Made by a program: the position numbers and the translations under genes. The notes beneath the pieces were generated by a model, which saw nothing but the letters and a program-made list of their open reading frames with translations, made no database searches and was not told the DNA's origin. 64,000 bases of DNA from Fomitopsis serialis (Eukaryota; Basidiomycota; Agaricomycetes; Polyporales; Fomitopsidaceae), in assembly GCF_022376445.1 (NCBI RefSeq), contig NW_025955135.1, positions 17,195-81,194 on the forward strand, written 5' to 3'. Below are positions 1 to 64,000 of the stretch, in pieces. Position 1 is the first letter of the stretch, and every line of letters begins with the position of its first letter.

Positions 1-1680
1 AACCACCGCTGCAATTGAGATGCATGAGGCAGAGTCGCGGTGTTGGCCCATCGCCGCTCCTTGTCCACAGAGGACGCCGCAGTGAGTGTCGTCAGCCGCG
101 AGTGCCTCGGCCGTGACTCGGTGATGGCTAGAGACAAATAGACGTCGTTCAACGTTCATCGATGTAGCGACGCGCATCCATATGCGATAGTGGGGTGTCT
201 CACACACAGGACGCACCTGACTGGAAATCCCCGACTGCGACCAGAACGAGGGAGGGTATTGTACTTGCGAGGTCGTTACGGTTCTCTGCGAGGAAGGATA
301 CACACGGGCTGAGGATCATTCGCCCATACACGGTTGATCCGTTGCCATGACTAGACTTGATCTCTCCCTCTGATATTCATATCCAGGCCGCAGGCTTCGA
401 CCTGTGCAATTCGCAGATTTGACGGCGTGATGTTCACGTCCAACTCTATTGACAGCGACGTCGACGCGTTGACGTGACCGAGGCTTGCCCGTGCCAGTAT
501 GGCAACCTCGTACGTGAATCGCCTGCTAGAGCTGGTCAGGCGACATATCACTAGATTAACTTGGAATCCAACATCGACACATACTGACCTGACACTCACC
601 GAGATGCAACCAACCGCCGTGTGGTACTGAGACTAGCGTGAAGCGCTAGGCGTCTAAGTGGCTGTTCAACGCACCAGGAACATACACCATGACATGTCCG
701 ACAACTCCCTTGGCCGTGCACCCGCGCTATCCGCGAAGACGACCTGATATTCGTGGTGTGAATACCGCGGGAGTCAGACTCAGCGGACGAAACTTATGGC
801 CTGGGACTCTGGAGATTCACTGTCACGACGCTGGCACCGACAACGTCTGGTCCCGTCGTCTTGGCTCCTCACGGAATGAGCACATTCTGCGCATGAGCAT
901 GGTTTCGATATCTAGAACACACAGTGGGACATACGCCTGTCCGAGGAGAAGTGTTCGCTCACATCCGTCGTGTCCGAAGCTCGTCTCAAGGCTCTGTAAC
1001 ATTTGTCGAGCTGTTGATCACCGAGGTGTGTACGGTAGAGCCTGATGTTTACAACTCGCAAGGTGGTACTTCGTATGAGGCTGCCATGACAATCTACGTT
1101 ACAGATGTGTCAGCGTTGAGAGCTAAGGGGAGGAGGCAAGGAGAATCCTTGAGAGAAGATAATGCGATTTCGCTGTACAGAGCCAAGGACGCTCCGGCTG
1201 CTCCAAGAAGTCGATCAACCGGCGCGAAGTTTTGTGACACAGATTGACAGATTGACCCCGGGCCAGCGAACGTCCAGGTCAACAAGGAAAGCACGGCCTC
1301 CCAAGCCCATGATCCAGTCGTGTACCTATACCACTCGCATGCCGCTAGGGTCAGCATTCACCAACCTCAGAAGACAGCACTCACCAGGATGCCTGACGAA
1401 ATGTGATAGAGACCGTCTGGCATGTCGTCGACATTGTTCAGGCACCAGGCGTCGGGATCAGAAGTTTCAAGATATTCCATGGGCAGCCAAGCTAAGGATT
1501 ATGCACCTGTGGACGAACATGTATGCGGTGTATAGTACATTGCAAAGGAAACGGAACAGAGACATGAAACGAGGACCCAACAGGAAGTCTGGCATACACA
1601 AGGCCTGTCATATAACACCATTCTTGACCTACAAATGCACACGACCATGACTTCCGGAGCAGGATGCATCGATAACATGG
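1..1680. other. Intergenic or decayed sequence, no supported gene
   Basis: Several open frames of 60-160 codons lie on both strands, but none shows a recognisable domain, signal peptide or consistent codon pattern, and they overlap one another in different frames. The stretch may hold a decayed gene or one I do not recognise. No repeat, RNA gene or clear promoter was seen. Confidence 0.4.
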
Positions 1681-4643
1681 CTATCGTACCTTTTGCATAA
1701 ACCCTGATACACGACCAATATCCACAATCTGCGCCTCGCTCTCTACAGCGACGACAAGGTTCTCGAGCATCTGGCAAATGTAGCCATCATTTAAAAAGCA
1801 CATTGAAAGCGTGGTCAGCGCAACGCACCTCCTCGACTTTGTCGATCGGTACGCCCGTGCAAAGCGCCACGATTTTCTTGCACTGAAACTCCTTCTCCGC
1901 ACTGGCGCCCTGCAAGGACCGGAATCGCGCGTCCACCAACCGCTCCGCCCGCTCATGCCACAGCTTCATCCTACGTAACCTGATTAAGCTCGCCGCGGAG
2001 TCCACCGTCGGTACTGGCGGGTCCGCATCCAGATTGAACGATAGGTCGACCGGACCTGCGCCCGTCATCGTGTACGTCGCCCCCCTCAAGCGGAATGCGG
2101 GCCCAGCCACCACGCCGGCGTCGGATCCGTCGAGCTCTCTCCGGCCCGTCCATTCAAACTCGTCCTCGTCTTGAAGCGCCTTCTCGAGGTTCCGTATTCG
2201 CTGGTTGACTTGGTCCATCTCGCCGCATCGCTGCGTCCACGACTGAATCTGTTTTCGTTGTTCTGAGAGCTCACGCGTTGCCGCGCGCAGGTGTGCTTGC
2301 GTGACATCGAGCGCGTCCTGCTTCGTCTTAACCTCCGCTGAGAAGTCATTTCCCAGCATTTGGACCATGGCGGTCATCTCTACGTAGTTTCATGAGACCA
2401 GTGATAAGGCAACGACGCAGGGTACATACCAGCTAGCACGTCCTGACTTTTCAAGACGGGAGCAGAGGGCCCGGATCGCAGTGAATTGAGGATGTCCTCA
2501 GCGCGAGGTCCACCACCCAGTTCCTATTAACGCAGCCGAATCACATCAATACACAGTCATAGTACAGCTGCGACGAGTCCTACCTCCGTCTCAACACCGA
2601 AGTCACCGGGTCGCAAGCCAAGGTTATTGGGCAGGATTCGATTCGCCCCCACATCCAACAGTGTCCTCACCAGACTCCGATTCCCAACCCTCGCAGCGAT
2701 ATTCAGTGCTGTATCGCCATGCTCATCCTGCAGGTCCACAATTGAGCGGAACTCGCCGCCCTGGTGTTGTGCGATCCAGTAGAAGATCTGGTCGAGGTAA
2801 TACCTCGCGGCCGACGCGCGCCCCTTCACACCCGCGGACGAGACGACATGGTGGATCACCGACTTCCTTGACGAGTCGAGTGTGCGGATGGACGGGTGCA
2901 GCGCGGCGACAAGCAGGTGGAAGCTCTGTTGGTCCGCGTTGTGCGTCGCGAGGCACGCTCGTACGAGTGCGGTCTCGCCGTTGTAGTTCCCGCGGTGCAC
3001 GTCCGCGCCGTTCGCGACGAGCGCATTTACGATCGCATGCCTCGCCATACTCGCCGCCAGGTGCAATGCGGTATGTCCCTGGTCGTCCAGAACGAGGTCA
3101 ACGTCCATGTTCAGCGCGGGATTGTCTGGCCCAATATCGCGGATCTGGTCCACGATGGGCAGGGGTTCGTCGCCTCTGCAGATGGCAGTCACAATCGCCG
3201 CTCTGCGTGAGTCGCGTAGAGGCGCCGCGGCGTCGGTTGTCCTTGGGATGTAGGGTTTGGATGCAAAGCGGATCTCGAGTGTGTCGGGATCGAGTTGTCC
3301 ATCGGGTAGCTTACCATTGGGCATCAAGGACTGAGAACTGCCCGGGCGCGAGACACCGTTTCCCATGGCTGGCGTAGCTGCACGCAGGTCCTGTACCCCA
3401 GCAAGGCTAGGGTCTATAGCAGCATCTGGTGACGGGTCCAACCGCGGGCGCTTAGAGGGGCCCGCACCGTCCATCTGCGGCGAGATCGAAGGCGGGCGCG
3501 ATTGGTCTGCCATTTGAATGTCAGGAGAACCAGCAAGGTGTGGCGTCTGCCGTGAAGGCGGGCGTGGGGAGGCTGCAGATGACTCGCCGTCAACATCTGA
3601 CCGCGAGCGTTTGAGAGAAGGCGGTGGTGGTGTAGGGGATACATTGACTGTATGCTGTTGATATGCGGCTAGACACACAAGTTCCTCGCATATACTCAGG
3701 TTTCTGAGAAGCGATGGCTACGTACCTGAAGTTGAAGGGGTGAATAAACCTTGTGCACGCCCCTGATTCAATAAGCGAAGGGCAGAACCTGGCATAATTG
3801 GCGGGGGCGCAAGGCCAGCGGGTACAAAGTTTCCTACGAGAGGTGTTAGCAAGTGGCCAGATAGGTGTGAACGAAAGAATTGAGGATAAGAAGGACAGGG
3901 TGAAATGTAACGTAGTTTCTGCGGTGAGTATTCATGCGAGATCTGCGTGCAGCTACCCGCCGACGTGGGCCTCATAGCGCCACTGGGCAGAGAGGCAGTA
4001 TGCTCTCTGTTCGGGCAGTATATGTAGTGTATTGCGAGGATAGAGCGTTCGCGCCCTGTCACTCGCACATCGTGACGTTGCGGGGAAATGGAGGCTAAGA
4101 GCAGCCCCTCATGCAGTCGCTTTAAACAATGCAATGAGGTACTAACCTGACGTGATATTAGGCAACCCAGCTGGAAGGCCACCGAGAGCATTGGCGTTGG
4201 GAACGAAGTCGAAGAGAGGCGCGAGTAGAGGTGCGACGCCATACTGCACAGCAATGTCACGGCCCCTCTCGAGGGGAATCCTACTCAAGTATGAGCGGAA
4301 AAAGTGGAGGAACAGATGTAACACGTACCATGTGCCTTGATACTTGCCATACCCACCCTGTACAATCTCGTGTTTCCCTGGCAGGATCTCCTTCTCGAGA
4401 ATCTTGGTACGGCGTCCCTTGTCAACGCCGGCGACCTTGAGGATTTGGGTCGCGTTCACGTAGGAATCGGTGCGGCGGCGCATGACTGCGATGCCGCGCA
4501 CCATGCATTCGTAGACCTAGACGACGCGACGCGTTAGGGCGTGTCTGTAGAGGAAGAGGGAAACGCACCTGGACGGACGAATAGACGGCATTATAGATCT
4601 TGACAGGCTGCTGCTGGCCCGGGGCGCGCGCGACGGCCTGCAT
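1681..4643 (-). CDS. MBP1: APSES-type cell-cycle transcription factor, MBP1-like, with ankyrin repeats
   Basis: DNA-binding subunit of an MBF-type complex that drives G1/S genes from MCB-like sites; nuclear. The KilA-N/APSES domain is spread over the first three exons. Exon 1 (about 4643-4569) ends IYNAVYSSVQ, exon 2 (about 4516-4329) carries VYECMVRGIAVMRRRTDSY and GVDKGRRTKILEKE, and exon 3 resumes at 4280 with IPLERGRDIAVQYGV. A Ser/Pro-rich linker with a basic KRSRSD follows, then ankyrin repeats (GHTALHLAASMARH, HGDTALNIAARVGN) around 3080-2640, then a coiled coil (about 2370-2150). The last exon, MLENLVVAVESEAQIVDIG onward, ends at the stop at 1681 after an intron. The start at 4643 was chosen because it directly precedes the APSES core; an upstream in-frame Met exists at 4784. 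It is divergent from the MVP1-like gene. Family identity is very likely; exact exon ends are approximate. Confidence 0.9.
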
Positions 4644-5064
4644 ACTGGCGGCGTCGTCGGGGTCGTCGAGGATGGTCGTCGGGCGGAGGCGGGTCTGGGG
4701 ACTCTCACGTCGTCGCGCGCCGAGACGCGCTGCAAAGCGTGTTGGCGGAGCTCGAAATCCGCCACCGTCTGCCCTCGCCACCACCGCGACCGCTTAGGTA
4801 AGCAACGCGTGGACTGTGCCCCGACGCCCGACAGTCGTCCTCACAGCGTCCCGTCGTCGTCGCCGGCCTCGTCGCCACCGCCCACACCCTGCTCGTCGCT
4901 GCCGTCGGCCCTGCCTCAGCGCGCGCGCGCCCCGCCGGGATCATCACACACGTCACGCGCCGGGCACGAGCGCACAGCCGACCGCAACGCCTGCCTAAAG
5001 CGGCCTGCCACAGGCGTCCGTCGACTATCGCGAGCGCGAGCTCAAAGGCAACGCCGAGGCCAAC
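4644..5064. promoter_or_regulatory. Divergent promoter region between MBP1-like and MVP1-like genes
   Basis: Stretch of about 420 bases between two divergent start codons, strongly C/G-rich with CG-rich runs. It must hold the promoters and 5' leaders of both genes. No canonical TATA box was seen. Overlapping open frames here look like compositional shadows. Confidence 0.5.
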
Positions 5065-7682
5065 ATGTTCAACGCCCCCCGCCCGTCGCAGCCGTACGGC
5101 GCGTCGCCCTCCAACGGCTTCGGTGTCACCAGCTTCATGAGCGAGAACCCCCTCGCGAGCTCAATCTACGACGACGGACTCGACCCGTGGAGCAATTCGC
5201 CCAGTCCAGCGCCCCAGCCCGTCCCATCTTTCCCGGCTGCCTCATCGGGTCTCAGCTCGGTCATTGGTGAGCCGTCTATGTCTGCGTATTGCATGTAACA
5301 ACACTCAGACGCGCTCCGCAGGCAATGCTTCCGTTCCGCCAATATACATCCAGGCATTCGCTGCGGTGGACGATACGAATACCGGCGAGACATCCGTCAG
5401 TGCGCTCTCGCGAGTGCTGCGCACATCTGCTCTCCCAGCATCCACCATCGACAAGGTGCGTTTCCTTTGTGCCGTGTCCGACACCTCACCGACAGGCATA
5501 GATCGTGAGCTTGGTCAGTTCGCGGCCCCGCGTGTCGAGACTCGAGTTCTTTGTCGCACTCGCGCTCGCTGCCCTGGTACAAAGCGGCAAAGGTATGTCG
5601 CCCTCCGTGGCCCGAGCACCGCCAGCTGACAGCAATACCATAGATGTGAGCATCGAACGTGTCGCCCAGCTAGCGCAGGAGGACGCACTACCTGTCCCCA
5701 CCCTCGACTTGGCTTCATTACCGCCGTCGACCTCCGCATTCAGCCCTTACTCTATGCCCGATCCCGCGCGCAACGTGGCACCGCGGAACTACACGGCCGA
5801 TGACCCATGGAGCGTCCCCAAGTTCCCTTCATCAACAATAGCCTCGCCGCCTGTACTACCTATCACAAACGGGGCTGGCAGTGTAACGAATGGTGGGTCT
5901 TCGAGCATTGCCGGCACGGGTCTCCCGAAGGAATGGTGGCGGAAGCAAGAGACGATCCACGTCAACATACTCGGCCAACAAGGCTTCCTTCTCAACCGAT
6001 ACCTCGCGTACGAGGTGACGAGCGATGTGAGACTGATCAGTGTGAGTAATGCACAAGTGCTCATGAATGTGTTCGATAGCGAGGCGCACCTGTGCCGAGG
6101 CGCTACTCCGAGTTTGTATTTCTCTGGGACTGTCTCGTCAAGCGCTATCCGTTCCGATTGCTTCCAGCGTTACCTCCGAAACGTGTGGGACGTGAGTACA
6201 GACGTTTTGTTTGATGCAGTACCCTGATGACGTTGGTGTTGACTAGCGGATGAGAATTTCCTGGAACAACGAAGGTGAGTGTGCATGTTGCGCTGCCGTG
6301 TTATTCTGACCACACAACAGAAAGGGCCTGGCTCGATTCCTCAACTTCGTAGTGTAAGTAATCCACCATCGCTCGTTCGCCTATTATTCATACATTGACA
6401 CGACAGGAACCATCCTATCATCAAGGACGATGGCATTCTCGCAGTTTTCCTTACCGAGCCCTCCTTCGAAGCATGGCGGAAGCACACCTCTATCTATTAC
6501 GAGGAAGAGTCCGCCAGCAAGCGCGTCGACCGCGTCGAGGAAATGAGCATCCCGAGCGACCTCGACGACAAGCTCGCGTGCGTCCGCCACGCCCTTCCCG
6601 CCTTCCATGTGAGCTCACGCACCCACAGTTCCGTCCGCGGCAAGGTCGGCTACCTCATCGAGCACTGGCAGCGGATCAGCATGCTCGCCGAGCGCATTAT
6701 CCGGAGACGCGAGGCAGAAGCGGTACGGGTCCCTCCTCTCGTCCGGCGCGCGTACCTCCCGGCTCACTTCGCGTTGCCCCCGTTCGCTTCCCCGTCCGCG
6801 TCCACTACCTCCTTTACACCCGCGCCTGCACCCGCGCCCGCCCCGTCGTCCCCGTCGGACACGGATTCGCTCGCGTCTTCGATCTTTGGCGGCTTCGCGC
6901 GCGCGCGAATCATTGACGCGCAGGCGGACCTATCGAGACTGACGAACACGGCAAAGAGTCTGGTGGAGGTGAATGAGCGGTGCTGGCGGGGCGACGAGTG
7001 CGAGCTGTGTGCAGGCGTCCGGCAGGGGCTTGTCGATAGTGCGACGCACATGCAGAGGCATTCAGATATGCTTGAACATCGGGTACGTGGGCGTGATATA
7101 CGAATGGGAACTGGCGGGCTTACTGGATCGCAGTCACGGACGATGTTGTATTCCACACTGGAGGCGCTTAAGGTAAGGCTTGCAATAGCTTGACAGAGTA
7201 CGGTCGTGTGTTGACTCTTCCCGAAGGGACAACGAGACTTGTACATCGCCCTCCGAGATCTGTTCATACGACACGACAGGCTTTCGGGGGACCAGGTCGA
7301 CCGCCTCAAGAAGCGCGTCGACACGAACTCCATGAAACTGGAAGGCATCAAGCAGGCGCACAAAGAGGGGTGGGAGCAAGAGGCAGACAAGTACACTGTC
7401 CTCATCGAGAAGGACCAGGCAGCGATCGCAGCTGCACTTAACAGGAGAGTATTCATCCGCGCCTGGTGAGTATCCGGCTCGTTCCCAGCGGTTTGTCGTA
7501 CCCGTCCTCAACGTCGCCCACAGCATGTGGCACGAGCTGCGCGTCGTGCTGCACAACCGCGAGAACACGTTGGTCTCGCAGGCCGTTCAGGCTTTCACGC
7601 GGGAAGAGCTGGACTTCTCCGATCCGCCGTGGCGAATTGGGCTGCGATGGCGGAGGCTGTGGAGAGCATGCCTTACGAGTGA
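5065..7682 (+). CDS. MVP1: Sorting nexin, MVP1/SNX8-like (PX plus BAR-like domains)
   Basis: Peripheral endosomal protein that binds PI3P and acts in membrane tubulation and retrograde sorting. The N-terminus (MFNAPRPSQPYG) is disordered, followed by an EH-like helical segment (IYIQAFAAVDDTNTGETS, about 5340-5600). The PX domain runs from WWRKQETIHVNILGQQG (about 5935) through RRYSEFVFLWDCLVKRYPF (about 6090-6160, the lipid-binding RRYSEF motif) to the FLNFVVNHPIIKDDG region (about 6335-6435). A long helical C-terminus follows (GYLIEHWQRISMLAERII, then IRHDRLSGDQVDRLKKRV). At least eight introns. The family-like ending AVANWAAMAEAVESMPYE stops at 7680-7682 but lies in a different frame from the preceding helix (EELDFSD), with no plausible intron between, so one indel is suspected near 7623-7628. 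If the upstream frame is followed instead, the reading ends at 7749. Confidence 0.88.
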
Positions 7683-9937
7683 TCAGATATTTGAGGAGCA
7701 CATCGTGCTTACTCTCGGGTCGGGGAAACGGACGGTGCTTTTAATTTGATGACTGCGTGCTCCATTCACAATGCATTTGATACCGATACCATACAGTCTG
7801 ACTACATGTCTTTGGATGACCTCGTTTAACATAACTCATGCTATGATGCTATCACATATGGAGGTAGCATGACGTCGCCATGCTTCACTTTCAAGCTCAA
7901 GCTTCAAGTCTCGAGCGCGAGCAAGAATATGCCTGTCGGACGGCGTAGAAGATGTCATGAGAGCGGGTTGGTTATGGTGGGATATGCGCAGCAGGCCGGT
8001 GGCTGTCCAGCTGAGTACCCTCGTCGCAAAGGTCACGATGCTTCATTCTATTGCTTGGAGTGCTGCTGACGACGTCTGGGACAGCGAAGTGCATGACACT
8101 TAGACTCCCCGTGCCAAGTCAAACCTTGGAGACGCGAATAGGACGGGGCCTGCGACTTGGAGGCGGCGATACGTGATGAACCACCGCCGCCCGCCGGAGC
8201 TGCTTTCTGGGAGAGAAACATCACAGGTGAGCCCTTCCGCAGCACCTGCAGCGTGTCCAGTTCTGACCTATGGTATATCCTACCACCGGGTGCGAGATAT
8301 GTCTGTACGGTTAATGACGTACGCGATGCATAGCTCCGTGGCATGCATCTCACTCTTCATCTTGTTGTCTCGACCAGAACCCCTCTCATACGGATCGTTG
8401 ATCTCCGCAGGATCCAAGATTGAGAGGGTTACTTCAAGATGTCAACCGTCCAACTGATCATTCGTATTCTATGGGGCACTTATGCGTCACGGCTATGGAC
8501 TTCCGTTCTAGAGGTTGGTCCGGCTTTGAACAGACTCGCATCTCATCCTTCCGCCGGCGGGATATATGGGTTAGTGCTCGCCATCCTGGAATCGATCGCT
8601 TGTACACAGGAGTCCGAGCATTCCGGCGAGGAACCTACATGGAAAATGTGAATCGCAGCGAACATCTATCCTGTTCAAGTCCGAGTCCACGTGATTTCAC
8701 GCCATATGGTACATACAGTCTTTCCATCATCACCGACTAAGATCGAGACTTACGCAGCCACTATGTACTAGAGCCCTTTTGCATCACATCTGAGTATTCC
8801 CTCGAGCTCTGGGGCTGACAGACACAGCACTTCATATCGCATCACAGTCACAGACGATGATATCTGCCGCCTTGCCCCCCGGGGCGCCGCAATGGAAGCG
8901 CAACTCTGTTATCTGCCACACGGAGCCAGGATGTCCTGGAGGTATGCCATAAGGCCTAATCGAGCGTACCGGGACGACGTGCCAATGATATGGAGAACTC
9001 ACCTCGCAGACCGAGGCATCCATATGGTTACCGATCGGAGGCTAAGATAGGCGTAGATTTCACAAGGTGAGTTCGACCCGCGTCTTCGAAACTCACGGTG
9101 CGTAGGAAGGAGACTTGTTTAGTTCAAGTACTGTGCCGCGCTGGTAGGTCCGCGCTTCTATCGCAGAGGGCCTGCCGCAATGAGGTGAGTTTAGTGTTCC
9201 AGCAACACGATATAACGCCGATTCGGCTGAGCAAGAAGGATATTCCTGTATGGGCAGCCTACTGCTCGGTACGTCGGCTCGCTATCCTCAGAAATGCTGC
9301 CAGCGATTCCATATCTTGCAAGGCGCGTTTATTTTGAGGGTGTTCGCCAGACATTTCTGTATGTCATTCGTGGGTGCATATCAAGTGCAGCATGAGGTTT
9401 GGCTGGGAAGAAGGTAAGGCCAGAGGTCCAGTGAGCTTTGCTTTGATTGAACTGACAGTGGGCCGCATGTCACGAAAAGACACTACTTGTGGTTGCGCTC
9501 GGCGCTCGTCACTTGCATGAGGCCGCCGATTGGTAGTAGTCCCGGCTCGGGTGGTTCCACGCGCGGCGGACTGCGTGCCTCACGGAGGTCTTCGAGGCTG
9601 CCTTGTGCTAAATCACTCGCCGTAGCCCGCCAGTGTATGCTTTCCGCAGGAGAACTGTGACGTTGAATGGTGAGTACCCTATTTACCGTGCACGAGGATC
9701 ATGAGTATCTCACTACAGCTGATAGCATCGAAGGCCTCCGTGTCGCGTACGGTTGTGAGAAGACCACATGCCGAAGTGTCTTCTGAATTGTCGCAGCGGG
9801 TTCCCTGGCGGTCTCAATCATCGAGACAGCGGGGGAGAGCTATATAATGACCTCGTCGACTGGCGCCTGGTCTTTAGGCGATCCTCCGCTTCCCCTTCGC
9901 ATCCCGCGGTCGACAGGCAAGAGTCTCCACCGTCAGA
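7683..9937. other. Gene-free or decayed stretch
   Basis: About 2.2 kb downstream of the sorting nexin. Only short overlapping open frames occur, with no domain or signal peptide I recognise. The last 100-150 bases should contain the promoter of the first GH18 gene; a TATATAA lies at 9841-9847, about 90 bases before its start codon. No repeats were seen. Confidence 0.4.
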
Positions 9938-11501
9938 ATGGCAGCACGCTCTTTCTCTCGTTTGGTCACCCTTGTCTCTCTCCTCTGTAGCACCGCGTTC
10001 GGCGCCTTTGGAGCACCCTCCGCTACGGAAGAGCATAGCGTTGCGCCTCTCAGGAAGCGCTTCACCCCTTCTGCGCCGTACTTTGTCGAGTATTTCGACA
10101 AGGGCACGTCAGGTATAACAGGCGCGCCCAATGTATCGGACGTGACGGTACGTGCTAGATCGTCCAAGGCGGAAAGATTGGCTCTGACGCAACATCTCAG
10201 GGATACAATGTCTTGTGTGTGCACTCCTTTGATCGCCGAGAGACTCTTTATCGATGTTTTCAAAAATCTCAGCATTATCGCGTTCTTGCTCACTGAGGGA
10301 GCTTGGGACAACGCTCAAGGCTGGTCTTCGCTGACAGCGGACGAACGCAGCTCGACGAAGACAGCCTATAACAATGCTGGAATCGCGCTTATGGTGTCCT
10401 GCTTTGGTTCCTCTGACACCCCGACGTCCAGTAATGCCGATCCGACTGATACGGCCAACACGATGGCGGCATGGGTGAAACAATATGACCTTGACGGCAT
10501 TGACGTTGATTACGAGGTGAGACAGGCGTATCGCTTTTCACTTACATTCCTCTGATAAGACTTGCCCTAGGACTTCGACGCGTTCGACGCCGGGACTGCG
10601 GAAGCATGGCTCGTTACGTTCACTACTCAGCTGCGCAACCAGCTCCCTGCGGGCGACTACATCATCACGCACGCACGTAAGTAACGTTCTTCGATCAGAC
10701 GAAATTGGCTATAGAACTTCAATCTACGATATGCAGCTGTTGCGCCTTGGTAGGTTGACAGGCGTTGCGTTCCTTGCGCACGAAGCTTATTCAAGCGCTT
10801 TAGGTTCTCGTCAAGCCTATGGAGCAACGGCGGCGGCTACCTCCAAGTGAACAAAGTAGTTGGTAACTTAATTGACTGGGTGAGACAATATCTTTCGAAC
10901 ATAAGTCCTCGATGTTGACGTGGTCTACCAGTATAATGTCCAGGTGAGCATCTCTGTCGTTTTGCAGCACGCTCAAAAGAGAATTGAGCGTCTCTGTCTC
11001 TTCCTACACGTGATGCAGTTCTACAATCGTCAGTCGCTCATTCTCGATCCTATGTAGTATGAAGCTCATGTTCATTGTGCGATTCAGAGGGCACCTCAGA
11101 GTATACCACATGTGATGGTTTACTCACGAACTCTAGCTCTACCTGGCCGGAGTCAGCTCTCTTCCAGATCATAAGCAGCGGCGTCGACCAGGCCATGCTA
11201 GTCATTGGTAAGCCTGCAACGTCAGGCGATGCTAATTCAGGCTACATGAGTTCCTCTACTCTGGCCACATGCGTTGAGCAGGCCAAAAATCAGGGTTGGG
11301 GTGAGACTCGCGTGACTTCACTTGCGCACTACAAGCGGTACTGATGTGTTTGCGTTGTACAGACGCCGGTGTCATGGTCTGGGAGGTATGTTGCGACATA
11401 CACGATATCAACGAATGAGTGAACTTACATACTTGCAGTATCCCGATGCTGGGACGCCGTGGATCACGGCGGTGCGCGCAGATTCTTGGCCGGTCTCGTA
11501 A
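9938..11501 (+). CDS. Secreted glycoside hydrolase family 18 (chitinase-like), copy 1
   Basis: Predicted extracellular hydrolase of beta-1,4-linked N-acetylglucosamine polymers or glycans. A signal peptide (MAARSFSRLVTLVSLLCST, ending near FGAFGAP) is followed by a Kex2-like RKR and the domain start PSAPYFVEYFDKGTSGITG. The GH18 signature LDGIDVDYE, with the DxxDxDxE catalytic acid, is at about 10489-10515 and is split from DFDAFDAGTAEAW by an intron. Later exons give ITHAPVAPWF, NLIDWYNVQFYN, GVMVWEYPDAGTPW and the ending DSWPVS. About nine exons join in frame with GT-AG introns. There is no carbohydrate-binding module. It is a tandem paralogue of the gene at 13244. The substrate could be chitin, chitooligomers or N-glycans (ENGase-like); sequence alone does not decide. 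Confidence 0.85.
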
Positions 11502-13243
11502 GTTGGCCGCCCACAGTAACTGCTTGAAGGTGAGTTATTGCGATGGTTTCGCACTCACCTCGGATGCTTATCGGAGTATCCTCAGATACCCAGTCAGCCA
11601 CGGAGCCGTCTGGAAACGGTCTCTTTGTACATGTCTCTCCTTAACACCGAACTACCAGTAGAGGTTTGTCGCACGACGCACAGGGCGTTTCTGGTCGATG
11701 TTTCACTGTATAACAGGTGTATTTGCATCATGTATGTGGTTTTAAACAGAGAATTGCCGTAGTAATTCTCGTTTTACGCGTTGGCTCTGAAATAGTCAAT
11801 CTGCCAGTACCAAGTTACTACCTGCGATGAACCTGCGACGGAGAACACGATATGTACCCGGCAAAGGCCGGCCGAGGCAAGGCCGGAGGAGGACGGTCTC
11901 CAGCCGCAAGTCAAGCGCGTGAGCTTGTTCTCAGCCACCACTATCGACCTCGCCAGAACCTGCAAAATGCGCACAGAATGCAGCAGGTATCGTCTCAATC
12001 GTTCAGGTTGACCGCTGCAGCCTAGAATGCACTCTTGCATGCCCCAGCATCGCCCTGAGTCCAGACCTTCCACGCGTTGACACGTACGAAGAATCAATCC
12101 TCCGTTCCTCATGCTCAAGCACGATATTCAATCGTTATGGTCCAAGCTGCGCAATAGGGTTGGTCTGCACCTGCTTCGGAAGATAAAATTCTATTGACCT
12201 CGCTTCTATCGCACCCGTACCTGCCTCGACGGCCTCTGTACCATCCGTTCTGTCCATCATTGGAAGTGCTTATCTGACCTGTAATAGAGGGCCGCCATGT
12301 TCTTCGGTGCCGGCGCAGCAAAGAACACTCGGAGAAGATCTGCGTGTCTAGGTCTCGGAATGCTCGACCTACTATGCCGATAATGCTCTCGTTGGACGAG
12401 CTAACGACTCCACGCGTACGCTTGATCACTTTCCGACATCTGCGACCCCCTTATCGCCACTGCCGACGCTCAGGTCTTGCAAAAATAACCACGTCGCAGT
12501 GCTACAGGGAGAATTCACTCTGGTGCTCTGAATCTTGATATGTGCCTTCCTTCTACTCCCGACAGAGTAGTCCACGGGCTTCGAGAAAGGGGCTGATTCT
12601 GGCCATGCATACACTTGGCAAGCTTCGCATTCTGCAGTATGCTCGTCCTGCATGGGGCCCACTTTGTCTCGGCTCCATACTTATTTACCTGCTCGAGTAT
12701 GTGCCATGCACGATGCAGGTACCGAAACTTTCCCTGGCGTAGTCTTTCAGATTTGATCCCCATTCCACATGCTTGAGTTACTGATAAACCCTCCTGGTTA
12801 TTGTGCCACGCGTGTTGCGTAGAATGCGTGCCGTTCGGCCTCTGGACAGGTACGGAATGCTGGAATGCAGTGCCTGTGTAACACGCGCCGATGTATTGGT
12901 GATTGTTCAGTAGCCGTGTGGTGCGTTCTTTACTACAGCATGGGTTTGCCTATCATGACTGAATGGAACACGTTTTATGGTTTGCAGACTCGCAGTCCTC
13001 TGGAGGCACGTCATGGCAGACATACTGAACGCGACAGATATGGCGAGCCTCCATATTCATGCGTCGTTCTTAGAAGAAACAAGTACGCGTCTCTTCACAA
13101 TACCGCCGATCATGCCAACATACTGGATCGCGCACTCAGCTACTTAAAGTCGCATTCTCGTACAGAGAATTTCAGCGGAGACATCCCTCAGCCTCTTCGC
13201 AAACCACCATACGGGTTTGGTATTCATCTCGGGTCTTGCTGAC
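11502..13243. other. Spacer between the tandem GH18 genes
   Basis: About 1.7 kb with no supportable gene. Open frames of 60-125 codons appear in several frames without recognisable features. The region immediately before 13244 is presumably the promoter of the second GH18 gene. Confidence 0.4.
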
Positions 13244-14784
13244 ATGGTACTCATCACGCCCCTGATATCTACCGTCCTTTTGGGCCTCGTTGGCACGGCG
13301 GTGGTAGCTTTGCCCGTCAGTGTAGGCGAAAGTGAGGCCCGAGCAGTCGTATCCTCACCACCCCAGAAGCGTTACAGTCCTTCTGCCCCGTACTTTGTGG
13401 AATACTTCGACGCGTATGCGTCAGGGGTGACCGGTGCCCCGCCCGTCTCCGATGTGTCGGTGCGTTCCCAACCACCGCGTGTCGTTCTAAGCTGACTTGG
13501 ATGTAGGGCTACAACGTCTTGTGAGTGTAAACGCCAATGCAACATGTTTCTCCTGGCTGAACGTGAACAATTGTTCAAGCATCCTCGCATTCTTGCTGAT
13601 CGAGGGCGCTTGGGATAACGCCGAAGGCTGGACTGAGCTTACCGCGGATGAGCGCTCATCGACAAAGTCGGAGTACAACGACGCTGGCATCGCGCTCATG
13701 GTCTCTTGCTTCGGCTCAAGTGACACCCCGACAACGAGCGGCGCGGATCCAACTGGCACCGCTAATACCATGGCTGCTTGGGTTGTCGAATACGGCTTGG
13801 ATGGGATTGATGTCGATTACGAGGTATGCGCCCACGTGCCCCTCATTTGTGCGATACATACTTACGCTTATCGCGGCTATACGGTAGGACTTCGACGCGT
13901 TCGATGCTGGAACCGCCGAGGCCTGGTTGGTGACATTCACGACCCAGTTGCGGAACCAACTCCCAGCGGGCGACTATATTATCACGCATGCACGTGGGTA
14001 TCTTCCTTTCCTCTTCCCAGAACATGAGCTCATGTATACTTCGCAGCGGTCGCCCCTTGGTAGGCGACCCGATAATCATTCGATGACGACACTCATTATC
14101 GATAGGTTCTCGCCGAATCTATGGACGAATGGAGGTTATCTACAGGTGGACTCGGAAGTCGGCAGCTTGATTGACTGGGTATGTCATGTCTTTCAACTAA
14201 CCTCGGGCGAGCGACTGATTCCATACAGTACAATATTCAGGTCAGAAAACTTAATCAATCGACGCACCTGTTAGTTGAAGCGTCCTCGACACCTGTTCAG
14301 TTCTACAACCGTAAGTTCTCTGACCTCGCTAGTAACTCAGCTGAGAACTGACGTCACATCGTTTGTGCGCAGAGGGTAGCACCGAGTACACGACGTGCTC
14401 CGGCCTGCTCGACGAGTCGAGTTCCACTTATCCCGAATCTGCGCTGTTCCAGATCTCGGCAAACGGTGTTACCCTCGACAAGCTTGTCATCGGCAAGCCC
14501 GCAACGACCGGAGACGCAAGTACAGGCTACATGAGCCCCTCCACACTGGCGACGTGCGTCGAAGACGCTATGAACGAGGGCTGGGGTGAGTATCTGAGCT
14601 CACGCGACGTAGCTGGATAACGTGTTGACCGGCATTCCCCCACAGATGCTGGTGTCATGGTTTGGCAGGTGGGTCCGTCACGGAATGCATAGGCCTGCAT
14701 CGTCTGAACCGATGCTCGTCACAGTATCCTGATGCAGGCACTTCGTGGATCACCACCGTCCGCTCTGATTCTTGGCCCGTGTAA
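13244..14784 (+). CDS. Secreted glycoside hydrolase family 18 (chitinase-like), copy 2
   Basis: Tandem paralogue of the gene at 9938, with the same exon layout and predicted role. A hydrophobic signal sequence (LISTVLLGLVGTAVVALPV) is followed by PQKRYSPSAPYFVEYFDAY, so a Kex2-type KR site precedes the mature domain as in copy 1. The catalytic motif LDGIDVDYE is at about 13797-13823, again interrupted by an intron before DFDAFDAGTAEAW. Later exons give HAPVAPWFSPNLWTNGG, SLIDWYNIQFYN, EGWGDAGVMVWQ and the end DSWPV with stop at 14782-14784. All introns I could trace keep the frame, so it appears intact. The start at 13244 puts the signal peptide at the N-terminus; an upstream in-frame Met at 13217 is less likely. 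Confidence 0.85.
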
Positions 14785-17209
14785 GTGTTGTGCATAGTGC
14801 GCTCAGCACGCACACCCGAAAGACGTGAGTACAAAATTTTGACCATGTCCCACCGACTCTGATTCTTCAGCTTTGATTCGCCAGCCCCTTTCCTTACGAA
14901 GCGCAATGTATTGATGTATAGGTATGTTCCTTGGGTAGATTGTATCGATTCGTCAATTGTCTAGATTTCTATGGTTAACGCATCTGTTTGGATCTGTTAC
15001 CCCCAGTGGCATACTGCTTGATTAGTGAGGTAGGGAACGAGACGCCTCATAGCCTTGCTAAAGCAACGTGACAGATGAACACCACGCTGAATGCATCGTG
15101 CCGTCACATCGGATGCTTCGAACCAGTTAACAGTAGGCCTGCTGGTCTTGCTCTCCTGGACTCACTCGTGTCCTGGAACCGGATTACTCTGCTGGTAACC
15201 TTCGGAATGCAGTAGTACTGAATGATTTGATCACAGCAGAAGGTTGCATGACGACTAGGCGACTCCTTGTCCAGCGCTAGTGTGGTTGCGCATTCGATGA
15301 GGAGGGGCCCATTTACTCAGTCACTGTCCGTGGACTTTCGGAGCGCGCACTGACCAGGCTTTCCAGACTGTCTGATCGCCGTGAACGACTCTGTGGCTGT
15401 GCGCTGGCTACTGTGTCCGACTGAATAGTGGCTAGAGGCGACATCTCGATGTCAGCCTGAGGGCGTGTAGATAGGTGTAGATGCTGCGACGCCGCCTGTC
15501 TCGCTTACCGAAGTCCCTTACAAATGCGACGAACTCTTCCAGGTGAGTAAGCACAGTCCTAGCGACGATGCAGACTCAGTACTGAAGGGTAGTTCGATGC
15601 ACTAGGATCATAGCCCGGTCCGACTAGACCGGGATATAAGGGCTTTAAATGACCATGTCTCTCCGTCGACTCTTTAGATCCACAGCGCTGTTATTGCACA
15701 CTCTACATAGCACCCCACAACATCCACCATGTTTGTCACTGTCACTACATCTCACCAGTGAGTTCTATGCAGTGCCGCTCATGCTGGTCTGTAGTAAATA
15801 CCGACGTCTCATTCACCCTATATACTCAGGGCGATCTACCCCGCTGCGGCGATCGTGTCGACATGCTGGCTGACATTCTATCAGACTTTCAAGACGGTCA
15901 AGGCGAGGAAACGGGCTGGAATAGAGTATCCCCAAAGTGTGTATCACGACTCCTTGTATCTGGTACAGGGCTCATGGGTACTACCGTAGTGTACGCCGAC
16001 AAGGCGGAAGCGGCCGCGTCGAAGGACGCGATGATCTTCAACTGCACCCAACGTATCTGAAGTTCACAATGCTGAGCACTCTCTGAGAGCTGACATGATT
16101 CGGGGTGTAGGTGCTGCACAGAATACGCTTGAGTACTTACCGGCCGTGATCGCCTGGTATGCTAGACACTATTTGGAGTAGTCCTACCACACTGATTGGG
16201 TATTCCAAAGCACCACCATCACCAATGTGTGGTACCTGGTCCCTCTCCCGTGTCATCTACACTATTGGCTACAGCACCGGCGATCCTGCAAAGGTGTGTT
16301 CTCAGTTGCATCATACCACACATATTCCGACCTTCGTTTGTTCACCAGCGAAACGTGTACGGCGTCACCGCGATCCAAAATTCGTTGTGGCTGGGTATGT
16401 CAATCTGAATGCAGGTCGCGAAGTATGATAGCTGACTGCCACCCTAACATGGCCAGGTCTCATCTGTAATTCGAGCGTCGCCATCGCACACCTCGCGCTC
16501 GACAATGTGTTTGCATGATCTAGTTGAGCTGTGTTGGACTGACTGCACCATCTTACAAGACAACGGGAACACCATACGTGTAAATCCACCAGACTCAATT
16601 CGTAGCTTCTAGAAGTGTCTCCAGATGTTTGTGGATTCAACAAGTTGAGTCAAGATTGCATAGTGCTCTGGCCGAGCGTTTCAATGTGTACTGTGTTGCT
16701 CATAAGTACGTGTAATAAAAATGGCATGCAACGTGCAAGTGGGCCCCCGGCGGCGACGAACGATGGCTTGACCGATCGACGGCCGTGTTCAAGGAACTCG
16801 AATGCATTGTGAGTACTTGGAGGAGGACGCGTAGAAGACGCCGGTCGAGCTTTTTGGTCTGCAGTGGAGACTATTGACATGACTCGCGGTGTTATGGTGG
16901 CTGAGTGAGCTCAAAGCATCTCCGACCTGGACATGCACCGCCTTTGCTACATACCAAAGCGCAATCGGGGAAAGCAGCGTGCGGATGGACGACTGGCACA
17001 CCTACGCGATTTCTTTCAATCCCTGTACACGGTGCATCACAGGAATCCATAAGTTCGGCCTGATGAACATCTGGGTTGAGTGCAGAAGTGAAGGATGTAG
17101 CTCGTGAAAGCCTACAATCATTGAAACATTTAGCGCACGACTCCCGTATCTTCTGCTCTTCATCCGCAAATATACCTGCCAAAAGTCCTCAATCCCGTCC
17201 CCACCTAGA
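14785..17209. other. Unassigned stretch, possible decayed gene
   Basis: About 2.4 kb without a recognisable gene. Short frames around 15650-16060, 16160-16430 and 16890-17110 sit next to GT-AG-like signals and could be exons of one plus-strand gene, but joining them gives no domain I recognise. A purine/pyrimidine-balanced stretch at 14950-15600 appears empty. Confidence 0.35.
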
Positions 17210-18614
17210 TCACGGGAACCATCGCTCGTGCCTCTGTGGAAGGGGCAGATTCTCGTCGATTTCATCCTCCAGTATCGGGACCTCGTCTTCGTCTTCCTCC
17301 ACGAACTCGTGAGGCATGCGCACTTGATACTGGCCATTAGCCCGCTGCCTACCCTCCGGATGCGAGCGCACACAGAGGCGCACGCGGCTTCCTGCAGCAA
17401 TGGCAGTCCGCCCGCGATGGCCTCGACAAACCGTCTGACCACTCAAAGACAACGAGCGTGACGACGAGGCCAGGTCGGTCACTTGCGAGCTCGGCAAGCG
17501 CGTTATCCAGAGGCGCAAGAGCCATCCGCAGGGCGTCCGGTGGGGCGGGATCTTCTTCCCAAGTCAACCCAATCTCAACGCCCTCCAAGGCCCGCGAATT
17601 GAGCTGCCGAATGACGTGGCCCATCCACACCAAGTCTTCCGCCGTGGGTGCACCCTCAAAGTCGTAGTGATCCGTGAGCATCAACACACGCAACCTCTTG
17701 CAGTGCCCGAGCCCGAGGTCGATCTGCTCGACCTCCTCCGACGGGTATCGCCCGTACAGCTCAAGGTGCTCGAGCGTAGGTCCCGCCCTTCGTATCGTCT
17801 CCCGTATCATCTCCTGAAGCACCTTCTTCTCACCGATAGCGGGAGAAACGAAGTGCGACATTTGCGCCCCGTTCCATCCGAGGCTCAGATAGCGAAGGGG
17901 AAGCTTGGGGAGGCCATGCAGAAGCCACATCAGCGGGAAGTCGGTGGAATGATGCCACGTGAGGGCGCGAAGCTCCATCGTTGGTGCCGGAGGCGCGACT
18001 GTGGTTGGGTGGACTCGAAGCGAGGTGACCTCGGCGAACATCACCGAGCGGAAGTGGAGCGCGTGGAGGCCAGGCAACGCGTGGAGGAGTCGAGCGAGCT
18101 CGTACACGTTGAGGTAGATGGTGTGTAGCGTGAGCTCGCGCACGTTCGCGAACATGCCGGGCATTGGCATCTGCTGTCGTGGCGACGAGAGCGGGGCCTG
18201 GGGCGGGAAGTAGTTATCGAGCGGTAGCCAGTGCCGGACGCGCAGGTGCGCAAGCTGCGGGAGCCTGGGCACGAGTGCGAAGAGCTCCAAGAAGGTGCGG
18301 TGCAGAATGAGCCAAGTGCTGTCGATACGCAGCTCGCGGACGAAGCATGCGAGATGTGGATGGGCGATGAGCATCTGGTCGGCGCGTCTGTGCTTGCCTG
18401 GGCTGTTGATGATGAGCGTGCGGAACATGTGCGAGCGTGCGGAGGGCAGCCAAGCATAGCAGGTTAGGCTGCAACTTGCCAGGGTTGGTAGGTCATCCCA
18501 TAGGTAGTCGATGATGTAGTGATGCAGCTCTAGAGGGAGCCACGCCGTCGCCGCGCGGGGTGTCGAACACATCGAGGAAGGGAAGGAAGACGAGAGGTTC
18601 ATCTTCACAGCCAT
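17210..18614 (-). CDS. F-box/LRR-like fungal protein
   Basis: Probable substrate adaptor of an SCF ubiquitin ligase or a relative. An F-box-like N-terminus reads WLPLELHHYIIDYLWDDLP, TLASCSLTCYAWLPSARSH, then FRTLIIN. Leucine-rich repeat-like segments follow (VRELTLHTIYLNVYELARLL, LEHLELYGRYPSEEV, RLRVLMLTDHYDFEG). The long exon continues to FEWSDG; the open frame then runs on to 17349, but a 40-nt GT-AG intron (17431-17392) joins it in frame to RVRLCVRSHPEG and an acidic tail (EFVEEDEDEVPILEDEIDE) ending at 17210. The start at 18614 (MAVKMNLSS) is a choice among several in-frame Mets up to 18734. The target is unknown. This class is strongly expanded in basidiomycetes. Confidence 0.72.
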
Positions 18615-18856
18615 CCTCAAGATGGTCACGAATTGGGCCACACCAGCAACATTCAACTCAGCACCTCCGCAACTCGCTTGATGCCACACGCGGCAGAGAA
18701 CAATGGTGAGATGAAGAACAATAACAAGAAGCACTTACTCGGGACGTTGTCACGTATTAGAACGGCACCCGAAACAGGCAACGTAGTTATAGTCGTCTTC
18801 CTGTATAATCTCGCTATTGTACATGCGTCTTACATTCGTCTTATTTCTGCAATGCT

Positions 18857-19381
18857 TCAAGTTCCTGCCGTCGACGCGGTCATGAATTGCCACAGACCAA
18901 TGTTACGATCTCGTACCTTTCTCTTCGTACTCAGCTCGCCATGTCGAGCAAGATACGCAGCCCCTGAGTCTGCCCAGACTTTGTAGTCTGTGACCTTGCC
19001 CTCGTCGTCAAAGTCAAGGACATAGACGAACTCTTCGTCCCAAGCCTGGCCCTCGCCGTCGCCTTCAATCCATGTAAACTTCGCGCTTCCCTTGGTGCAC
19101 ACTTTGCGGGACTCTGTGTCCACGACCCACTCTGAGAACGACATGTTCTCGTATTTGAGGTACTTCTGGAGAAGGGAGAAGTAGGTGGAGACGGAAGTAG
19201 GTCCGCTGCGGCCCGTGAAGGGGCGTCCGAGGAACGGTGCTAGACAGGGCTCGCCATACTCGATGACGGTGATCTGGTGGGTGGTAGAGAAGTGTGAGAG
19301 GAGGTCATCGAGGGTGGCCTGGCTAGCGAAGGCGTCGCAGAGGGCCTGTGCAGAAGCGAGGAGGCGAGCACGAACAGACAT
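18857..19381 (-). CDS. NTF2-like / SnoaL-like fold protein
   Basis: Small soluble protein of about 170 aa with the alpha+beta cone layout of the NTF2 superfamily. Helical start LLASAQALCDAFASQATLDD, then LLSHFSTTHQITVIEYGEP, then GRSGPTSVSTYFSLLQKYLK, and an antiparallel sheet with KFTWIEGDGEGQAWDEEFVY and VLDFDDEGKVTDYKVWADSG. Such proteins are often binding or isomerase-like domains in fungi; no substrate can be named. The start at 19381 was taken because upstream residues (to 19447) look like leader. The last residues after GELSTKRK may be intron rather than coding, since GTACGAG follows, so the 3' end is uncertain. Same strand as the F-box gene, spacing about 240 bases. Confidence 0.7.
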   Translation of the reverse strand: MSVRARLLASAQALCDAFASQATLDDLLSHFSTTHQITVIEYGEPCLAPFLGRPFTGRSGPTSVSTYFSLLQKYLKYENMSFSEWVVDTESRKVCTKGSAKFTWIEGDGEGQAWDEEFVYVLDFDDEGKVTDYKVWADSGAAYLARHGELSTKRKVRDRNIGLWQFMTASTAGT

Positions 19382-20082
19382 GGCGGAGAGGCACAAACAC
19401 GCGAACGAGCGCGGCCAATTGAATGATAAGGCACTTACTGTAAACAAAGTTATTTAACCCGCAGACTCGGAGCCTTTCCTTCTTGACTCGAGCGTCTAGA
19501 TCGTGACTAATGATACCTCCTCCTCCTCCTCAACTTCTGTAGATCGTACGCGGCGTTGAGCCAAGCCGACATTCGCCAGCGGATAGATTACCAGCTCCTC
19601 GAATGACACAGGGTTAACGTTCAGTACGACGTGCCTAATTTATAATGCTTTGTCTCGCCGCAAGCGTGCACATGAGAGGGCCAGGTAAGAGAAAGCAGCG
19701 GGTCTAACCGTACTCGAAAAGTGACGATTCACTGTAGGAAAGTAATAAGTAATCACTGCACTCTATTCTGTCCTTCCAGTGCTCTCCCGAAACGAATGAA
19801 AAAATACTAGTACTGTGATGTTCGTAGTAAACTTAAGCTTGAGTACTTGAGTGACATACGCATGCATGATAGGCCGACTCAACGCGAGTGCGGTATGGTA
19901 TAGTATCCCAGTCATACGGTAGCCTACTCAGGCTGCGTATTATTATTCCGGCCACAAGACCACGCGCAATCACAGCAGCAGACACCGTGACAAGACGGTC
20001 AACCAGGATATCTAAGGATCATCACAATAGCAACAATGCGAATACATATTTCAATGCTACTTTCCGTCCTACCCATCCCGTA
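19382..20082. repeat. Left edge of the duplicated array (remnant convergent spacer)
   Basis: No gene. From about 19690 rightwards the sequence resembles the spacer at 27240-27600 (shared blocks such as GATAGGCCGA, AGTGCGGTA and CACTCAGGCTGC-like runs). That spacer lies beyond the 3' end of secreted copy C. This places the left boundary of the tandem array at about 19.69 kb. No propeller gene lies to its left. Confidence 0.6.
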
Positions 20083-20976
20083 TCAACACTTTCCACCCGC
20101 TGCTACCGTCGTCGCATGGATGTTCGCCGGGTAGCACTGTGCATTGGACACCGCCACGCAGATGTTGGTCCCAGTAGGCGTTCGGACAGAGTAAGAGCCA
20201 CTCGTCACCGTCGTCCTCGAATTTCCCGCTTTGAGTGCCGCCCTGAGCGCCGCCTTGCATATGCCGGCGACCTGTCTCCGCGTGTACTTGTGCGCGACGT
20301 TTGTCGTCATTCCCGTCGTACCTTTATTAACCCAGAGCGTCTTCGGCTTCACAGGAAAGGATCAGGGTTAGTCGGGGAAAGCATATGAGGCGAAGCAGCT
20401 CACCCCCTTGCCGGCCTGCACATGAGCGAGAGCCGTCGCAGGATCGACCGTCATGTGCCCAGCAGTGCCTTTGTTGGCGTTGTGCGCGAACCAAGTGGAC
20501 GTGAGATGCCGGCCAGAATTTGCCTTGTCGGGACGGCCGTTCAGGACGTGGTTCTTCATCCCTTTCCACTTTGCCTCGGCCTTTTTCCCACAACACTTCT
20601 TGTAGCAAGGATCTGTCGTATAGGCTTTAGCACTAAGACGGTCACGTCACGCAGGCAGCACTAGTAGGTACTTACAGCGGATGCCTTCTTGCATTGAATG
20701 GCAGATGTCGCGAGAGATCCAGGATGGCCTTCTTTCGCCGCACAGCTTTGAGTGTCTAGCGAGAACCCGCAATGACTTGCACGGACTGCAGAAGCAGGAG
20801 CATGAATAACGGCTTCTGAGCCACTGAGACGGTGGAAACGTACCACAAGAGTCGCAGTCTGTCAGTCTCGCACATGCTGTGGCATCATGTCGGGAGCCGG
20901 GCGTAAGCGGGGCGGCTTGCACTAAGAAGACAGTGCAAAGGAGGGTGAGGGCGGCGAGAGCAGTAGTGAGACGCAT
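20083..20976 (-). CDS. Small secreted cysteine-rich protein, array copy A (EndoU-like motif order)
   Basis: First of eight related secreted proteins. Four exons: signal peptide (MRLTTALAALTLLCTVF) with CARLTDCDSC; a short Cys exon; an exon with NHVLNGRPDKANSGRHLT; and a last exon KTLWV through VAGICKAALRAAL, NICVAVSNAQCYPANI to a terminal GGKC. All introns are GT-AG and phases join. About ten Cys suggest disulfides, hence secretion. The ordered H-x-L-x-G, GRH, KTLW and QCYP residues look like the two His, Lys and Tyr of EndoU ribonucleases (first to second His 14 residues, second His to Lys about 36). I infer a possible secreted nuclease; a plain effector-like protein is the alternative. The frame is intact. 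Divergent from propeller copy a. Confidence 0.72.
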
Positions 20977-22040
20977 GGCTGCTATTTGGAACTGGTCGTT
21001 ACGTTCGTGCAATAAGGGAAGATTATACGTGAGTGACTGGAAGGTTAAGATGAAGGGTGAGTAGCTGGATGTACGTTAGAGCAAAGCTACACGAGTGATG
21101 GAGGGCCAGCCCGGCTTGGGTCGTTGCTACAACCTGCCTTTTATCTTGTTGAACCCGTCATTTAGACGTGCGAGCGTTCCACTGAATGCGATGGCATTTC
21201 TCCGCATGAGACCGACTGAACGGTACGAAGCCCCCAAGCGCGCGCGTAGTATGGCAGATTGAGATGATACACGATTCAAAGCATCGCAAGGTTCTATACC
21301 ATGCAGCATGTAAACCACAACAGCATACACTCGGAGCGCAATGAGAAGTACTTACCTTGAAAGATTGGAGGCTTAAGGTTTTTACGCTTCGCTGTTGTAT
21401 GTGACGGTCTAGGTCCCAGCGCCTGGGCATACAGCTCGAACTCAAGGACGAACATAGGGCATATCCGGAGAAGAGACAGTTTGCACTTCGTCTTGTCCGC
21501 CCTACGCTCTAGAATTGATCAGCGCCCTCGTGATACGCAACGCCGGCTGCTGTGCGCGTTTGGGACCCACGTTCGCCGCGTTGAACCGCTACACTCAGAC
21601 GTTCCAGCGAGTATTCAACGGTTCTCTTCAAGTGAATTCGCGCTCACCAGTCACAAGCATCTCGTAACATGCTCCGAAGACGGTGTCAACTGCTATGCTG
21701 CACCTTTGAGGTGCGCATTCACCAATTAACGTTCGATGGCCGCGCGCAAACGTATTCGGAAACTCCGGAGCAGGCGTCGGACCCTGCCAAAGCCACAACT
21801 GCCAGGGCGGTCCCGATCAGGAGATCAAGACAGGAGCTGTGCGTCGTGAATGACCATTGTTTCCAGAGGAGGCCACAGCATCTCGGAGGCTCAAAAGTGT
21901 TCCATCGCGCCGCCTGCTACAACCATTCGACCTTGCCCGGCTCAGGCTTCCACAAAGAGTGAGATACTACAAGTTGGACTCGTGTATGATCAGTATGCTG
22001 ACGGGCATATTATAGCCAAAAAGACCCACCGTCCACCTCG
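20977..22040. promoter_or_regulatory. Divergent spacer of unit 1 (A-a)
   Basis: Shared upstream region of secreted copy A and propeller copy a. The A-proximal part holds the conserved TATA block; the a-proximal part (about 21870-22040) ends with a segment also present before copies b, c, d, e, f and g. No conserved open frame. Confidence 0.6.
21075..21145 (-). promoter_or_regulatory. Core promoter of secreted copy A
   Basis: A GATAAAA (TATA-like, 21145-21139) precedes a conserved block with GGCTGGCCCTCCATCACTCG and TTGCTCTAACGTACAT, about 165 bases before the start codon. The same block follows the TATA box in all eight secreted genes. The box itself is degenerate here. Confidence 0.6.
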
Positions 22041-23285
22041 ATGTCTCTAGTGAACTCCCAGCCCCTCACTCTCGACGGCGACGTAGAGGCATTCTACGTT
22101 CACCAGTCGTATGTACTCACCTTCGGCAAAACCAGCGTCGACATCTGGCGCGCGGGAGCCCCACACGGGCGCCTCGAGCACGTAGCGCACCTCGCTCAGT
22201 TCGTACAGCCTCCGCCACATCAGCTCGACCCCATCCTCGACCCCGACCGCAACCTCATTGTCATCGCCGATCAGACTCAGGAAGATATCCCACCCTCGCT
22301 CCTCGTGTTCAGCCTCGTCGACGGTCGGCTCATCCGCAAGCTCGAGCTGTATGGCACCCTGACTGAGGACCGCTTGCGGTACGCCGATGGGAAGGTCCTT
22401 GTCGCGTCGTACTGGAGGACCTCACGACCATATTGCTCTGTGACATCCTTGGGGATGTCAAGATCCTCGGCCGGGCCACCCTCCCGACGGCCTCAGGGCG
22501 CGCGAGGAGACGCGGCTGAATACGAACGGAGGGTGCTGTTCCCGTCCACGTCAGGCCGAACGGCGATATCGTCGCGACGTCGTCGAGTCATGGGGTGACA
22601 AGATGGAGGTCCTGCGCTGGCGCGGGCCGACGTTCCCACTCACCGGAGCCAGACGCGAGCTTCGCGCTCGAGGTCGGGTCGAGACGGCGATCAGATTACC
22701 CGACTGCAGGCGCCCTGGACCGAAACCTTCCTGCTGGCTGTCTACGAGGCAGACGGTAACGTCCTCCCGGTCAATCCGCGTGAGACGTCGATCTATGCCA
22801 TCGACACGGAGACCATGACCATCCGGTGGCACGCTGAGCCCATCGGAGGCTGGGTGCACACCGTTCGACATGTCGCCGCGCTGGACATCATCGTCGCGTT
22901 TGGACGGCACGACCACGGGGACGGCATACCGTCCGACAAGTTCGGATACGTCGTCGTCCTCGACCTGCGACGGGCAGCCAGCGGCAGACGGAGACGATCA
23001 ATCACGGCGTGCAGGGCACTGCAGTAGAGTATTGCGGGCTCAGCGAGACCGGGGATAGCTTCGCGGTCGTCGTTGTCTTCGCTGATGGGTCCGTATGCGC
23101 GGTCGACCTGAAGCGATTCTTGGAGCATGGCTTCCCGAAGCAAGGCGAGCGAGTGGTGGTTTCGAGGGTTCTGCCGAGGGATCTAGCGTCAAGGAAGTGG
23201 CCATAGCTGGGCACACAGTGATCATTTCCTTCGACGACGGCAGCGGTCTCCGCGCAGCCTGTACTTTGGCCTGTCAGTGGAGTAA
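22041..23285 (+). pseudogene. Beta-propeller-like protein, array copy a (many frameshifts)
   Basis: Nearly identical to copy b at 25683 but interrupted by many one-base losses. The opening frame reads MSLVNSQPLTLDGDVEAFYV through GTLTEDRLRYADGKVLVA and then breaks near 22394 (GTCGCGTCG against GTCGCTGTCG in b). Further single-base losses are visible near 22495, 22533, 22545, 22624, 22645, 22677, 22690, 23174 and 23247, mostly in short runs. The original stop position is 23283-23285. Substitutions relative to b are few, so it is either a very young pseudogene or a poorly polished assembly of an intact gene. Intact relatives are predicted soluble repeat proteins of about 420 aa without a signal peptide. 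Confidence 0.75.
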
Positions 23286-23587
23286 GAGTCCATGCGTAGA
23301 GGGCCGAGGCGCCACATACAAACATGCATTTATTGTTTGGTACGATACAATGAAGTAGATCAAAACCAATACACATGTAGTTTTATGCAAGTACTTCAAC
23401 CGTACTTCAACCGTAGCGTACGGCAGCTCACTGCTCATTATTACTATTCCGGCCCCAAGACCGCGCACAGTAACTTAGCAACATGGATACCGTGACAAGA
23501 CGAACAACCAGGACATTCAAGAATCATCATGATGACAACAATGCAAATACATGATTGAACACTACTCTCCGTCCTGCCCATCCCGTC
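23286..23587. repeat. Convergent spacer a/B
   Basis: About 300 bases between the 3' ends of propeller a (+) and secreted B (-). The first 90 bases, beginning GAGTCCATGCGTAGAGGG, are almost identical to those after copy b at 26948, showing recent duplication. Probably holds both polyadenylation regions. Confidence 0.6.
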
Positions 23588-24595
23588 CTAGCACTTCCCA
23601 CCCGGTGCTACCGTCGTCGGATTGATGCTCGCCGGGAAGCATTGTACTTTGGACACCGTCACGCAGATGTTGCCCCCAAAAGGCGACTGGACGGAGTAGG
23701 AACCTCTCGAGTCGCCCGTTTTGAGCAGTACCGCGAGCGCGGCCTTGCATATGCCGGCGACCTGCACCTGCGTGTACTTGTTCGCACCTACCGCCGTTCC
23801 CTCCGCATTGTCATTAATCCAAACTGTCTTGATCTTCGACTACGCAGGAGATGATTAGGGTTAGTCGGGAAAAGTATATGAGGCGAAGCAGCTCACCTTC
23901 CCGCCGGTCTTCACCTGACCGAGACCCGTCGCATCATTGACATCCATGTCCCCAGCAGTGCCTTTTTTGGCAGGGTGCGCGAACCAAGTGGACGTGAGAT
24001 GCCGGCCAGAATTTACGTTGTCGGGACGGCCGTTCAGGACGTGGCTCTCCATCCCATCCCACAATGTATCCGCCGTCACGGTTTGTCCCACAACCTGCTT
24101 TGCAGCAACCACTGCAACAGTACTTGCAGCGCTTACTGCAACAGTACTTGCAGCGCCTACTGCAACAGTACTTGCAGCACCTCTTGCAGCAGTCCTTGCA
24201 GCACCCGCTGCATCAGTCCTTGCAGCAAGGGTCTGTCGTACGGACTTCAGCATAAAGACAGTCCCGTCACGGGACAGCGCTAGGTACTTACAGCGGATGC
24301 TCTCTTGCATTGAGCCGCGGATGTCGCAAGGGACCCAGGGTGACCTTCCTTCGCGGCACAGCTCTGAGTGTCAAGCGAGAACCCGCAACGACTCGTATGA
24401 GCTGCAATAGCAGAAGCATGAGTAACGGGTCTCGAGCCACTGAGACGGTGGAAACTCACCACAGGAGTCGCAGTCTGTCAGTCTCGCACAGGCTGTGGCA
24501 TCGTGTTGGAAGCGAAGCGTAAGCGGGGCGGCCTGGGCCAAGAAGACAGTGCAAAGAAGTGTGAGGGCGGCAAGGACAGCAGCAGTGAGACGCAT
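23588..24595 (-). CDS. Small secreted cysteine-rich protein, array copy B, with Ala-rich repeat insertion
   Basis: Same four-exon architecture as copy A. Signal peptide MRLTAAVLAALTLLCTVFLA, then CARLTDCDSC; Cys exon SRCGFSLDTQSCAAKEG; an exon with SHVLNGRPDNVNSGRH; and a last exon starting KIKTVWIND, with QCFPASI and terminal GGKC. Compared with other copies, the third exon carries about 40 extra residues rich in Ala, Thr and Val (AASTVAVS units) encoded by a 24-base tandem repeat. The last exon lacks four residues before GSYSV, in frame, and has Phe instead of Tyr in QCFP. The frame stays open if the introns are as in copy A. Subgroup A/B/D by the QAAPL signal-peptide end. Function is as uncertain as for copy A; the Tyr-to-Phe change weakens a catalytic reading. 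Confidence 0.68.
24111..24230. repeat. 24-base tandem repeat inside secreted copy B
   Basis: Five 24-base units start at 24111, 24135, 24159, 24183 and 24207; the first three are nearly identical (ACTGCAACAGTACTTGCAGC core) and the last two diverged. Read on the minus strand they encode eight-residue Ala/Thr/Val units. No other array copy has them. Confidence 0.85.
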
Positions 24596-25682
24596 GGTAG
24601 CTATACGGGACTGGTCGTTACGTTCGTGCAATAAGGGAAGATTCTACGTGAGCGAGTGGACGGTGAAGAGGAAGGGTGAGTAGCTGAATGTACGTTAGAG
24701 CAAGGATGCACGAATGATGGAGGGCCAGCCTGGCTTGGGTCGTTCCTATTCCCTGCCTTTTATATTGTGTGGCCGTCAGTTCAGATATACGAGCGTTCTG
24801 CCGAATGCGATCCGACATCTCTTCAGGAGACACTTGAACGGCACGAACCACACAAACAGCGCCGTGGAATGGCAGATTGAGATGAAACACAATTCGAAGC
24901 ATCGCATGGTTCTGTACCAAGGAGCATGTAAGCTGTATAAAGCGCGTACAAGAAGTACTTACCCTGAGAGACCAGATGTTTGATGTTAAGCATCGCTTTT
25001 GGGGTATAAACTCCTTACGCCTGGGCCTACGGCTCGAATGCAAGGACTTACATAGGGCGTATCCAGAGGAGAGACAGTTTGAACCTTATCTTGTCTGTCA
25101 TGTCAACCCTGTCTGCCTGCGCTGTAGAATTGACCAACGCACTCGTGATACGCAACTCGGCTGCTGCAACGTTCGCCACGTCCGCCGCAATCAGACGTTT
25201 CGTCAACGGTCCACTTGAACCCCCACCCACCAAGGCATCCAGTAACAGCTCCGAAGGAGGCATCGGCTGCTGCGCTACACCTTTGAAGTCCCCAGCATTC
25301 ACTATGTTCGCTGCGTCTAAACGTCTCCGAGTCAGGAAGCTGTCAACGACCCTCTTGAATTCCCACTCACCTAAGCATCCCATAACAGTATCGAATTTCC
25401 CTCTTTCTCCCCCGGACACTGCGGAGCAGGCGTCGGACCCATCTGCCAAAGGCATAACTGCCTACAGGGTGGTCCCGGTCATGATATCAGGACCATTGTG
25501 GTCAGAGAAGACTACAGCATCTTGGGGCGAGTCAAAAGTGTTCTATCGCGCTTCCTGCTACGACCATTCGACCTTGCCTGACTTTCCTGGTTTCCACAGA
25601 GAGTAAGACACTACATTGGACTCGCGTATGATCAGCACACTGATGTGCGTTCTCTAGCCAAAAGTACCCACCATCCACCTCA
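24596..25682. promoter_or_regulatory. Divergent spacer of unit 2 (B-b)
   Basis: Shared upstream region of secreted copy B and propeller copy b, homologous to the other unit spacers. A 175-codon open frame inside (25079-25606, plus) is not maintained in the sister spacers and was not called a gene. Confidence 0.6.
24690..24764 (-). promoter_or_regulatory. Core promoter of secreted copy B
   Basis: TATAAAA on the minus strand (24764-24758), followed by the conserved block ending TTGCTCTAACGTACATTCAG, about 165 bases before the start codon, as in the other secreted copies. Confidence 0.65.
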
Positions 25683-26947
25683 ATGTCTCCAGCCAACCCC
25701 AGCCCCTGGCCCTCGACGGCGACGTAGAGGCATTCTACGTTCACCAGTCGTATGTACTCACCTTCGGCAAAACCAGCGTCGACATCTGGCGCACGGGAGC
25801 CCCACACGGGCGTCTCGAGCACGTAGCGCACCTCACCCAGTTCGTACAACGTCCGGCGTATCACCTCGACCCTGTCTTCGACACCGACCGTAACTTCATC
25901 GTCATCGCCGACCAGACTGAGGAAAGCGTCCCACCCTCGCTCCTCGTGTTCAGCCTCGTCGACGGTCAACTCATCCGCAAACTCGAGTTGCGTGGCACTC
26001 TGACTGAGGACCGCTTGCGGTACGCCGATGGGAAGGTCCTTGTCGCTGTCGTACTGGAGGACCTCACGACCATATTGCTCTGTGACATCCTCGGGGATGT
26101 CAAGATCCTCGGCCGGGCCACCCTCCCGACGGGCCTCAGGGCGCGCGAGGAGACGCGGCTGAACACGAACGGAGGTGTGCTGTTGCCCGTCCACGTCAGC
26201 CCGAACGGCGACCTCATCGCGACGTCGTCCGAATCATGGGGTGACAAGATGGAGGTCTTGCGCTGGCGCGGGGCCGACGTTCCCAACTCACCGGAGCCAG
26301 ACACGAGCTTCGCGCTCGAGGTCGGTGTCGAAGACGGCGATCAGATCTACCCGACCTGCAGTGCGTCCCTGGACGCGAATACCTTCCTGCTGGCTGTGTA
26401 CGAGGCAGACGGTAACGTCCTCCCGGTTCAATCCGCGTGCCAGACGTCGATCTATGCCATCGACACGGAGACCATGACCATCCGGTGGCACGCTGAGCCC
26501 ATAGGAGGCTGGGTGCACACCGTTCGACATGTCGCCGCGCTGGACATCATCGTCGCGTTTGGACGGCACGACCACGGGGACGGCATACAGTCCGACAAGT
26601 TCGGATACGTCGTCGTCCTCGATCCTGCGACGGGCAGCCAGCGGCAGACGGAGACGATCAATCACGGCGTGCAGGGCACTGCAGTAGAGTATTGCGGGCT
26701 CAGCGAGACCGGGGATAGCTTCGCGGTCGTCGTTGTCTTCGCTGATGGGTCCGTATGCGCGGTCGACCTGAAGCGATTCTTGGAGCATGGCTTCCCGAAG
26801 CAAGGCGAGCGAGTGGTGGTTTCGAGGGTTCTGCCCGAGGGATCTAGCGTCAAGGAAGTGGCCATAGCTGGGCACACAGTGATCATTTCCTTCGACGACG
26901 GCAGCGGGTCTCCGCGCAGCCTGTACTTTGGCCTGTCAGTGGAGTAA
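25683..26947 (+). pseudogene. Beta-propeller-like protein, array copy b (single N-terminal frameshift)
   Basis: Full-length copy whose only visible defect is a one-base loss just after the start (about 25697: GCCAACCCCAG where intact copies have a CTCCCAG-type sequence), which takes the first ATG out of frame. Downstream the frame is open to the stop at 26945-26947: VFSLVDGQLIRKLELRG, KMEVLRWRGADVPNSPEPD, YAIDTETMTIRWHAEPIGG and VEYCGLSETGDSFAVVVVFA are all intact. It could still be translated from an internal start. Subgroup a/b/d. The protein lacks a signal peptide and shows repeated beta-strand motifs ending in hydrophobic-D/T patterns, typical of WD40-like propellers; no catalytic motif was seen. 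A base-call error is possible. Confidence 0.72.
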
Positions 26948-27611
26948 GAGTCCATGCGTAGAGGGCCGAGGCGCCACATACAAAACATATACTTTTTGTT
27001 TGGTACGATACAATGAAGTAGATCAAAACCAATACTTACTGTATGTAGTACCATACACAAGCAGACAAATGATATCAACTTGACGGGCACCACAAACTCA
27101 GGAGACGCGACGCGACGCGCCCAGCGCGTCGCGCGCGAGGAGATTTACACGCGCTTTTCGATGAAGGTGCTCATGATCATGTTCTTCCGCTAAGGACGAG
27201 CTACTGTGCTCGGCCGGTACATATTTTGATTCGGACTAAGGAAGGCAGCGGCCGACCGTACTCAAATGCAACGACTCAGAGCGGCTGAAGAATAGACTGT
27301 AGAAAGGTAAGAGGTACTCCCTGCGTGCAATCCTTGCAATACACGCCCCGAAACGAGGAAAAGTACTGCCACCTTGTGATGATCGCATTAGACTTGAGTG
27401 TCATCCGCTGATAGGCCGAACGCTCGAGTGCGGTACGATATCCGAGTCGTATGGCAATCCACTCAGGCTGCTTATTACTATTCGGGCCACAAAACCAAGC
27501 GCAGTAGCAGACTCCGTGACAAGACTGTCAGCCAGGAAATAAAAAGGTCATCACGATAGCAACGATGCAAATACATATTTCAATGCTACTCTCCGTCCTA
27601 CCCAACCCGTC
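26948..27611. repeat. Convergent spacer b/C with GC-rich hairpin
   Basis: No gene. The first 95 bases match the region after copy a. A perfect 10-bp inverted repeat (CGCGACGCGC at 27111-27120, loop CCA, GCGCGTCGCG at 27124-27133) sits in a GC-rich patch. From about 27180 the segment resembles, in reverse orientation, the E/f spacer at 50590-50800. It probably contains the polyadenylation signals of both flanking genes. Confidence 0.65.
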
Positions 27612-28502
27612 CTAACAATCCCACCCGGTGCCACCGACGTCGCTCTATCTTCGCCGGGTAGCACTGTGCGTTGGACACCGACACGCAGATGTGTTCCCCC
27701 AAGGCGTCTGCACAGCGTAATTCCCACTCGTCACCGACTTCTTTGACTTGCCCGTGTTGAGCGCGGCCGCGAGCGCGGCCTTGCATATCTCGGCGACCTG
27801 TTCCCGCGTGTACTTGTGCGCAAGGTGTGTCGCCTTACCGTGCGCGTCGTTATCAATCCATAGTGTCTTGCTCTTCGCAGGAAAAACGATATGGTCAGTC
27901 GGGGAAAAGGCATGAGGCAAAGCAGCTTACCCCCTTGGCTAGCGTCACTTGAGCGAGAGACGTCGTTGTGTCGATGGTCATGTGTTCAGCAGTGCCCTTG
28001 TTGTCATCGTGCGCGAACCAAGTCGACGTGAGTGCCGGCCGGAGTCTGCCTTGTCGGGACGGCCATCCAGGACGTGCGTCTCTATCCCTGTCCATTTCAC
28101 ATCGGCTCTCGCAGCGACATACCACTCTCGTGCGGCATGGATCTACGGTACACGCATCAGCATTGACGCAAACTAATCAGGTACAGTGCAGGGTACTTAC
28201 GGCGGTCGCCTTCTTGCATTGAGTTGCAGATGTCGCAAGCTTTCCAGCGTGGTCTTCCTTCGCTTCACAAGTTTGCGTGTCCAGTGAGAACCCACAACGG
28301 CTCGCGCGGACTGCAATAGCAGGGATTGTGAATGACAGCTTGGAGGCAGCCAACGCAAATATGACGTACCACAGGAGTCGCAATCTGTTAGTCTTGCGCA
28401 GGCTATCGCATCGTGTCGCGAAGGTGTAACAGGGACTGCCTGCGCTACGAAGACAGTGCAAAGGAGAGTGACGGTGGCGAGAAGAGCAGTAGTAAGACGC
28501 AT
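27612..28502 (-). pseudogene. Small secreted cysteine-rich protein, array copy C (frameshifted)
   Basis: Copy C is closest to copy E (signal peptide MRLTTALLATVTLLCTVFVA in both). Exons 1 and 2 are open (CARLTDCDSC; SRCGFSLDTQTCEAKEDHAG). In exon 3 a one-base loss near 28034 (GGCACTCACG where others read GGCATCTCACG) shifts the frame exactly at the GRH motif. A second disruption near 27640 destroys the C-terminal NIHATT...GGKC end, although QCYPAK is still readable. The promoter block and splice sites are preserved, so decay is recent. It is the only clearly broken secreted copy of the eight. Confidence 0.78.
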
Positions 28503-29202
28503 GGTGGATGTATGGACTGGTCGTTATGTTCGTGCGGTGAGGGGAGTTTCTGAATTAGTGTCTTGAAAGCAGATTAGAAGGATGGACAAGTAGTTGAAAG
28601 TACGTTAGAGCAAGATTGCACGCGTGAAGGAGGACCGGCCTGGCTTTGGACATCGCTCCGTCCTGCCTTTTATATCTGGCAAATATCGGCCTTGACACGA
28701 GCGTCGGTGGACAGTTCGTTCCGACAGGCGACCGTTTACTAACCGAGTGTGCCCCGCCAGCTCTCCAGCGGGGTCATGCCAGTCATGATAGCACCACACG
28801 CGGACAAGGCGCGGTCACCTTGAGCACCCGGAGGTTTGAAACCAGCGAAGAAGTCGACAACCATCTTCCGGAACCCACATTCCGCCGCCCGTAACATACT
28901 CCGGAGAAAGCGTGGACTGATCTGGTACTGCACCTTTGAAGCCCAGGTTCACCGCAAGTTCGCCGTACCCAAACGTCTCAGGAAGCCCCTCTTAACCGCG
29001 CGCCCACCGAAGCATCCCGTAACGGTATCCGTGAGGGGCCACAGCATCTGGGGGGCTCAAAAGTGTTCCATCGCGCCCCCTACGACCATCAATTCGACCT
29101 TGCTTGACTTCCGCCTGCAGAGAGTGAGACGCTACATTGGATCGCGTAGATTCAGTATGCTGACGCGCTTTGTCCAGGCAACACTACCCACCATCCACCT
29201 CG
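28503..29202. promoter_or_regulatory. Divergent spacer of unit 3 (C-c), shortened
   Basis: At about 700 bases this is the shortest of the seven spacers (others 0.96-1.28 kb). It keeps the C-proximal TATA block and the c-proximal region, so an internal stretch has been lost. Confidence 0.55.
28600..28674 (-). promoter_or_regulatory. Core promoter of secreted copy C
   Basis: TATAAAA on the minus strand (28674-28668), followed by the conserved GGCCGGTCCTCCTTCACGCG and TTGCTCTAACGTAC block, about 165 bases before the start codon. Confidence 0.65.
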
Positions 29203-30466
29203 ATGTCTCCCCAGCCTTTGACTCTCGACGGCGACGTAGAGACATTCTACGTCCATCAGTCCTATGTACTCACCTTCGGCAAAACCAGCGTCGATGTCTG
29301 GCGTGCGGGAGGCCCACACGAGCGCTCGAGCACGTAGCGCACCTCGCCCACTTCGTACAACCTCCGGCATATCACCTTGAACCCATCTTCGACATCGACC
29401 GTAACCTCATCATCGTCGCCGATCAGGCCCAGACAAAGTCCCACCCTCGCTCTTCGTATTCAGCCTCGTCGACGGTCACCTCATCCGCAAGCTCGAGCTG
29501 TATGGCACCTTGACCGAGGATCACCTGTGGTACGCTGACGGCAAGGTCGTTGTCGCCATAGTAGAGGACCTCACCACAGCCTTGCTCTGCGACGTCCTCG
29601 GGGACGGCGGGGTCCTCGGCCGGGCCACCCTCCCCTCACGTCTCAGGGCGCGCGAGGAGAAGCGGGTGAACACGAACGGAGGCGTGCTGTTGCCCGTCCA
29701 CGTCAGGCCGAACGGCGACATCATCGCGACGTCGTCCGAGGCGTGGGGTGATAAGATGGAGGTCCTGCGCTGGCGCGGGGCCGACGTTCCCAACTCACCG
29801 GAGCCAGACGCTAGCTTCGAGCTCGAGGTCGGGATCAAGGACGGCGATGAGATCCACCCGACATGCAGTGTGCCCCTGGACAGGAACACCTTCCTGCTGG
29901 CCGTTTACGAGGCACACGGCAGCATGCTCCAGGTGCAATCCGCCTGCCAGACGTCGATCTATGCCATCGACACGGAGACCATGACCATCCGGTGGCACGC
30001 TGAGCCCATCGGAGGTTGGGTGCACACCGTTCGATACGTCGCCGCTCTGAATGTCATCGTCGGGTTTGGACGGCACGACAACGGGGACGCCATACAGTCC
30101 GACAAGTTCGGATATGTCGTTATCCTCGACCCCGCGACGGGCATCCAGCAGCAGACGGAGAAGATCAACCACGGTGTACAGGGCACTGCAGTGGAGTATG
30201 GCGGGCTCCGTCAGACCGGGGATAGCTTCGCGGTCGTTGTTGTCTTCGCTGATGGGTCAGTGTGCGCGGTCGACCTGAAGCGTTTCCTGGAACATGGGTT
30301 CCCCAGAGAAGGCGAGCGAGTGGTGGTTTCTAAGCCGCTGCCAGAGGGGTCTAGAGTCAAGGAGGTAGCTGTAGGTGGGCAGACAGTGATTATTTCTGTC
30401 GACGACGGCAGTGATTCTCCGCGCGTCGTGTATTTTAGCCTGGAGGCCAACGGGTATGTACAGTAG
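29203..30466 (+). pseudogene. Beta-propeller-like protein, array copy c (two frameshifts)
   Basis: Closest to copy e (shared VETFYVHQSYVLTFGKTSVD, VWRAGGPHER and GTLTEDHLWYADGKVVVA). Starts MSPQPLTLDGDVETFYV. A one-base loss near 29321 (GAGCGCTCGAGC against a GCGCCTCGAGC-type sequence) shifts the frame at ...GGPHER. The second break near 29433 (CCCAGACAAAGTCCC against CCCAGGAGAATGTCCC in e) shifts it again. From 29510 the frame is open for 318 codons to 30466, ending YFSLEANGYVQ, a tail unlike other copies. Degenerate relative to right-arm copies. Sequencing error is less likely here because substitutions are also frequent. Confidence 0.75.
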
Positions 30467-30855
30467 TGGCCGTCGAGGCAATGAATTATGCCAGTACGCT
30501 GTCACAGCCACGTGATGCGTGACTCCTGGTGTCAAAGACAGTCACCAAGCCGCTCGATGTGTGCGTGCCAAGGGTCCACTGCATGAGGCTTGGGCCAGCC
30601 TCATCACGCACCACTTCGAGCACAATCAATACAGACGAAGTGGCGATCCCGAAAGTGTACAATTGATCATGGTATTCGGAGTGTGATACAAGCATCACTT
30701 AATCCCATCGACGGCTACAAAACGTTACGGTTCCTGGTAAGTCACTAGAGCCACTGGCACCTCGTGTTGTACTGCCAACGAAAAGCAATGCGGACAAATT
30801 TTACACCTCGCGCTGCATAAGGAGCGTCAATCAATCTACATACAACACGTCGAGC
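30467..30855. other. Spacer at inner end of left arm
   Basis: About 390 bases between propeller c and the repeat-protein gene. No gene, no clear repeat. The homology of the array stops near 30480. Confidence 0.45.
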
Positions 30856-31696
30856 TCAATCCAGGTCGAGCGAGCCATCGAAGAATTCACGGTCAAACAG
30901 CTCTCGAGGGCGCGAGCCGACGCCGTGGGTGCCGCCGTTGGCGACGTGGTGCACCTTCCCACTGTGATCAAGGTAGGCACGGTCAACCAGCTCTCGAGGG
31001 CGCGAGCCGACGCCGCCGTGGCCACCGTTAGATGTATGGTGTACCTCCCCGTTGTGTCCAAGGTAGGCACGGTCAACTAGCTCTCGCGGGCGGGAGCCGA
31101 CGCCGTGGGTGCCGCCGTTGGCGACGTGGTGCACCTTCCCACTGTGATCAAGGTAGGCACGGTCGACCAGCTCTCGCGGGCGGGAGCCGACTCCGCCGCG
31201 GCCGCCATTCGCGACGTGATGCACCTTCCCACTGCGATCAAGGTAGGCACGGTCAACCAGCTCTCGAGGGCGGGAGCCGACGCCGTGGGTGCCGCCATTG
31301 GCGACGTGGTGCACCTTCCCGCTGTGATCAAGGTAGGCACGGTCAACCAGCTCTCCTCGCGGGCGAGAACCGACACCGCCGCGGCCGCCGTTGGCGACGT
31401 GGTGCACCTTCCCACTGCGATCAAGGTAGGCACGGTCGACCAGCTCTCGAGGGCGGGAACCGACTCCGCCGGTGGAAACGCGCCGGCCAGAGGAGTGGTG
31501 CATCTCCCCGTTGTGTCCAAGGTAGGAAGCGCGAGACTGCAAGTCAACGTCCACGTCGCGGGGCTCGCTGCAGACAACATCAGCTCAGAAACATTATAGC
31601 GATTGTGGAAACTTACAACTCGGCGAAAGATGCGAAGACGGGTGTGGTGGAGGCGGCCGTGGCCAAGGTCAAAGCGAGGATGGTGCTGCAGCGCAT
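30856..31696 (-). CDS. Secreted protein made of 30-residue tandem repeats (possible Kex2-processed peptide precursor)
   Basis: Two exons: 31696-31617 encodes a signal peptide (MRCSTILALTLATAASTTPV, then FASFAEF); a 49-nt GT-AG intron (31616-31568) follows; the second exon runs from 31567 to the stop at 30856, total about 263 residues. After a short acidic spacer there is one degenerate unit and then six repeats of 30 residues of the form ELVDRAYLDHSGKVHHVANG followed by GTHGVGSRPR. Three units are identical and others differ at D/G, H/R and TH/RG. Each ends in SRPR, and Pro-Arg is a known minor Kex2 site, so release of short His/Gly-containing peptides is plausible, as in fungal repeat precursors. 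Alternatives are a structural wall protein or a metal-binding repeat protein. Not a member of the two array families. Confidence 0.7.
30890..31490. repeat. 90-base tandem repeat (coding)
   Basis: About six and a half units of 90 bases, recognisable by AAGGTAGGCACGGTC (once per unit) and by GGCGACGTGGTGCACCTTCC. Because the unit length is a multiple of three, several frames on both strands stay open here; only the minus-strand frame with a signal peptide was called coding. Confidence 0.9.
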
Positions 31697-33518
31697 AGTG
31701 AAGATTGTCGGTGATGAGGCGAAGGTAGGTAGTGTGGTCGTTGGGGAAAGTGAGCGCGGCGAATAAAGGCGGGGGTCGTAAAATAATCAAGCAAGGCTGT
31801 TGATCGAGAATAACCAGGTAAGCGTAGTGCTCGCACGTAGGAAGACAGGCAGGATACTCACCAACCAGTGCCGATGCTGTCGTGAGCTCGAAAGGTAGAA
31901 GTTGTGAGAGCTGGGGAGCTTGTACAGACAGCAACACTTATTTATATGCAACAAGGTCGGCAGACTCGCCCGCCCAGACGTAGACATCTGTCGCAGAATG
32001 ACACCGAGGCGCAACGTCGATATCAGGATCTGCACTGGATCACCACAGTGCTGGAGCGAATTCATCAGACTCATCAGGAGGAAGGCGCATATGATCTCCT
32101 GTCTTGGGGCTGTCTTGGGGTGGTCGTGTACCATAGCTGCTGCAGCTGTGGGCTTTGCGCCATGTGCGGTCACACAGTGGCGGCAAATCTGCCAAGACTG
32201 CGCACAGGGCGACCACCTGCGAAACAAATCCATATTGCGGTCTATATCGCCGTCGAATGAACTGCTGGACCTATGCATTAATTGCGACCGTCAGGCGCAC
32301 ACCGCACTGTCCCTGAGCGTCGCCGGCGTGAGCCCGGTATGCGTCAAGATAAGTTGCGGCGTACCAATCAAATCCTGCGCAACGCACGCGGACCAAATCC
32401 GTGTATGCACGTTACTGAGTGATTGGTCGCTATGCTCAATGTCTGAATCAGAATACAGGAAGCCGTATAGCGAAGACACTGACACTAAGTACGTTGAGCC
32501 TCGGGCCCGGTAATCTGGCCAAGGTACTAGCTATTGATCCTGACGATGGGAGCCCTGGTCCTTGCTCCAGAACAGCTTGGTCCGCGGACGATCTCGGCGA
32601 AGAGCGCGACAGAAATGACTGCCAGTGGCCATTGTTCCGCATCGCATGTTGAGTCGTTGGACATCTAGCCCGACTCTGAACCCAGCGCACGGACCGCAGA
32701 ATGGTCTAGTGAAGATTGTTATGCGCGATAGGTACCCGATACATGTCCGGAGAATTACATACCTCAGGCTGACCATGGGCGGATGGGTCATGAATGTCTA
32801 CGAGGGGAGGGCTTGGTCGACGACGCGGCTGGCCACGGAGCGGGAGCGTGTTTATATGTTCATCTTCGTGACGCACTGATTTTCCGAGTTGAGAACGGTA
32901 CCCTGTACATCAAAACTCACCTAAGTGAGAGTAGGTCCATCGACGAAGCTTGAAAGCTTGAAGCTTCGTCACCATTGTGACTCAGCTATTACAGTACTAT
33001 CAGATCCGAGTCCAGTACTCCCATTCAGTACTAATTTGATGGTGTGTAGATACACGTCACTCTCCGAAGAACATGCTCTCAGTCTTCAAGGTATGAAAGA
33101 CGGAGACGACTCGGAAGTTGGACAACAAGTTACGCCGATACCAACTTATCAGACACGAGACAGGACTCGCTGTCACTTCCCGGTGGCAGTGAATTGTGGG
33201 GTGAACAGGGAGGAAACACAGCCAAAATCCGCTGGCGAACGCGTCGAAGAGGGATAAATTGAGACGGGCGATATGTATGGCGGAGGGAGGAGAAGGAGGA
33301 GAGGTCGAAGATGCACGTGAGGAACACGGACATGCGGCGGTATAATTTACGTACAGACGCGGTGGCGCGGATCAGCTGTCTGCTTGTCTTCCTTCCAGCA
33401 TGCGAGGAACGCCCATATCGCCCCAATTCTCTTCCTCTTTTTCTCTTCTCCCGCAGTCTGCTGCCCGCCGTCTCCCGGGTCGCTTACGCACCGCCATCTC
33501 TTGCGACTGCTGGCGTTC
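31697..33518. other. Unassigned stretch
   Basis: About 1.8 kb upstream of two divergent genes. The first 100-150 bases should hold the promoter of the repeat protein. Overlapping open frames around 31900-32510 have no recognisable features. The last 300 bases are purine- then pyrimidine-rich (CTCTTCCTCTTTTTCTCTTC near 33430), typical of a fungal promoter before 33519. Confidence 0.4.
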
Positions 33519-34470
33519 ATGACATCTGAGACTCAGAGGGTAGATAACTCGACTCCCACCGCTGAGCGGCACGGCCAGACGAACGTGCCGCAGCCATCTC
33601 AGGGCGGAAGCCCCCAGCCAGGGTAAGTCGTCTCGGTGTAGCGTCGCGGCTGTGCTGAGCAGAGTCTGTCTGCAGTGATTTGAGTGCTGCCTTTGCCTCC
33701 ATATCTCGCCGGACTCTTCGGTACGAGCATCAGATCAAGGACCTCGAGGTGAGTCAAATCCATCACCGGTCTTAACCTCGCGGCAAACAGCTTTCGTTTT
33801 ATCCCCCAGGGCAAGCTGACGGTCAACATGAGCAACTCTCGCGCCGTCCACAACCTCTTGCAGGAGGTCCTCTCCGGTCTGCACGTACGTACCGCTGCAC
33901 CTACTGCGATCGCTCAGTATCTCACGTCAGTATACCTTCACAGCAAAGCCAGCGCCGCGCGGACGTCGCTTCGAACACCACTGTCCCCCACATCGAGCAG
34001 TCCCTCGCTGAGGATCTTGACGCCCTCTCCTATCTCGACGAGCACCTCCCCCGCGTCCAGCAGCAGGTCCACGACATCCGGCATGTCTACGACCGTGGTA
34101 GGGACAAGGTGCGTTAAACCATCATGCCCTTGTTCCCTGGGGCCCACCTCGCCGCTGTATACGGTGCCTGACTCGCTCCAGGCACATGAATTGATCACCG
34201 AGCTCGAGTGGCTGAACACCCCGCTCTCCGCGCGTCTCCGCACCATCATCTTCACGCCGAACGCACCTGTCAGTTCTCGAGGGAAGGCGTTCATCGTGCG
34301 TTCTCTCAGCTGTGATTCTACCCTGTGCACCGCTGACATCGCCTCGCTCGTAGCGCACGCTTTTTGCTCTGGCCCTCCTGGTATGCATATGGATAACGTG
34401 GATCACTCTGCGCGGTGCCGTCAGGGCTCACCGTCAGCGCCTCGTCTGGGGCGAACGCCTGATGAGCTGA
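33519..34470 (+). CDS. Tail-anchored coiled-coil membrane protein, function unknown
   Basis: Six exons that join in frame. Exon 1 (33519-33622) encodes a polar start (MTSETQRVDN). Exon 2 begins at 33676 (DLSAAFASISRRTLRYEHQI, then KDLEG). Following exons give KLTVNMSNSRAVHNLLQEVL, then QSQRRADVASNT, then AEDLDALSYLDEHLPRVQQQ and AHELITELEWLNTPLSARLR. The last exon gives one hydrophobic segment (LFALALLVCIWITWITL) followed by a basic tail (RAHRQRLVWGERLMS) and stop at 34468-34470. The layout is a cytosolic helical domain plus a single C-terminal membrane anchor. It resembles SNARE-like or organelle tail-anchored proteins in shape, but I do not recognise the family. No signal peptide. It is well spliced and looks functional. 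Confidence 0.68.
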
Positions 34471-34977
34471 CACTGCCGGGATCTCATCGGACGCACGCGA
34501 TACATGATGTCTACAGTTGGACGTCGCCCCGATACTTCGCTTCCCGAACATGGTCTTTCCCTAACTTGTGCAATTAGCTCATCGCACGGTCCACTGCTCC
34601 ATCTGGCTTGATGCCCTACCGTCGCTCTATGGGATCCTAGTGGTGTTGTGTAACATTATTGCTGTATTATAATCACCTGGCTTCAGTCGTGTAGGATGTT
34701 CGCTTTCTGTAGACACTTGGAGGAACTTGTATATGCTTTACCCGCACGTCATTGAGACTGATTGGACCGACGCAAAGTCACCACACCGCCTCACCCTCCC
34801 ACTAGACTTCTTTTTCATTCGGCGCATGTATGATAGCCCTCAAGGCCTCATGATTCGTCTAGATCACGCTGGCATTTTCTGTGTCACTGACCCCGAGCCT
34901 CAGCTCCAAGTCGGATTCATAGCGACGTTCAGCGTAATATACATCGAGCTTGGGGCACATATCCCCTATCCGGGCCC
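34471..34977. other. Convergent spacer between tail-anchored gene and P450
   Basis: About 500 bases between two converging 3' ends. A long plus-strand frame starting at 34727 runs over the P450 3' exons and is treated as antisense shadow. TATTATAATC near 34666 may belong to a polyadenylation region. Confidence 0.45.
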
Positions 34978-37220
34978 TCATATGTCGGACATCTGGCGTA
35001 TGAGGGCGACCGAATTGTGGCGCCTGGGCTTGATCGTACACTTGAATGGCCGAGGGTGTCTAACCACACATGAATGCTCAACAACGATTGGCACTGACCG
35101 GGAGCACATACCTGATACTGTGTTCGGAGTACTCGAGATCTATAGGTATTTCCTGGCCCCGCTCGTCAAGCGCAGGCGTGATCTTGAACGCGTAGAAAAG
35201 AGACGCGATCGTGATCCATACGTGGTTCTCTGCGAGATCCTTGCCCGGGCAAACGCTGCAACGATGCGCTCGGTCAGTATCAACTCAAAAAACACCGTCG
35301 AGGCTGCATGTCACCGTCTGCCGAAGCCGAAGGCGGGCCCTCTCGGATCGGGCTGTGGGGTGCGCCCTTCTCCGCTCAAGAAACGATCGGGATTGAACAC
35401 TTCCGGGTCCGGATAGACTCGAGAGTCGTGAAGCATGGCCCTGCCACCTAGTCAGCGAGTGAGTGTACGTCGTGTCGAGAAGAGGGCTCACCACGCGTTA
35501 GCTATGATCATACAGCCTGCCGGCAAGTAGTATCCATTGTAGTGGTCGTCTTGACACAACCGATGAGGTACACCTACGTTCAGCGATCAGTAATGCTCGT
35601 TCAACGCGTCTAAAGCACACGGAAACATACCAACTGGAGTGACCACGCCCCAGCTGCATATACAGAGCAGTATGTATCCCGGTAAGCAACCTACAAACGA
35701 AGAACATACCGGAATGCTTCGCTCATGATGCATTGCATATAAGGCATCTTGCTGCGGTCAGCAAAGGTCGGAAGACGTTCCTTTCCAAGAACCAAGTCCA
35801 TCTCTGCCTGCGCTCGGGCTTGAATTACGGGGTTGGTGACAAGCGCAATGATCGCTGTCATCAGTGCGGACAAGGTCTAGCTCGAGTTGAGCAAGCGCAC
35901 AATGATCTAAGGTAAAGAAACCGCACCGTGTCAAAACCAGCTTTCATTCGCGTCATGCGTAGTAGTGAGCGACTGGACACAAACACAAAAGGAAATATTT
36001 TCACCCGAGTAGGTTATGGCAGCTGTGCTTCGAACGCCCTCCTCATCTAGTCCGTTCGTTTCTTCGAGCAGCTCTGTCGTATAACAACCAGACGCTGTTC
36101 CATTGATCTGGGTATCGATGTTAGTACACACCAACTTGCTCATATTGTCGCTCACCATCTGTTGTTTCACATGGTCAAACGGCTTATGAACGAAGTCGTG
36201 GAGGTCTTCTCTCGTTCCCGGAGGAAGGCGCTTGATTCCTGCGCCAGGGAACCAATCGGGGATGTGTCGCACTGCCAAAAATGAATGTCATTGAGCATTC
36301 TTCCTGTCAATGGCCATTCTGATTAGATACGAATACGTACACCATGGGAGGAAGTCGACGATATGCGCGCCTACGGCTCCAGTGGCTTCGATTGTCAAGA
36401 CACCCTTCTCTGCTATGCGAATGAAGGGATCATCGAATGATTGTACTTCGTGTCCATACGTGATATTCATGGTCACTCCACCTGCCAATCTGTGCGAAAT
36501 AAGTGAGCCGTGACGGTCATTTCCTCTGAAGTCTAACATACCTCTTGATATGCGCAGCATAATCGCCCGGACTATCCAAGATGTCATTGAGAAGTTTGTA
36601 CACCTCTTTGACTTCTACGTCGTAGTACTTGGGTAGATTCTGCTTGCCGAAGTATTGCTGGAGATATCGCCTGTGTCGCTTGAATTTCTCGCCGTAGTCC
36701 ATCGAAGGCAGAGACCATTTCTGCAAATGCATCTCAGCATCTAGTCACCACACTGAGACATTGTTGCTATGCAGTCTCACCCAGCCAATGCTGCGCCGGT
36801 CTTGTGAGAATGTCGAATCGTTACAAACAGGAGGACACGTACACTTCATTCGCCATAACCATGGGCGTGCGATGCGAGTAGATAGCGCTTCTCTTGTCAA
36901 GTAAGTCGTGAGCAGCAGCAGCCGAGTTCAAGACAACGGCTTCTCTGCCCAACACATGGAAGTAGATGATATCTCCTGCATTGCACTTGAGTGACGACCT
37001 GCTGGACGCTGTACGAACACATACCATAGTTGGCTCTCCACTGCGCGAATTGTTTCCAGGCCGCTGTAGTTGGTATATCAAACAGATTGCCAAGAATAGG
37101 ATATGACTTGGGGCCGGGAGGTAGAGGTAGACCCTTCGAATTCCTCGAGAGACGGTTGTGCACTACCAGTGCCCGAACAGCGACGAGCAACGCTACCAGG
37201 CAGAAGACCGTCTGCAGCAT
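34978..37220 (-). CDS. Cytochrome P450 monooxygenase, intron-rich
   Basis: Membrane-anchored haem monooxygenase of the basidiomycete secondary-metabolism/detoxification type. The N-terminal anchor (MLQTVFCLVALLVAVRALVV) precedes the Pro-rich hinge LPLPPGPKSYPILGN. Middle exons read GDIIYFHVLGREAVVLNS, KRHRRYLQQYFGKQ and VTMNITYGHEVQSFDD. The I-helix motif AGFDT is on a 14-base micro-exon (35927-35940), followed by TLSALMTAIIAL. Further exons give VPHRLCQDDHYNGYYLPAG, the PERF region VFNPDRFL and the haem loop FGFGRRVCPG, split by an intron between RR and VC. The end KCTIKPRRHNSVALIRQMSD stops at 34978. About 14 introns; all landmarks are present, so it looks functional. The substrate is unknown. 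It neighbours the repeat-peptide gene 3.3 kb away and two acetyltransferases. Confidence 0.87.
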
Positions 37221-39182
37221 AGATGTGAGATTTTCAGTCAATCGGAGGCACAAGTATAGGATCTCCTTACCTATAGCTGCTCGCTGGGCACAATAAATAG
37301 GCTGCGGTTCAGGAACTTGAATCCGGAGGTCGGTACTCTACTGCAATGGTGGTGCTACTTACGCCGGGCAATACACGGCGGGTCGGTCACCCCCCGAGCC
37401 CAATCCGAACCACAAGCGCGACTAGGACGGAAGTGGTCGCCGGGATCTTAGGCCCCTCATAGTATAGTTGAGCATCGTGTTCTCCATATGCAAGTTGTCG
37501 GATGATACACATAGCAGCATGGAAGATTCTTACCACTCTTCAGATTGTTTTATTCAAGACTCGGAGCAGACGCCTGGCAGACCGTCGCAGTAGCCGAACA
37601 CCTCGGGGAGAAGTCGGCCAGTAAGTAGCCTTATTTGAATATGCAACGCGCCCAACCAGTGAGTCCATCCGAGTCCGACTCCATGTACCTAAGGCTTAGT
37701 CTTGCATACAGTTGCAGCGTTTCTGTCAAGCGGACCCCCGTTGCCATCTTCAAATATTGATACGCTGAAACGTTTCGACTTCATCGCAGACGCGTCATGA
37801 GAGACTGGACTCTCAGTGTCTCCATCATACCAATGCCAGTTGTGGATCCGGATTCCGCGCTCCCGCGACCATGGTGACCAGTGACTCTCGAGTCCAACCA
37901 AGAATGCCTGCAGGGTCATTAGGCAAGCCTACGCATAAGTGACGGGTTTGCAACTTAGTGGAGAAGGTGAGTTGCGGTATAAGGACGACGCGCTCTGAGA
38001 CTGATGCTCAGGCCTCTCTAGCAACTTGGCAGGTTGTCCGACCGCTACCGCGTCGAGTAGCTCGCGCGCCTCCCTGATCTTCTCTCTATTCCATATGGGG
38101 CGTGTTATATCCTCGCTGCGCCCAAAAACGCACGCGTCCAGCGCATGACATCGTTCGTGTGCTTCGAAAGCCTGTGGACGAGTACACAGCGGTGACAGTC
38201 TCCACATCTGATCCCGCTTGATTTGGCGGATCTAATGGTAAGCATGTGCGTTTTGCTCGTAACATCCCCTTTCCCGCTGTAGTTGAAGACTGAGTTCCAC
38301 CATCCTGGCAGATGCTTCTATTAAATAATAGTAAAAACGTGTTCATCTGAGTGTCGTCGGATGTTCGACACGGCAAGTGTGCGATAGTGATAGGAGGGTA
38401 GATAAGGGTACGTGAAACCCAGAGAGTGCGCGCCCACAGGCCAACGTTCGTGCTGATCAGACACTCTTTCGCAGTGAGCAATCCGGTGTAGTAGCGTGGA
38501 TCGGTGATATCCACGCACTATCAGTGTATGGATGACGCCCAACGTCGAGGATACTGTCAAAGTCAGGCATAGAGTATGGGTTTGCATTCCAGCAGCTGAC
38601 AGACTGTGAGTAAATCATGTACTGTTGTCCGAATACGATGCTAATTACGTTCAGCGTCAGAGTTGCAGCTTGTCATGATGCGCTTCGGCCGGATATGTAC
38701 GCCGTGACATGCATCTCGTGGAGGCCGCCTAATTCACACCTCTACGAAGTGCAAGTCTGCGTTGCCAGTCGTTAGTGTCACGATCTTGATAGTAAAGGTT
38801 GTGAGTCTTGTCTCGCGCAGCTTTGCGACCGGCATTTTACTAGACGCGGTACGTACGACTACTAGACCTTAAACCCCCGAAGTATGTATGAATCACTCAT
38901 TGTAACAGTGACAGAACTTACATGAACGTCTGTCATAGAAGGTGGCTATCAATATCATCCACGTCAACAGGGTTGGGCCGAAAGACTGAATTACCTCAAA
39001 GGCCATGCTCTAGGAGCATTCTACGCGCGCGGCGCAGTGGAGACGCCGCATTGACCACGAGGGTTGCGCTCCTAATGTGAGAATGTGCTCATAGGACAAC
39101 GTGCGCCGCTGGCGTTTGTCCATGGAATAAAAGCAGGATTGGGAAGACTCCTTTCCACTGTCGAATTTCTCATTACTGCAGC
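37221..39182. other. Gene-free stretch
   Basis: About 2 kb with no supportable gene; short overlapping frames only. The first 100 bases include the P450 promoter and leader. GGAATAAAAGCAGG at 39124-39137 is a TATA-like element about 55 bases before the small secreted peptide gene. Confidence 0.4.
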
Positions 39183-39664
39183 ATGAAGCTCACCTCTAGT
39201 CTTATTATCCTCGCCTGTGTCATTCTCGACGTTGCTATCGCTATGCCTGTTGAAGTTGAGAGGCGACTTGTCGGTGCGTAAGAATACTCGCTAGGTCTCT
39301 GGGTCGCTCTCTAACTACTAGGCTGGTTGATACCCGTTCGTCGTGTTCATGATGCAGATGTAGACGAAGGTGAGATGACGTTACCTGATGCCTTATTGAT
39401 GGCAATGTCATTTCATGCCGGCTGACTGTCTTGTGTGCTAGGCCTCGAGATTCGCGGTACGTCGTGGATTACCCTCCCTGGCCATACGAAAGACTGACGC
39501 TTCGACTGACCTAGAATCAAGGTCCATAGGGAACCACAAATCCAGTGGCGCTTATAGAGCTACTGATCCAGAGGACATCGAAGGTTAGCTCACTTATTTT
39601 ATGGCATGTTACTCGTTGTTAAAATGCTCCGTCCCACCCTGACCTACTTCGCGCAGACCCTTGA
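39183..39664 (+). CDS. Small secreted peptide, five exons
   Basis: Not visible as a long open frame. Exons at 39183-39273 (91 nt), 39358-39369 (12), 39442-39456 (15), 39515-39583 (69) and 39657-39664 (8) total 195 nt, that is 64 residues plus stop. Every junction is GT-AG and every intron falls in phase 1, which argues that the model is real. Exon 1 gives a signal peptide (MKLTSSLIILACVILDVAIA, then MPVEVERRLV). The rest is short, polar and acidic (DVDEGLEIRES, then YRATDPEDIEDP). No cysteine pairs and no CaaX end, so it is not a typical hydrophobin or prenylated pheromone. Function unknown; it could be a secreted peptide or effector-like protein. Splice choice was by eye. Confidence 0.55.
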
Positions 39665-40413
39665 AACGTACGTGCGCGCGCTCTCGAAACGGATGACATA
39701 CTTAGGAATCGCACGTTCATAGTTGCCGACCACTCACAGTAGCAGCGCTCAATAGTCGTATGTCGCAGAAAACGAAACCGGGACAAATCTCGCTGCTGAA
39801 GCTCGCGTTTGATGTGAAGTTGGCCATTTACTTACGATGTCCGCAACGATATTCATACTCGGTATATGACAAACGGCAACGCTCGATTGTAGAGTTCGGT
39901 TGAAACTGCATTTCAGCCTCTTTCTGCAGGATTGGCGGTGGCCTCTATGCTCTCGGGTTCCGTGCCACGGATGCTAAATGACCAATCAACGCTGTCTGAC
40001 TATCATGATACAGTAAAGTAGTTCTAGTGATCGTACTCGAAGCCTGAGGGCATATCCCTGTCGCACGCAAGGTCCAACTGATCTTATGGGCCCGCGGTTG
40101 ATGTGTCTCTGCGTCCATGATCGCTCTAGCATAGCGGATAAGGATGCTTTCGACGACAGCTCCGAGCACGATGGACTGATCCATTAGCCAAAATTTACTT
40201 GAACCCAGTCCGTCGACGGACAGGATCGAATAGATGGGTTCAACATCTGCATTGCAAGATATGTCGAAAGCGTGAGCACTACTTACAGTATTACCGTCAT
40301 CTCCTCTCACACAAACTCGTTTGAAGGCGTTTTATGGGGATACAGTCCCTGCAGCAATTGAGATGATGATCAGCCAGGCCTGCGCCGCCGCACGAATACC
40401 AGCTCACTCAGTA
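39665..40413. other. Spacer without supported gene
   Basis: About 750 bases. A 121-codon minus-strand frame (39945-40310) has no recognisable features. The right end is the 3' flank of the first GNAT gene. Confidence 0.4.
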
Positions 40414-41241
40414 TCAATGGCCCGACGTCTGCTGCAACAACCCCTCCACAGTCGCTCGCCCTCCACTCTCCCACTCATCCCAGCAAATCGCCAAAGACAC
40501 GCTATGCCGTCCCCACCCCTCGTCGCCCTCTCTCTCCACCACCGGCGCCTCGCGCGTCAGTTCCTCCACGTCCGGGAGAGCGAACGTCCAGCGCAACACG
40601 CCCTCCTCCCTGAACCCCATGCGCTTTGCGAGCCCGATCGACGGCGCGTTCTGCGGATGGGCCGACCAGCGGATGCGGCGGAAGCCCAGCCCGGGCGGGG
40701 AGGCCGACGGTGTCTGCAGGCAGTATCGGAGCAGGAGGCCGAGCGCGATGCGCGCGACGTGCGTGCGCCGGAAGGCGGGGAGGACGAGGACGAGGCCGAC
40801 CTCCGTGTGCTTGTGCGGCTTGGACGTGTTAATCAGGGCCAGCGTACCCGCAAGCACGCCGTCACGCTCCTCTGCGCCCGAGTCTGTGTCCGAGCGCGCC
40901 CCATCTGGCCCGCACGTCCGATCGAAGACTGCGAAGACGCATGTATGTGGATTCTGTCGGTGGCCTTCAACGACGGACAGGAAGTGTGCGAAGGTGTCGG
41001 GGGAGTAGGGGTAGTACTTGAAGCACTCGCGTGCCTGTGGGCCGATCTGCTCCCAGAGTGTGCGAGCGTGCAACGAAGGTACGAACGGCGTGAGGCGGAT
41101 AGTAGGACACGTGAGGGTGTCGAGGTGCAACGGGAAGGAGAAGTTGATGTCGTAGGGCTCCGTGGAGGCGAGGATGCTCTCGGGGTCAGGGTAAGGCGCG
41201 ATCTTGGGCGGGGTGTAGTTGTTCACGTATGGCGGTGGCAT
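40414..41241 (-). CDS. GNAT-family N-acetyltransferase (RimJ/RimL-like), copy 1
   Basis: Single-exon protein of 275 aa. Predicted to transfer acetyl from acetyl-CoA to an amine; cytosolic, no signal peptide. A family-typical opening ([20 protein letters not shown]) is followed by [20 protein letters not shown], the beta-4 region [20 protein letters not shown], then [20 protein letters not shown] (the R/Q-x-x-G/A-like acetyl-CoA loop is in the RRTHVARIA stretch), and [20 protein letters not shown] leading to [14 protein letters not shown], the classic GNAT C-terminal strand-helix. The substrate is unknown (small molecule, peptide or ribosomal N-terminus). A tandem paralogue lies immediately upstream on the same strand. 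The complete open frame starts at [12 protein letters not shown]. Confidence 0.88.
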
Positions 41242-41919
41242 TTCTGACCAGTGACCACGCCTTTTAGGTAGCGGTGGACAATGCAGCAGTGAATCTGCTG
41301 CCGTGTATATAGGTAGAGAACCGACGTCGAGTCATTTGACGATCACGACCGCAGAAACAGTGATCGCGATGGTCTCGGCCGGAACCATGCCGTCAACAGT
41401 AACCTCTCCTGAATCAGGCGCATGCCCTAAGGAAAGGGTGATCCTGGGTTGATCAGTACGTATTCAGTTTGAAGAGTCATCTGCATCGTCCACTCAGACG
41501 CACATAGAACCTATCTGCCAATAGCTCGTAAGCACTTCTGTGTTCCCTCGCTCTGCCCTGGGATGTACGAAGTGAAAGACCTGTCCACTCAACTTGAACA
41601 CCAGGGACACTACGGAGCTCAGACAACAAGATCATTTCGATCTCACAACCCAGTCTTCCTCTCTGAATGCGGTGAAGCGTTCCACAAACATGCAGATCGC
41701 ACTCAGTCCAGCGCCAGTCGAGATGCAGTATTGTACCCTTCGTTCGCTGGAATGATGCAATGGAGGGACACTGCATCATTGATTGTCAGCTTCATTTCGG
41801 GGCGAGGGTACAGTTGCTCACGCTCACCAGTCAATTTACTTGGTCTCCTACAGCAGCAATCTAGTGACAGCTTACGGTCTTGAGACACCAGCATAGGTGA
41901 CAAACGACTGTCGGCTCAC
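41242..41919. other. Spacer between the tandem GNAT genes
   Basis: About 680 bases with no supported gene. GTGTATATAGGTAG near 41303-41316 is a TATA-like element about 60 bases before the copy 1 start on the minus strand. Confidence 0.45.
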
Positions 41920-42741
41920 CTATTGGCCCGACGGCTGCTGTAACAGTCTTTCCACACCATATCCTGCGCTCCGATCCCACTCGTCCCAGCAGATCGCCAG
42001 ACAGACGCTATCGCGTCCCCAACCGTCTTCTCCTTCTCTCTTCACTCCATGCGCCTCTCGCTTCATCTCCTCCACGTTCGGTATGCAAAACGTCCAGCGC
42101 ATGACGCCCTCCTCTTGGAAGCACATACGTTTCGCAAGCTTGATCGAGGCCTTGTTATGCGGGTGCGCCGACCAGCGCACGCGACGGAAGCCCAACCCAG
42201 GAGGAGAGGCCGCCGCCGGCTGCAAGCAGTAGCGCAGGAGAAGGCCGAGCGCGGTGCGCGCGACGTGCGTGCCCTGGAACGCGGGGAAGACGACGACGAG
42301 TCCGATCTCCGTGTTCTTGTGCTGCTTAGACGTGTTGATGAGGGCCATCACGCCCGCGAGCGTACCGTCCTCCGAATCCGCGGGTGAGTCTCCTCCTGGT
42401 CCATCTGGTCGACGCGTCCGGTCGAAGATGGCGAATGCACAGTTATCCGGGTGTCGGCGGATGTTCTCGACGACGGAGAGGAAATGTGCGAGGGTATCAG
42501 GACAGTAGGGATAGTACCTGAAGAGTTCACGCGCCCGTGGGCCGACGTGCTCCCAGAGCGTGCGGGCGTGCAAGGTTGGTACGAACGGCGTAAGACGGAC
42601 AGTCGGACATGCGAGCGTATCGAAGTGCAGCGGAAATGAGAAGTTGATGTCGTACGGCTCCTTGGAGGCGAGGACGCTGTCAGGGTCAGGATAAACGGTT
42701 GCTGGTGGCGGGGTGAAGTTGTTTACGAATGCCGGAGACAT
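41920..42741 (-). CDS. GNAT-family N-acetyltransferase (RimJ/RimL-like), copy 2
   Basis: Single-exon protein of 273 aa, tandem paralogue of the gene at 40414. The alignment runs end to end: MSPAFVNNFTPP start, FPLHFDTLACPTVRLTPFVP, HARTLWEHVGPRARELFRYY, AGVMALINTSKQHKNTEIGL, VVVFPAFQGTHVARTALGLL, then RVRWSAHPHNKASIKLAKRM and CFQEEGVMRWTFCIP, ending LLQQPSGQ. In the acetyl-CoA loop Gln-Gly replaces Arg-Arg, and MGF is CF in the C-terminal strand, so substrate preference or activity may differ. No frameshift seen. It ends the 12.5-kb insert of unrelated genes; propeller copy d follows on the same strand after about 260 bases. Confidence 0.88.
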   Translation of the reverse strand: MSPAFVNNFTPPPATVYPDPDSVLASKEPYDINFSFPLHFDTLACPTVRLTPFVPTLHARTLWEHVGPRARELFRYYPYCPDTLAHFLSVVENIRRHPDNCAFAIFDRTRRPDGPGGDSPADSEDGTLAGVMALINTSKQHKNTEIGLVVVFPAFQGTHVARTALGLLLRYCLQPAAASPPGLGFRRVRWSAHPHNKASIKLAKRMCFQEEGVMRWTFCIPNVEEMKREAHGVKREGEDGWGRDSVCLAICWDEWDRSAGYGVERLLQQPSGQ

Positions 42742-43002
42742 GGTCTCAGTCCTCGCTACGTTGTCCGGGTGTTTGTGTGGGAAAATACGGTGGAGAGGTG
42801 GCCATTCTTAACAGAGACATATCGCGTCGAGTCAGACTGACCAGGGCGCACAGAGTCATGATAAAGATGAGGACCGCCGTCACGAATCACGATGCTGCCG
42901 GCGGGAGCGCGCCAAGTCACATGTCCCGTGATTGTGACAGAGAGCTACCATTTTTCGTGCGGTTCAAGTCTGTGTCTTGACCTCTACATAGGTACCAAAA
43001 CT

Positions 43003-44262
43003 CTACTCGAGGCTAAAGTACTGGCTGCGCGGAGACCCGCTGCCGTCGTCGACGGAAATTATCACTGTGTGCCCACCTACAGCTACTTCCTTGACTCTGG
43101 ACCCCTCTGGCAGTCGCCTCGAAACCACCAACCGCTCGCTTTCCCTCAGGAAGCCATGCTCCAGGAATCGCCTCAGGTCGACCGCGCATACTGACCCATC
43201 AGCGAAGACAACGACGACCGCGAAGTCATCACCTGTCTGGCTGAGTCCGCAGTACTCTACTGCAGTGCCCTGCACGCTGTGGCTGATCGTCTCCGTCTGC
43301 CGCTGGCTGCCCGTCGCAGGATCGAGGACGACGACGTATTCGAACTTGTCGGACTGTATGCCGTCCCCGTTGTCGTGCCGTCCAAACGCGACGATGATGT
43401 CCAGCGCGGCGACATGTCGAACGGTGTGCACCCAGCCTCCTATGGGCTCAGCGTGCCACCGGATGGTCAAGGTCTCCGTGTCGATAGCATAGATCGACGT
43501 CTGGCAGGCAGACTTCACCTGAAGCACGTTACCGTCTGCCTCGTAGACGGCCAAAAGGAAGGTGTTCTCGTCCAGGGGCGCACTCCATGTCGGATAGATC
43601 TCATCGCCGTCTTCGACCCCGACCTCGAGCGCGAAGCTCGCGTCTGGCTCCGGTGAGTTGGGAACGTCGGCCCCGCGCCAGCGCAGGACCTCCATCTTGT
43701 CAGCCCATCCCTCGGACGACGTCGCGATGATGTCGCCGTTCGGCCTGACGTGTACGGGAAGCAGCACACCTCCGTTCGTATTCAGTCGCTTCTCCTCGCG
43801 CGCCCTGAGGCGTGTGGGGAGGGTAGCACGGCCGAGGACCCTGCCATCCCCGAGGACGTCACAGAGCAGTATGGTCGTGAGGTCTTCCAGTACGACGGCG
43901 ACAAGGATCTTCCCATCGGCGTACCGCAAGCGATCCTCAGTCAGGGTGCCATACAGCTCGAGCTTGCGGATGAGTTGACCGCCGATGAGGCTGTACACGA
44001 GGAGCGAGGGTGGGACGTTTTCCTCAGTCTGATCGGCGATGACCATGAGGTTGCGGTCGGTGTCGAAGACGGGGTCGAGGTGATACGCCGGAGGTTGTAC
44101 GAAGTGGGCGAGGTGCGCTACGTGCTCGAGACGCCCGTGTGGGGCTCCCGCACGCCAGATGTCGACGCTGGTTTTGCCGAAGGTGAGTACATACGACTGG
44201 TGGACGTAGAATGCCTCTACGTCGCCGTCGAGGGTCAGGGGCTGGGAGACTGCTAGAGACAT
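43003..44262 (-). CDS. Beta-propeller-like protein, array copy d (intact)
   Basis: Open frame of 419 aa without introns, first of the inverted right-arm units. Starts MSLAVSQPLTLDGDVEAFYV. Repeated strand-turn motifs, each ending in a hydrophobic run and Asp/Thr (SVDIWRAG, NLMVIADQT, YSLIGGQLIRKLEL, KMEVLRWRG, YAIDTETLTIRWHAE, EYVVVLDPATG, GSVCAVDLRRF), suggest a six- or seven-bladed WD40-like propeller. No signal peptide and no membrane segment, so cytosolic or nuclear; probably a binding protein, partner unknown. Subgroup a/b/d. Divergently paired with secreted copy D across 1.28 kb. A long antisense frame over it is a codon-bias shadow. Family membership beyond 'propeller-like' was not recognised. 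Confidence 0.8.
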   Translation of the reverse strand: MSLAVSQPLTLDGDVEAFYVHQSYVLTFGKTSVDIWRAGAPHGRLEHVAHLAHFVQPPAYHLDPVFDTDRNLMVIADQTEENVPPSLLVYSLIGGQLIRKLELYGTLTEDRLRYADGKILVAVVLEDLTTILLCDVLGDGRVLGRATLPTRLRAREEKRLNTNGGVLLPVHVRPNGDIIATSSEGWADKMEVLRWRGADVPNSPEPDASFALEVGVEDGDEIYPTWSAPLDENTFLLAVYEADGNVLQVKSACQTSIYAIDTETLTIRWHAEPIGGWVHTVRHVAALDIIVAFGRHDNGDGIQSDKFEYVVVLDPATGSQRQTETISHSVQGTAVEYCGLSQTGDDFAVVVVFADGSVCAVDLRRFLEHGFLRESERLVVSRRLPEGSRVKEVAVGGHTVIISVDDGSGSPRSQYFSLE

Positions 44263-45542
44263 CGAAGTGGATGGTGTGTGTTTTCTTTTGGCTGTATAAG
44301 CGCGTCAGCATACTGATTATACACGATCCAATGTAGCGTCTCATTCTCCGTGGAAGTCAGGCAAGGCCGATGGGCCGTAGCAGGAGGTGCGATGGGACAT
44401 TCTCAGCACCCAAGATGCTTCTACGGATACTATAGCCATCCAAATATTCACGTCGCACCCAAGTTTCCTGATCTCATGATTGGGACCGCCCTTCAGGCAG
44501 CTGTGCCCACCATCCGACGTCTTCTTCGGGGTGTCCGGATATCGCTGCGGGATGTTTCGATGAGCGCTGGATCAAGAGGTGCTTCCTGAGACGTTTGGAC
44601 GGGGCGAACGCGGGCTTCAAAGGTGCAGTACCACAGCAGCCGACGCTTTCCCTGGAGTATGTTACGGAATGCTTAAACTGAACGAAGCACGTCAGCATGC
44701 TGATCATACATCTCCAACGAAGTGTCCCAGTCTCTGGAAGCAAAACGGTCGCAGGGACAAGTTTTGTGGCCCCGAGATGCGGTGTCCTCGGGCCTGTGGA
44801 CAACTTCGCACAGCCCCTTTGTTGATCTCATGATCGGGACCGGCGCCCTAAAGGCACTTCTGCCTGTGGTAAGGCCCATGGACCGACGCCTTCCTCGGAG
44901 TATCCTGATACTGTTACAGCATGCTTCGCCGGGCGCGGGTCCAAGAGAACTGTTGACAGCTTCCTGCGACGTTCAAATGGCAAATGTGATGAACATCGCC
45001 CTCGACGATGCAGCACAGCCACTCACGTTGCGTTCTATGGATGCGTTGGCTAGTATTCGCGCGTAAGAATGCAAAGGTAGCGTGGCGGGAAAAAATGTGA
45101 TTTAAGTGCCCGATTTCTGAATATGGCCTTTCATTCGGCAGTAGGTGTCGAACTTAGAGCGCCCGACCTCACAAGGCACGTACTGCTTGCGCGCATCTTG
45201 TGCTATCTCAATTTACATTCCGTATTGCGCAGAGCCTTGCGGTACTTCGCATCGTGTATCATCTCAAGCTCCCGATCTGCCCGGGCGGTATCTGGGAGCT
45301 TCGCGACATCTCCTGAAGAGCTGTCCGGTCAGTTAGAACGCTCGGATATCCTAACGGATGGGCAATCAGGCGTGTCCTGGCTGACGGTCAACAAGTATAA
45401 AAGGCCGGGCATAGCAATGTCCAAAACCAGGCTGGTCCTCCTCCATTCGTGCAGTCTTGCATCGCCGGGCATTTGCTACTCGACCCATCCATCCTATCGA
45501 CCGTCCGTTCACGAACGTCACGACTAGTCCCGTACACCCGAC
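44263..45542. promoter_or_regulatory. Divergent spacer of unit 4 (d-D)
   Basis: Longest of the unit spacers. Contains two diverged internal copies of a block carrying GAGACGTTTGGACGGGGCGA (about 44588) and GCGACGTTCAAATGGCAAAT (about 44967), elements repeated in other spacers, plus the D core promoter. Confidence 0.6.
45396..45470 (+). promoter_or_regulatory. Core promoter of secreted copy D
   Basis: TATAAAA at 45396-45402, then the conserved CAGGCTGGTCCTCCTCCATT and GTGCAGTCTTGC block, about 145 bases before the start codon. Confidence 0.65.
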
Positions 45543-46438
45543 ATGCGTCTCGCTACTGCTCTCCTTGCTACCATCACCCTCCTTTGCACCGTCTTCTTAG
45601 TGCAAGCCGCCCCGCTGGCGATTGGCTCCCGAAACGATGCTAGAGCCTGTGCGAGATTGACAGACTGTGACTCTTGTGGTACGTTGTAATGGTGGTGGTC
45701 GCACGAAAGCTATCACCCACGCTTATTACCACTGCAGCCCGTGCGGATCGTTGCGGATTCTCGCTTGACACGCTAAGCTGTGCCGCGAAAGAAGGCCACC
45801 CTGGGTCCCTCGCAACATCTGCGGCTCAATGCAGGAAGGCATCCGCTGTCAGTACTTAGCACTGACCCTGCGGCGCGATTGCATTAACGCCGAAGCTTAC
45901 ACGACAGAGCCTTGCTGCGAGAAGTGAGGCCGAGGATACTGAAATCGCTGCGAAAGCAGCTCAATTATGGGCGGTGATGAAGACACACGTCCTGCACGGC
46001 GGCAGTAGCCCAGGTTCCGGCCGGCATCTTATGTCAGCCTGGCTGAAGAATCATGCTGACGACTCAGAAAAGGATGAGGCGACGGCTCTCGCTCAAGTGC
46101 CACGCACACGCAAGGTGGGCCACTTAGCCCCATATGCTGTTCCCGATTGACCGGTCCCTCTACCACTTGTTAAGCCAAAGACACTTTGGATTGACGACAA
46201 GGCCGAGATCAAGGCTCAAAACATTGTGCATAGGTACAAGGAGATGGATGTGGCCAGGATCTGCACGGACGCGATCACAGCGGGGCTCAAGGCGGGTAAG
46301 TTGCGCGACTCAGTGACGAATGGCTCATATTCTGTCGCAACGACCTTCGGGCCAAACATCTGCGTGTACGTGACGAACGACCAGTGCTTCCCGAAGGACA
46401 TCCGTGCGACGACGGCAGCACGGGGTGCGAATTGCTAG
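45543..46438 (+). CDS. Small secreted cysteine-rich protein, array copy D, divergent
   Basis: Four-exon member of the secreted family, the most diverged of the open copies. Signal peptide MRLATALLATITLLCTVFLV, then CARLTDCDSC; Cys exon with DRCGFSLDTLSCAAKEGHPG; an exon with THVLHGGSSPGSGRHLMSAW; and a last exon from KTLWIDDKAE through ARICTDAITAGLKAG, NICVYVTNDQCFPKDI to terminal GANC. Both His motifs and KTLW are kept; QCFP has Phe where most have Tyr. The second exon's 3' side reads GTCAGTACT instead of GTAAGTACC at the donor, a weaker site. Subgroup A/B/D (QAAPL). Paired with propeller d. Same functional caveat as copy A. Confidence 0.7.
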
Positions 46439-46966
46439 GACGGGGTGGGCCGGACCATATATTCACATCTTTGTCAATGTGATTTTTGAATATCCTAGGC
46501 GACCATCTCCAGATGACTGAACGTTATGAGAACCTACCCCGGTGCTCAATTGGTGCTGTACACCATCCGGACCGTCACACTTCTCATGCTGCGCGCTGCG
46601 CGCGGTCTTGTGGCCAGTAACAAACTGCTGTACGGCTTGGAGAGTATATTACATATTTGTTCAGGATGTCACTCAGGTTTTAAAGTGAACAATCAAGAGA
46701 TGAGGTCTTGAGAACCGTCACTGCGTGCCGATGATACTCAGGGCCTCGGTAATAACATGTTAACAACTTGTAGGTAGATCTTACCAGCAGTCACAAATTC
46801 CGTAACCGTGACAGAGCTACGATCACCGAGCAAGTAGTACTTACTTACTACATGTATAATTACATCCTTACATAGCACTGTCACGGTATCGGTACAGTAA
46901 GTATGTGCTCGGTAAGTACAGTATGTGCCTCGACCCTCTTGCGTCAGTACTCCCATCTTCCGACCT
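46439..46966. repeat. Convergent spacer D/e
   Basis: About 530 bases between the 3' ends of D and e. AT-rich, with repeated GTACTTACTTACTAC and AAGTACAGTATG-type runs near 46840-46920. No gene. Confidence 0.5.
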
Positions 46967-48223
46967 TTACTCAAGGCTAAAGTACAGGCTGCGCGGAGAC
47001 TCGCCGCCGTCGTCGACGAAAAGGATTACTGTCTGCCCAGCGATGGCCACTTCCTTGACGCTGGATCCCTCGGGCAGTGGCCTCGAAACCACCACCCGCT
47101 CGCCTTCTCTCGGGAAGCCATGCTCCAGGAATCGCCTCAGATCGACCGCGCATACGGACCCATCAGCGAAGACAACGACGACCGCGAACTCATCACCGGT
47201 TTGACTGAGCCCACAATACTCTACTGCAGTGCCCTGCACGCCGTGGTTGATCGTCTCCATCTGCCGCTGGCTGCCCGTCGCGGGGTCGAGGACGACGGCG
47301 TATCCGAACTTATCGGACTTTATGCCGTCTCCATTGTCGTGCCGTCCAAATGCGACGATAACATCCAGAGCAGCAACGTATCGAACGGTGTGCACCCAGC
47401 CTTCGATGGGCTTAGCGTGCCACCGAATGGTCATGGTCTCCGTGTCGATGGCATAGATCGACGTCTGGCAGGCAGATTGCACCGGGAGCCCGCTACCGTC
47501 TGCCTCGTAGACGGCCAGCAGGAAGGTGTTCTCATTCAGGTGCGCGCTGCATGTCGGGTAGATCTCATCGCCATCCTCGATCCCGACGTCGAGCGTGAAG
47601 CTAGCGTCTGGCTCCGGTGAGTGGGGAACGTCGGCCCCGCGCCAGCGCAGGACCTCCATTTTGTCACCCCACGCCTCGGACGACGTCGCGATGATATCGC
47701 CGTTCGGCCTGACGTGGACGGGCAACAGCACGCCTCCGTTCGTGTTCAGCCGCTTCTCCTCGCGCGCCCTGAGACGTGAGGGGAGGGTGGCCCGGCCGAG
47801 GACCCCACCGTCGCCGAGGACGTCGCAGAGCAAGGCTGTGGTGAGGTTTTCTACAATGGCGACAACGACCTTGCCGTCCGCGTACCACAGGTGATCCTCG
47901 GTCAAGGTGCCATACAGCTCGAGCTTGCGGATGAGGTGACCGTCGACGACGCTGAACACGAAGAGCGAGGGTGGGACATTCTCCTGGGCCTGGTCGGCGA
48001 TGATGATGAGGTTACGGTCGATGTCGAAGATGGGTTCGAGGTGATACGGCGGAGGCTGTACGAAGTGGGCGAGGTGTGCTACGTGCTCGAGGCGCTCGTG
48101 TGGGCCTCCCGCGCGCCAGACATCGACGCTGGTTTTGCCGAAGGTGAGTACATAGGACTGATGGACGTAGAATGTCTCGACGTTGCCGTCGAGAGTGAGG
48201 GGTTGGGAGTTTGCTGGGGACAT
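46967..48223 (-). CDS. Beta-propeller-like protein, array copy e (intact)
   Basis: Open frame of 418 aa. Starts MSPANSQPLTLDGNVETFYV and continues VDVWRAGGPHERLEHVAHLA, YHLEPIFDIDRNLIIIADQA, GTLTEDHLWYADGKVVVA, YAIDTETMTIRWHAKPIEGW and FADGSVCAVDLRRF, ending SPRSLYFSLE. Closest relative is broken copy c; the whole unit (propeller, spacer, secreted gene and the following convergent spacer) resembles unit 3 in inverted orientation. Predicted soluble repeat protein; partner unknown. Divergent from secreted copy E. Confidence 0.8.
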   Translation of the reverse strand: MSPANSQPLTLDGNVETFYVHQSYVLTFGKTSVDVWRAGGPHERLEHVAHLAHFVQPPPYHLEPIFDIDRNLIIIADQAQENVPPSLFVFSVVDGHLIRKLELYGTLTEDHLWYADGKVVVAIVENLTTALLCDVLGDGGVLGRATLPSRLRAREEKRLNTNGGVLLPVHVRPNGDIIATSSEAWGDKMEVLRWRGADVPHSPEPDASFTLDVGIEDGDEIYPTCSAHLNENTFLLAVYEADGSGLPVQSACQTSIYAIDTETMTIRWHAKPIEGWVHTVRYVAALDVIVAFGRHDNGDGIKSDKFGYAVVLDPATGSQRQMETINHGVQGTAVEYCGLSQTGDEFAVVVVFADGSVCAVDLRRFLEHGFPREGERVVVSRPLPEGSSVKEVAIAGQTVILFVDDGGESPRSLYFSLE

Positions 48224-49184
48224 CGAGGTGGTTGGTGGGTGCTTTTGGCTAAAAAACCCACGTCAATATACTGATCATATGCGATCTAATGTATAGTCTC
48301 ACTCACTGTGGAAGTCGGGCAAGGTCGAATGGTTGTAGTGGGGGTTGTGATGGAACACTTTTGAGCCCCCGAGATGTTCAGGCTGTGGCCTCCTAGGGAT
48401 ACGATTGCTATTCACGTCGCACAGCCCCTTTCCTGATCTCATGATCGGCATCGCCCTATAGGCAGGTGTACCTCCGAAACGACGGGTGGCGCACCGTCCG
48501 ATGCCTTCTACGGTGTGTCCGGATACCGTGTCGGGATGCTGAGGTGAGCGCCGGATCAAGAGGGGCTTCCTGATACCTTTGAGCGCGGCGAACCTGGGCT
48601 TCAAAGGTACAGCACCTGAGGCCTGAGCGCTGAGCAGCCCACACTTTCTCCGGAATATGTTACGGAATTCGGGTTCAAGAGGATGGTTGTCGACTTCATG
48701 AAACCTCGCTGGTTCATCCTTGTATTTGGGCACTTGGCACAGAGCTTGTTCCGGATAACTATTTCGAAGTTCAAACCTCCGGGCGCTCAAGGTGACTGGG
48801 CCCGCCTTGTCTATTAGGTGTGGTGCAATTTTGACTGACATGACATCTGCATGTGCAGCTCCGAATCACGTATCATCTTTATCTGCCAGAGCGCTGTTCG
48901 GGCGCTTTGTACTGCTCCCCTGGAGAGCTGACGGGCACATTGGGTTAAACGCTCGCATGTCGGAACGGACTGTGTACCGACGCTCGTGTGTCAAGGCGGA
49001 CGGCCGCCAGACATAAAAGGCAGGACGGAGCAATGTCCAAAGCCAGGCCGGTCCTCCTTCACGCGTGCAGTCTTGCTCTAACATACTTTCGACTACTCGC
49101 CCATCCGTCTGATTCGTTATCCAGACACTATTCCAGAAACTCCCCTCATCGCACGAACCTAACGACCAGCCCCATACATCCGCC
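48224..49184. promoter_or_regulatory. Divergent spacer of unit 5 (e-E)
   Basis: Homologous to the other spacers. The e-proximal side shares runs such as CACAGCCCCTTTCCTGATCT and CATGATCGG with units 4 and 7; the E-proximal side holds the conserved core promoter. No conserved open frame. Confidence 0.6.
49012..49083 (+). promoter_or_regulatory. Core promoter of secreted copy E
   Basis: CATAAAAGGCAGGACGG (TATA-like, 49012-49028) followed by GCCAGGCCGGTCCTCCTTCA and TTGCTCTAACATAC, about 170 bases before the start codon. First T of the TATA box is C here. Confidence 0.62.
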
Positions 49185-50077
49185 ATGCGTCTTACTACTG
49201 CTCTTCTCGCCACCGTCACTCTTCTTTGCACTGTCTTCGTAGCTCAGGCAGTCCCCCTTACACCTGCGCGACACGATGCGATAGCCTGCGCAAGACTGAT
49301 AGATTGCGACTCTTGTGGTACGTCGTCTCTGGCTTGGCTGCCTCCAAACTGTCATTCACAATCCCGGCTATTGCAGTCCGCGCAAGTCGTTGTGGGTTCT
49401 CACTCGACACGCAAACCTGTGAAGCGAAGGAGGACCACGCCGGGAAGCTTGCGACATCTGCGACTCAATGCAAGAAGGCGACCGCGGTAAGTACCCCGTA
49501 CTGTCTCTGATTAGTTCGCGTTAATGTTGATGCGTGTACCGTAGATCCATGCCGCACGAGAGTGGTATGTCGCTGCGAGAGCAGATGCGAAATGGACAGG
49601 GATAGAGACGCACGTCCTGGATGGCCGCCCCGACAAGGCAGAATCCGGCCGGCATCTCACGTCGACTTGGTTCGCGCACGATGACAACAAGGGCACTGCT
49701 GAACACATGACCATCGACACAGCGACGGCTCTCGCTCAAGTGCCGCTAGCCACGGGGGTGAGCTGCTTTGCCCTATGTGCTTTTTCCGACTGACGACATC
49801 ATCTCCTGCGAAGACGAAAACACTTTGGATTGATAGCGATGCGGAGGGAAAGGCGACAAGCCTTGCGCACAAGTACACGCGGGACCAGGTCGCCGACATA
49901 TGCAAGGCCGCGCTCGCGGCAGCGCTCAACACGGGCAAGTCAAAGAAGTCGGTGACGAGTGGCTCTTACGCTGTCCAGACGCCTTGGGGGAACCATATCT
50001 GTGTGACGGTGTCCAACGCACAGTGCTACCCGGAGAACATCCATGCGACGACGGTGGCACCGGGTGGGAAGTGTTAG
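49185..50077 (+). CDS. Small secreted cysteine-rich protein, array copy E (intact, best template)
   Basis: About 220 aa in four exons with consensus GT-AG introns (donors GTACGT, GTAAGT, GTGAGC). Exon 1: signal peptide MRLTTALLATVTLLCTVFVA and CARLIDCDSC. Exon 2: SRCGFSLDTQTCEAKEDHAG and CKKATA. Exon 3: REWYVAARADAKWTG, then THVLDGRPDKAESGRHLTST. Exon 4: KTLWIDSDAEGKATSLAHKY, DICKAALAAALNTG, HICVTVSNAQCYPENI and terminal GGKC. Motif order and spacing (His, 14 residues, His, about 36, Lys, about 60, Tyr) resemble EndoU nucleases, although the residue two before Tyr is Gln rather than Ser/Thr. Expected to be exported through the secretory pathway. Closest to broken copy C; its partner is propeller e. 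Confidence 0.75.
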
Positions 50078-50848
50078 GACGGGATGGGTAGGACGAAGAG
50101 TAGTGAAATATGTATTTGCATCGTTGCTACCAGAACTCGTAAATCTCCTGGTTGACCGTCTTGTCACCGTGTCTGCTGCTACTGCGCGTGGTTAACCATA
50201 CCGCACTCCCCCGTTCGGCCTATCAACGGATGTCACACTGAAGTCAATCGTCAATGCAAACATCACACACTAGCAGTACTTTACCTCGTTTCGGGAAGTG
50301 TATTGCAAGGATGGAACTGGGGAACTACCTTTTACCTTCCGACAGCTCATTCTTTAGCCTATTTCGTTGCATTCGAGTACGGCCAGTCGCTGCCTTCTCC
50401 CACTCGGACTCTCTCATGTAGTACCTGCTGGTAGTATGTCATATTTCAGGGCATGAATCATGGCCACAGCAGCTCTTTTATAATCAATACTATACTAGTT
50501 CTATCCACAGAACCATTCCTACTGCGCATGGATCCGACAAAGTGCTTAGCAATTATAACATTAGTCTGGTTCACAAGATGTACCGGCCCAGCACCGTAGC
50601 TCGCCCTTAGCGGAGTCACATAACTTGAGCACCTTCACCTCCGACGACGCGCGTGTAATCAATTCTCGGCGCGCAACGCGCTCGACGTCGCCTGAGTTTG
50701 TGCTTCTTTTCAAGTTCAGGTCGGTCTCACTTCTCTACTTGTGTAATATGGTATGTACCAGCATCAGCACTGCTTTTGATCTAATCGTACCAAACAGTAA
50801 GTAAGTACATGCATGCGTATACGGCGCCTCGGCCCTCTACCCATGACT
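50078..50848. repeat. Convergent spacer E/f
   Basis: No gene. Inverted relative of the b/C spacer: TGTACCGGCCCAGCACCGTA, then CTCGCCCTTAGCGGA near 50579-50617 mirrors 27175-27225, and a GC-rich patch with GGCGCGCAACGCGC near 50667-50680 corresponds to the 27111 hairpin. Presumably both polyadenylation regions. Confidence 0.6.
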
Positions 50849-52114
50849 CTACTCCACTGGCAGGCTAAAATACAGGCTGGGCAGAGAATCACTGCTATCG
50901 TATACGGAAACGATCACTGTCTGTCCACCTACAGCTACTTTTTTGACTCTGGACCCCTCTGGCAGTGGCCTCAAAACCACCAACCGCTCGTCTTCTCTCG
51001 GGAAGCCATGCTCCAGGAATCGCCTCAGGTCGACCGCGCTTACTGACCCGTCAGCGAAAACAACGACAACCGCGAAGTTATCCCCGGTCTTGCTGAGCCC
51101 GCAATACTGTACTGCAGTGCCCTGTACGCCGTGGTTGATCGTCTCCGTCTGCCGCTGGCTGCCCGTCGCGGGGTCGAGGACGACGACGTATCCGAAACGG
51201 TCGGACTTTATGCCGTCCCCGTTGTCGTGCTGTCCAAATGCGACAATAACATCCAGAGCAGGAACATATTTGACGGTGTGCACCTGGCCTTCGATGGGCT
51301 TAGCGTGCCACCGGATGGTCATGGTCTCCGTGTCGATGGCATAGATCGACGTCTCGCAGGCGGATTGCACAGGGATGACGTCGCCGTTCGCCTCGTAGAC
51401 AGCCAGCAAAATGGTGCTATCATCGTCCAGAGGCGCGCTGCATGTCGGGTAGATCTCATCGCTGTCCTCGGTCCCGACCTCTAGCTCGAAGCTCGCATCT
51501 GGCTCCGGTGAGTTGGGAACGTCGGCCCCGCGCCAGCGCAGGACCTCCATCTTGTCACCCCACGCCTCGGACGACGTCGCGATGATATCGCCGTTTGGTC
51601 TGAGGTGGACGGGCAGCAACACGCCTCCGTTTGTGCTCACCCGCTTTTCCTCGCGCGCCCTGAGACGTGAGGGGAGGGTGGCCCGGCCGAGGACCCCGCC
51701 ATCCCCGAGGACGTCGCAAAGCAAGGCTGTGGTGAGGTCTTCTTCTGTGGCGACAACGATCTTGCCGCCAGCGTACCACAGGTAATCCTCGGTCAAGGTG
51801 CCGTTCAGCTCGAGCCTGCGGATGAGCTGACCGTCGACGAGGCTAAACACGAAGAGCGAAGGTGGAACATTTTCCTGGGCCTGGTCGGCGATGATGACGA
51901 GGTTACGGTCGGTGTCGAAGACGGGGTCGAGGTGGTACGCCGGAGGAGGTACGAAGTGGGCGAGGTGCGCTTCGTGCTCGAGGCGCCCGTCTGGACCTTC
52001 CGCGCGCCAGATGTCGACGCTGGTTTTGCCGAAGGTGAGTACATAGGACTGGTGAACGTAAAATGCTTCTACGTCGCCGCCGAGGGTCAGGGGCTGGGGG
52101 CTAGCTGGAGACAT
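50849..52114 (-). CDS. Beta-propeller-like protein, array copy f (intact)
   Basis: Open frame of 421 aa. Starts MSPASPQPLTLGGDVEAFYV; continues VDIWRAEGPDGRLEHEAHLA, YHLDPVFDTDRNLVIIADQA and GTLTEDYLWYAGGKIVVA. It carries one extra residue at LDDDSTILLAVYEANGDV and substitutions absent in siblings (SVSAVDLRRF where others have SVCAVDL, HAKPIEGQVHTVKYVPALDV). Ends LPSLYFSLPVE. All blade motifs are kept, so it is probably folded and functional. Paired with secreted copy F. No catalytic signature was seen. Confidence 0.8.
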   Translation of the reverse strand: MSPASPQPLTLGGDVEAFYVHQSYVLTFGKTSVDIWRAEGPDGRLEHEAHLAHFVPPPAYHLDPVFDTDRNLVIIADQAQENVPPSLFVFSLVDGQLIRRLELNGTLTEDYLWYAGGKIVVATEEDLTTALLCDVLGDGGVLGRATLPSRLRAREEKRVSTNGGVLLPVHLRPNGDIIATSSEAWGDKMEVLRWRGADVPNSPEPDASFELEVGTEDSDEIYPTCSAPLDDDSTILLAVYEANGDVIPVQSACETSIYAIDTETMTIRWHAKPIEGQVHTVKYVPALDVIVAFGQHDNGDGIKSDRFGYVVVLDPATGSQRQTETINHGVQGTAVQYCGLSKTGDNFAVVVVFADGSVSAVDLRRFLEHGFPREDERLVVLRPLPEGSRVKKVAVGGQTVIVSVYDSSDSLPSLYFSLPVE

Positions 52115-53241
52115 TGATGTGGATCGTGAGTACTTTTGGCTAGAGAACGCACGTCAGTATATTACTGATCATACGCGATCCAATGCATAGTCTCACTCTC
52201 GGTCGAAGTCGGGCGAGGTCGAATGGTCGTAGTAGGAGGTGCGATGCAACAGTTTTGAGTTCTTGAGATGCTGTGGCCTCCTTCGAAAACAATAGCTGTA
52301 CATGTCGTACAGCCTCTTTACTGATCTCATAAACGGGACCGCCCTACCATAGACCCTGGATGGCCCACCGTCCGATGCCTTCTCGAAGTTCTTCGGTGTG
52401 TTCGGTTACCGCCACAAGATGCTTCGGTGAGCACTGGATCAAGAGGGGCCTCCTGTGACTTTTGGACGTGGCGAACGCGGGCTACAAGGGTGCAGCACTA
52501 CAGCAGCCTACGTGTTTGCCTGGATACAATACGGAATTCTTTGGTGGGTCCAAGAAGACAGTTGTCGATTTCTTGAAACGTCTGGAAGTGGCGAACGTTG
52601 TGGACGTAGGCCATAGTGGTGCATCGCAGCATCACAGCAGCCGACTCGGATGTAGCATGTCACGATTGCCCTGATCAATCCTAGAGCCCAGGCAGGTAGG
52701 GTAGACATGGTGGGCAAGATATGATCCAAATTGTCCGTTCACTGGATACGCCCTATGCTCATACTTGTATTTGGACACTCGGCTCAGAGCTTATCCCAAA
52801 GCAAGGCTTACAAGCTCGATCCTCCAGACGCTCAAGATCATTCCTCCTTGTCCGTGTGTGGTATTATCTTGACTAACATACTGCATGTGCAGCACTGGAT
52901 GGTCCTCTTGATCCACGTATCATCTTCAAGTTCATCTGCCAGGGCGCTGTTCGGGCGCTTTGTAACAGCTGAGCGGGCACATTTGGTTGAATGCTCGTAT
53001 GGACTGTTTACCAACGCTCGCATGTCGAAGCTGTCGATTCCCAGATATAAAAGGCAGGACGTAGCTCTGTTCAAAGTCAGGCCGGTCCTCCTTCGCTGCG
53101 CGGGCAATCTTGCTCTAGTAACGTACATTCCAACGTAAGTTACATTCAACTACTCGTCTATCCTTCTTATTCATCGTCTATTTACCAGCGTATAAATTCT
53201 TCTAATCGCACGAACATAACGACTAGTCCCGTATATCCGAC
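52115..53241. promoter_or_regulatory. Divergent spacer of unit 6 (f-F) with internal duplicated block
   Basis: Contains two diverged copies of a block of roughly 110-120 bases: one around 52455 (GGACGTGGCGAACGCGGGCT) and one around 52570 (TTCTTGAAACGTCTGGAAGT, then GGCGAACGTTG). The same arrangement recurs in unit 7. Could be repeated upstream regulatory elements. Confidence 0.55.
53046..53120 (+). promoter_or_regulatory. Core promoter of secreted copy F
   Basis: TATAAAAGGCAGGACG at 53046-53061, then CAGGCCGGTCCTCCTT and AATCTTGCTCTAGTAACGTA, about 195 bases before the start codon. The leader is about 30 bases longer than in E. Confidence 0.66.
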
Positions 53242-54135
53242 ATGCGTCCTACTGCGGCTCTCTTCGCTACCCTCACTCTCCTTTGCACTGTCTTCTTGGC
53301 GCAGGCCGTCCCGTTTAAACCGTCCCGAAATGATGCCGAAGCCTGCGCAAGACTGACAGAATGCGACTCTTGTGGTACGTCATCACTCTTCCTTTCCCGA
53401 CGGTTGTGGTTCACAATCCCTGCTATTGCAGTTCACGCGAGTCGTTGCGGTTTCTCCCTTGACACCCAAAGCTGTGCCACGAAGGAAGGCCACCTTGGGA
53501 GGCTTGCGACATCTGCGTCTCTATGCAAGAAGGCGACCGCTGTAAGTACCCCGCACTGTCCCTGATCAGATCGCGTCAATGTTAATGCATGTAACGTAGA
53601 TTCATGCCGCACGGGAGTGGTATGTCGTTCCGAGAGCAGATAAGGCATGGGCAGCGATGGAGACGCACGTCCTGGATGGTCGTCCCGACAAAGCACAGTC
53701 CGGCCGGCATCTTACATCCACTTGGTTCGACCACGTTGATAACAAGGCCACTGCTGCGCACATGACCATCGACGCAGCGACGGCTCTCGCTCGAGTGCCG
53801 CTCGGTAAGGGGCCGGTGAGCTGCTTCGCTCTCTATGCTTTTCCTGACTGACCCTATCCTCTCCTGTGAAGCCGAAGACACTTTGGATTGATAACGATGC
53901 GGAGGGAAAGGCGACCAGCGTTGCGCACAAGTATACGCGGGAACAGGTCGCCGGAATATGCAAGGCGGCGCTCGCGGCGGCGCTCAAAGCGGGCAATTCG
54001 AAGGGTTCGGTGACGCACGGTTCCTATGCTGTCAAGACGCCCTGGGGGAATCAAATATGCGTGAAGGTGACCGATCGTCAATGCTACCCGTTGAGGATCG
54101 AAGCGACAACGGCAGCACCGGGTACGAATTGCTAG
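53242..54135 (+). CDS. Small secreted cysteine-rich protein, array copy F (intact)
   Basis: Four exons. Signal peptide MRPTAALFATLTLLCTVFLA, then CARLTECDSC; Cys exon SRCGFSLDTQSCATKEGHLG; exon 3 with THVLDGRPDKAQSGRHLTST, then WFDHVDNKATAAHM; exon 4 KTLWIDNDAEGKATSVAHKY, GICKAALAAALKAG, QICVKVTDRQCYPLRI and terminal GTNC. All introns are consensus. Both His motifs, Lys and Tyr positions are conserved. Subgroup C/E/F/G/H (QAVP signal-peptide end). Paired with propeller f. Role inferred as for copy E: possible secreted nuclease or effector. Confidence 0.74.
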
Positions 54136-54506
54136 GATCGGGTGGGCCGGACGGAAGAGTAGTATTAGTACGATATGTACTTGCTTTGCTGCAAGTGTGA
54201 TGATTTAGGAATACCCTGTGTACCCTTTCTAGTTGCTGCGCATTGTGACGACCTACACGGCACCCGGCGGACTGTCAGAGGCTATACGAACGGTGTTGTC
54301 ATGATGCTCATACTGGTCTCGCGCTGGCTTGCTAGTCTATACACAATAGGTTGACGACGCCGCGGGCCCGGGCCGCGGCGCCTCTCCACCAGGAGTCACG
54401 ATTCCCGTGTCTCTGACAGAGCGCTACCGACCAATATTATAATTTACATATCCAAATTGTACCAAACAGTAGGTATATGTTTCGTATGCGCCTCTACCCA
54501 TGGACT
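54136..54506. repeat. Convergent spacer F/g
   Basis: About 370 bases between F and g. A GC-rich palindromic patch (CCGCGGGCCCGGGCCGCGG at 54360-54378) sits mid-spacer, in the same relative place as the GC hairpins of the b/C and E/f spacers. No gene. Confidence 0.6.
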
Positions 54507-55751
54507 CTACTCCAGGCTAAAATACAGGCTGCGCGGAGAGTTGTAGACGGACATGATCACTGTCTGCCCAACTACAGCTACTTCCTTAGCTCTGGACCCC
54601 TCTGGCAGCGACAGTCGCCTCGAAAATAACAACCGCTCGCCTTCTCTCAGGAAGCCATGCTCCAGGAATCGCCTCAGGTCGACGGTGCACACTGACCCAT
54701 CAGCGAAGACAACAACGACCGCGAAGTTGTCCCCGGTTTGACTGAGCCCGCAGTATTCTACGGCAGTGCCCTGCACGTTGTAGTTGATCGTCTCCGTCTG
54801 CCGCTGGCTGCCCGTCGCAGGGTCGAGGATGACGACGTATTCGAACTTGTCGACCTTGTCGCCGTCTCCGTTGTTGTGCCGTCCAAATGCGACGACAACA
54901 TCCAGCGTGGCGAAGTATCGAACGGTGTGCACCCAGCCTCCGATGGGCTTAGCGTGCCACCGGATGGTCATGGTCTCCGTGTCGATGGCATAGATCAACG
55001 TCTGGCAGGCGGATTGCACCGGGAGGACGTTACCGTCTGCCTCGTACACGGCCAGCAAGAAGGTGTTCTCGTCCAGCGGCGCGCTGCATGTCGGGTAGAT
55101 CTGATCGCCGTCCTCGACCCCGACCTCGAGCGTGAAGCTCGTGTCTGGCTCCGGTGAGTTGGGAACGTCGGCCCCGCGCCAGCGCAGGACCTCCATTTTG
55201 TCACCCCACGCCTCGGACGATGTCGCGATGATATCGCCGTTCGGCCTGAGGTGGACGGGCAGCAACACGCCTCCGTTCGTGTTCACCCGCTTCTCCTCGC
55301 GCGCCCTGAGACGTGAGGGGAGGGTAGCCCGGCCGAGGACCCCGCCGTCGCCGAGGACGTCGCAGAGCAAGGCTGTGGTGAGGTCTTCTTCTATGGCGAC
55401 AACGACCTTACCGTCAGCGTACCACAGTTGATCCTCGGTCAAGGTGCCGTGCAGCTCGATCTTGCGGATGAGATGACCGTCGACGAGGCTGAACACGAAG
55501 AGCGAGGGTGGGTCATTTTCCTGAGTCTGATCGGCGATGACGATGAGGTTACGTTCGATGTCGAAGACAGGTTCGAGGTGATACGCCGCAGGTTGTACGA
55601 AGTGAGCGAGGCGCGCTACGTGCTCGAGACGTCCGTGTGGGCCTCCCGCGCGCCAGACATCGACGCTGGTTTTGCCGAAGGTGAGTACATAGGATTGGTG
55701 GACGTAGAATGTCGCTACGTCGCCGTCGAGAGTCAAAGGCTGGGGAGACAT
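54507..55751 (-). CDS. Beta-propeller-like protein, array copy g (intact)
   Basis: Open frame ending at 54507. The start was placed at 55751 (MSPQPLTLDGDVATFYV), matching siblings; an in-frame upstream Met at 55787 would add 12 residues (MSRQQYSPSSTS) not seen in others. Length is 414 aa from the chosen start. Blade motifs are preserved: VDVWRAGGPHGRLEHVARLA, YHLEPVFDIERNLIVIADQT, GTLTEDQLWYADGKVVVA, LIYAIDTETMTIRWHAKPIG and FADGSVCTVDLRRF. It has two extra residues at RRLSLPEGSRAKEVAV, and a shortened end SVYNSPRSLYFSLE. Paired with secreted copy G across about 1.1 kb. Confidence 0.8.
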   Translation of the reverse strand: MSPQPLTLDGDVATFYVHQSYVLTFGKTSVDVWRAGGPHGRLEHVARLAHFVQPAAYHLEPVFDIERNLIVIADQTQENDPPSLFVFSLVDGHLIRKIELHGTLTEDQLWYADGKVVVAIEEDLTTALLCDVLGDGGVLGRATLPSRLRAREEKRVNTNGGVLLPVHLRPNGDIIATSSEAWGDKMEVLRWRGADVPNSPEPDTSFTLEVGVEDGDQIYPTCSAPLDENTFLLAVYEADGNVLPVQSACQTLIYAIDTETMTIRWHAKPIGGWVHTVRYFATLDVVVAFGRHNNGDGDKVDKFEYVVILDPATGSQRQTETINYNVQGTAVEYCGLSQTGDNFAVVVVFADGSVCTVDLRRFLEHGFLREGERLLFSRRLSLPEGSRAKEVAVVGQTVIMSVYNSPRSLYFSLE

Positions 55752-56877
55752 CGAGGTGGATGATGGTGAGTACTGTTGCCTGGACATAGCCCGTCAGCAT
55801 ACTGATCATACGCGGACCAATGTAGAGTCTCACTTTCTGGTCTCACTCTCTGTGGAAGTCGGACAAGATCGAATGATCGTAGCAGGAGGTGCGATGTATC
55901 ACTTTTGAGCCCTCGAGATGCTGTGGCTTCCTTTGAGAACAATAACCGTTCAAGTCGCACAGCCCCTTTCCTGATCTCATGATCTGGACCGCCCTATAGG
56001 CAGCCGTGCCTCTGGAATGATGGGCGGCCCACCGTCCGATGCCTTCTTGAAGTTCTTCGGGGTGTTCGGATACTGTTACAAGATGCTTCGGTGAGTACTG
56101 GATCAAGAAGGGCCTCCCGAGACCTTTGAACGCGGCGAACGCGGGTAAAGATGCAGCACTACAGCAGCCTACGTGTTCGCCTGGGTATCATACGGAATGC
56201 CTTGGTGGGCGCCGGTAACTTACAAGAAGACGGTTGTCGACTTCTTGAAACGTCTGGACGCGGCGAACGTTGTGGACGTGGGCCATAGTGCTTCAGCACA
56301 GCAGCCGACTCGGACGTCGCATGTCACGATATCTGCTTAGACCAATCCTAGAGCGCAGGCAGACAGGGTAGACCTTGCGGGCAAGATATGAACCAAATTG
56401 CCTGTTCATTGGATACGGGCGCCCTATGTTCATCTTTGTATTCGGGCACTTGGCTCAGCTTATCCCAAAGAGCAAGGCTTACAAGTTCAAAACCCCGGAC
56501 GCTCAAGGTGATTACTCTCGGTCCGTGTGGTATTATTTCGACTGACATGCTGCATATGCAGCACTGAATGATCCTCCAGGTCACGTATCATCTTAATCCG
56601 CCAGGGCGCTGCTCGAGCGCTGTGTAACGTTCCGCCGCCCACCTAGAGAGCTGATCGGGCACAATAGGTTGAACGCTCGCTGGTCAAGGCTGACGGTTGC
56701 CAGATATAAAAGGCAAGACGTAGCTCTGTTCAAAGCCAGGCCGGTCCTCCTTCACGCATGCAGCCTTGCTCTAACGTACATTCAACTACTAATCCATCCT
56801 TCTTGTCTACCGTCCACTCACCAGCGTAGAAATTCCGCTTACCGCACGAACGTAACGACCAGTACTGTACATCCGCC
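55752..56877. promoter_or_regulatory. Divergent spacer of unit 7 (g-G) with internal duplicated block
   Basis: Same architecture as unit 6. Diverged block copies lie near 56120 (CTTTGAACGCGGCGAACGCG) and 56245 (TTCTTGAAACGTCTGGACGC, then GGCGAACGTTG), followed by the G core promoter. Confidence 0.58.
56705..56785 (+). promoter_or_regulatory. Core promoter of secreted copy G
   Basis: TATAAAAGGCAAGACG at 56705-56720, then GCCAGGCCGGTCCTCCTTCA and TTGCTCTAACGTACATTCAA, about 170 bases before the start codon. Confidence 0.67.
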
Positions 56878-57772
56878 ATGCGTCCTACTACTGCTCTCCT
56901 CGCTACCCTCACTCTCCTTTGCACTGTCTTCTTGGCGCAGGCCGTTCCGCTTACACCCTCCCGAAACGGTGCCGAAACCTGCGCAAGCCTGAGTTGCGAC
57001 TCTTGTGGTACGTCATGACTCTCTTGGTTGCGCGAAGCTTGTCATTCACAAAAACCTGCTATTGCAGTCCACGCGAGTCGCTGTGGGTTCTCCCTTGACA
57101 CGCAAAGCTGTACCGCGAAGGAAGGCCACGCTGGGAGGCTTGCAACATCTACGACTCAGTGCAAGAAAGCGATCGCCGTAAGTACCGACACTGTCCCTGC
57201 TCAGATCGCATCAATGTTGATGCATGTACCATAGATCCATGCCGCACGCGAGTGGTATGTCGCTGCGAGAGCAGATGCGAAATGGACAGGGATAGAGACG
57301 CACGTCCTGGATGGCCGCCCCGACAAGGCAGACTCCGGCCGGCATCTCACGTCGACTTGGTTCGCGCACGATGACAACAAGGGCACTGCTGAGCACCTGA
57401 ACATCGACGCAGCGACGGGTCTCGCCAACGTACCGCGCTCCAAGGGGTGAGCTGTTTCGCCCTATATGCTTTTCCCGACTGACCCTATCCTCTCCTGTGA
57501 AGTTGAAGCCGAAGACACTCTGGATTGATAGCGATGCGGAGGGAAAGGCGACAAGCATTGCGCACAAGTACACGCGGAGCCAGGTTGCCAGCATATGCAA
57601 GGTCGCGCTCGCCGCGGCGCTCGACACGGGCAAGAAGAAGGATCACGTGACGAATGGTTCTTGGGCTGTTCAGACGCCCTGGGGGAACCAAATCTGCGTG
57701 ACGGTGTCCGGCGAACAGTGCTACCCGGCGAACATCCATGCGACGACGGCAGCACCGGGTCAGCGGTGCTAG
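56878..57772 (+). CDS. Small secreted cysteine-rich protein, array copy G (intact)
   Basis: Four exons. Signal peptide MRPTTALLATLTLLCTVFLA. Exon 1 has lost one codon near its end, reading CASLSCDSC where siblings have CARLTDCDSC. Cys exon SRCGFSLDTQSCTAKEGHAG; exon 3 THVLDGRPDKADSGRHLTST; exon 4 KTLWIDSDAEGKATSIAHKY, SICKVALAAALDTG, QICVTVSGEQCYPANI and terminal GQRC. The frame is open throughout. With copy H it forms the two ends of a large inverted repeat. Paired with propeller g. Role inferred as for copy E. Confidence 0.74.
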
Positions 57773-58215
57773 TACTATGTAGGACGGGGTGGGCTGGACG
57801 GAAGAGTAGCAGACATTGAGATATGTATTTGCATTGGTGCAAACGTGATGACTTGAAAATGTCCTAAGTGACCTTCTCCAGATGCTGCGCATTGTGAGGA
57901 TCTACCCGGTATCAGCAAACGAGAGGCCATTCGAACATCGAATGGAGGAGGAGGGCATTACTTAGTTACTAGTTATACTCCCGTGACGGCAGTGACTCGG
58001 CTCGAACTAGACCGACGTAGTACACGTACCGGGTGTGGAGCCGGTCTCTCTGTTCCTCTCGCAGAACTATGTAGGCTGCACCCAAGGCTCATGCAGTCGT
58101 ACGGACGAAGGCCTTCGTGTAGCCTGCGTCGGCCTGAGCGACACGGCTCTGCACGGCAGACTCGCATATTAGTCATATACATACGCACTACGAACGGAGA
58201 ACTGCAGTTTCTTGT

Positions 58216-58495
58216 ACTTAAGTGACAATGTGGTACATACCTCCGATGAGCTGAGATGACGATAATGCCACCCCTAATTTTATCGTCGTGTCATCGCGTC
58301 GACTGACAAGCGAATGTGCCTCGTGGTGTTGCCAGCGGACTAATAGTAAGTACTGTATGTAGATACTTAATGCCAAGGAGGCGTGGGGAAGAATTCTTGA
58401 CGCAGAGGTTGTGTTCTAGCGTTGAATTTGACAATTGAGGTCGACTGTTCATCTTGAGTCTGAAATGATTATGAAGTGTTGCATATGTACTTACA
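58216..58495. other. AT-rich spacer beyond the inverted-repeat arm
   Basis: About 280 bases with no gene and no recognisable repeat, separating the G-side arm from the Helitron-like end at 58496. Confidence 0.4.
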
Positions 58496-58522
58496 CTAGC
58501 AAAAACCCGTGCATTGCACAGG
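58496..58522 (-). mobile_element. Helitron-like 3' terminus
   Basis: Read on the minus strand: a near-perfect hairpin (CCTGTGC, loop AAT, GCACGGG; one mismatch), then six bases (TTTTTG), then CTAG followed by T. A GC-rich hairpin a few bases before a terminal CTRR, inserted next to T, is the hallmark of Helitron 3' ends. The element would extend to higher coordinates. No matching 5' TC end and no Rep/helicase gene was identified, so it would be non-autonomous. Confidence 0.5.
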
Positions 58523-58879
58523 ATGCAGTTCACAGCTCATGACGTGGAGTTCAGAAGGAAGTATGTATGTACATAGATTTTGAGGCGGAAGATGAGGATG
58601 CCCCTCGCAGACATGGCGGTAGTCTTGTCGCAAAGTCCCGGGCGTCCGGAAGGGGTCTGCAGGGTGGTGGGTCAATACAACTCTGCTTATCTCACGCAAC
58701 ATACCATAATAATGTACACTGTAATCACGGTAACTATTTTCTCTATTGCGCGAATCTATACGGCCTGAGCTGCAGTGAACACGGTGGCGCGACGCGGTCA
58801 CCACCAACTTCGTCGTAACTTCACCACTGGTGTTGGCGGTGGACTGCGGGTTGGCCTACCTCAGTACTTGGTACCTGCG

Positions 58880-59990
58880 CGACTTTGGGCTCGTTATCAG
58901 CACCTGCCGTCCTCGCCGTCCTCCTCGCTCGCGCTTGCCCGCCCCCGTTCCTCACGCGCCGTCCCACCTGCTCACCGCTGTACGCGCACCCACGGCGTGC
59001 TCGTCCGACGCTCGTCGGCTGCGCTTGCACGCGGGTCACTGGCCCTGCGCGCTCGTAGTCGGCGTGTTGCGTACGCCCCGACCCTGCTCACGGTCGCCGT
59101 CTGGCATCTTTCACTCACGCGCGCGGGCGTCGGTCGTACCTGCAAACTGGGCATTTGCCCGGTGCGCTCGTGGTCGGCGTGTGTGTCGTCGCCCATGCTT
59201 GTGCCCGTATGCCCTCCTGTCTCCCCGCCCGCCGTCCCGCTTCCCCGCCTGCGTGCCTGCCTGCGTATGTGGTCGCCGGCCGTCTCTGCGTGCTGGGCAT
59301 TGGCCCAGCGCGTTCGCCGTCGCCGTGCGCTGTCTGCTATGCTGTCGTCTGCCGGTCCGCGCGCCCGCGCGCTCGCCTGCTCGTTGCCCGTCCGCTCGCA
59401 TTGCGTGCGTTCGTCGGCCAGGGCATCCTCCCAACACGCCCGCGGCCTGCGTGTGTGTCGCGCTGCGTGAGGACACACCTCAGACTGTGCCAGCCTACCT
59501 GTTCTCCTGCCCGTCCGCTCACCAACTTGCCCATCGACTTGCTCATTCGCCGGCTTGCCCGTCCTGCATTCGTCGGCCGCGTCTGCGTGCTGTGGCGCAG
59601 CGCGCTCGCGGTCGTCGTGTGTGCCGTCGTGCTGCATGACGCCGTGATCTGTGCTGACCCGACCGCTTGCTTCGCGCAACCACCCGCTTGCTCACTCACC
59701 TGCTCGTCTCACAAATCCTTCCGTACGGTCGTCCGCCCATCCGCCTGTCCGCTTGCTCGCTCGTCCCCCGCTCTTGTGCCCGCTCGCCCGCCCATTTGCG
59801 TGGTGTGTGCGTTGACCGTTCGTCGGCCGTGTGTTCGTGGTGGGCATTCGCCCTGCGCGCTCGCGGTTGGCGTGCTCTGCGCGCCCCCTGCCCCACGCCT
59901 GTGTTAGCTTGCTAGCTCGCGTGCAGTTGCACTTACCTTCGCCAGTGTCATACACTCGCCACGCGTTCGTCGGCCGCGTCTGCATGCTGG
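58880..59990. repeat. Degenerate GC-rich tandem repeat block
   Basis: About 1.1 kb of pyrimidine-rich sequence on the plus strand with recurring phrases of the type GCGCTCG(T/C)(G/A)GTCGGCGTG near 59048, 59163, 59298, 59600 and 59857, and CGTCGGCCGCGTCTGC near 59568 and 59969. Spacing suggests diverged units of about 130-150 bases. Long frames are open on both strands, giving Arg/Ala/Pro/Cys-rich translations without domain character, so no gene is called. Confidence 0.65.
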
Positions 59991-60332
59991 GCACTTGCCT
60001 TGCGTGCCCGTGCTCGTCGTGCTCAGCGTCGAGCCTTCGATGTGCTTCGTGGTGCCGCTGCTGTCGGGCTCGTAGTGGTGCTCTAGCACGCCCGAGCCAA
60101 GCCCGAGGACCGTCGCGATGTTGAGGGGGAGTTCCTCGCAGCCAGAGGGAGAGGGACGCGATGGAAGCAGAAGATGAAGACGGCCCTCGCGCTCACCCCG
60201 TCGCGCGGTCATGTGCAAGGCAGTGTTCAAGTCCGTGGGAAGCGCATTGCGTCATACGTCGGACGCGTCCACCAATCAGAATGCTCACTTATGTGGAGCG
60301 TTTATGTCGCGGTGGGGACCGCGTTCTCGTAT

Positions 60333-60368
60333 ATGAAAGAGAAGATGAAAGAGAAGATGAAAGAGAAG
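60333..60368. repeat. 12-base microsatellite
   Basis: Three exact tandem copies of ATGAAAGAGAAG. Short, in a gene-poor region. Confidence 0.9.
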
Positions 60369-62394
60369 ATACGGCCCGGCTATCCTTCGCATTCACTACA
60401 TCTCGTCCAACGTTAGAACACACACCCATCCAGCACTGACCTTCACGATGGATCCCTAATCAATGTTTGCATCACGCTCAACCTAGTTATACGCACAGCT
60501 GAGTGCGCGGGGTCCGGCGGGGAGACGAACCGGACGGCAGGCATCGGTGTCCGAGCCTGCCTCTCTCATCTCCGCACCGCAGAGCGTGTGGAGCGATTAT
60601 ACCGAAGATACGATGGTGTCGATGTCAAATGGAGTGGTCGCGTATTCTACGGCAACCGGCGCTCGACTCGGAGGAGATAAACAGGGTATGACGAGGATGG
60701 GTATTGACCAGATATGAGGGTCCGGACGTTCCTCGTCATGCAGGGGAGTTTTAGGTTGGACTCGCGACCGCACAGTGCAAGTTGTAGCTGATGTCTTGAT
60801 ATGTATGTGGCTATAGTAAGTGGACTGGTGCGACGCATGCTATGCAGAGACATTTTAACACCCTTCGCTGGCAATGGAAATACGACATCGACTCTCGCGC
60901 ATTCTCTTCCTCTGTTCAGAACCCTGCGCAGCCTCGATCCCACGTCTATGTGGTTCTCTTTGATCATCGAAAAACATTCATTGAACAAGCTCAAGGTTCG
61001 GATACGCCTGCCTCCCACGCGCTTAGCCGAATCAAGTGCACTGCATCTAAGACTGGTCCTCCGTATGTATTTCTCGGGTACTCGTCGCTTACTGAGCATG
61101 AGTATTGCGGGCACCGCCTTTCACAGGATCTGGGCCATGGAGGACTATTGCGGCATTGGCTGCGAGATCCTCGACTTCGCGGTGTCCACTGAAGGCCCAG
61201 AACTGCTTCCTCGAAAATTGTGTATTCATGTTCGACTCTTCTATAGGTACCGGCGAGCTTCGTGGTATCGGTTAATATACACATATCTTCTGTGGCGACC
61301 TTTGTTGTCCCTGCTCTCTCCCCTTCGTCCGACTTCGAGTCTGCGCAGCGCGAACCAAAAGCCACTGAGAGTCATTACGAGGTACATCTCCGTTTTCGCC
61401 AACGAAGATTGTTACTGAATTCCCGCTTTTCTTTTAGTGTCGCGAGCCTAAACGGTTGTAAGCCCGGTGAACGTGAAGTATCGGATGATTTCACGCTACG
61501 GCGACATATTTCCATCCATGAAGACATCAAATAATCTAGCATTGTGCGATCGACGAGTTGAACCCACCAAAGCCAGTGCATACACTGATCGTCCTAGGAA
61601 CCCGCAATGATACGAACGTCGTGGAGACAGGGTCAGCTGGATGCACCGGCGTTAGGCACACATGTATGTCGCGACCCTAGCACACAGAGACGCAGTGGAG
61701 TTCGCCGCGACTGGGGTGAGGATTGGATGAACCGAGTGAGTGAGCTGGCAGCGACCTCTGTATGCATAGACTCGCCTTCGGCCACATAGTATGATCCGCA
61801 AACAGAGGGCGTTCGTCGCACTACATAGGTGTGTGAAGCGGTGGGCCGCCGTGGATCATAAGGCCGGCAAAAGGAGCGGAATTGTTCGCTCGCAGGCTGG
61901 GTTGTGGTACAGGTGGAACGGTTGGATTGGGATAATGTTCGGGAAAGTTGAGTATAACGCTCGATCGCGCGGCGGGAATGGGGTGGGATCCAGTGTCTCT
62001 TGCTCGACATTCTGCCTCGAATGACGAATGACCCTGTTGTCCCGCCGGCGGCCAGCCAATGCTACTACCCGCTTCAGTTAATGCATGCTCCATGACACAG
62101 ATTCTCTAGAGGGTAGGGCCAACTGACGAGGCAGAGGATGGGCACGACGACTCTACTGGGCGCGAGAAGAGCAAAGGTGTGTAACTCGATTTTGATGGCG
62201 AGGCATGCTTCTGGATTCCTCAATTTGTTAGACTGGTTATGTCGAGAACAACGGCTATGAGAGGACAGACTCGATTTGGATTCGATGGGCCGGCTCGGAC
62301 CGTGGACGGAGGAGGAGGAGGGATCGCGATGCGGCACATGACTGGATCTCCGTCTTGCCCTCATGGGAGATGTGTGGGAGGTATGTACTATATT
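60369..62394. other. Unassigned centre of the inverted repeat
   Basis: About 2 kb with overlapping frames (the longest 205 codons at 60801-61418, plus) that share no recognisable domain. Frames in this part continue each other across possible GT-AG sites near 60800-61250, so a short unknown gene cannot be excluded. Confidence 0.35.
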
Positions 62395-62971
62395 GTTAGA
62401 AGAAACTGCGGTTCTCCGTTCGCAGCGCGCATGCGTATGCATGTCTACTACGCGAGTCTTGCAAGCAGAGCCCTGCCGCCCGTGCCGATGCAAAGTACGC
62501 GAAGGCCCGCATCCGTACGACTGCATGAACCTTGGGTGCGGCCTAGTTCTGCGATAGGAACGGAGAGACCGGCTGAGCGAAGGTGAGGCAAGCGCGGCGG
62601 TCGTAGCATTGCAGCGCTCACCCGTTACGCAAGTCTTGGTTTCGAGCCGAGTCACTGCCGTAGTACTACTGATAGTAACTACTCTCCTCCTCCGCTCAAT
62701 GGTACAGTACTCGAGTCATACTGCACCCTACTGCGTGTGAACTAACCTGGCAAGCCAGCGCGAGACCAGTCTGAGCACCATGACAACACCGTTCGAATGA
62801 CTTCTCGTTGTCGGATAGTCCGGGCACCGGGTAGATCCTCACAATGCGCAGCAGCTAGAGAACGCCACTCAGAATATTCGTAAATCATTACGGTTGCAAC
62901 AATGCAAGTACGTGTCGCAATGCTACTCTTCCGTCTCCGGCCCAACCCATCTCACCCCAACCCACCCCATC

Positions 62972-63800
62972 CTAGCACTTCTCACCGGGTGCCGCCGCCG
63001 TCGCATCGGTCGTCGCTGGGTAGCACTGTACGTTGGACACCGTCACGCAGATGTGGTTCCCCCAGGGCGTCTGGACAGCGTAAGAGCCACTCGTCACCGA
63101 CTCCGTCGACTTGCCCGTGTTGAGCCCCGCCACGAGCGCGGCCTTGCATATGTTGGCGACCTGATTCCGCGTATACTTGTGTGCAATATGTGTCGCCTTT
63201 CCCTCCGCATCACTATCAATCCAAAGTGTCTTCTTCTTCACAGGCACATGAGCGAGACCCGTCGCTGCATTGATAATCATGTGCGCAGAAGTGCCCTTGT
63301 TATCAGCGTGGTCGAACCAAGTGGACGTGAGATGTCGGCCGGAATCTGCCTTGTCGGGGCGGCCATCCAGGGTGTGCGCCTTGATTTGTGTCCATACCAC
63401 ATCTGCTTTCGCAGCGACACTCCACTCTCGTGCGGCATGGATCTGTGGTACATACATCAACATCACGCCGCGATCTGATCAGGGACAGTGCTGGGTACTT
63501 ACAGCGGTCGCCTTCTTGCATTGAGTCACAGATGTTGCAAGCCTCCCAGCGTGGGCTTCCTTCGCTTCACAGCTTTGTGTGTCAAGTGAGAATTCACAAC
63601 GGCTCGCGCGGACTGCAATAGCAAGGATTGTGAATGACAGCTTGGAGGTAGTCAATAGACAACGTACCATAAGAGTCGCAATCCGTGAGGCTTACGCAGG
63701 TTTCAGCATCGTTCCGGGAGACTGTAAGCGGGACGGCCTGCGCCAAGAAGACAGTCCAAAGGAGTGTGAGGGTAGCGAGGAGAGCAGCAGTAAGACGCAT
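62972..63800 (-). CDS. Small secreted cysteine-rich protein, array copy H, third intron lost
   Basis: Starts at 63800 with signal peptide MRLTAALLATLTLLWTVFLA (Trp where siblings have Cys). The end of exon 1 reads DCDSYG: the Cys next to the first splice site is replaced by Tyr. Cys exon SRCEFSLDTQSCEAKEAHAG. Exons 3 and 4 are fused in one open frame: AHTLDGRPDKADSGRHLTST, then GLAHVPVKKKTLWIDSDAEG, NICKAALVAGLNTG, HICVTVSNVQCYPATT and terminal GEKC. VK of HVPVKKK comes from the former intron end (TGTGAAG), so the intron loss was imprecise but in frame. Both His motifs, Lys and Tyr are present. Its propeller partner, if present, would be on plus beyond 64000. Confidence 0.73.
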
Positions 63801-63891
63801 GGCGGATGTACTGGTCGTTATGTTCGTGCGATAAGAGGAGTTCCTACGCTGGTAAGCAGACGGTAAATCAGAAGGATGTATAAGTAGTTGA

Positions 63892-63966
63892 ATGTACGTT
63901 AGAGCAAGGCTGCACGCGTGAAGGAGGACCGGCCTGACTTGAACAGAACCACGTCCTGCTTTTATA
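63892..63966 (-). promoter_or_regulatory. Core promoter of secreted copy H
   Basis: TATAAAA on the minus strand (63966-63960), followed by CAGGCCGGTCCTCCTTCACG and TTGCTCTAACGTACATTCAA, about 165 bases before the start codon. Confidence 0.66.
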
Positions 63967-64000
63967 TCTGGCAACCGTCCAAGCCTTGACATGCGAGCGT

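What the first reader, a model, noticed from the sequence alone, without database searches (positions are those of the whole stretch)
19690..64000. Array of divergent two-gene units: secreted Cys-rich protein plus propeller-like partner
The same gene pair, always divergent and always sharing one spacer, occurs seven times in full plus one half unit at the edge. Seen directly: eight secreted genes and seven propeller genes in strict alternation. Duplication of the pair rather than of either gene alone implies the two work together or must be inherited together. Possible meanings are secreted toxin with intracellular antidote, ligand with receptor, or effector with chaperone. I know of no named fungal system with this layout.
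Basis: partly seen in the sequence, partly recalled or inferred. Interest (0 to 1): 0.92.

Follow-up and report, generated by a model that had tools for sequence, protein, structure and literature searches.

The report
Paired secreted-protein and propeller genes, fungus
A fungus, probably a wood-rot polypore, carries many copies of one back-to-back gene pair, a secreted two-part protein with a fast-changing tail that may be an RNA-cutting toxin and an internal propeller-shaped protein that may protect the producer, which would be a fungal counterpart of bacterial toxin-and-immunity systems if experiments bear it out.

The parts
20086..20976 (-). unit 1 secreted gene s1, 4 exons, open
22041..23273 (+). 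unit 1 propeller p1, pseudogene (nine frame-breaking events)
23591..24595 (-). unit 2 secreted gene s2, open; exons around the linker uncertain because of a 24-bp tandem repeat
25682..26947 (+). unit 2 propeller p2, long open frame but one frame-break just after the start codon
27661..28502 (-). unit 3 secreted gene s3, two frame-breaks in the part modelled; 3' end not modelled
29203..30445 (+). unit 3 propeller p3, two frame-breaks
43003..44262 (-). unit 4 propeller p4, intact single exon, 419 aa
45543..46435 (+). unit 4 secreted gene s4, 4 exons; array-type N-terminus with a strongly different C-terminal domain
46967..48223 (-). unit 5 propeller p5, intact, 418 aa
49185..50074 (+). unit 5 secreted gene s5, 4 exons
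50849..52114 (-). unit 6 propeller p6, intact, 421 aa
53242..54132 (+). unit 6 secreted gene s6, 4 exons
54507..55787 (-). unit 7 propeller p7, intact, 426 aa
56878..57769 (+). unit 7 secreted gene s7, 4 exons; intron 3 donor uncertain
62975..63800 (-). unit 8 secreted gene s8, 3 exons (intron 3 absent; contiguous frame 62972-63442 = P0018); its propeller lies beyond the contig end, seen in C24
44263..45542 (.). unit 4 shared divergent spacer; TATA box, then AGGCTGGTCCT at 45429
48224..49184 (.). unit 5 shared divergent spacer; CATAAAA in place of the TATA box, AGGCCGGTCCT at 49045
52115..53241 (.). unit 6 shared divergent spacer; TATA box and AGGCCGGTCCT at 53079
55788..56877 (.). unit 7 shared divergent spacer; TATA box and AGGCCGGTCCT at 56738
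20977..22040 (.). unit 1 shared divergent spacer; the 11-mer has one mismatch
24596..25681 (.). unit 2 shared divergent spacer; 11-mer at 24731 (minus)
28503..29202 (.). unit 3 shared divergent spacer (700 bp); 11-mer at 28641 (minus)

Best explanation
This is a conserved, multiplied two-gene module. One gene makes a secreted protein with a conserved delivery part (signal peptide and a PSI-like module of mostly six cysteines) and a C-terminal effector domain that diversifies between copies while keeping two histidines and other polar residues; I infer a metal-independent RNase-like toxin domain (BECR/EndoU-like or RNase A-like). The other gene, started from the opposite side of the same roughly 1 kb spacer, makes a beta-propeller without an evident signal peptide, which I infer stays in the cytosol and binds the effector domain, protecting the producer or kin if the toxin stays in or re-enters the cell. 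SHOWN: anatomy, linkage in this genome, shared core promoter on the secreted side, purifying selection on both genes, faster C-terminal domain, propeller fold by prediction. INFERRED: RNase activity, toxicity, cytosolic location, binding, protection. Because some secreted genes stay open where their own propeller is broken, protection would have to be shared between units rather than one-to-one.
Confidence: 0.35

Rival explanations
1. Co-regulated pair without antidote logic: the secreted protein is an extracellular effector or enzyme and the propeller an intracellular regulator, chaperone or adaptor that is made with it.
For: Shared spacer of 0.70-1.28 kb in 13 of 14 sites (for units 1-7; edges of matches for the rest) and a nearly private core promoter on the secreted side; the propeller's best PDB match is the F-box WD40 protein Fbw7; s1 and s2 stay open beside broken propellers.
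Against: No F-box found by Pfam in the four members scanned; an ordinary enzyme does not predict a conserved N-terminus with a faster C-terminus and an apparent swap.
Confidence: 0.3
2. Passive linkage: one ancestral divergent neighbour pair was copied by segmental duplication; the two proteins work independently.
For: All sites share one layout, so a single origin suffices; remnants at C778 and a lone last-exon fragment at C159:1992-2129 show that pieces scatter and decay; partner distances correlate weakly inside the array.
Against: No intact unpaired copy of either family was found in the genome (lower-bound searches); linkage persists across propeller synonymous distance 0.87-1.30 with both genes constrained.
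Confidence: 0.25
3. Poison-antidote drive element (spore killer type) that spreads by killing spores without the antidote.
For: Multiplied toxin-like plus partner pairs, many dead copies, an allele-like difference in the propeller (frame-break in C223 but not at that place in C407).
Against: The signal peptide argues for export; units 5-8 sit at the same places in overlapping contigs C24 and C85; no segregation data.
Confidence: 0.05
4. Ligand and receptor.
For: Secreted partner with a cysteine-rich PSI-like module (weak Pfam matches).
Against: By reading, the propeller begins with a hydrophilic N-terminus and has no evident membrane segment.
Confidence: 0.03

Closest known systems
Bacterial polymorphic toxin and contact-dependent inhibition systems (BECR/EndoU and RNase A-like toxin domains)
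   Same: Conserved N-terminal delivery part, diversifying C-terminal domain with two histidines, adjacent partner gene, arrays, one apparent C-terminal swap.
   Different: Eukaryotic secretory pathway and introns; one swap candidate only; partner is a divergent beta-propeller gene; no detectable sequence kinship; activity untested.
Fungal killer toxins acting on tRNA (Kluyveromyces lactis gamma-toxin, PaT)
   Same: Secreted fungal proteins; PMC3482391 (part 1 of section 47 read) calls them the eukaryotic systems closest to the bacterial ones.
   Different: Coded by linear plasmids (same source); here many copies on large contigs. Sequences were not compared.
WD40 / F-box beta-propellers such as Fbw7
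   Same: Propeller fold by prediction.
   Different: No F-box and no WD40 match in Pfam (only PQQ_2 below its cut-off, 23.2 against 27.6 bits); 10 of 13 database relatives are from three Fomitopsidaceae species and 3 are unnamed.
PSI (plexin) cysteine-rich domain, PF01437
   Same: Weak match in 4 of 6 members, best E 0.054; 0.019 for the C407 copy.
   Different: Below the curated cut-off (15.8 against 23.1 bits).

Membership tests
BECR-fold RNase toxins (EndoU-like) | N-terminal helical segment followed by a four-stranded meander | tested here: inconclusive
BECR-fold RNase toxins (EndoU-like) | two conserved histidines | tested here: met
   H13 and H27 invariant in 9 of 9 aligned copies; true of some BECR clades only, necessary for EndoU, not sufficient.
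BECR-fold RNase toxins (EndoU-like) | match to PF14436 EndoU_bacteria | tested here: inconclusive
   No match; the control genomes were silent too.
Tox-EDA39C / RNAse_A_bac | H in the N-terminal half and Sx[HS]Y in the C-terminal half | tested here: inconclusive
   S-G-S-Y in 4 of 9 aligned copies (s1, s5, s8, s9); four others keep S-Y with another first residue and one has A-Y; no PF18431 match, controls silent. That Tox-EDA39C corresponds to PF18431 is recalled.
Polymorphic toxin system | conserved N-terminus, variable C-terminal toxin domain | tested here: inconclusive
   N-terminus conserved and C-terminus faster (0.21-0.23 against 0.55-0.57), one mosaic copy; but the C-terminal domains are all one family and their toxin nature is not shown.
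Polymorphic toxin system | cognate neutralising immunity protein | not testable with these tools
   Needs binding and growth assays; within-array co-divergence is weak.
Beta-propeller proteins | propeller fold | tested here: met
   AlphaFold pLDDT 83.9, 928 PDB matches at E <= 0.001.
F-box WD40 proteins | F-box | tested here: not met
   No F-box at E <= 1 in four family members scanned: P0001, P0004, P0014, P0017.
PSI domain | PF01437 above curated cut-off | tested here: not met
   Best seen 15.8 bits against 23.1, the C407 copy; 4 of 6 array members match weakly.

The most novel reading that the evidence does not exclude
A chromosomally encoded, tandemly expanded, C-terminally diversifying secreted RNase-toxin system of a filamentous fungus, with a new class of immunity protein (a cytosolic beta-propeller) expressed from the same divergent spacer: a eukaryotic counterpart of bacterial polymorphic toxin-immunity loci used for kin or competitor discrimination.
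Probability: 0.25. Interest if true: 0.92.

Novelty: new variant of a known kind. Interest (0 to 1): 0.62.

Why it matters
If the C-terminal domain is a toxin and the propeller its antidote, filamentous fungi would have their own modular toxin-immunity arrays, and a WD40-like propeller would join the list of immunity folds. Even without that, this is a clear case of a two-gene module kept together through two old clades with a promoter signature almost private to it, which makes its function testable with one expression assay.

Tried and rejected
Chance or simple recent tandem duplication: rejected by old synonymous distances and purifying selection. Bacterial or viral relatives of the C-terminal domain: tblastn against plasmids and phages gave no credible hit (the best, E 0.1, lies inside an ORF that reads like a P-type ATPase); pattern scans of bacterial/archaeal and viral contigs gave 3 and 17 pattern matches, none confirmed. 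PDB sequence profiles: only weak matches to Hsp110 Sse1 and a few others (best E 0.021 and 0.048), taken as chance. Foldseek of the domain: nothing significant; in the VIA-align look no entry other than 6cp9 was listed, which excludes none. Profile-profile comparison with bacterial EndoU: not done, no bacterial genome handle could be obtained. PADLOC was not searched. Extra promoter matches at C287 and C734: no family gene recognised in the C287 stretch read (C734 not fetched). A weak extra secreted match at C224:388135-388509 (E 0.004, three stops) was taken as chance. tRNA genes: none.

Literature: all six keyword searches failed, as did five look-ups by DOI for three papers. Only PMC3482391 was read: outline with abstract, sections 28 and 39 (125, 131), part 1 of 2 of section 47 (126), and passages found by term. 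I therefore make no claim that the system is absent from print. Recalled, from no call: that the 6cp9 toxin is a BECR tRNase, catalytic residues of other toxins, and what PSI modules usually do.

None of these called for a change of the odds.

Full report
Setting. The window is the last 64 kb of contig C85 (81,194 bp) of a 66 Mb, 806-contig genome. Among named database proteins its propellers are closest to the brown-rot fungus Rhodofomes roseus (72% identity); of 13 relatives found, seven are from R. roseus, two from Daedalea quercina, one from Fomitopsis schrenkii and three unnamed, one of these 83% identical over 67% of the query (which scored only the 7992 best candidates). The host is therefore probably a member of Fomitopsidaceae (lineage of R. 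roseus); that these are brown-rot fungi is recalled.

Anatomy. Eight secreted genes and seven propeller genes lie in seven full divergent units plus one cut by the contig end. The four intact propellers in the window are single-exon, 418-426 aa. Secreted models are about 234-252 aa (the longest is the C407 copy) with three to five exons: signal peptide, six cysteines in a PSI-like pattern (five in s8), a short linker, and a C-terminal domain of about 145 residues. Units 1-3 and 4-7 face opposite ways around a 12.6 kb segment with two GNAT acetyltransferase ORFs. Three of seven propellers (p1-p3) and one of eight secreted genes (s3) are broken, s7 is doubtful. The broken propellers are all in the left half, whose s1 and s2 remain open.

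Beyond the window. Contig C24 overlaps the right end (98.9-99.96% identity in the stretches compared) and gives unit 8's propeller and unit 9, without frame-breaks in the models. C159 carries copies with identical or near-identical scores (not aligned base by base). Diverged pairs lie at C407 (allele-like copy C223), C24:402-406k and C24:518-520k; in the last, propeller and secreted matches abut, so the spacer and both starts are lost. C778 holds two more: a broken, nearly full-length propeller and a set of propeller pieces, each with a divergent first exon of the secreted gene about 1.05-1.06 kb away (E 2.0e-4 and 0.0025) and the promoter signature in front of it. Merging redundant contigs gives 14 assessable propeller sites (units 1-9, C407/C223, two on C24, two on C778), 14 of 14 with a divergent secreted gene or remnant. 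A propeller end at the edge of C537 cannot be assessed, and one lone secreted last-exon fragment lies at C159:1992-2129. Queries with distant propellers P0014 and P0017 added no new site. Such searches give lower bounds.

Promoter. The spacers align best near the secreted gene: a TATA box and, 30-33 bp on (start to start, where both were matched), AGGCYGGYCCT. In the window this 11-mer occurs seven times on both strands, 7 of 7 in front of secreted genes s2-s8 (expected 0.2 from base composition; s1 has one mismatch). Genome-wide, TATAAAA-N22-26-AGGCCGGTCCT matches ten times, 10 of 10 at these genes, duplicate contigs included; TATAA-N24-28-AGGCTGGTCCT matches seven times, 5 of 7 at these genes and two, with identical sequence, at C287 and C734, where no family gene was recognised (C287 read). 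The backwards control pattern matched zero times in both. Units 1, 2, 5 and 9 are missed by these exact patterns through single differences and the C24:518k pair has lost its spacer. The position of the 11-mer suggests the transcription start (inference).

Selection and modularity. Median dN/dS is 0.28 for propellers and 0.42 for secreted genes. In the secreted protein the signal peptide and PSI-like part have 0.21 and 0.23, the two parts of the C-terminal domain 0.55 and 0.57, the linker 0.56 (20 of 28 pairs). s4 has an array-type N-terminus (68-84%) but a C-domain nearly as far from its siblings (46-53%) as from the dispersed clade (44%); trees of the two parts disagree, though long-branch attraction is possible. 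For s1 against s2 the C-domain has dN 0.26 against dS 0.21 (one pair, 121 codons). Partner distances agree over all 12 pairs compared, broken copies included (Mantel r 0.89, p 0.0003), mainly because of the two clades; within the array (units 1-9) agreement is weak (r 0.38, p 0.047).

Mechanism. Most likely the N-terminal part serves secretion and delivery, the C-terminal part harms RNA in target cells, and the propeller shields the producer. The strongest objections are the open s1 and s2 beside broken p1 and p2, and the ordinary p4 beside the outlier s4; both would need broad, shared protection. If that fails, co-regulated partners or passive linkage remain.

Comparison and novelty. It works like a polymorphic toxin-immunity locus if the inference holds; membership in any named toxin family is not shown. 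I could not search the literature by keyword, so no priority claim is made. Score: interest 0.62; the most novel reading has probability 0.25.

Noticed in passing
window 40417-41241 and 41923-42741 (-): Two tandem GNAT acetyltransferase ORFs (300-nt blocks 74-78% alike in DNA) in the segment between the two half arrays.
   Followed up: partly
window 30888-31472: A 90-bp (180-bp) tandem repeat, 6.5 copies at 83% matches, just downstream of propeller 3.
   Followed up: no
G000:C85:1-9524 against window 49272-39742: The left end of C85 is a 99.3-99.95% identical inverted copy of part of the array, and C24 ends at window 49274, next to where that copy begins: assembly fold-back, haplotype join or real inverted duplication.
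   Followed up: partly
L063 (C407) and L064 (C223): Two allele-like copies of a diverged pair; the propeller is frame-broken in one and open through most of its length in the other.
   Followed up: partly
window 59009-60028: Dispersed 65-nt and 40-nt direct repeats, five and seven copies, between units 7 and 8.
   Followed up: no
window 57838-58216 and 62397-62898: Inverted repeat pairs (79-84%) flank the gap between units 7 and 8.
   Followed up: no
window 10271-10691 and 13578-14008: A duplicated stretch 73-80% identical; the first overlaps an ORF with a weak glycosyl hydrolase 18 match (E 0.006, below cut-off).
   Followed up: no
window 2560-3678 (-): ORF with ankyrin repeats.
   Followed up: no
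window 24100-24228: A 24-bp tandem repeat in the linker/intron region of s2 makes its exon model uncertain.
   Followed up: partly
G000:C287:35086-35127 and C734:52884-52925: The secreted-gene promoter signature occurs with identical sequence at these two places, probably one locus in two contigs, without a recognised family gene (C287 read only).
   Followed up: partly
protein P0016 (Rhodofomes roseus EVJ58_g885): A gene model that joins a signal-peptide-like N-terminus, by reading not of this secreted family, to part of the propeller; probably a mis-annotation of neighbouring genes.
   Followed up: no
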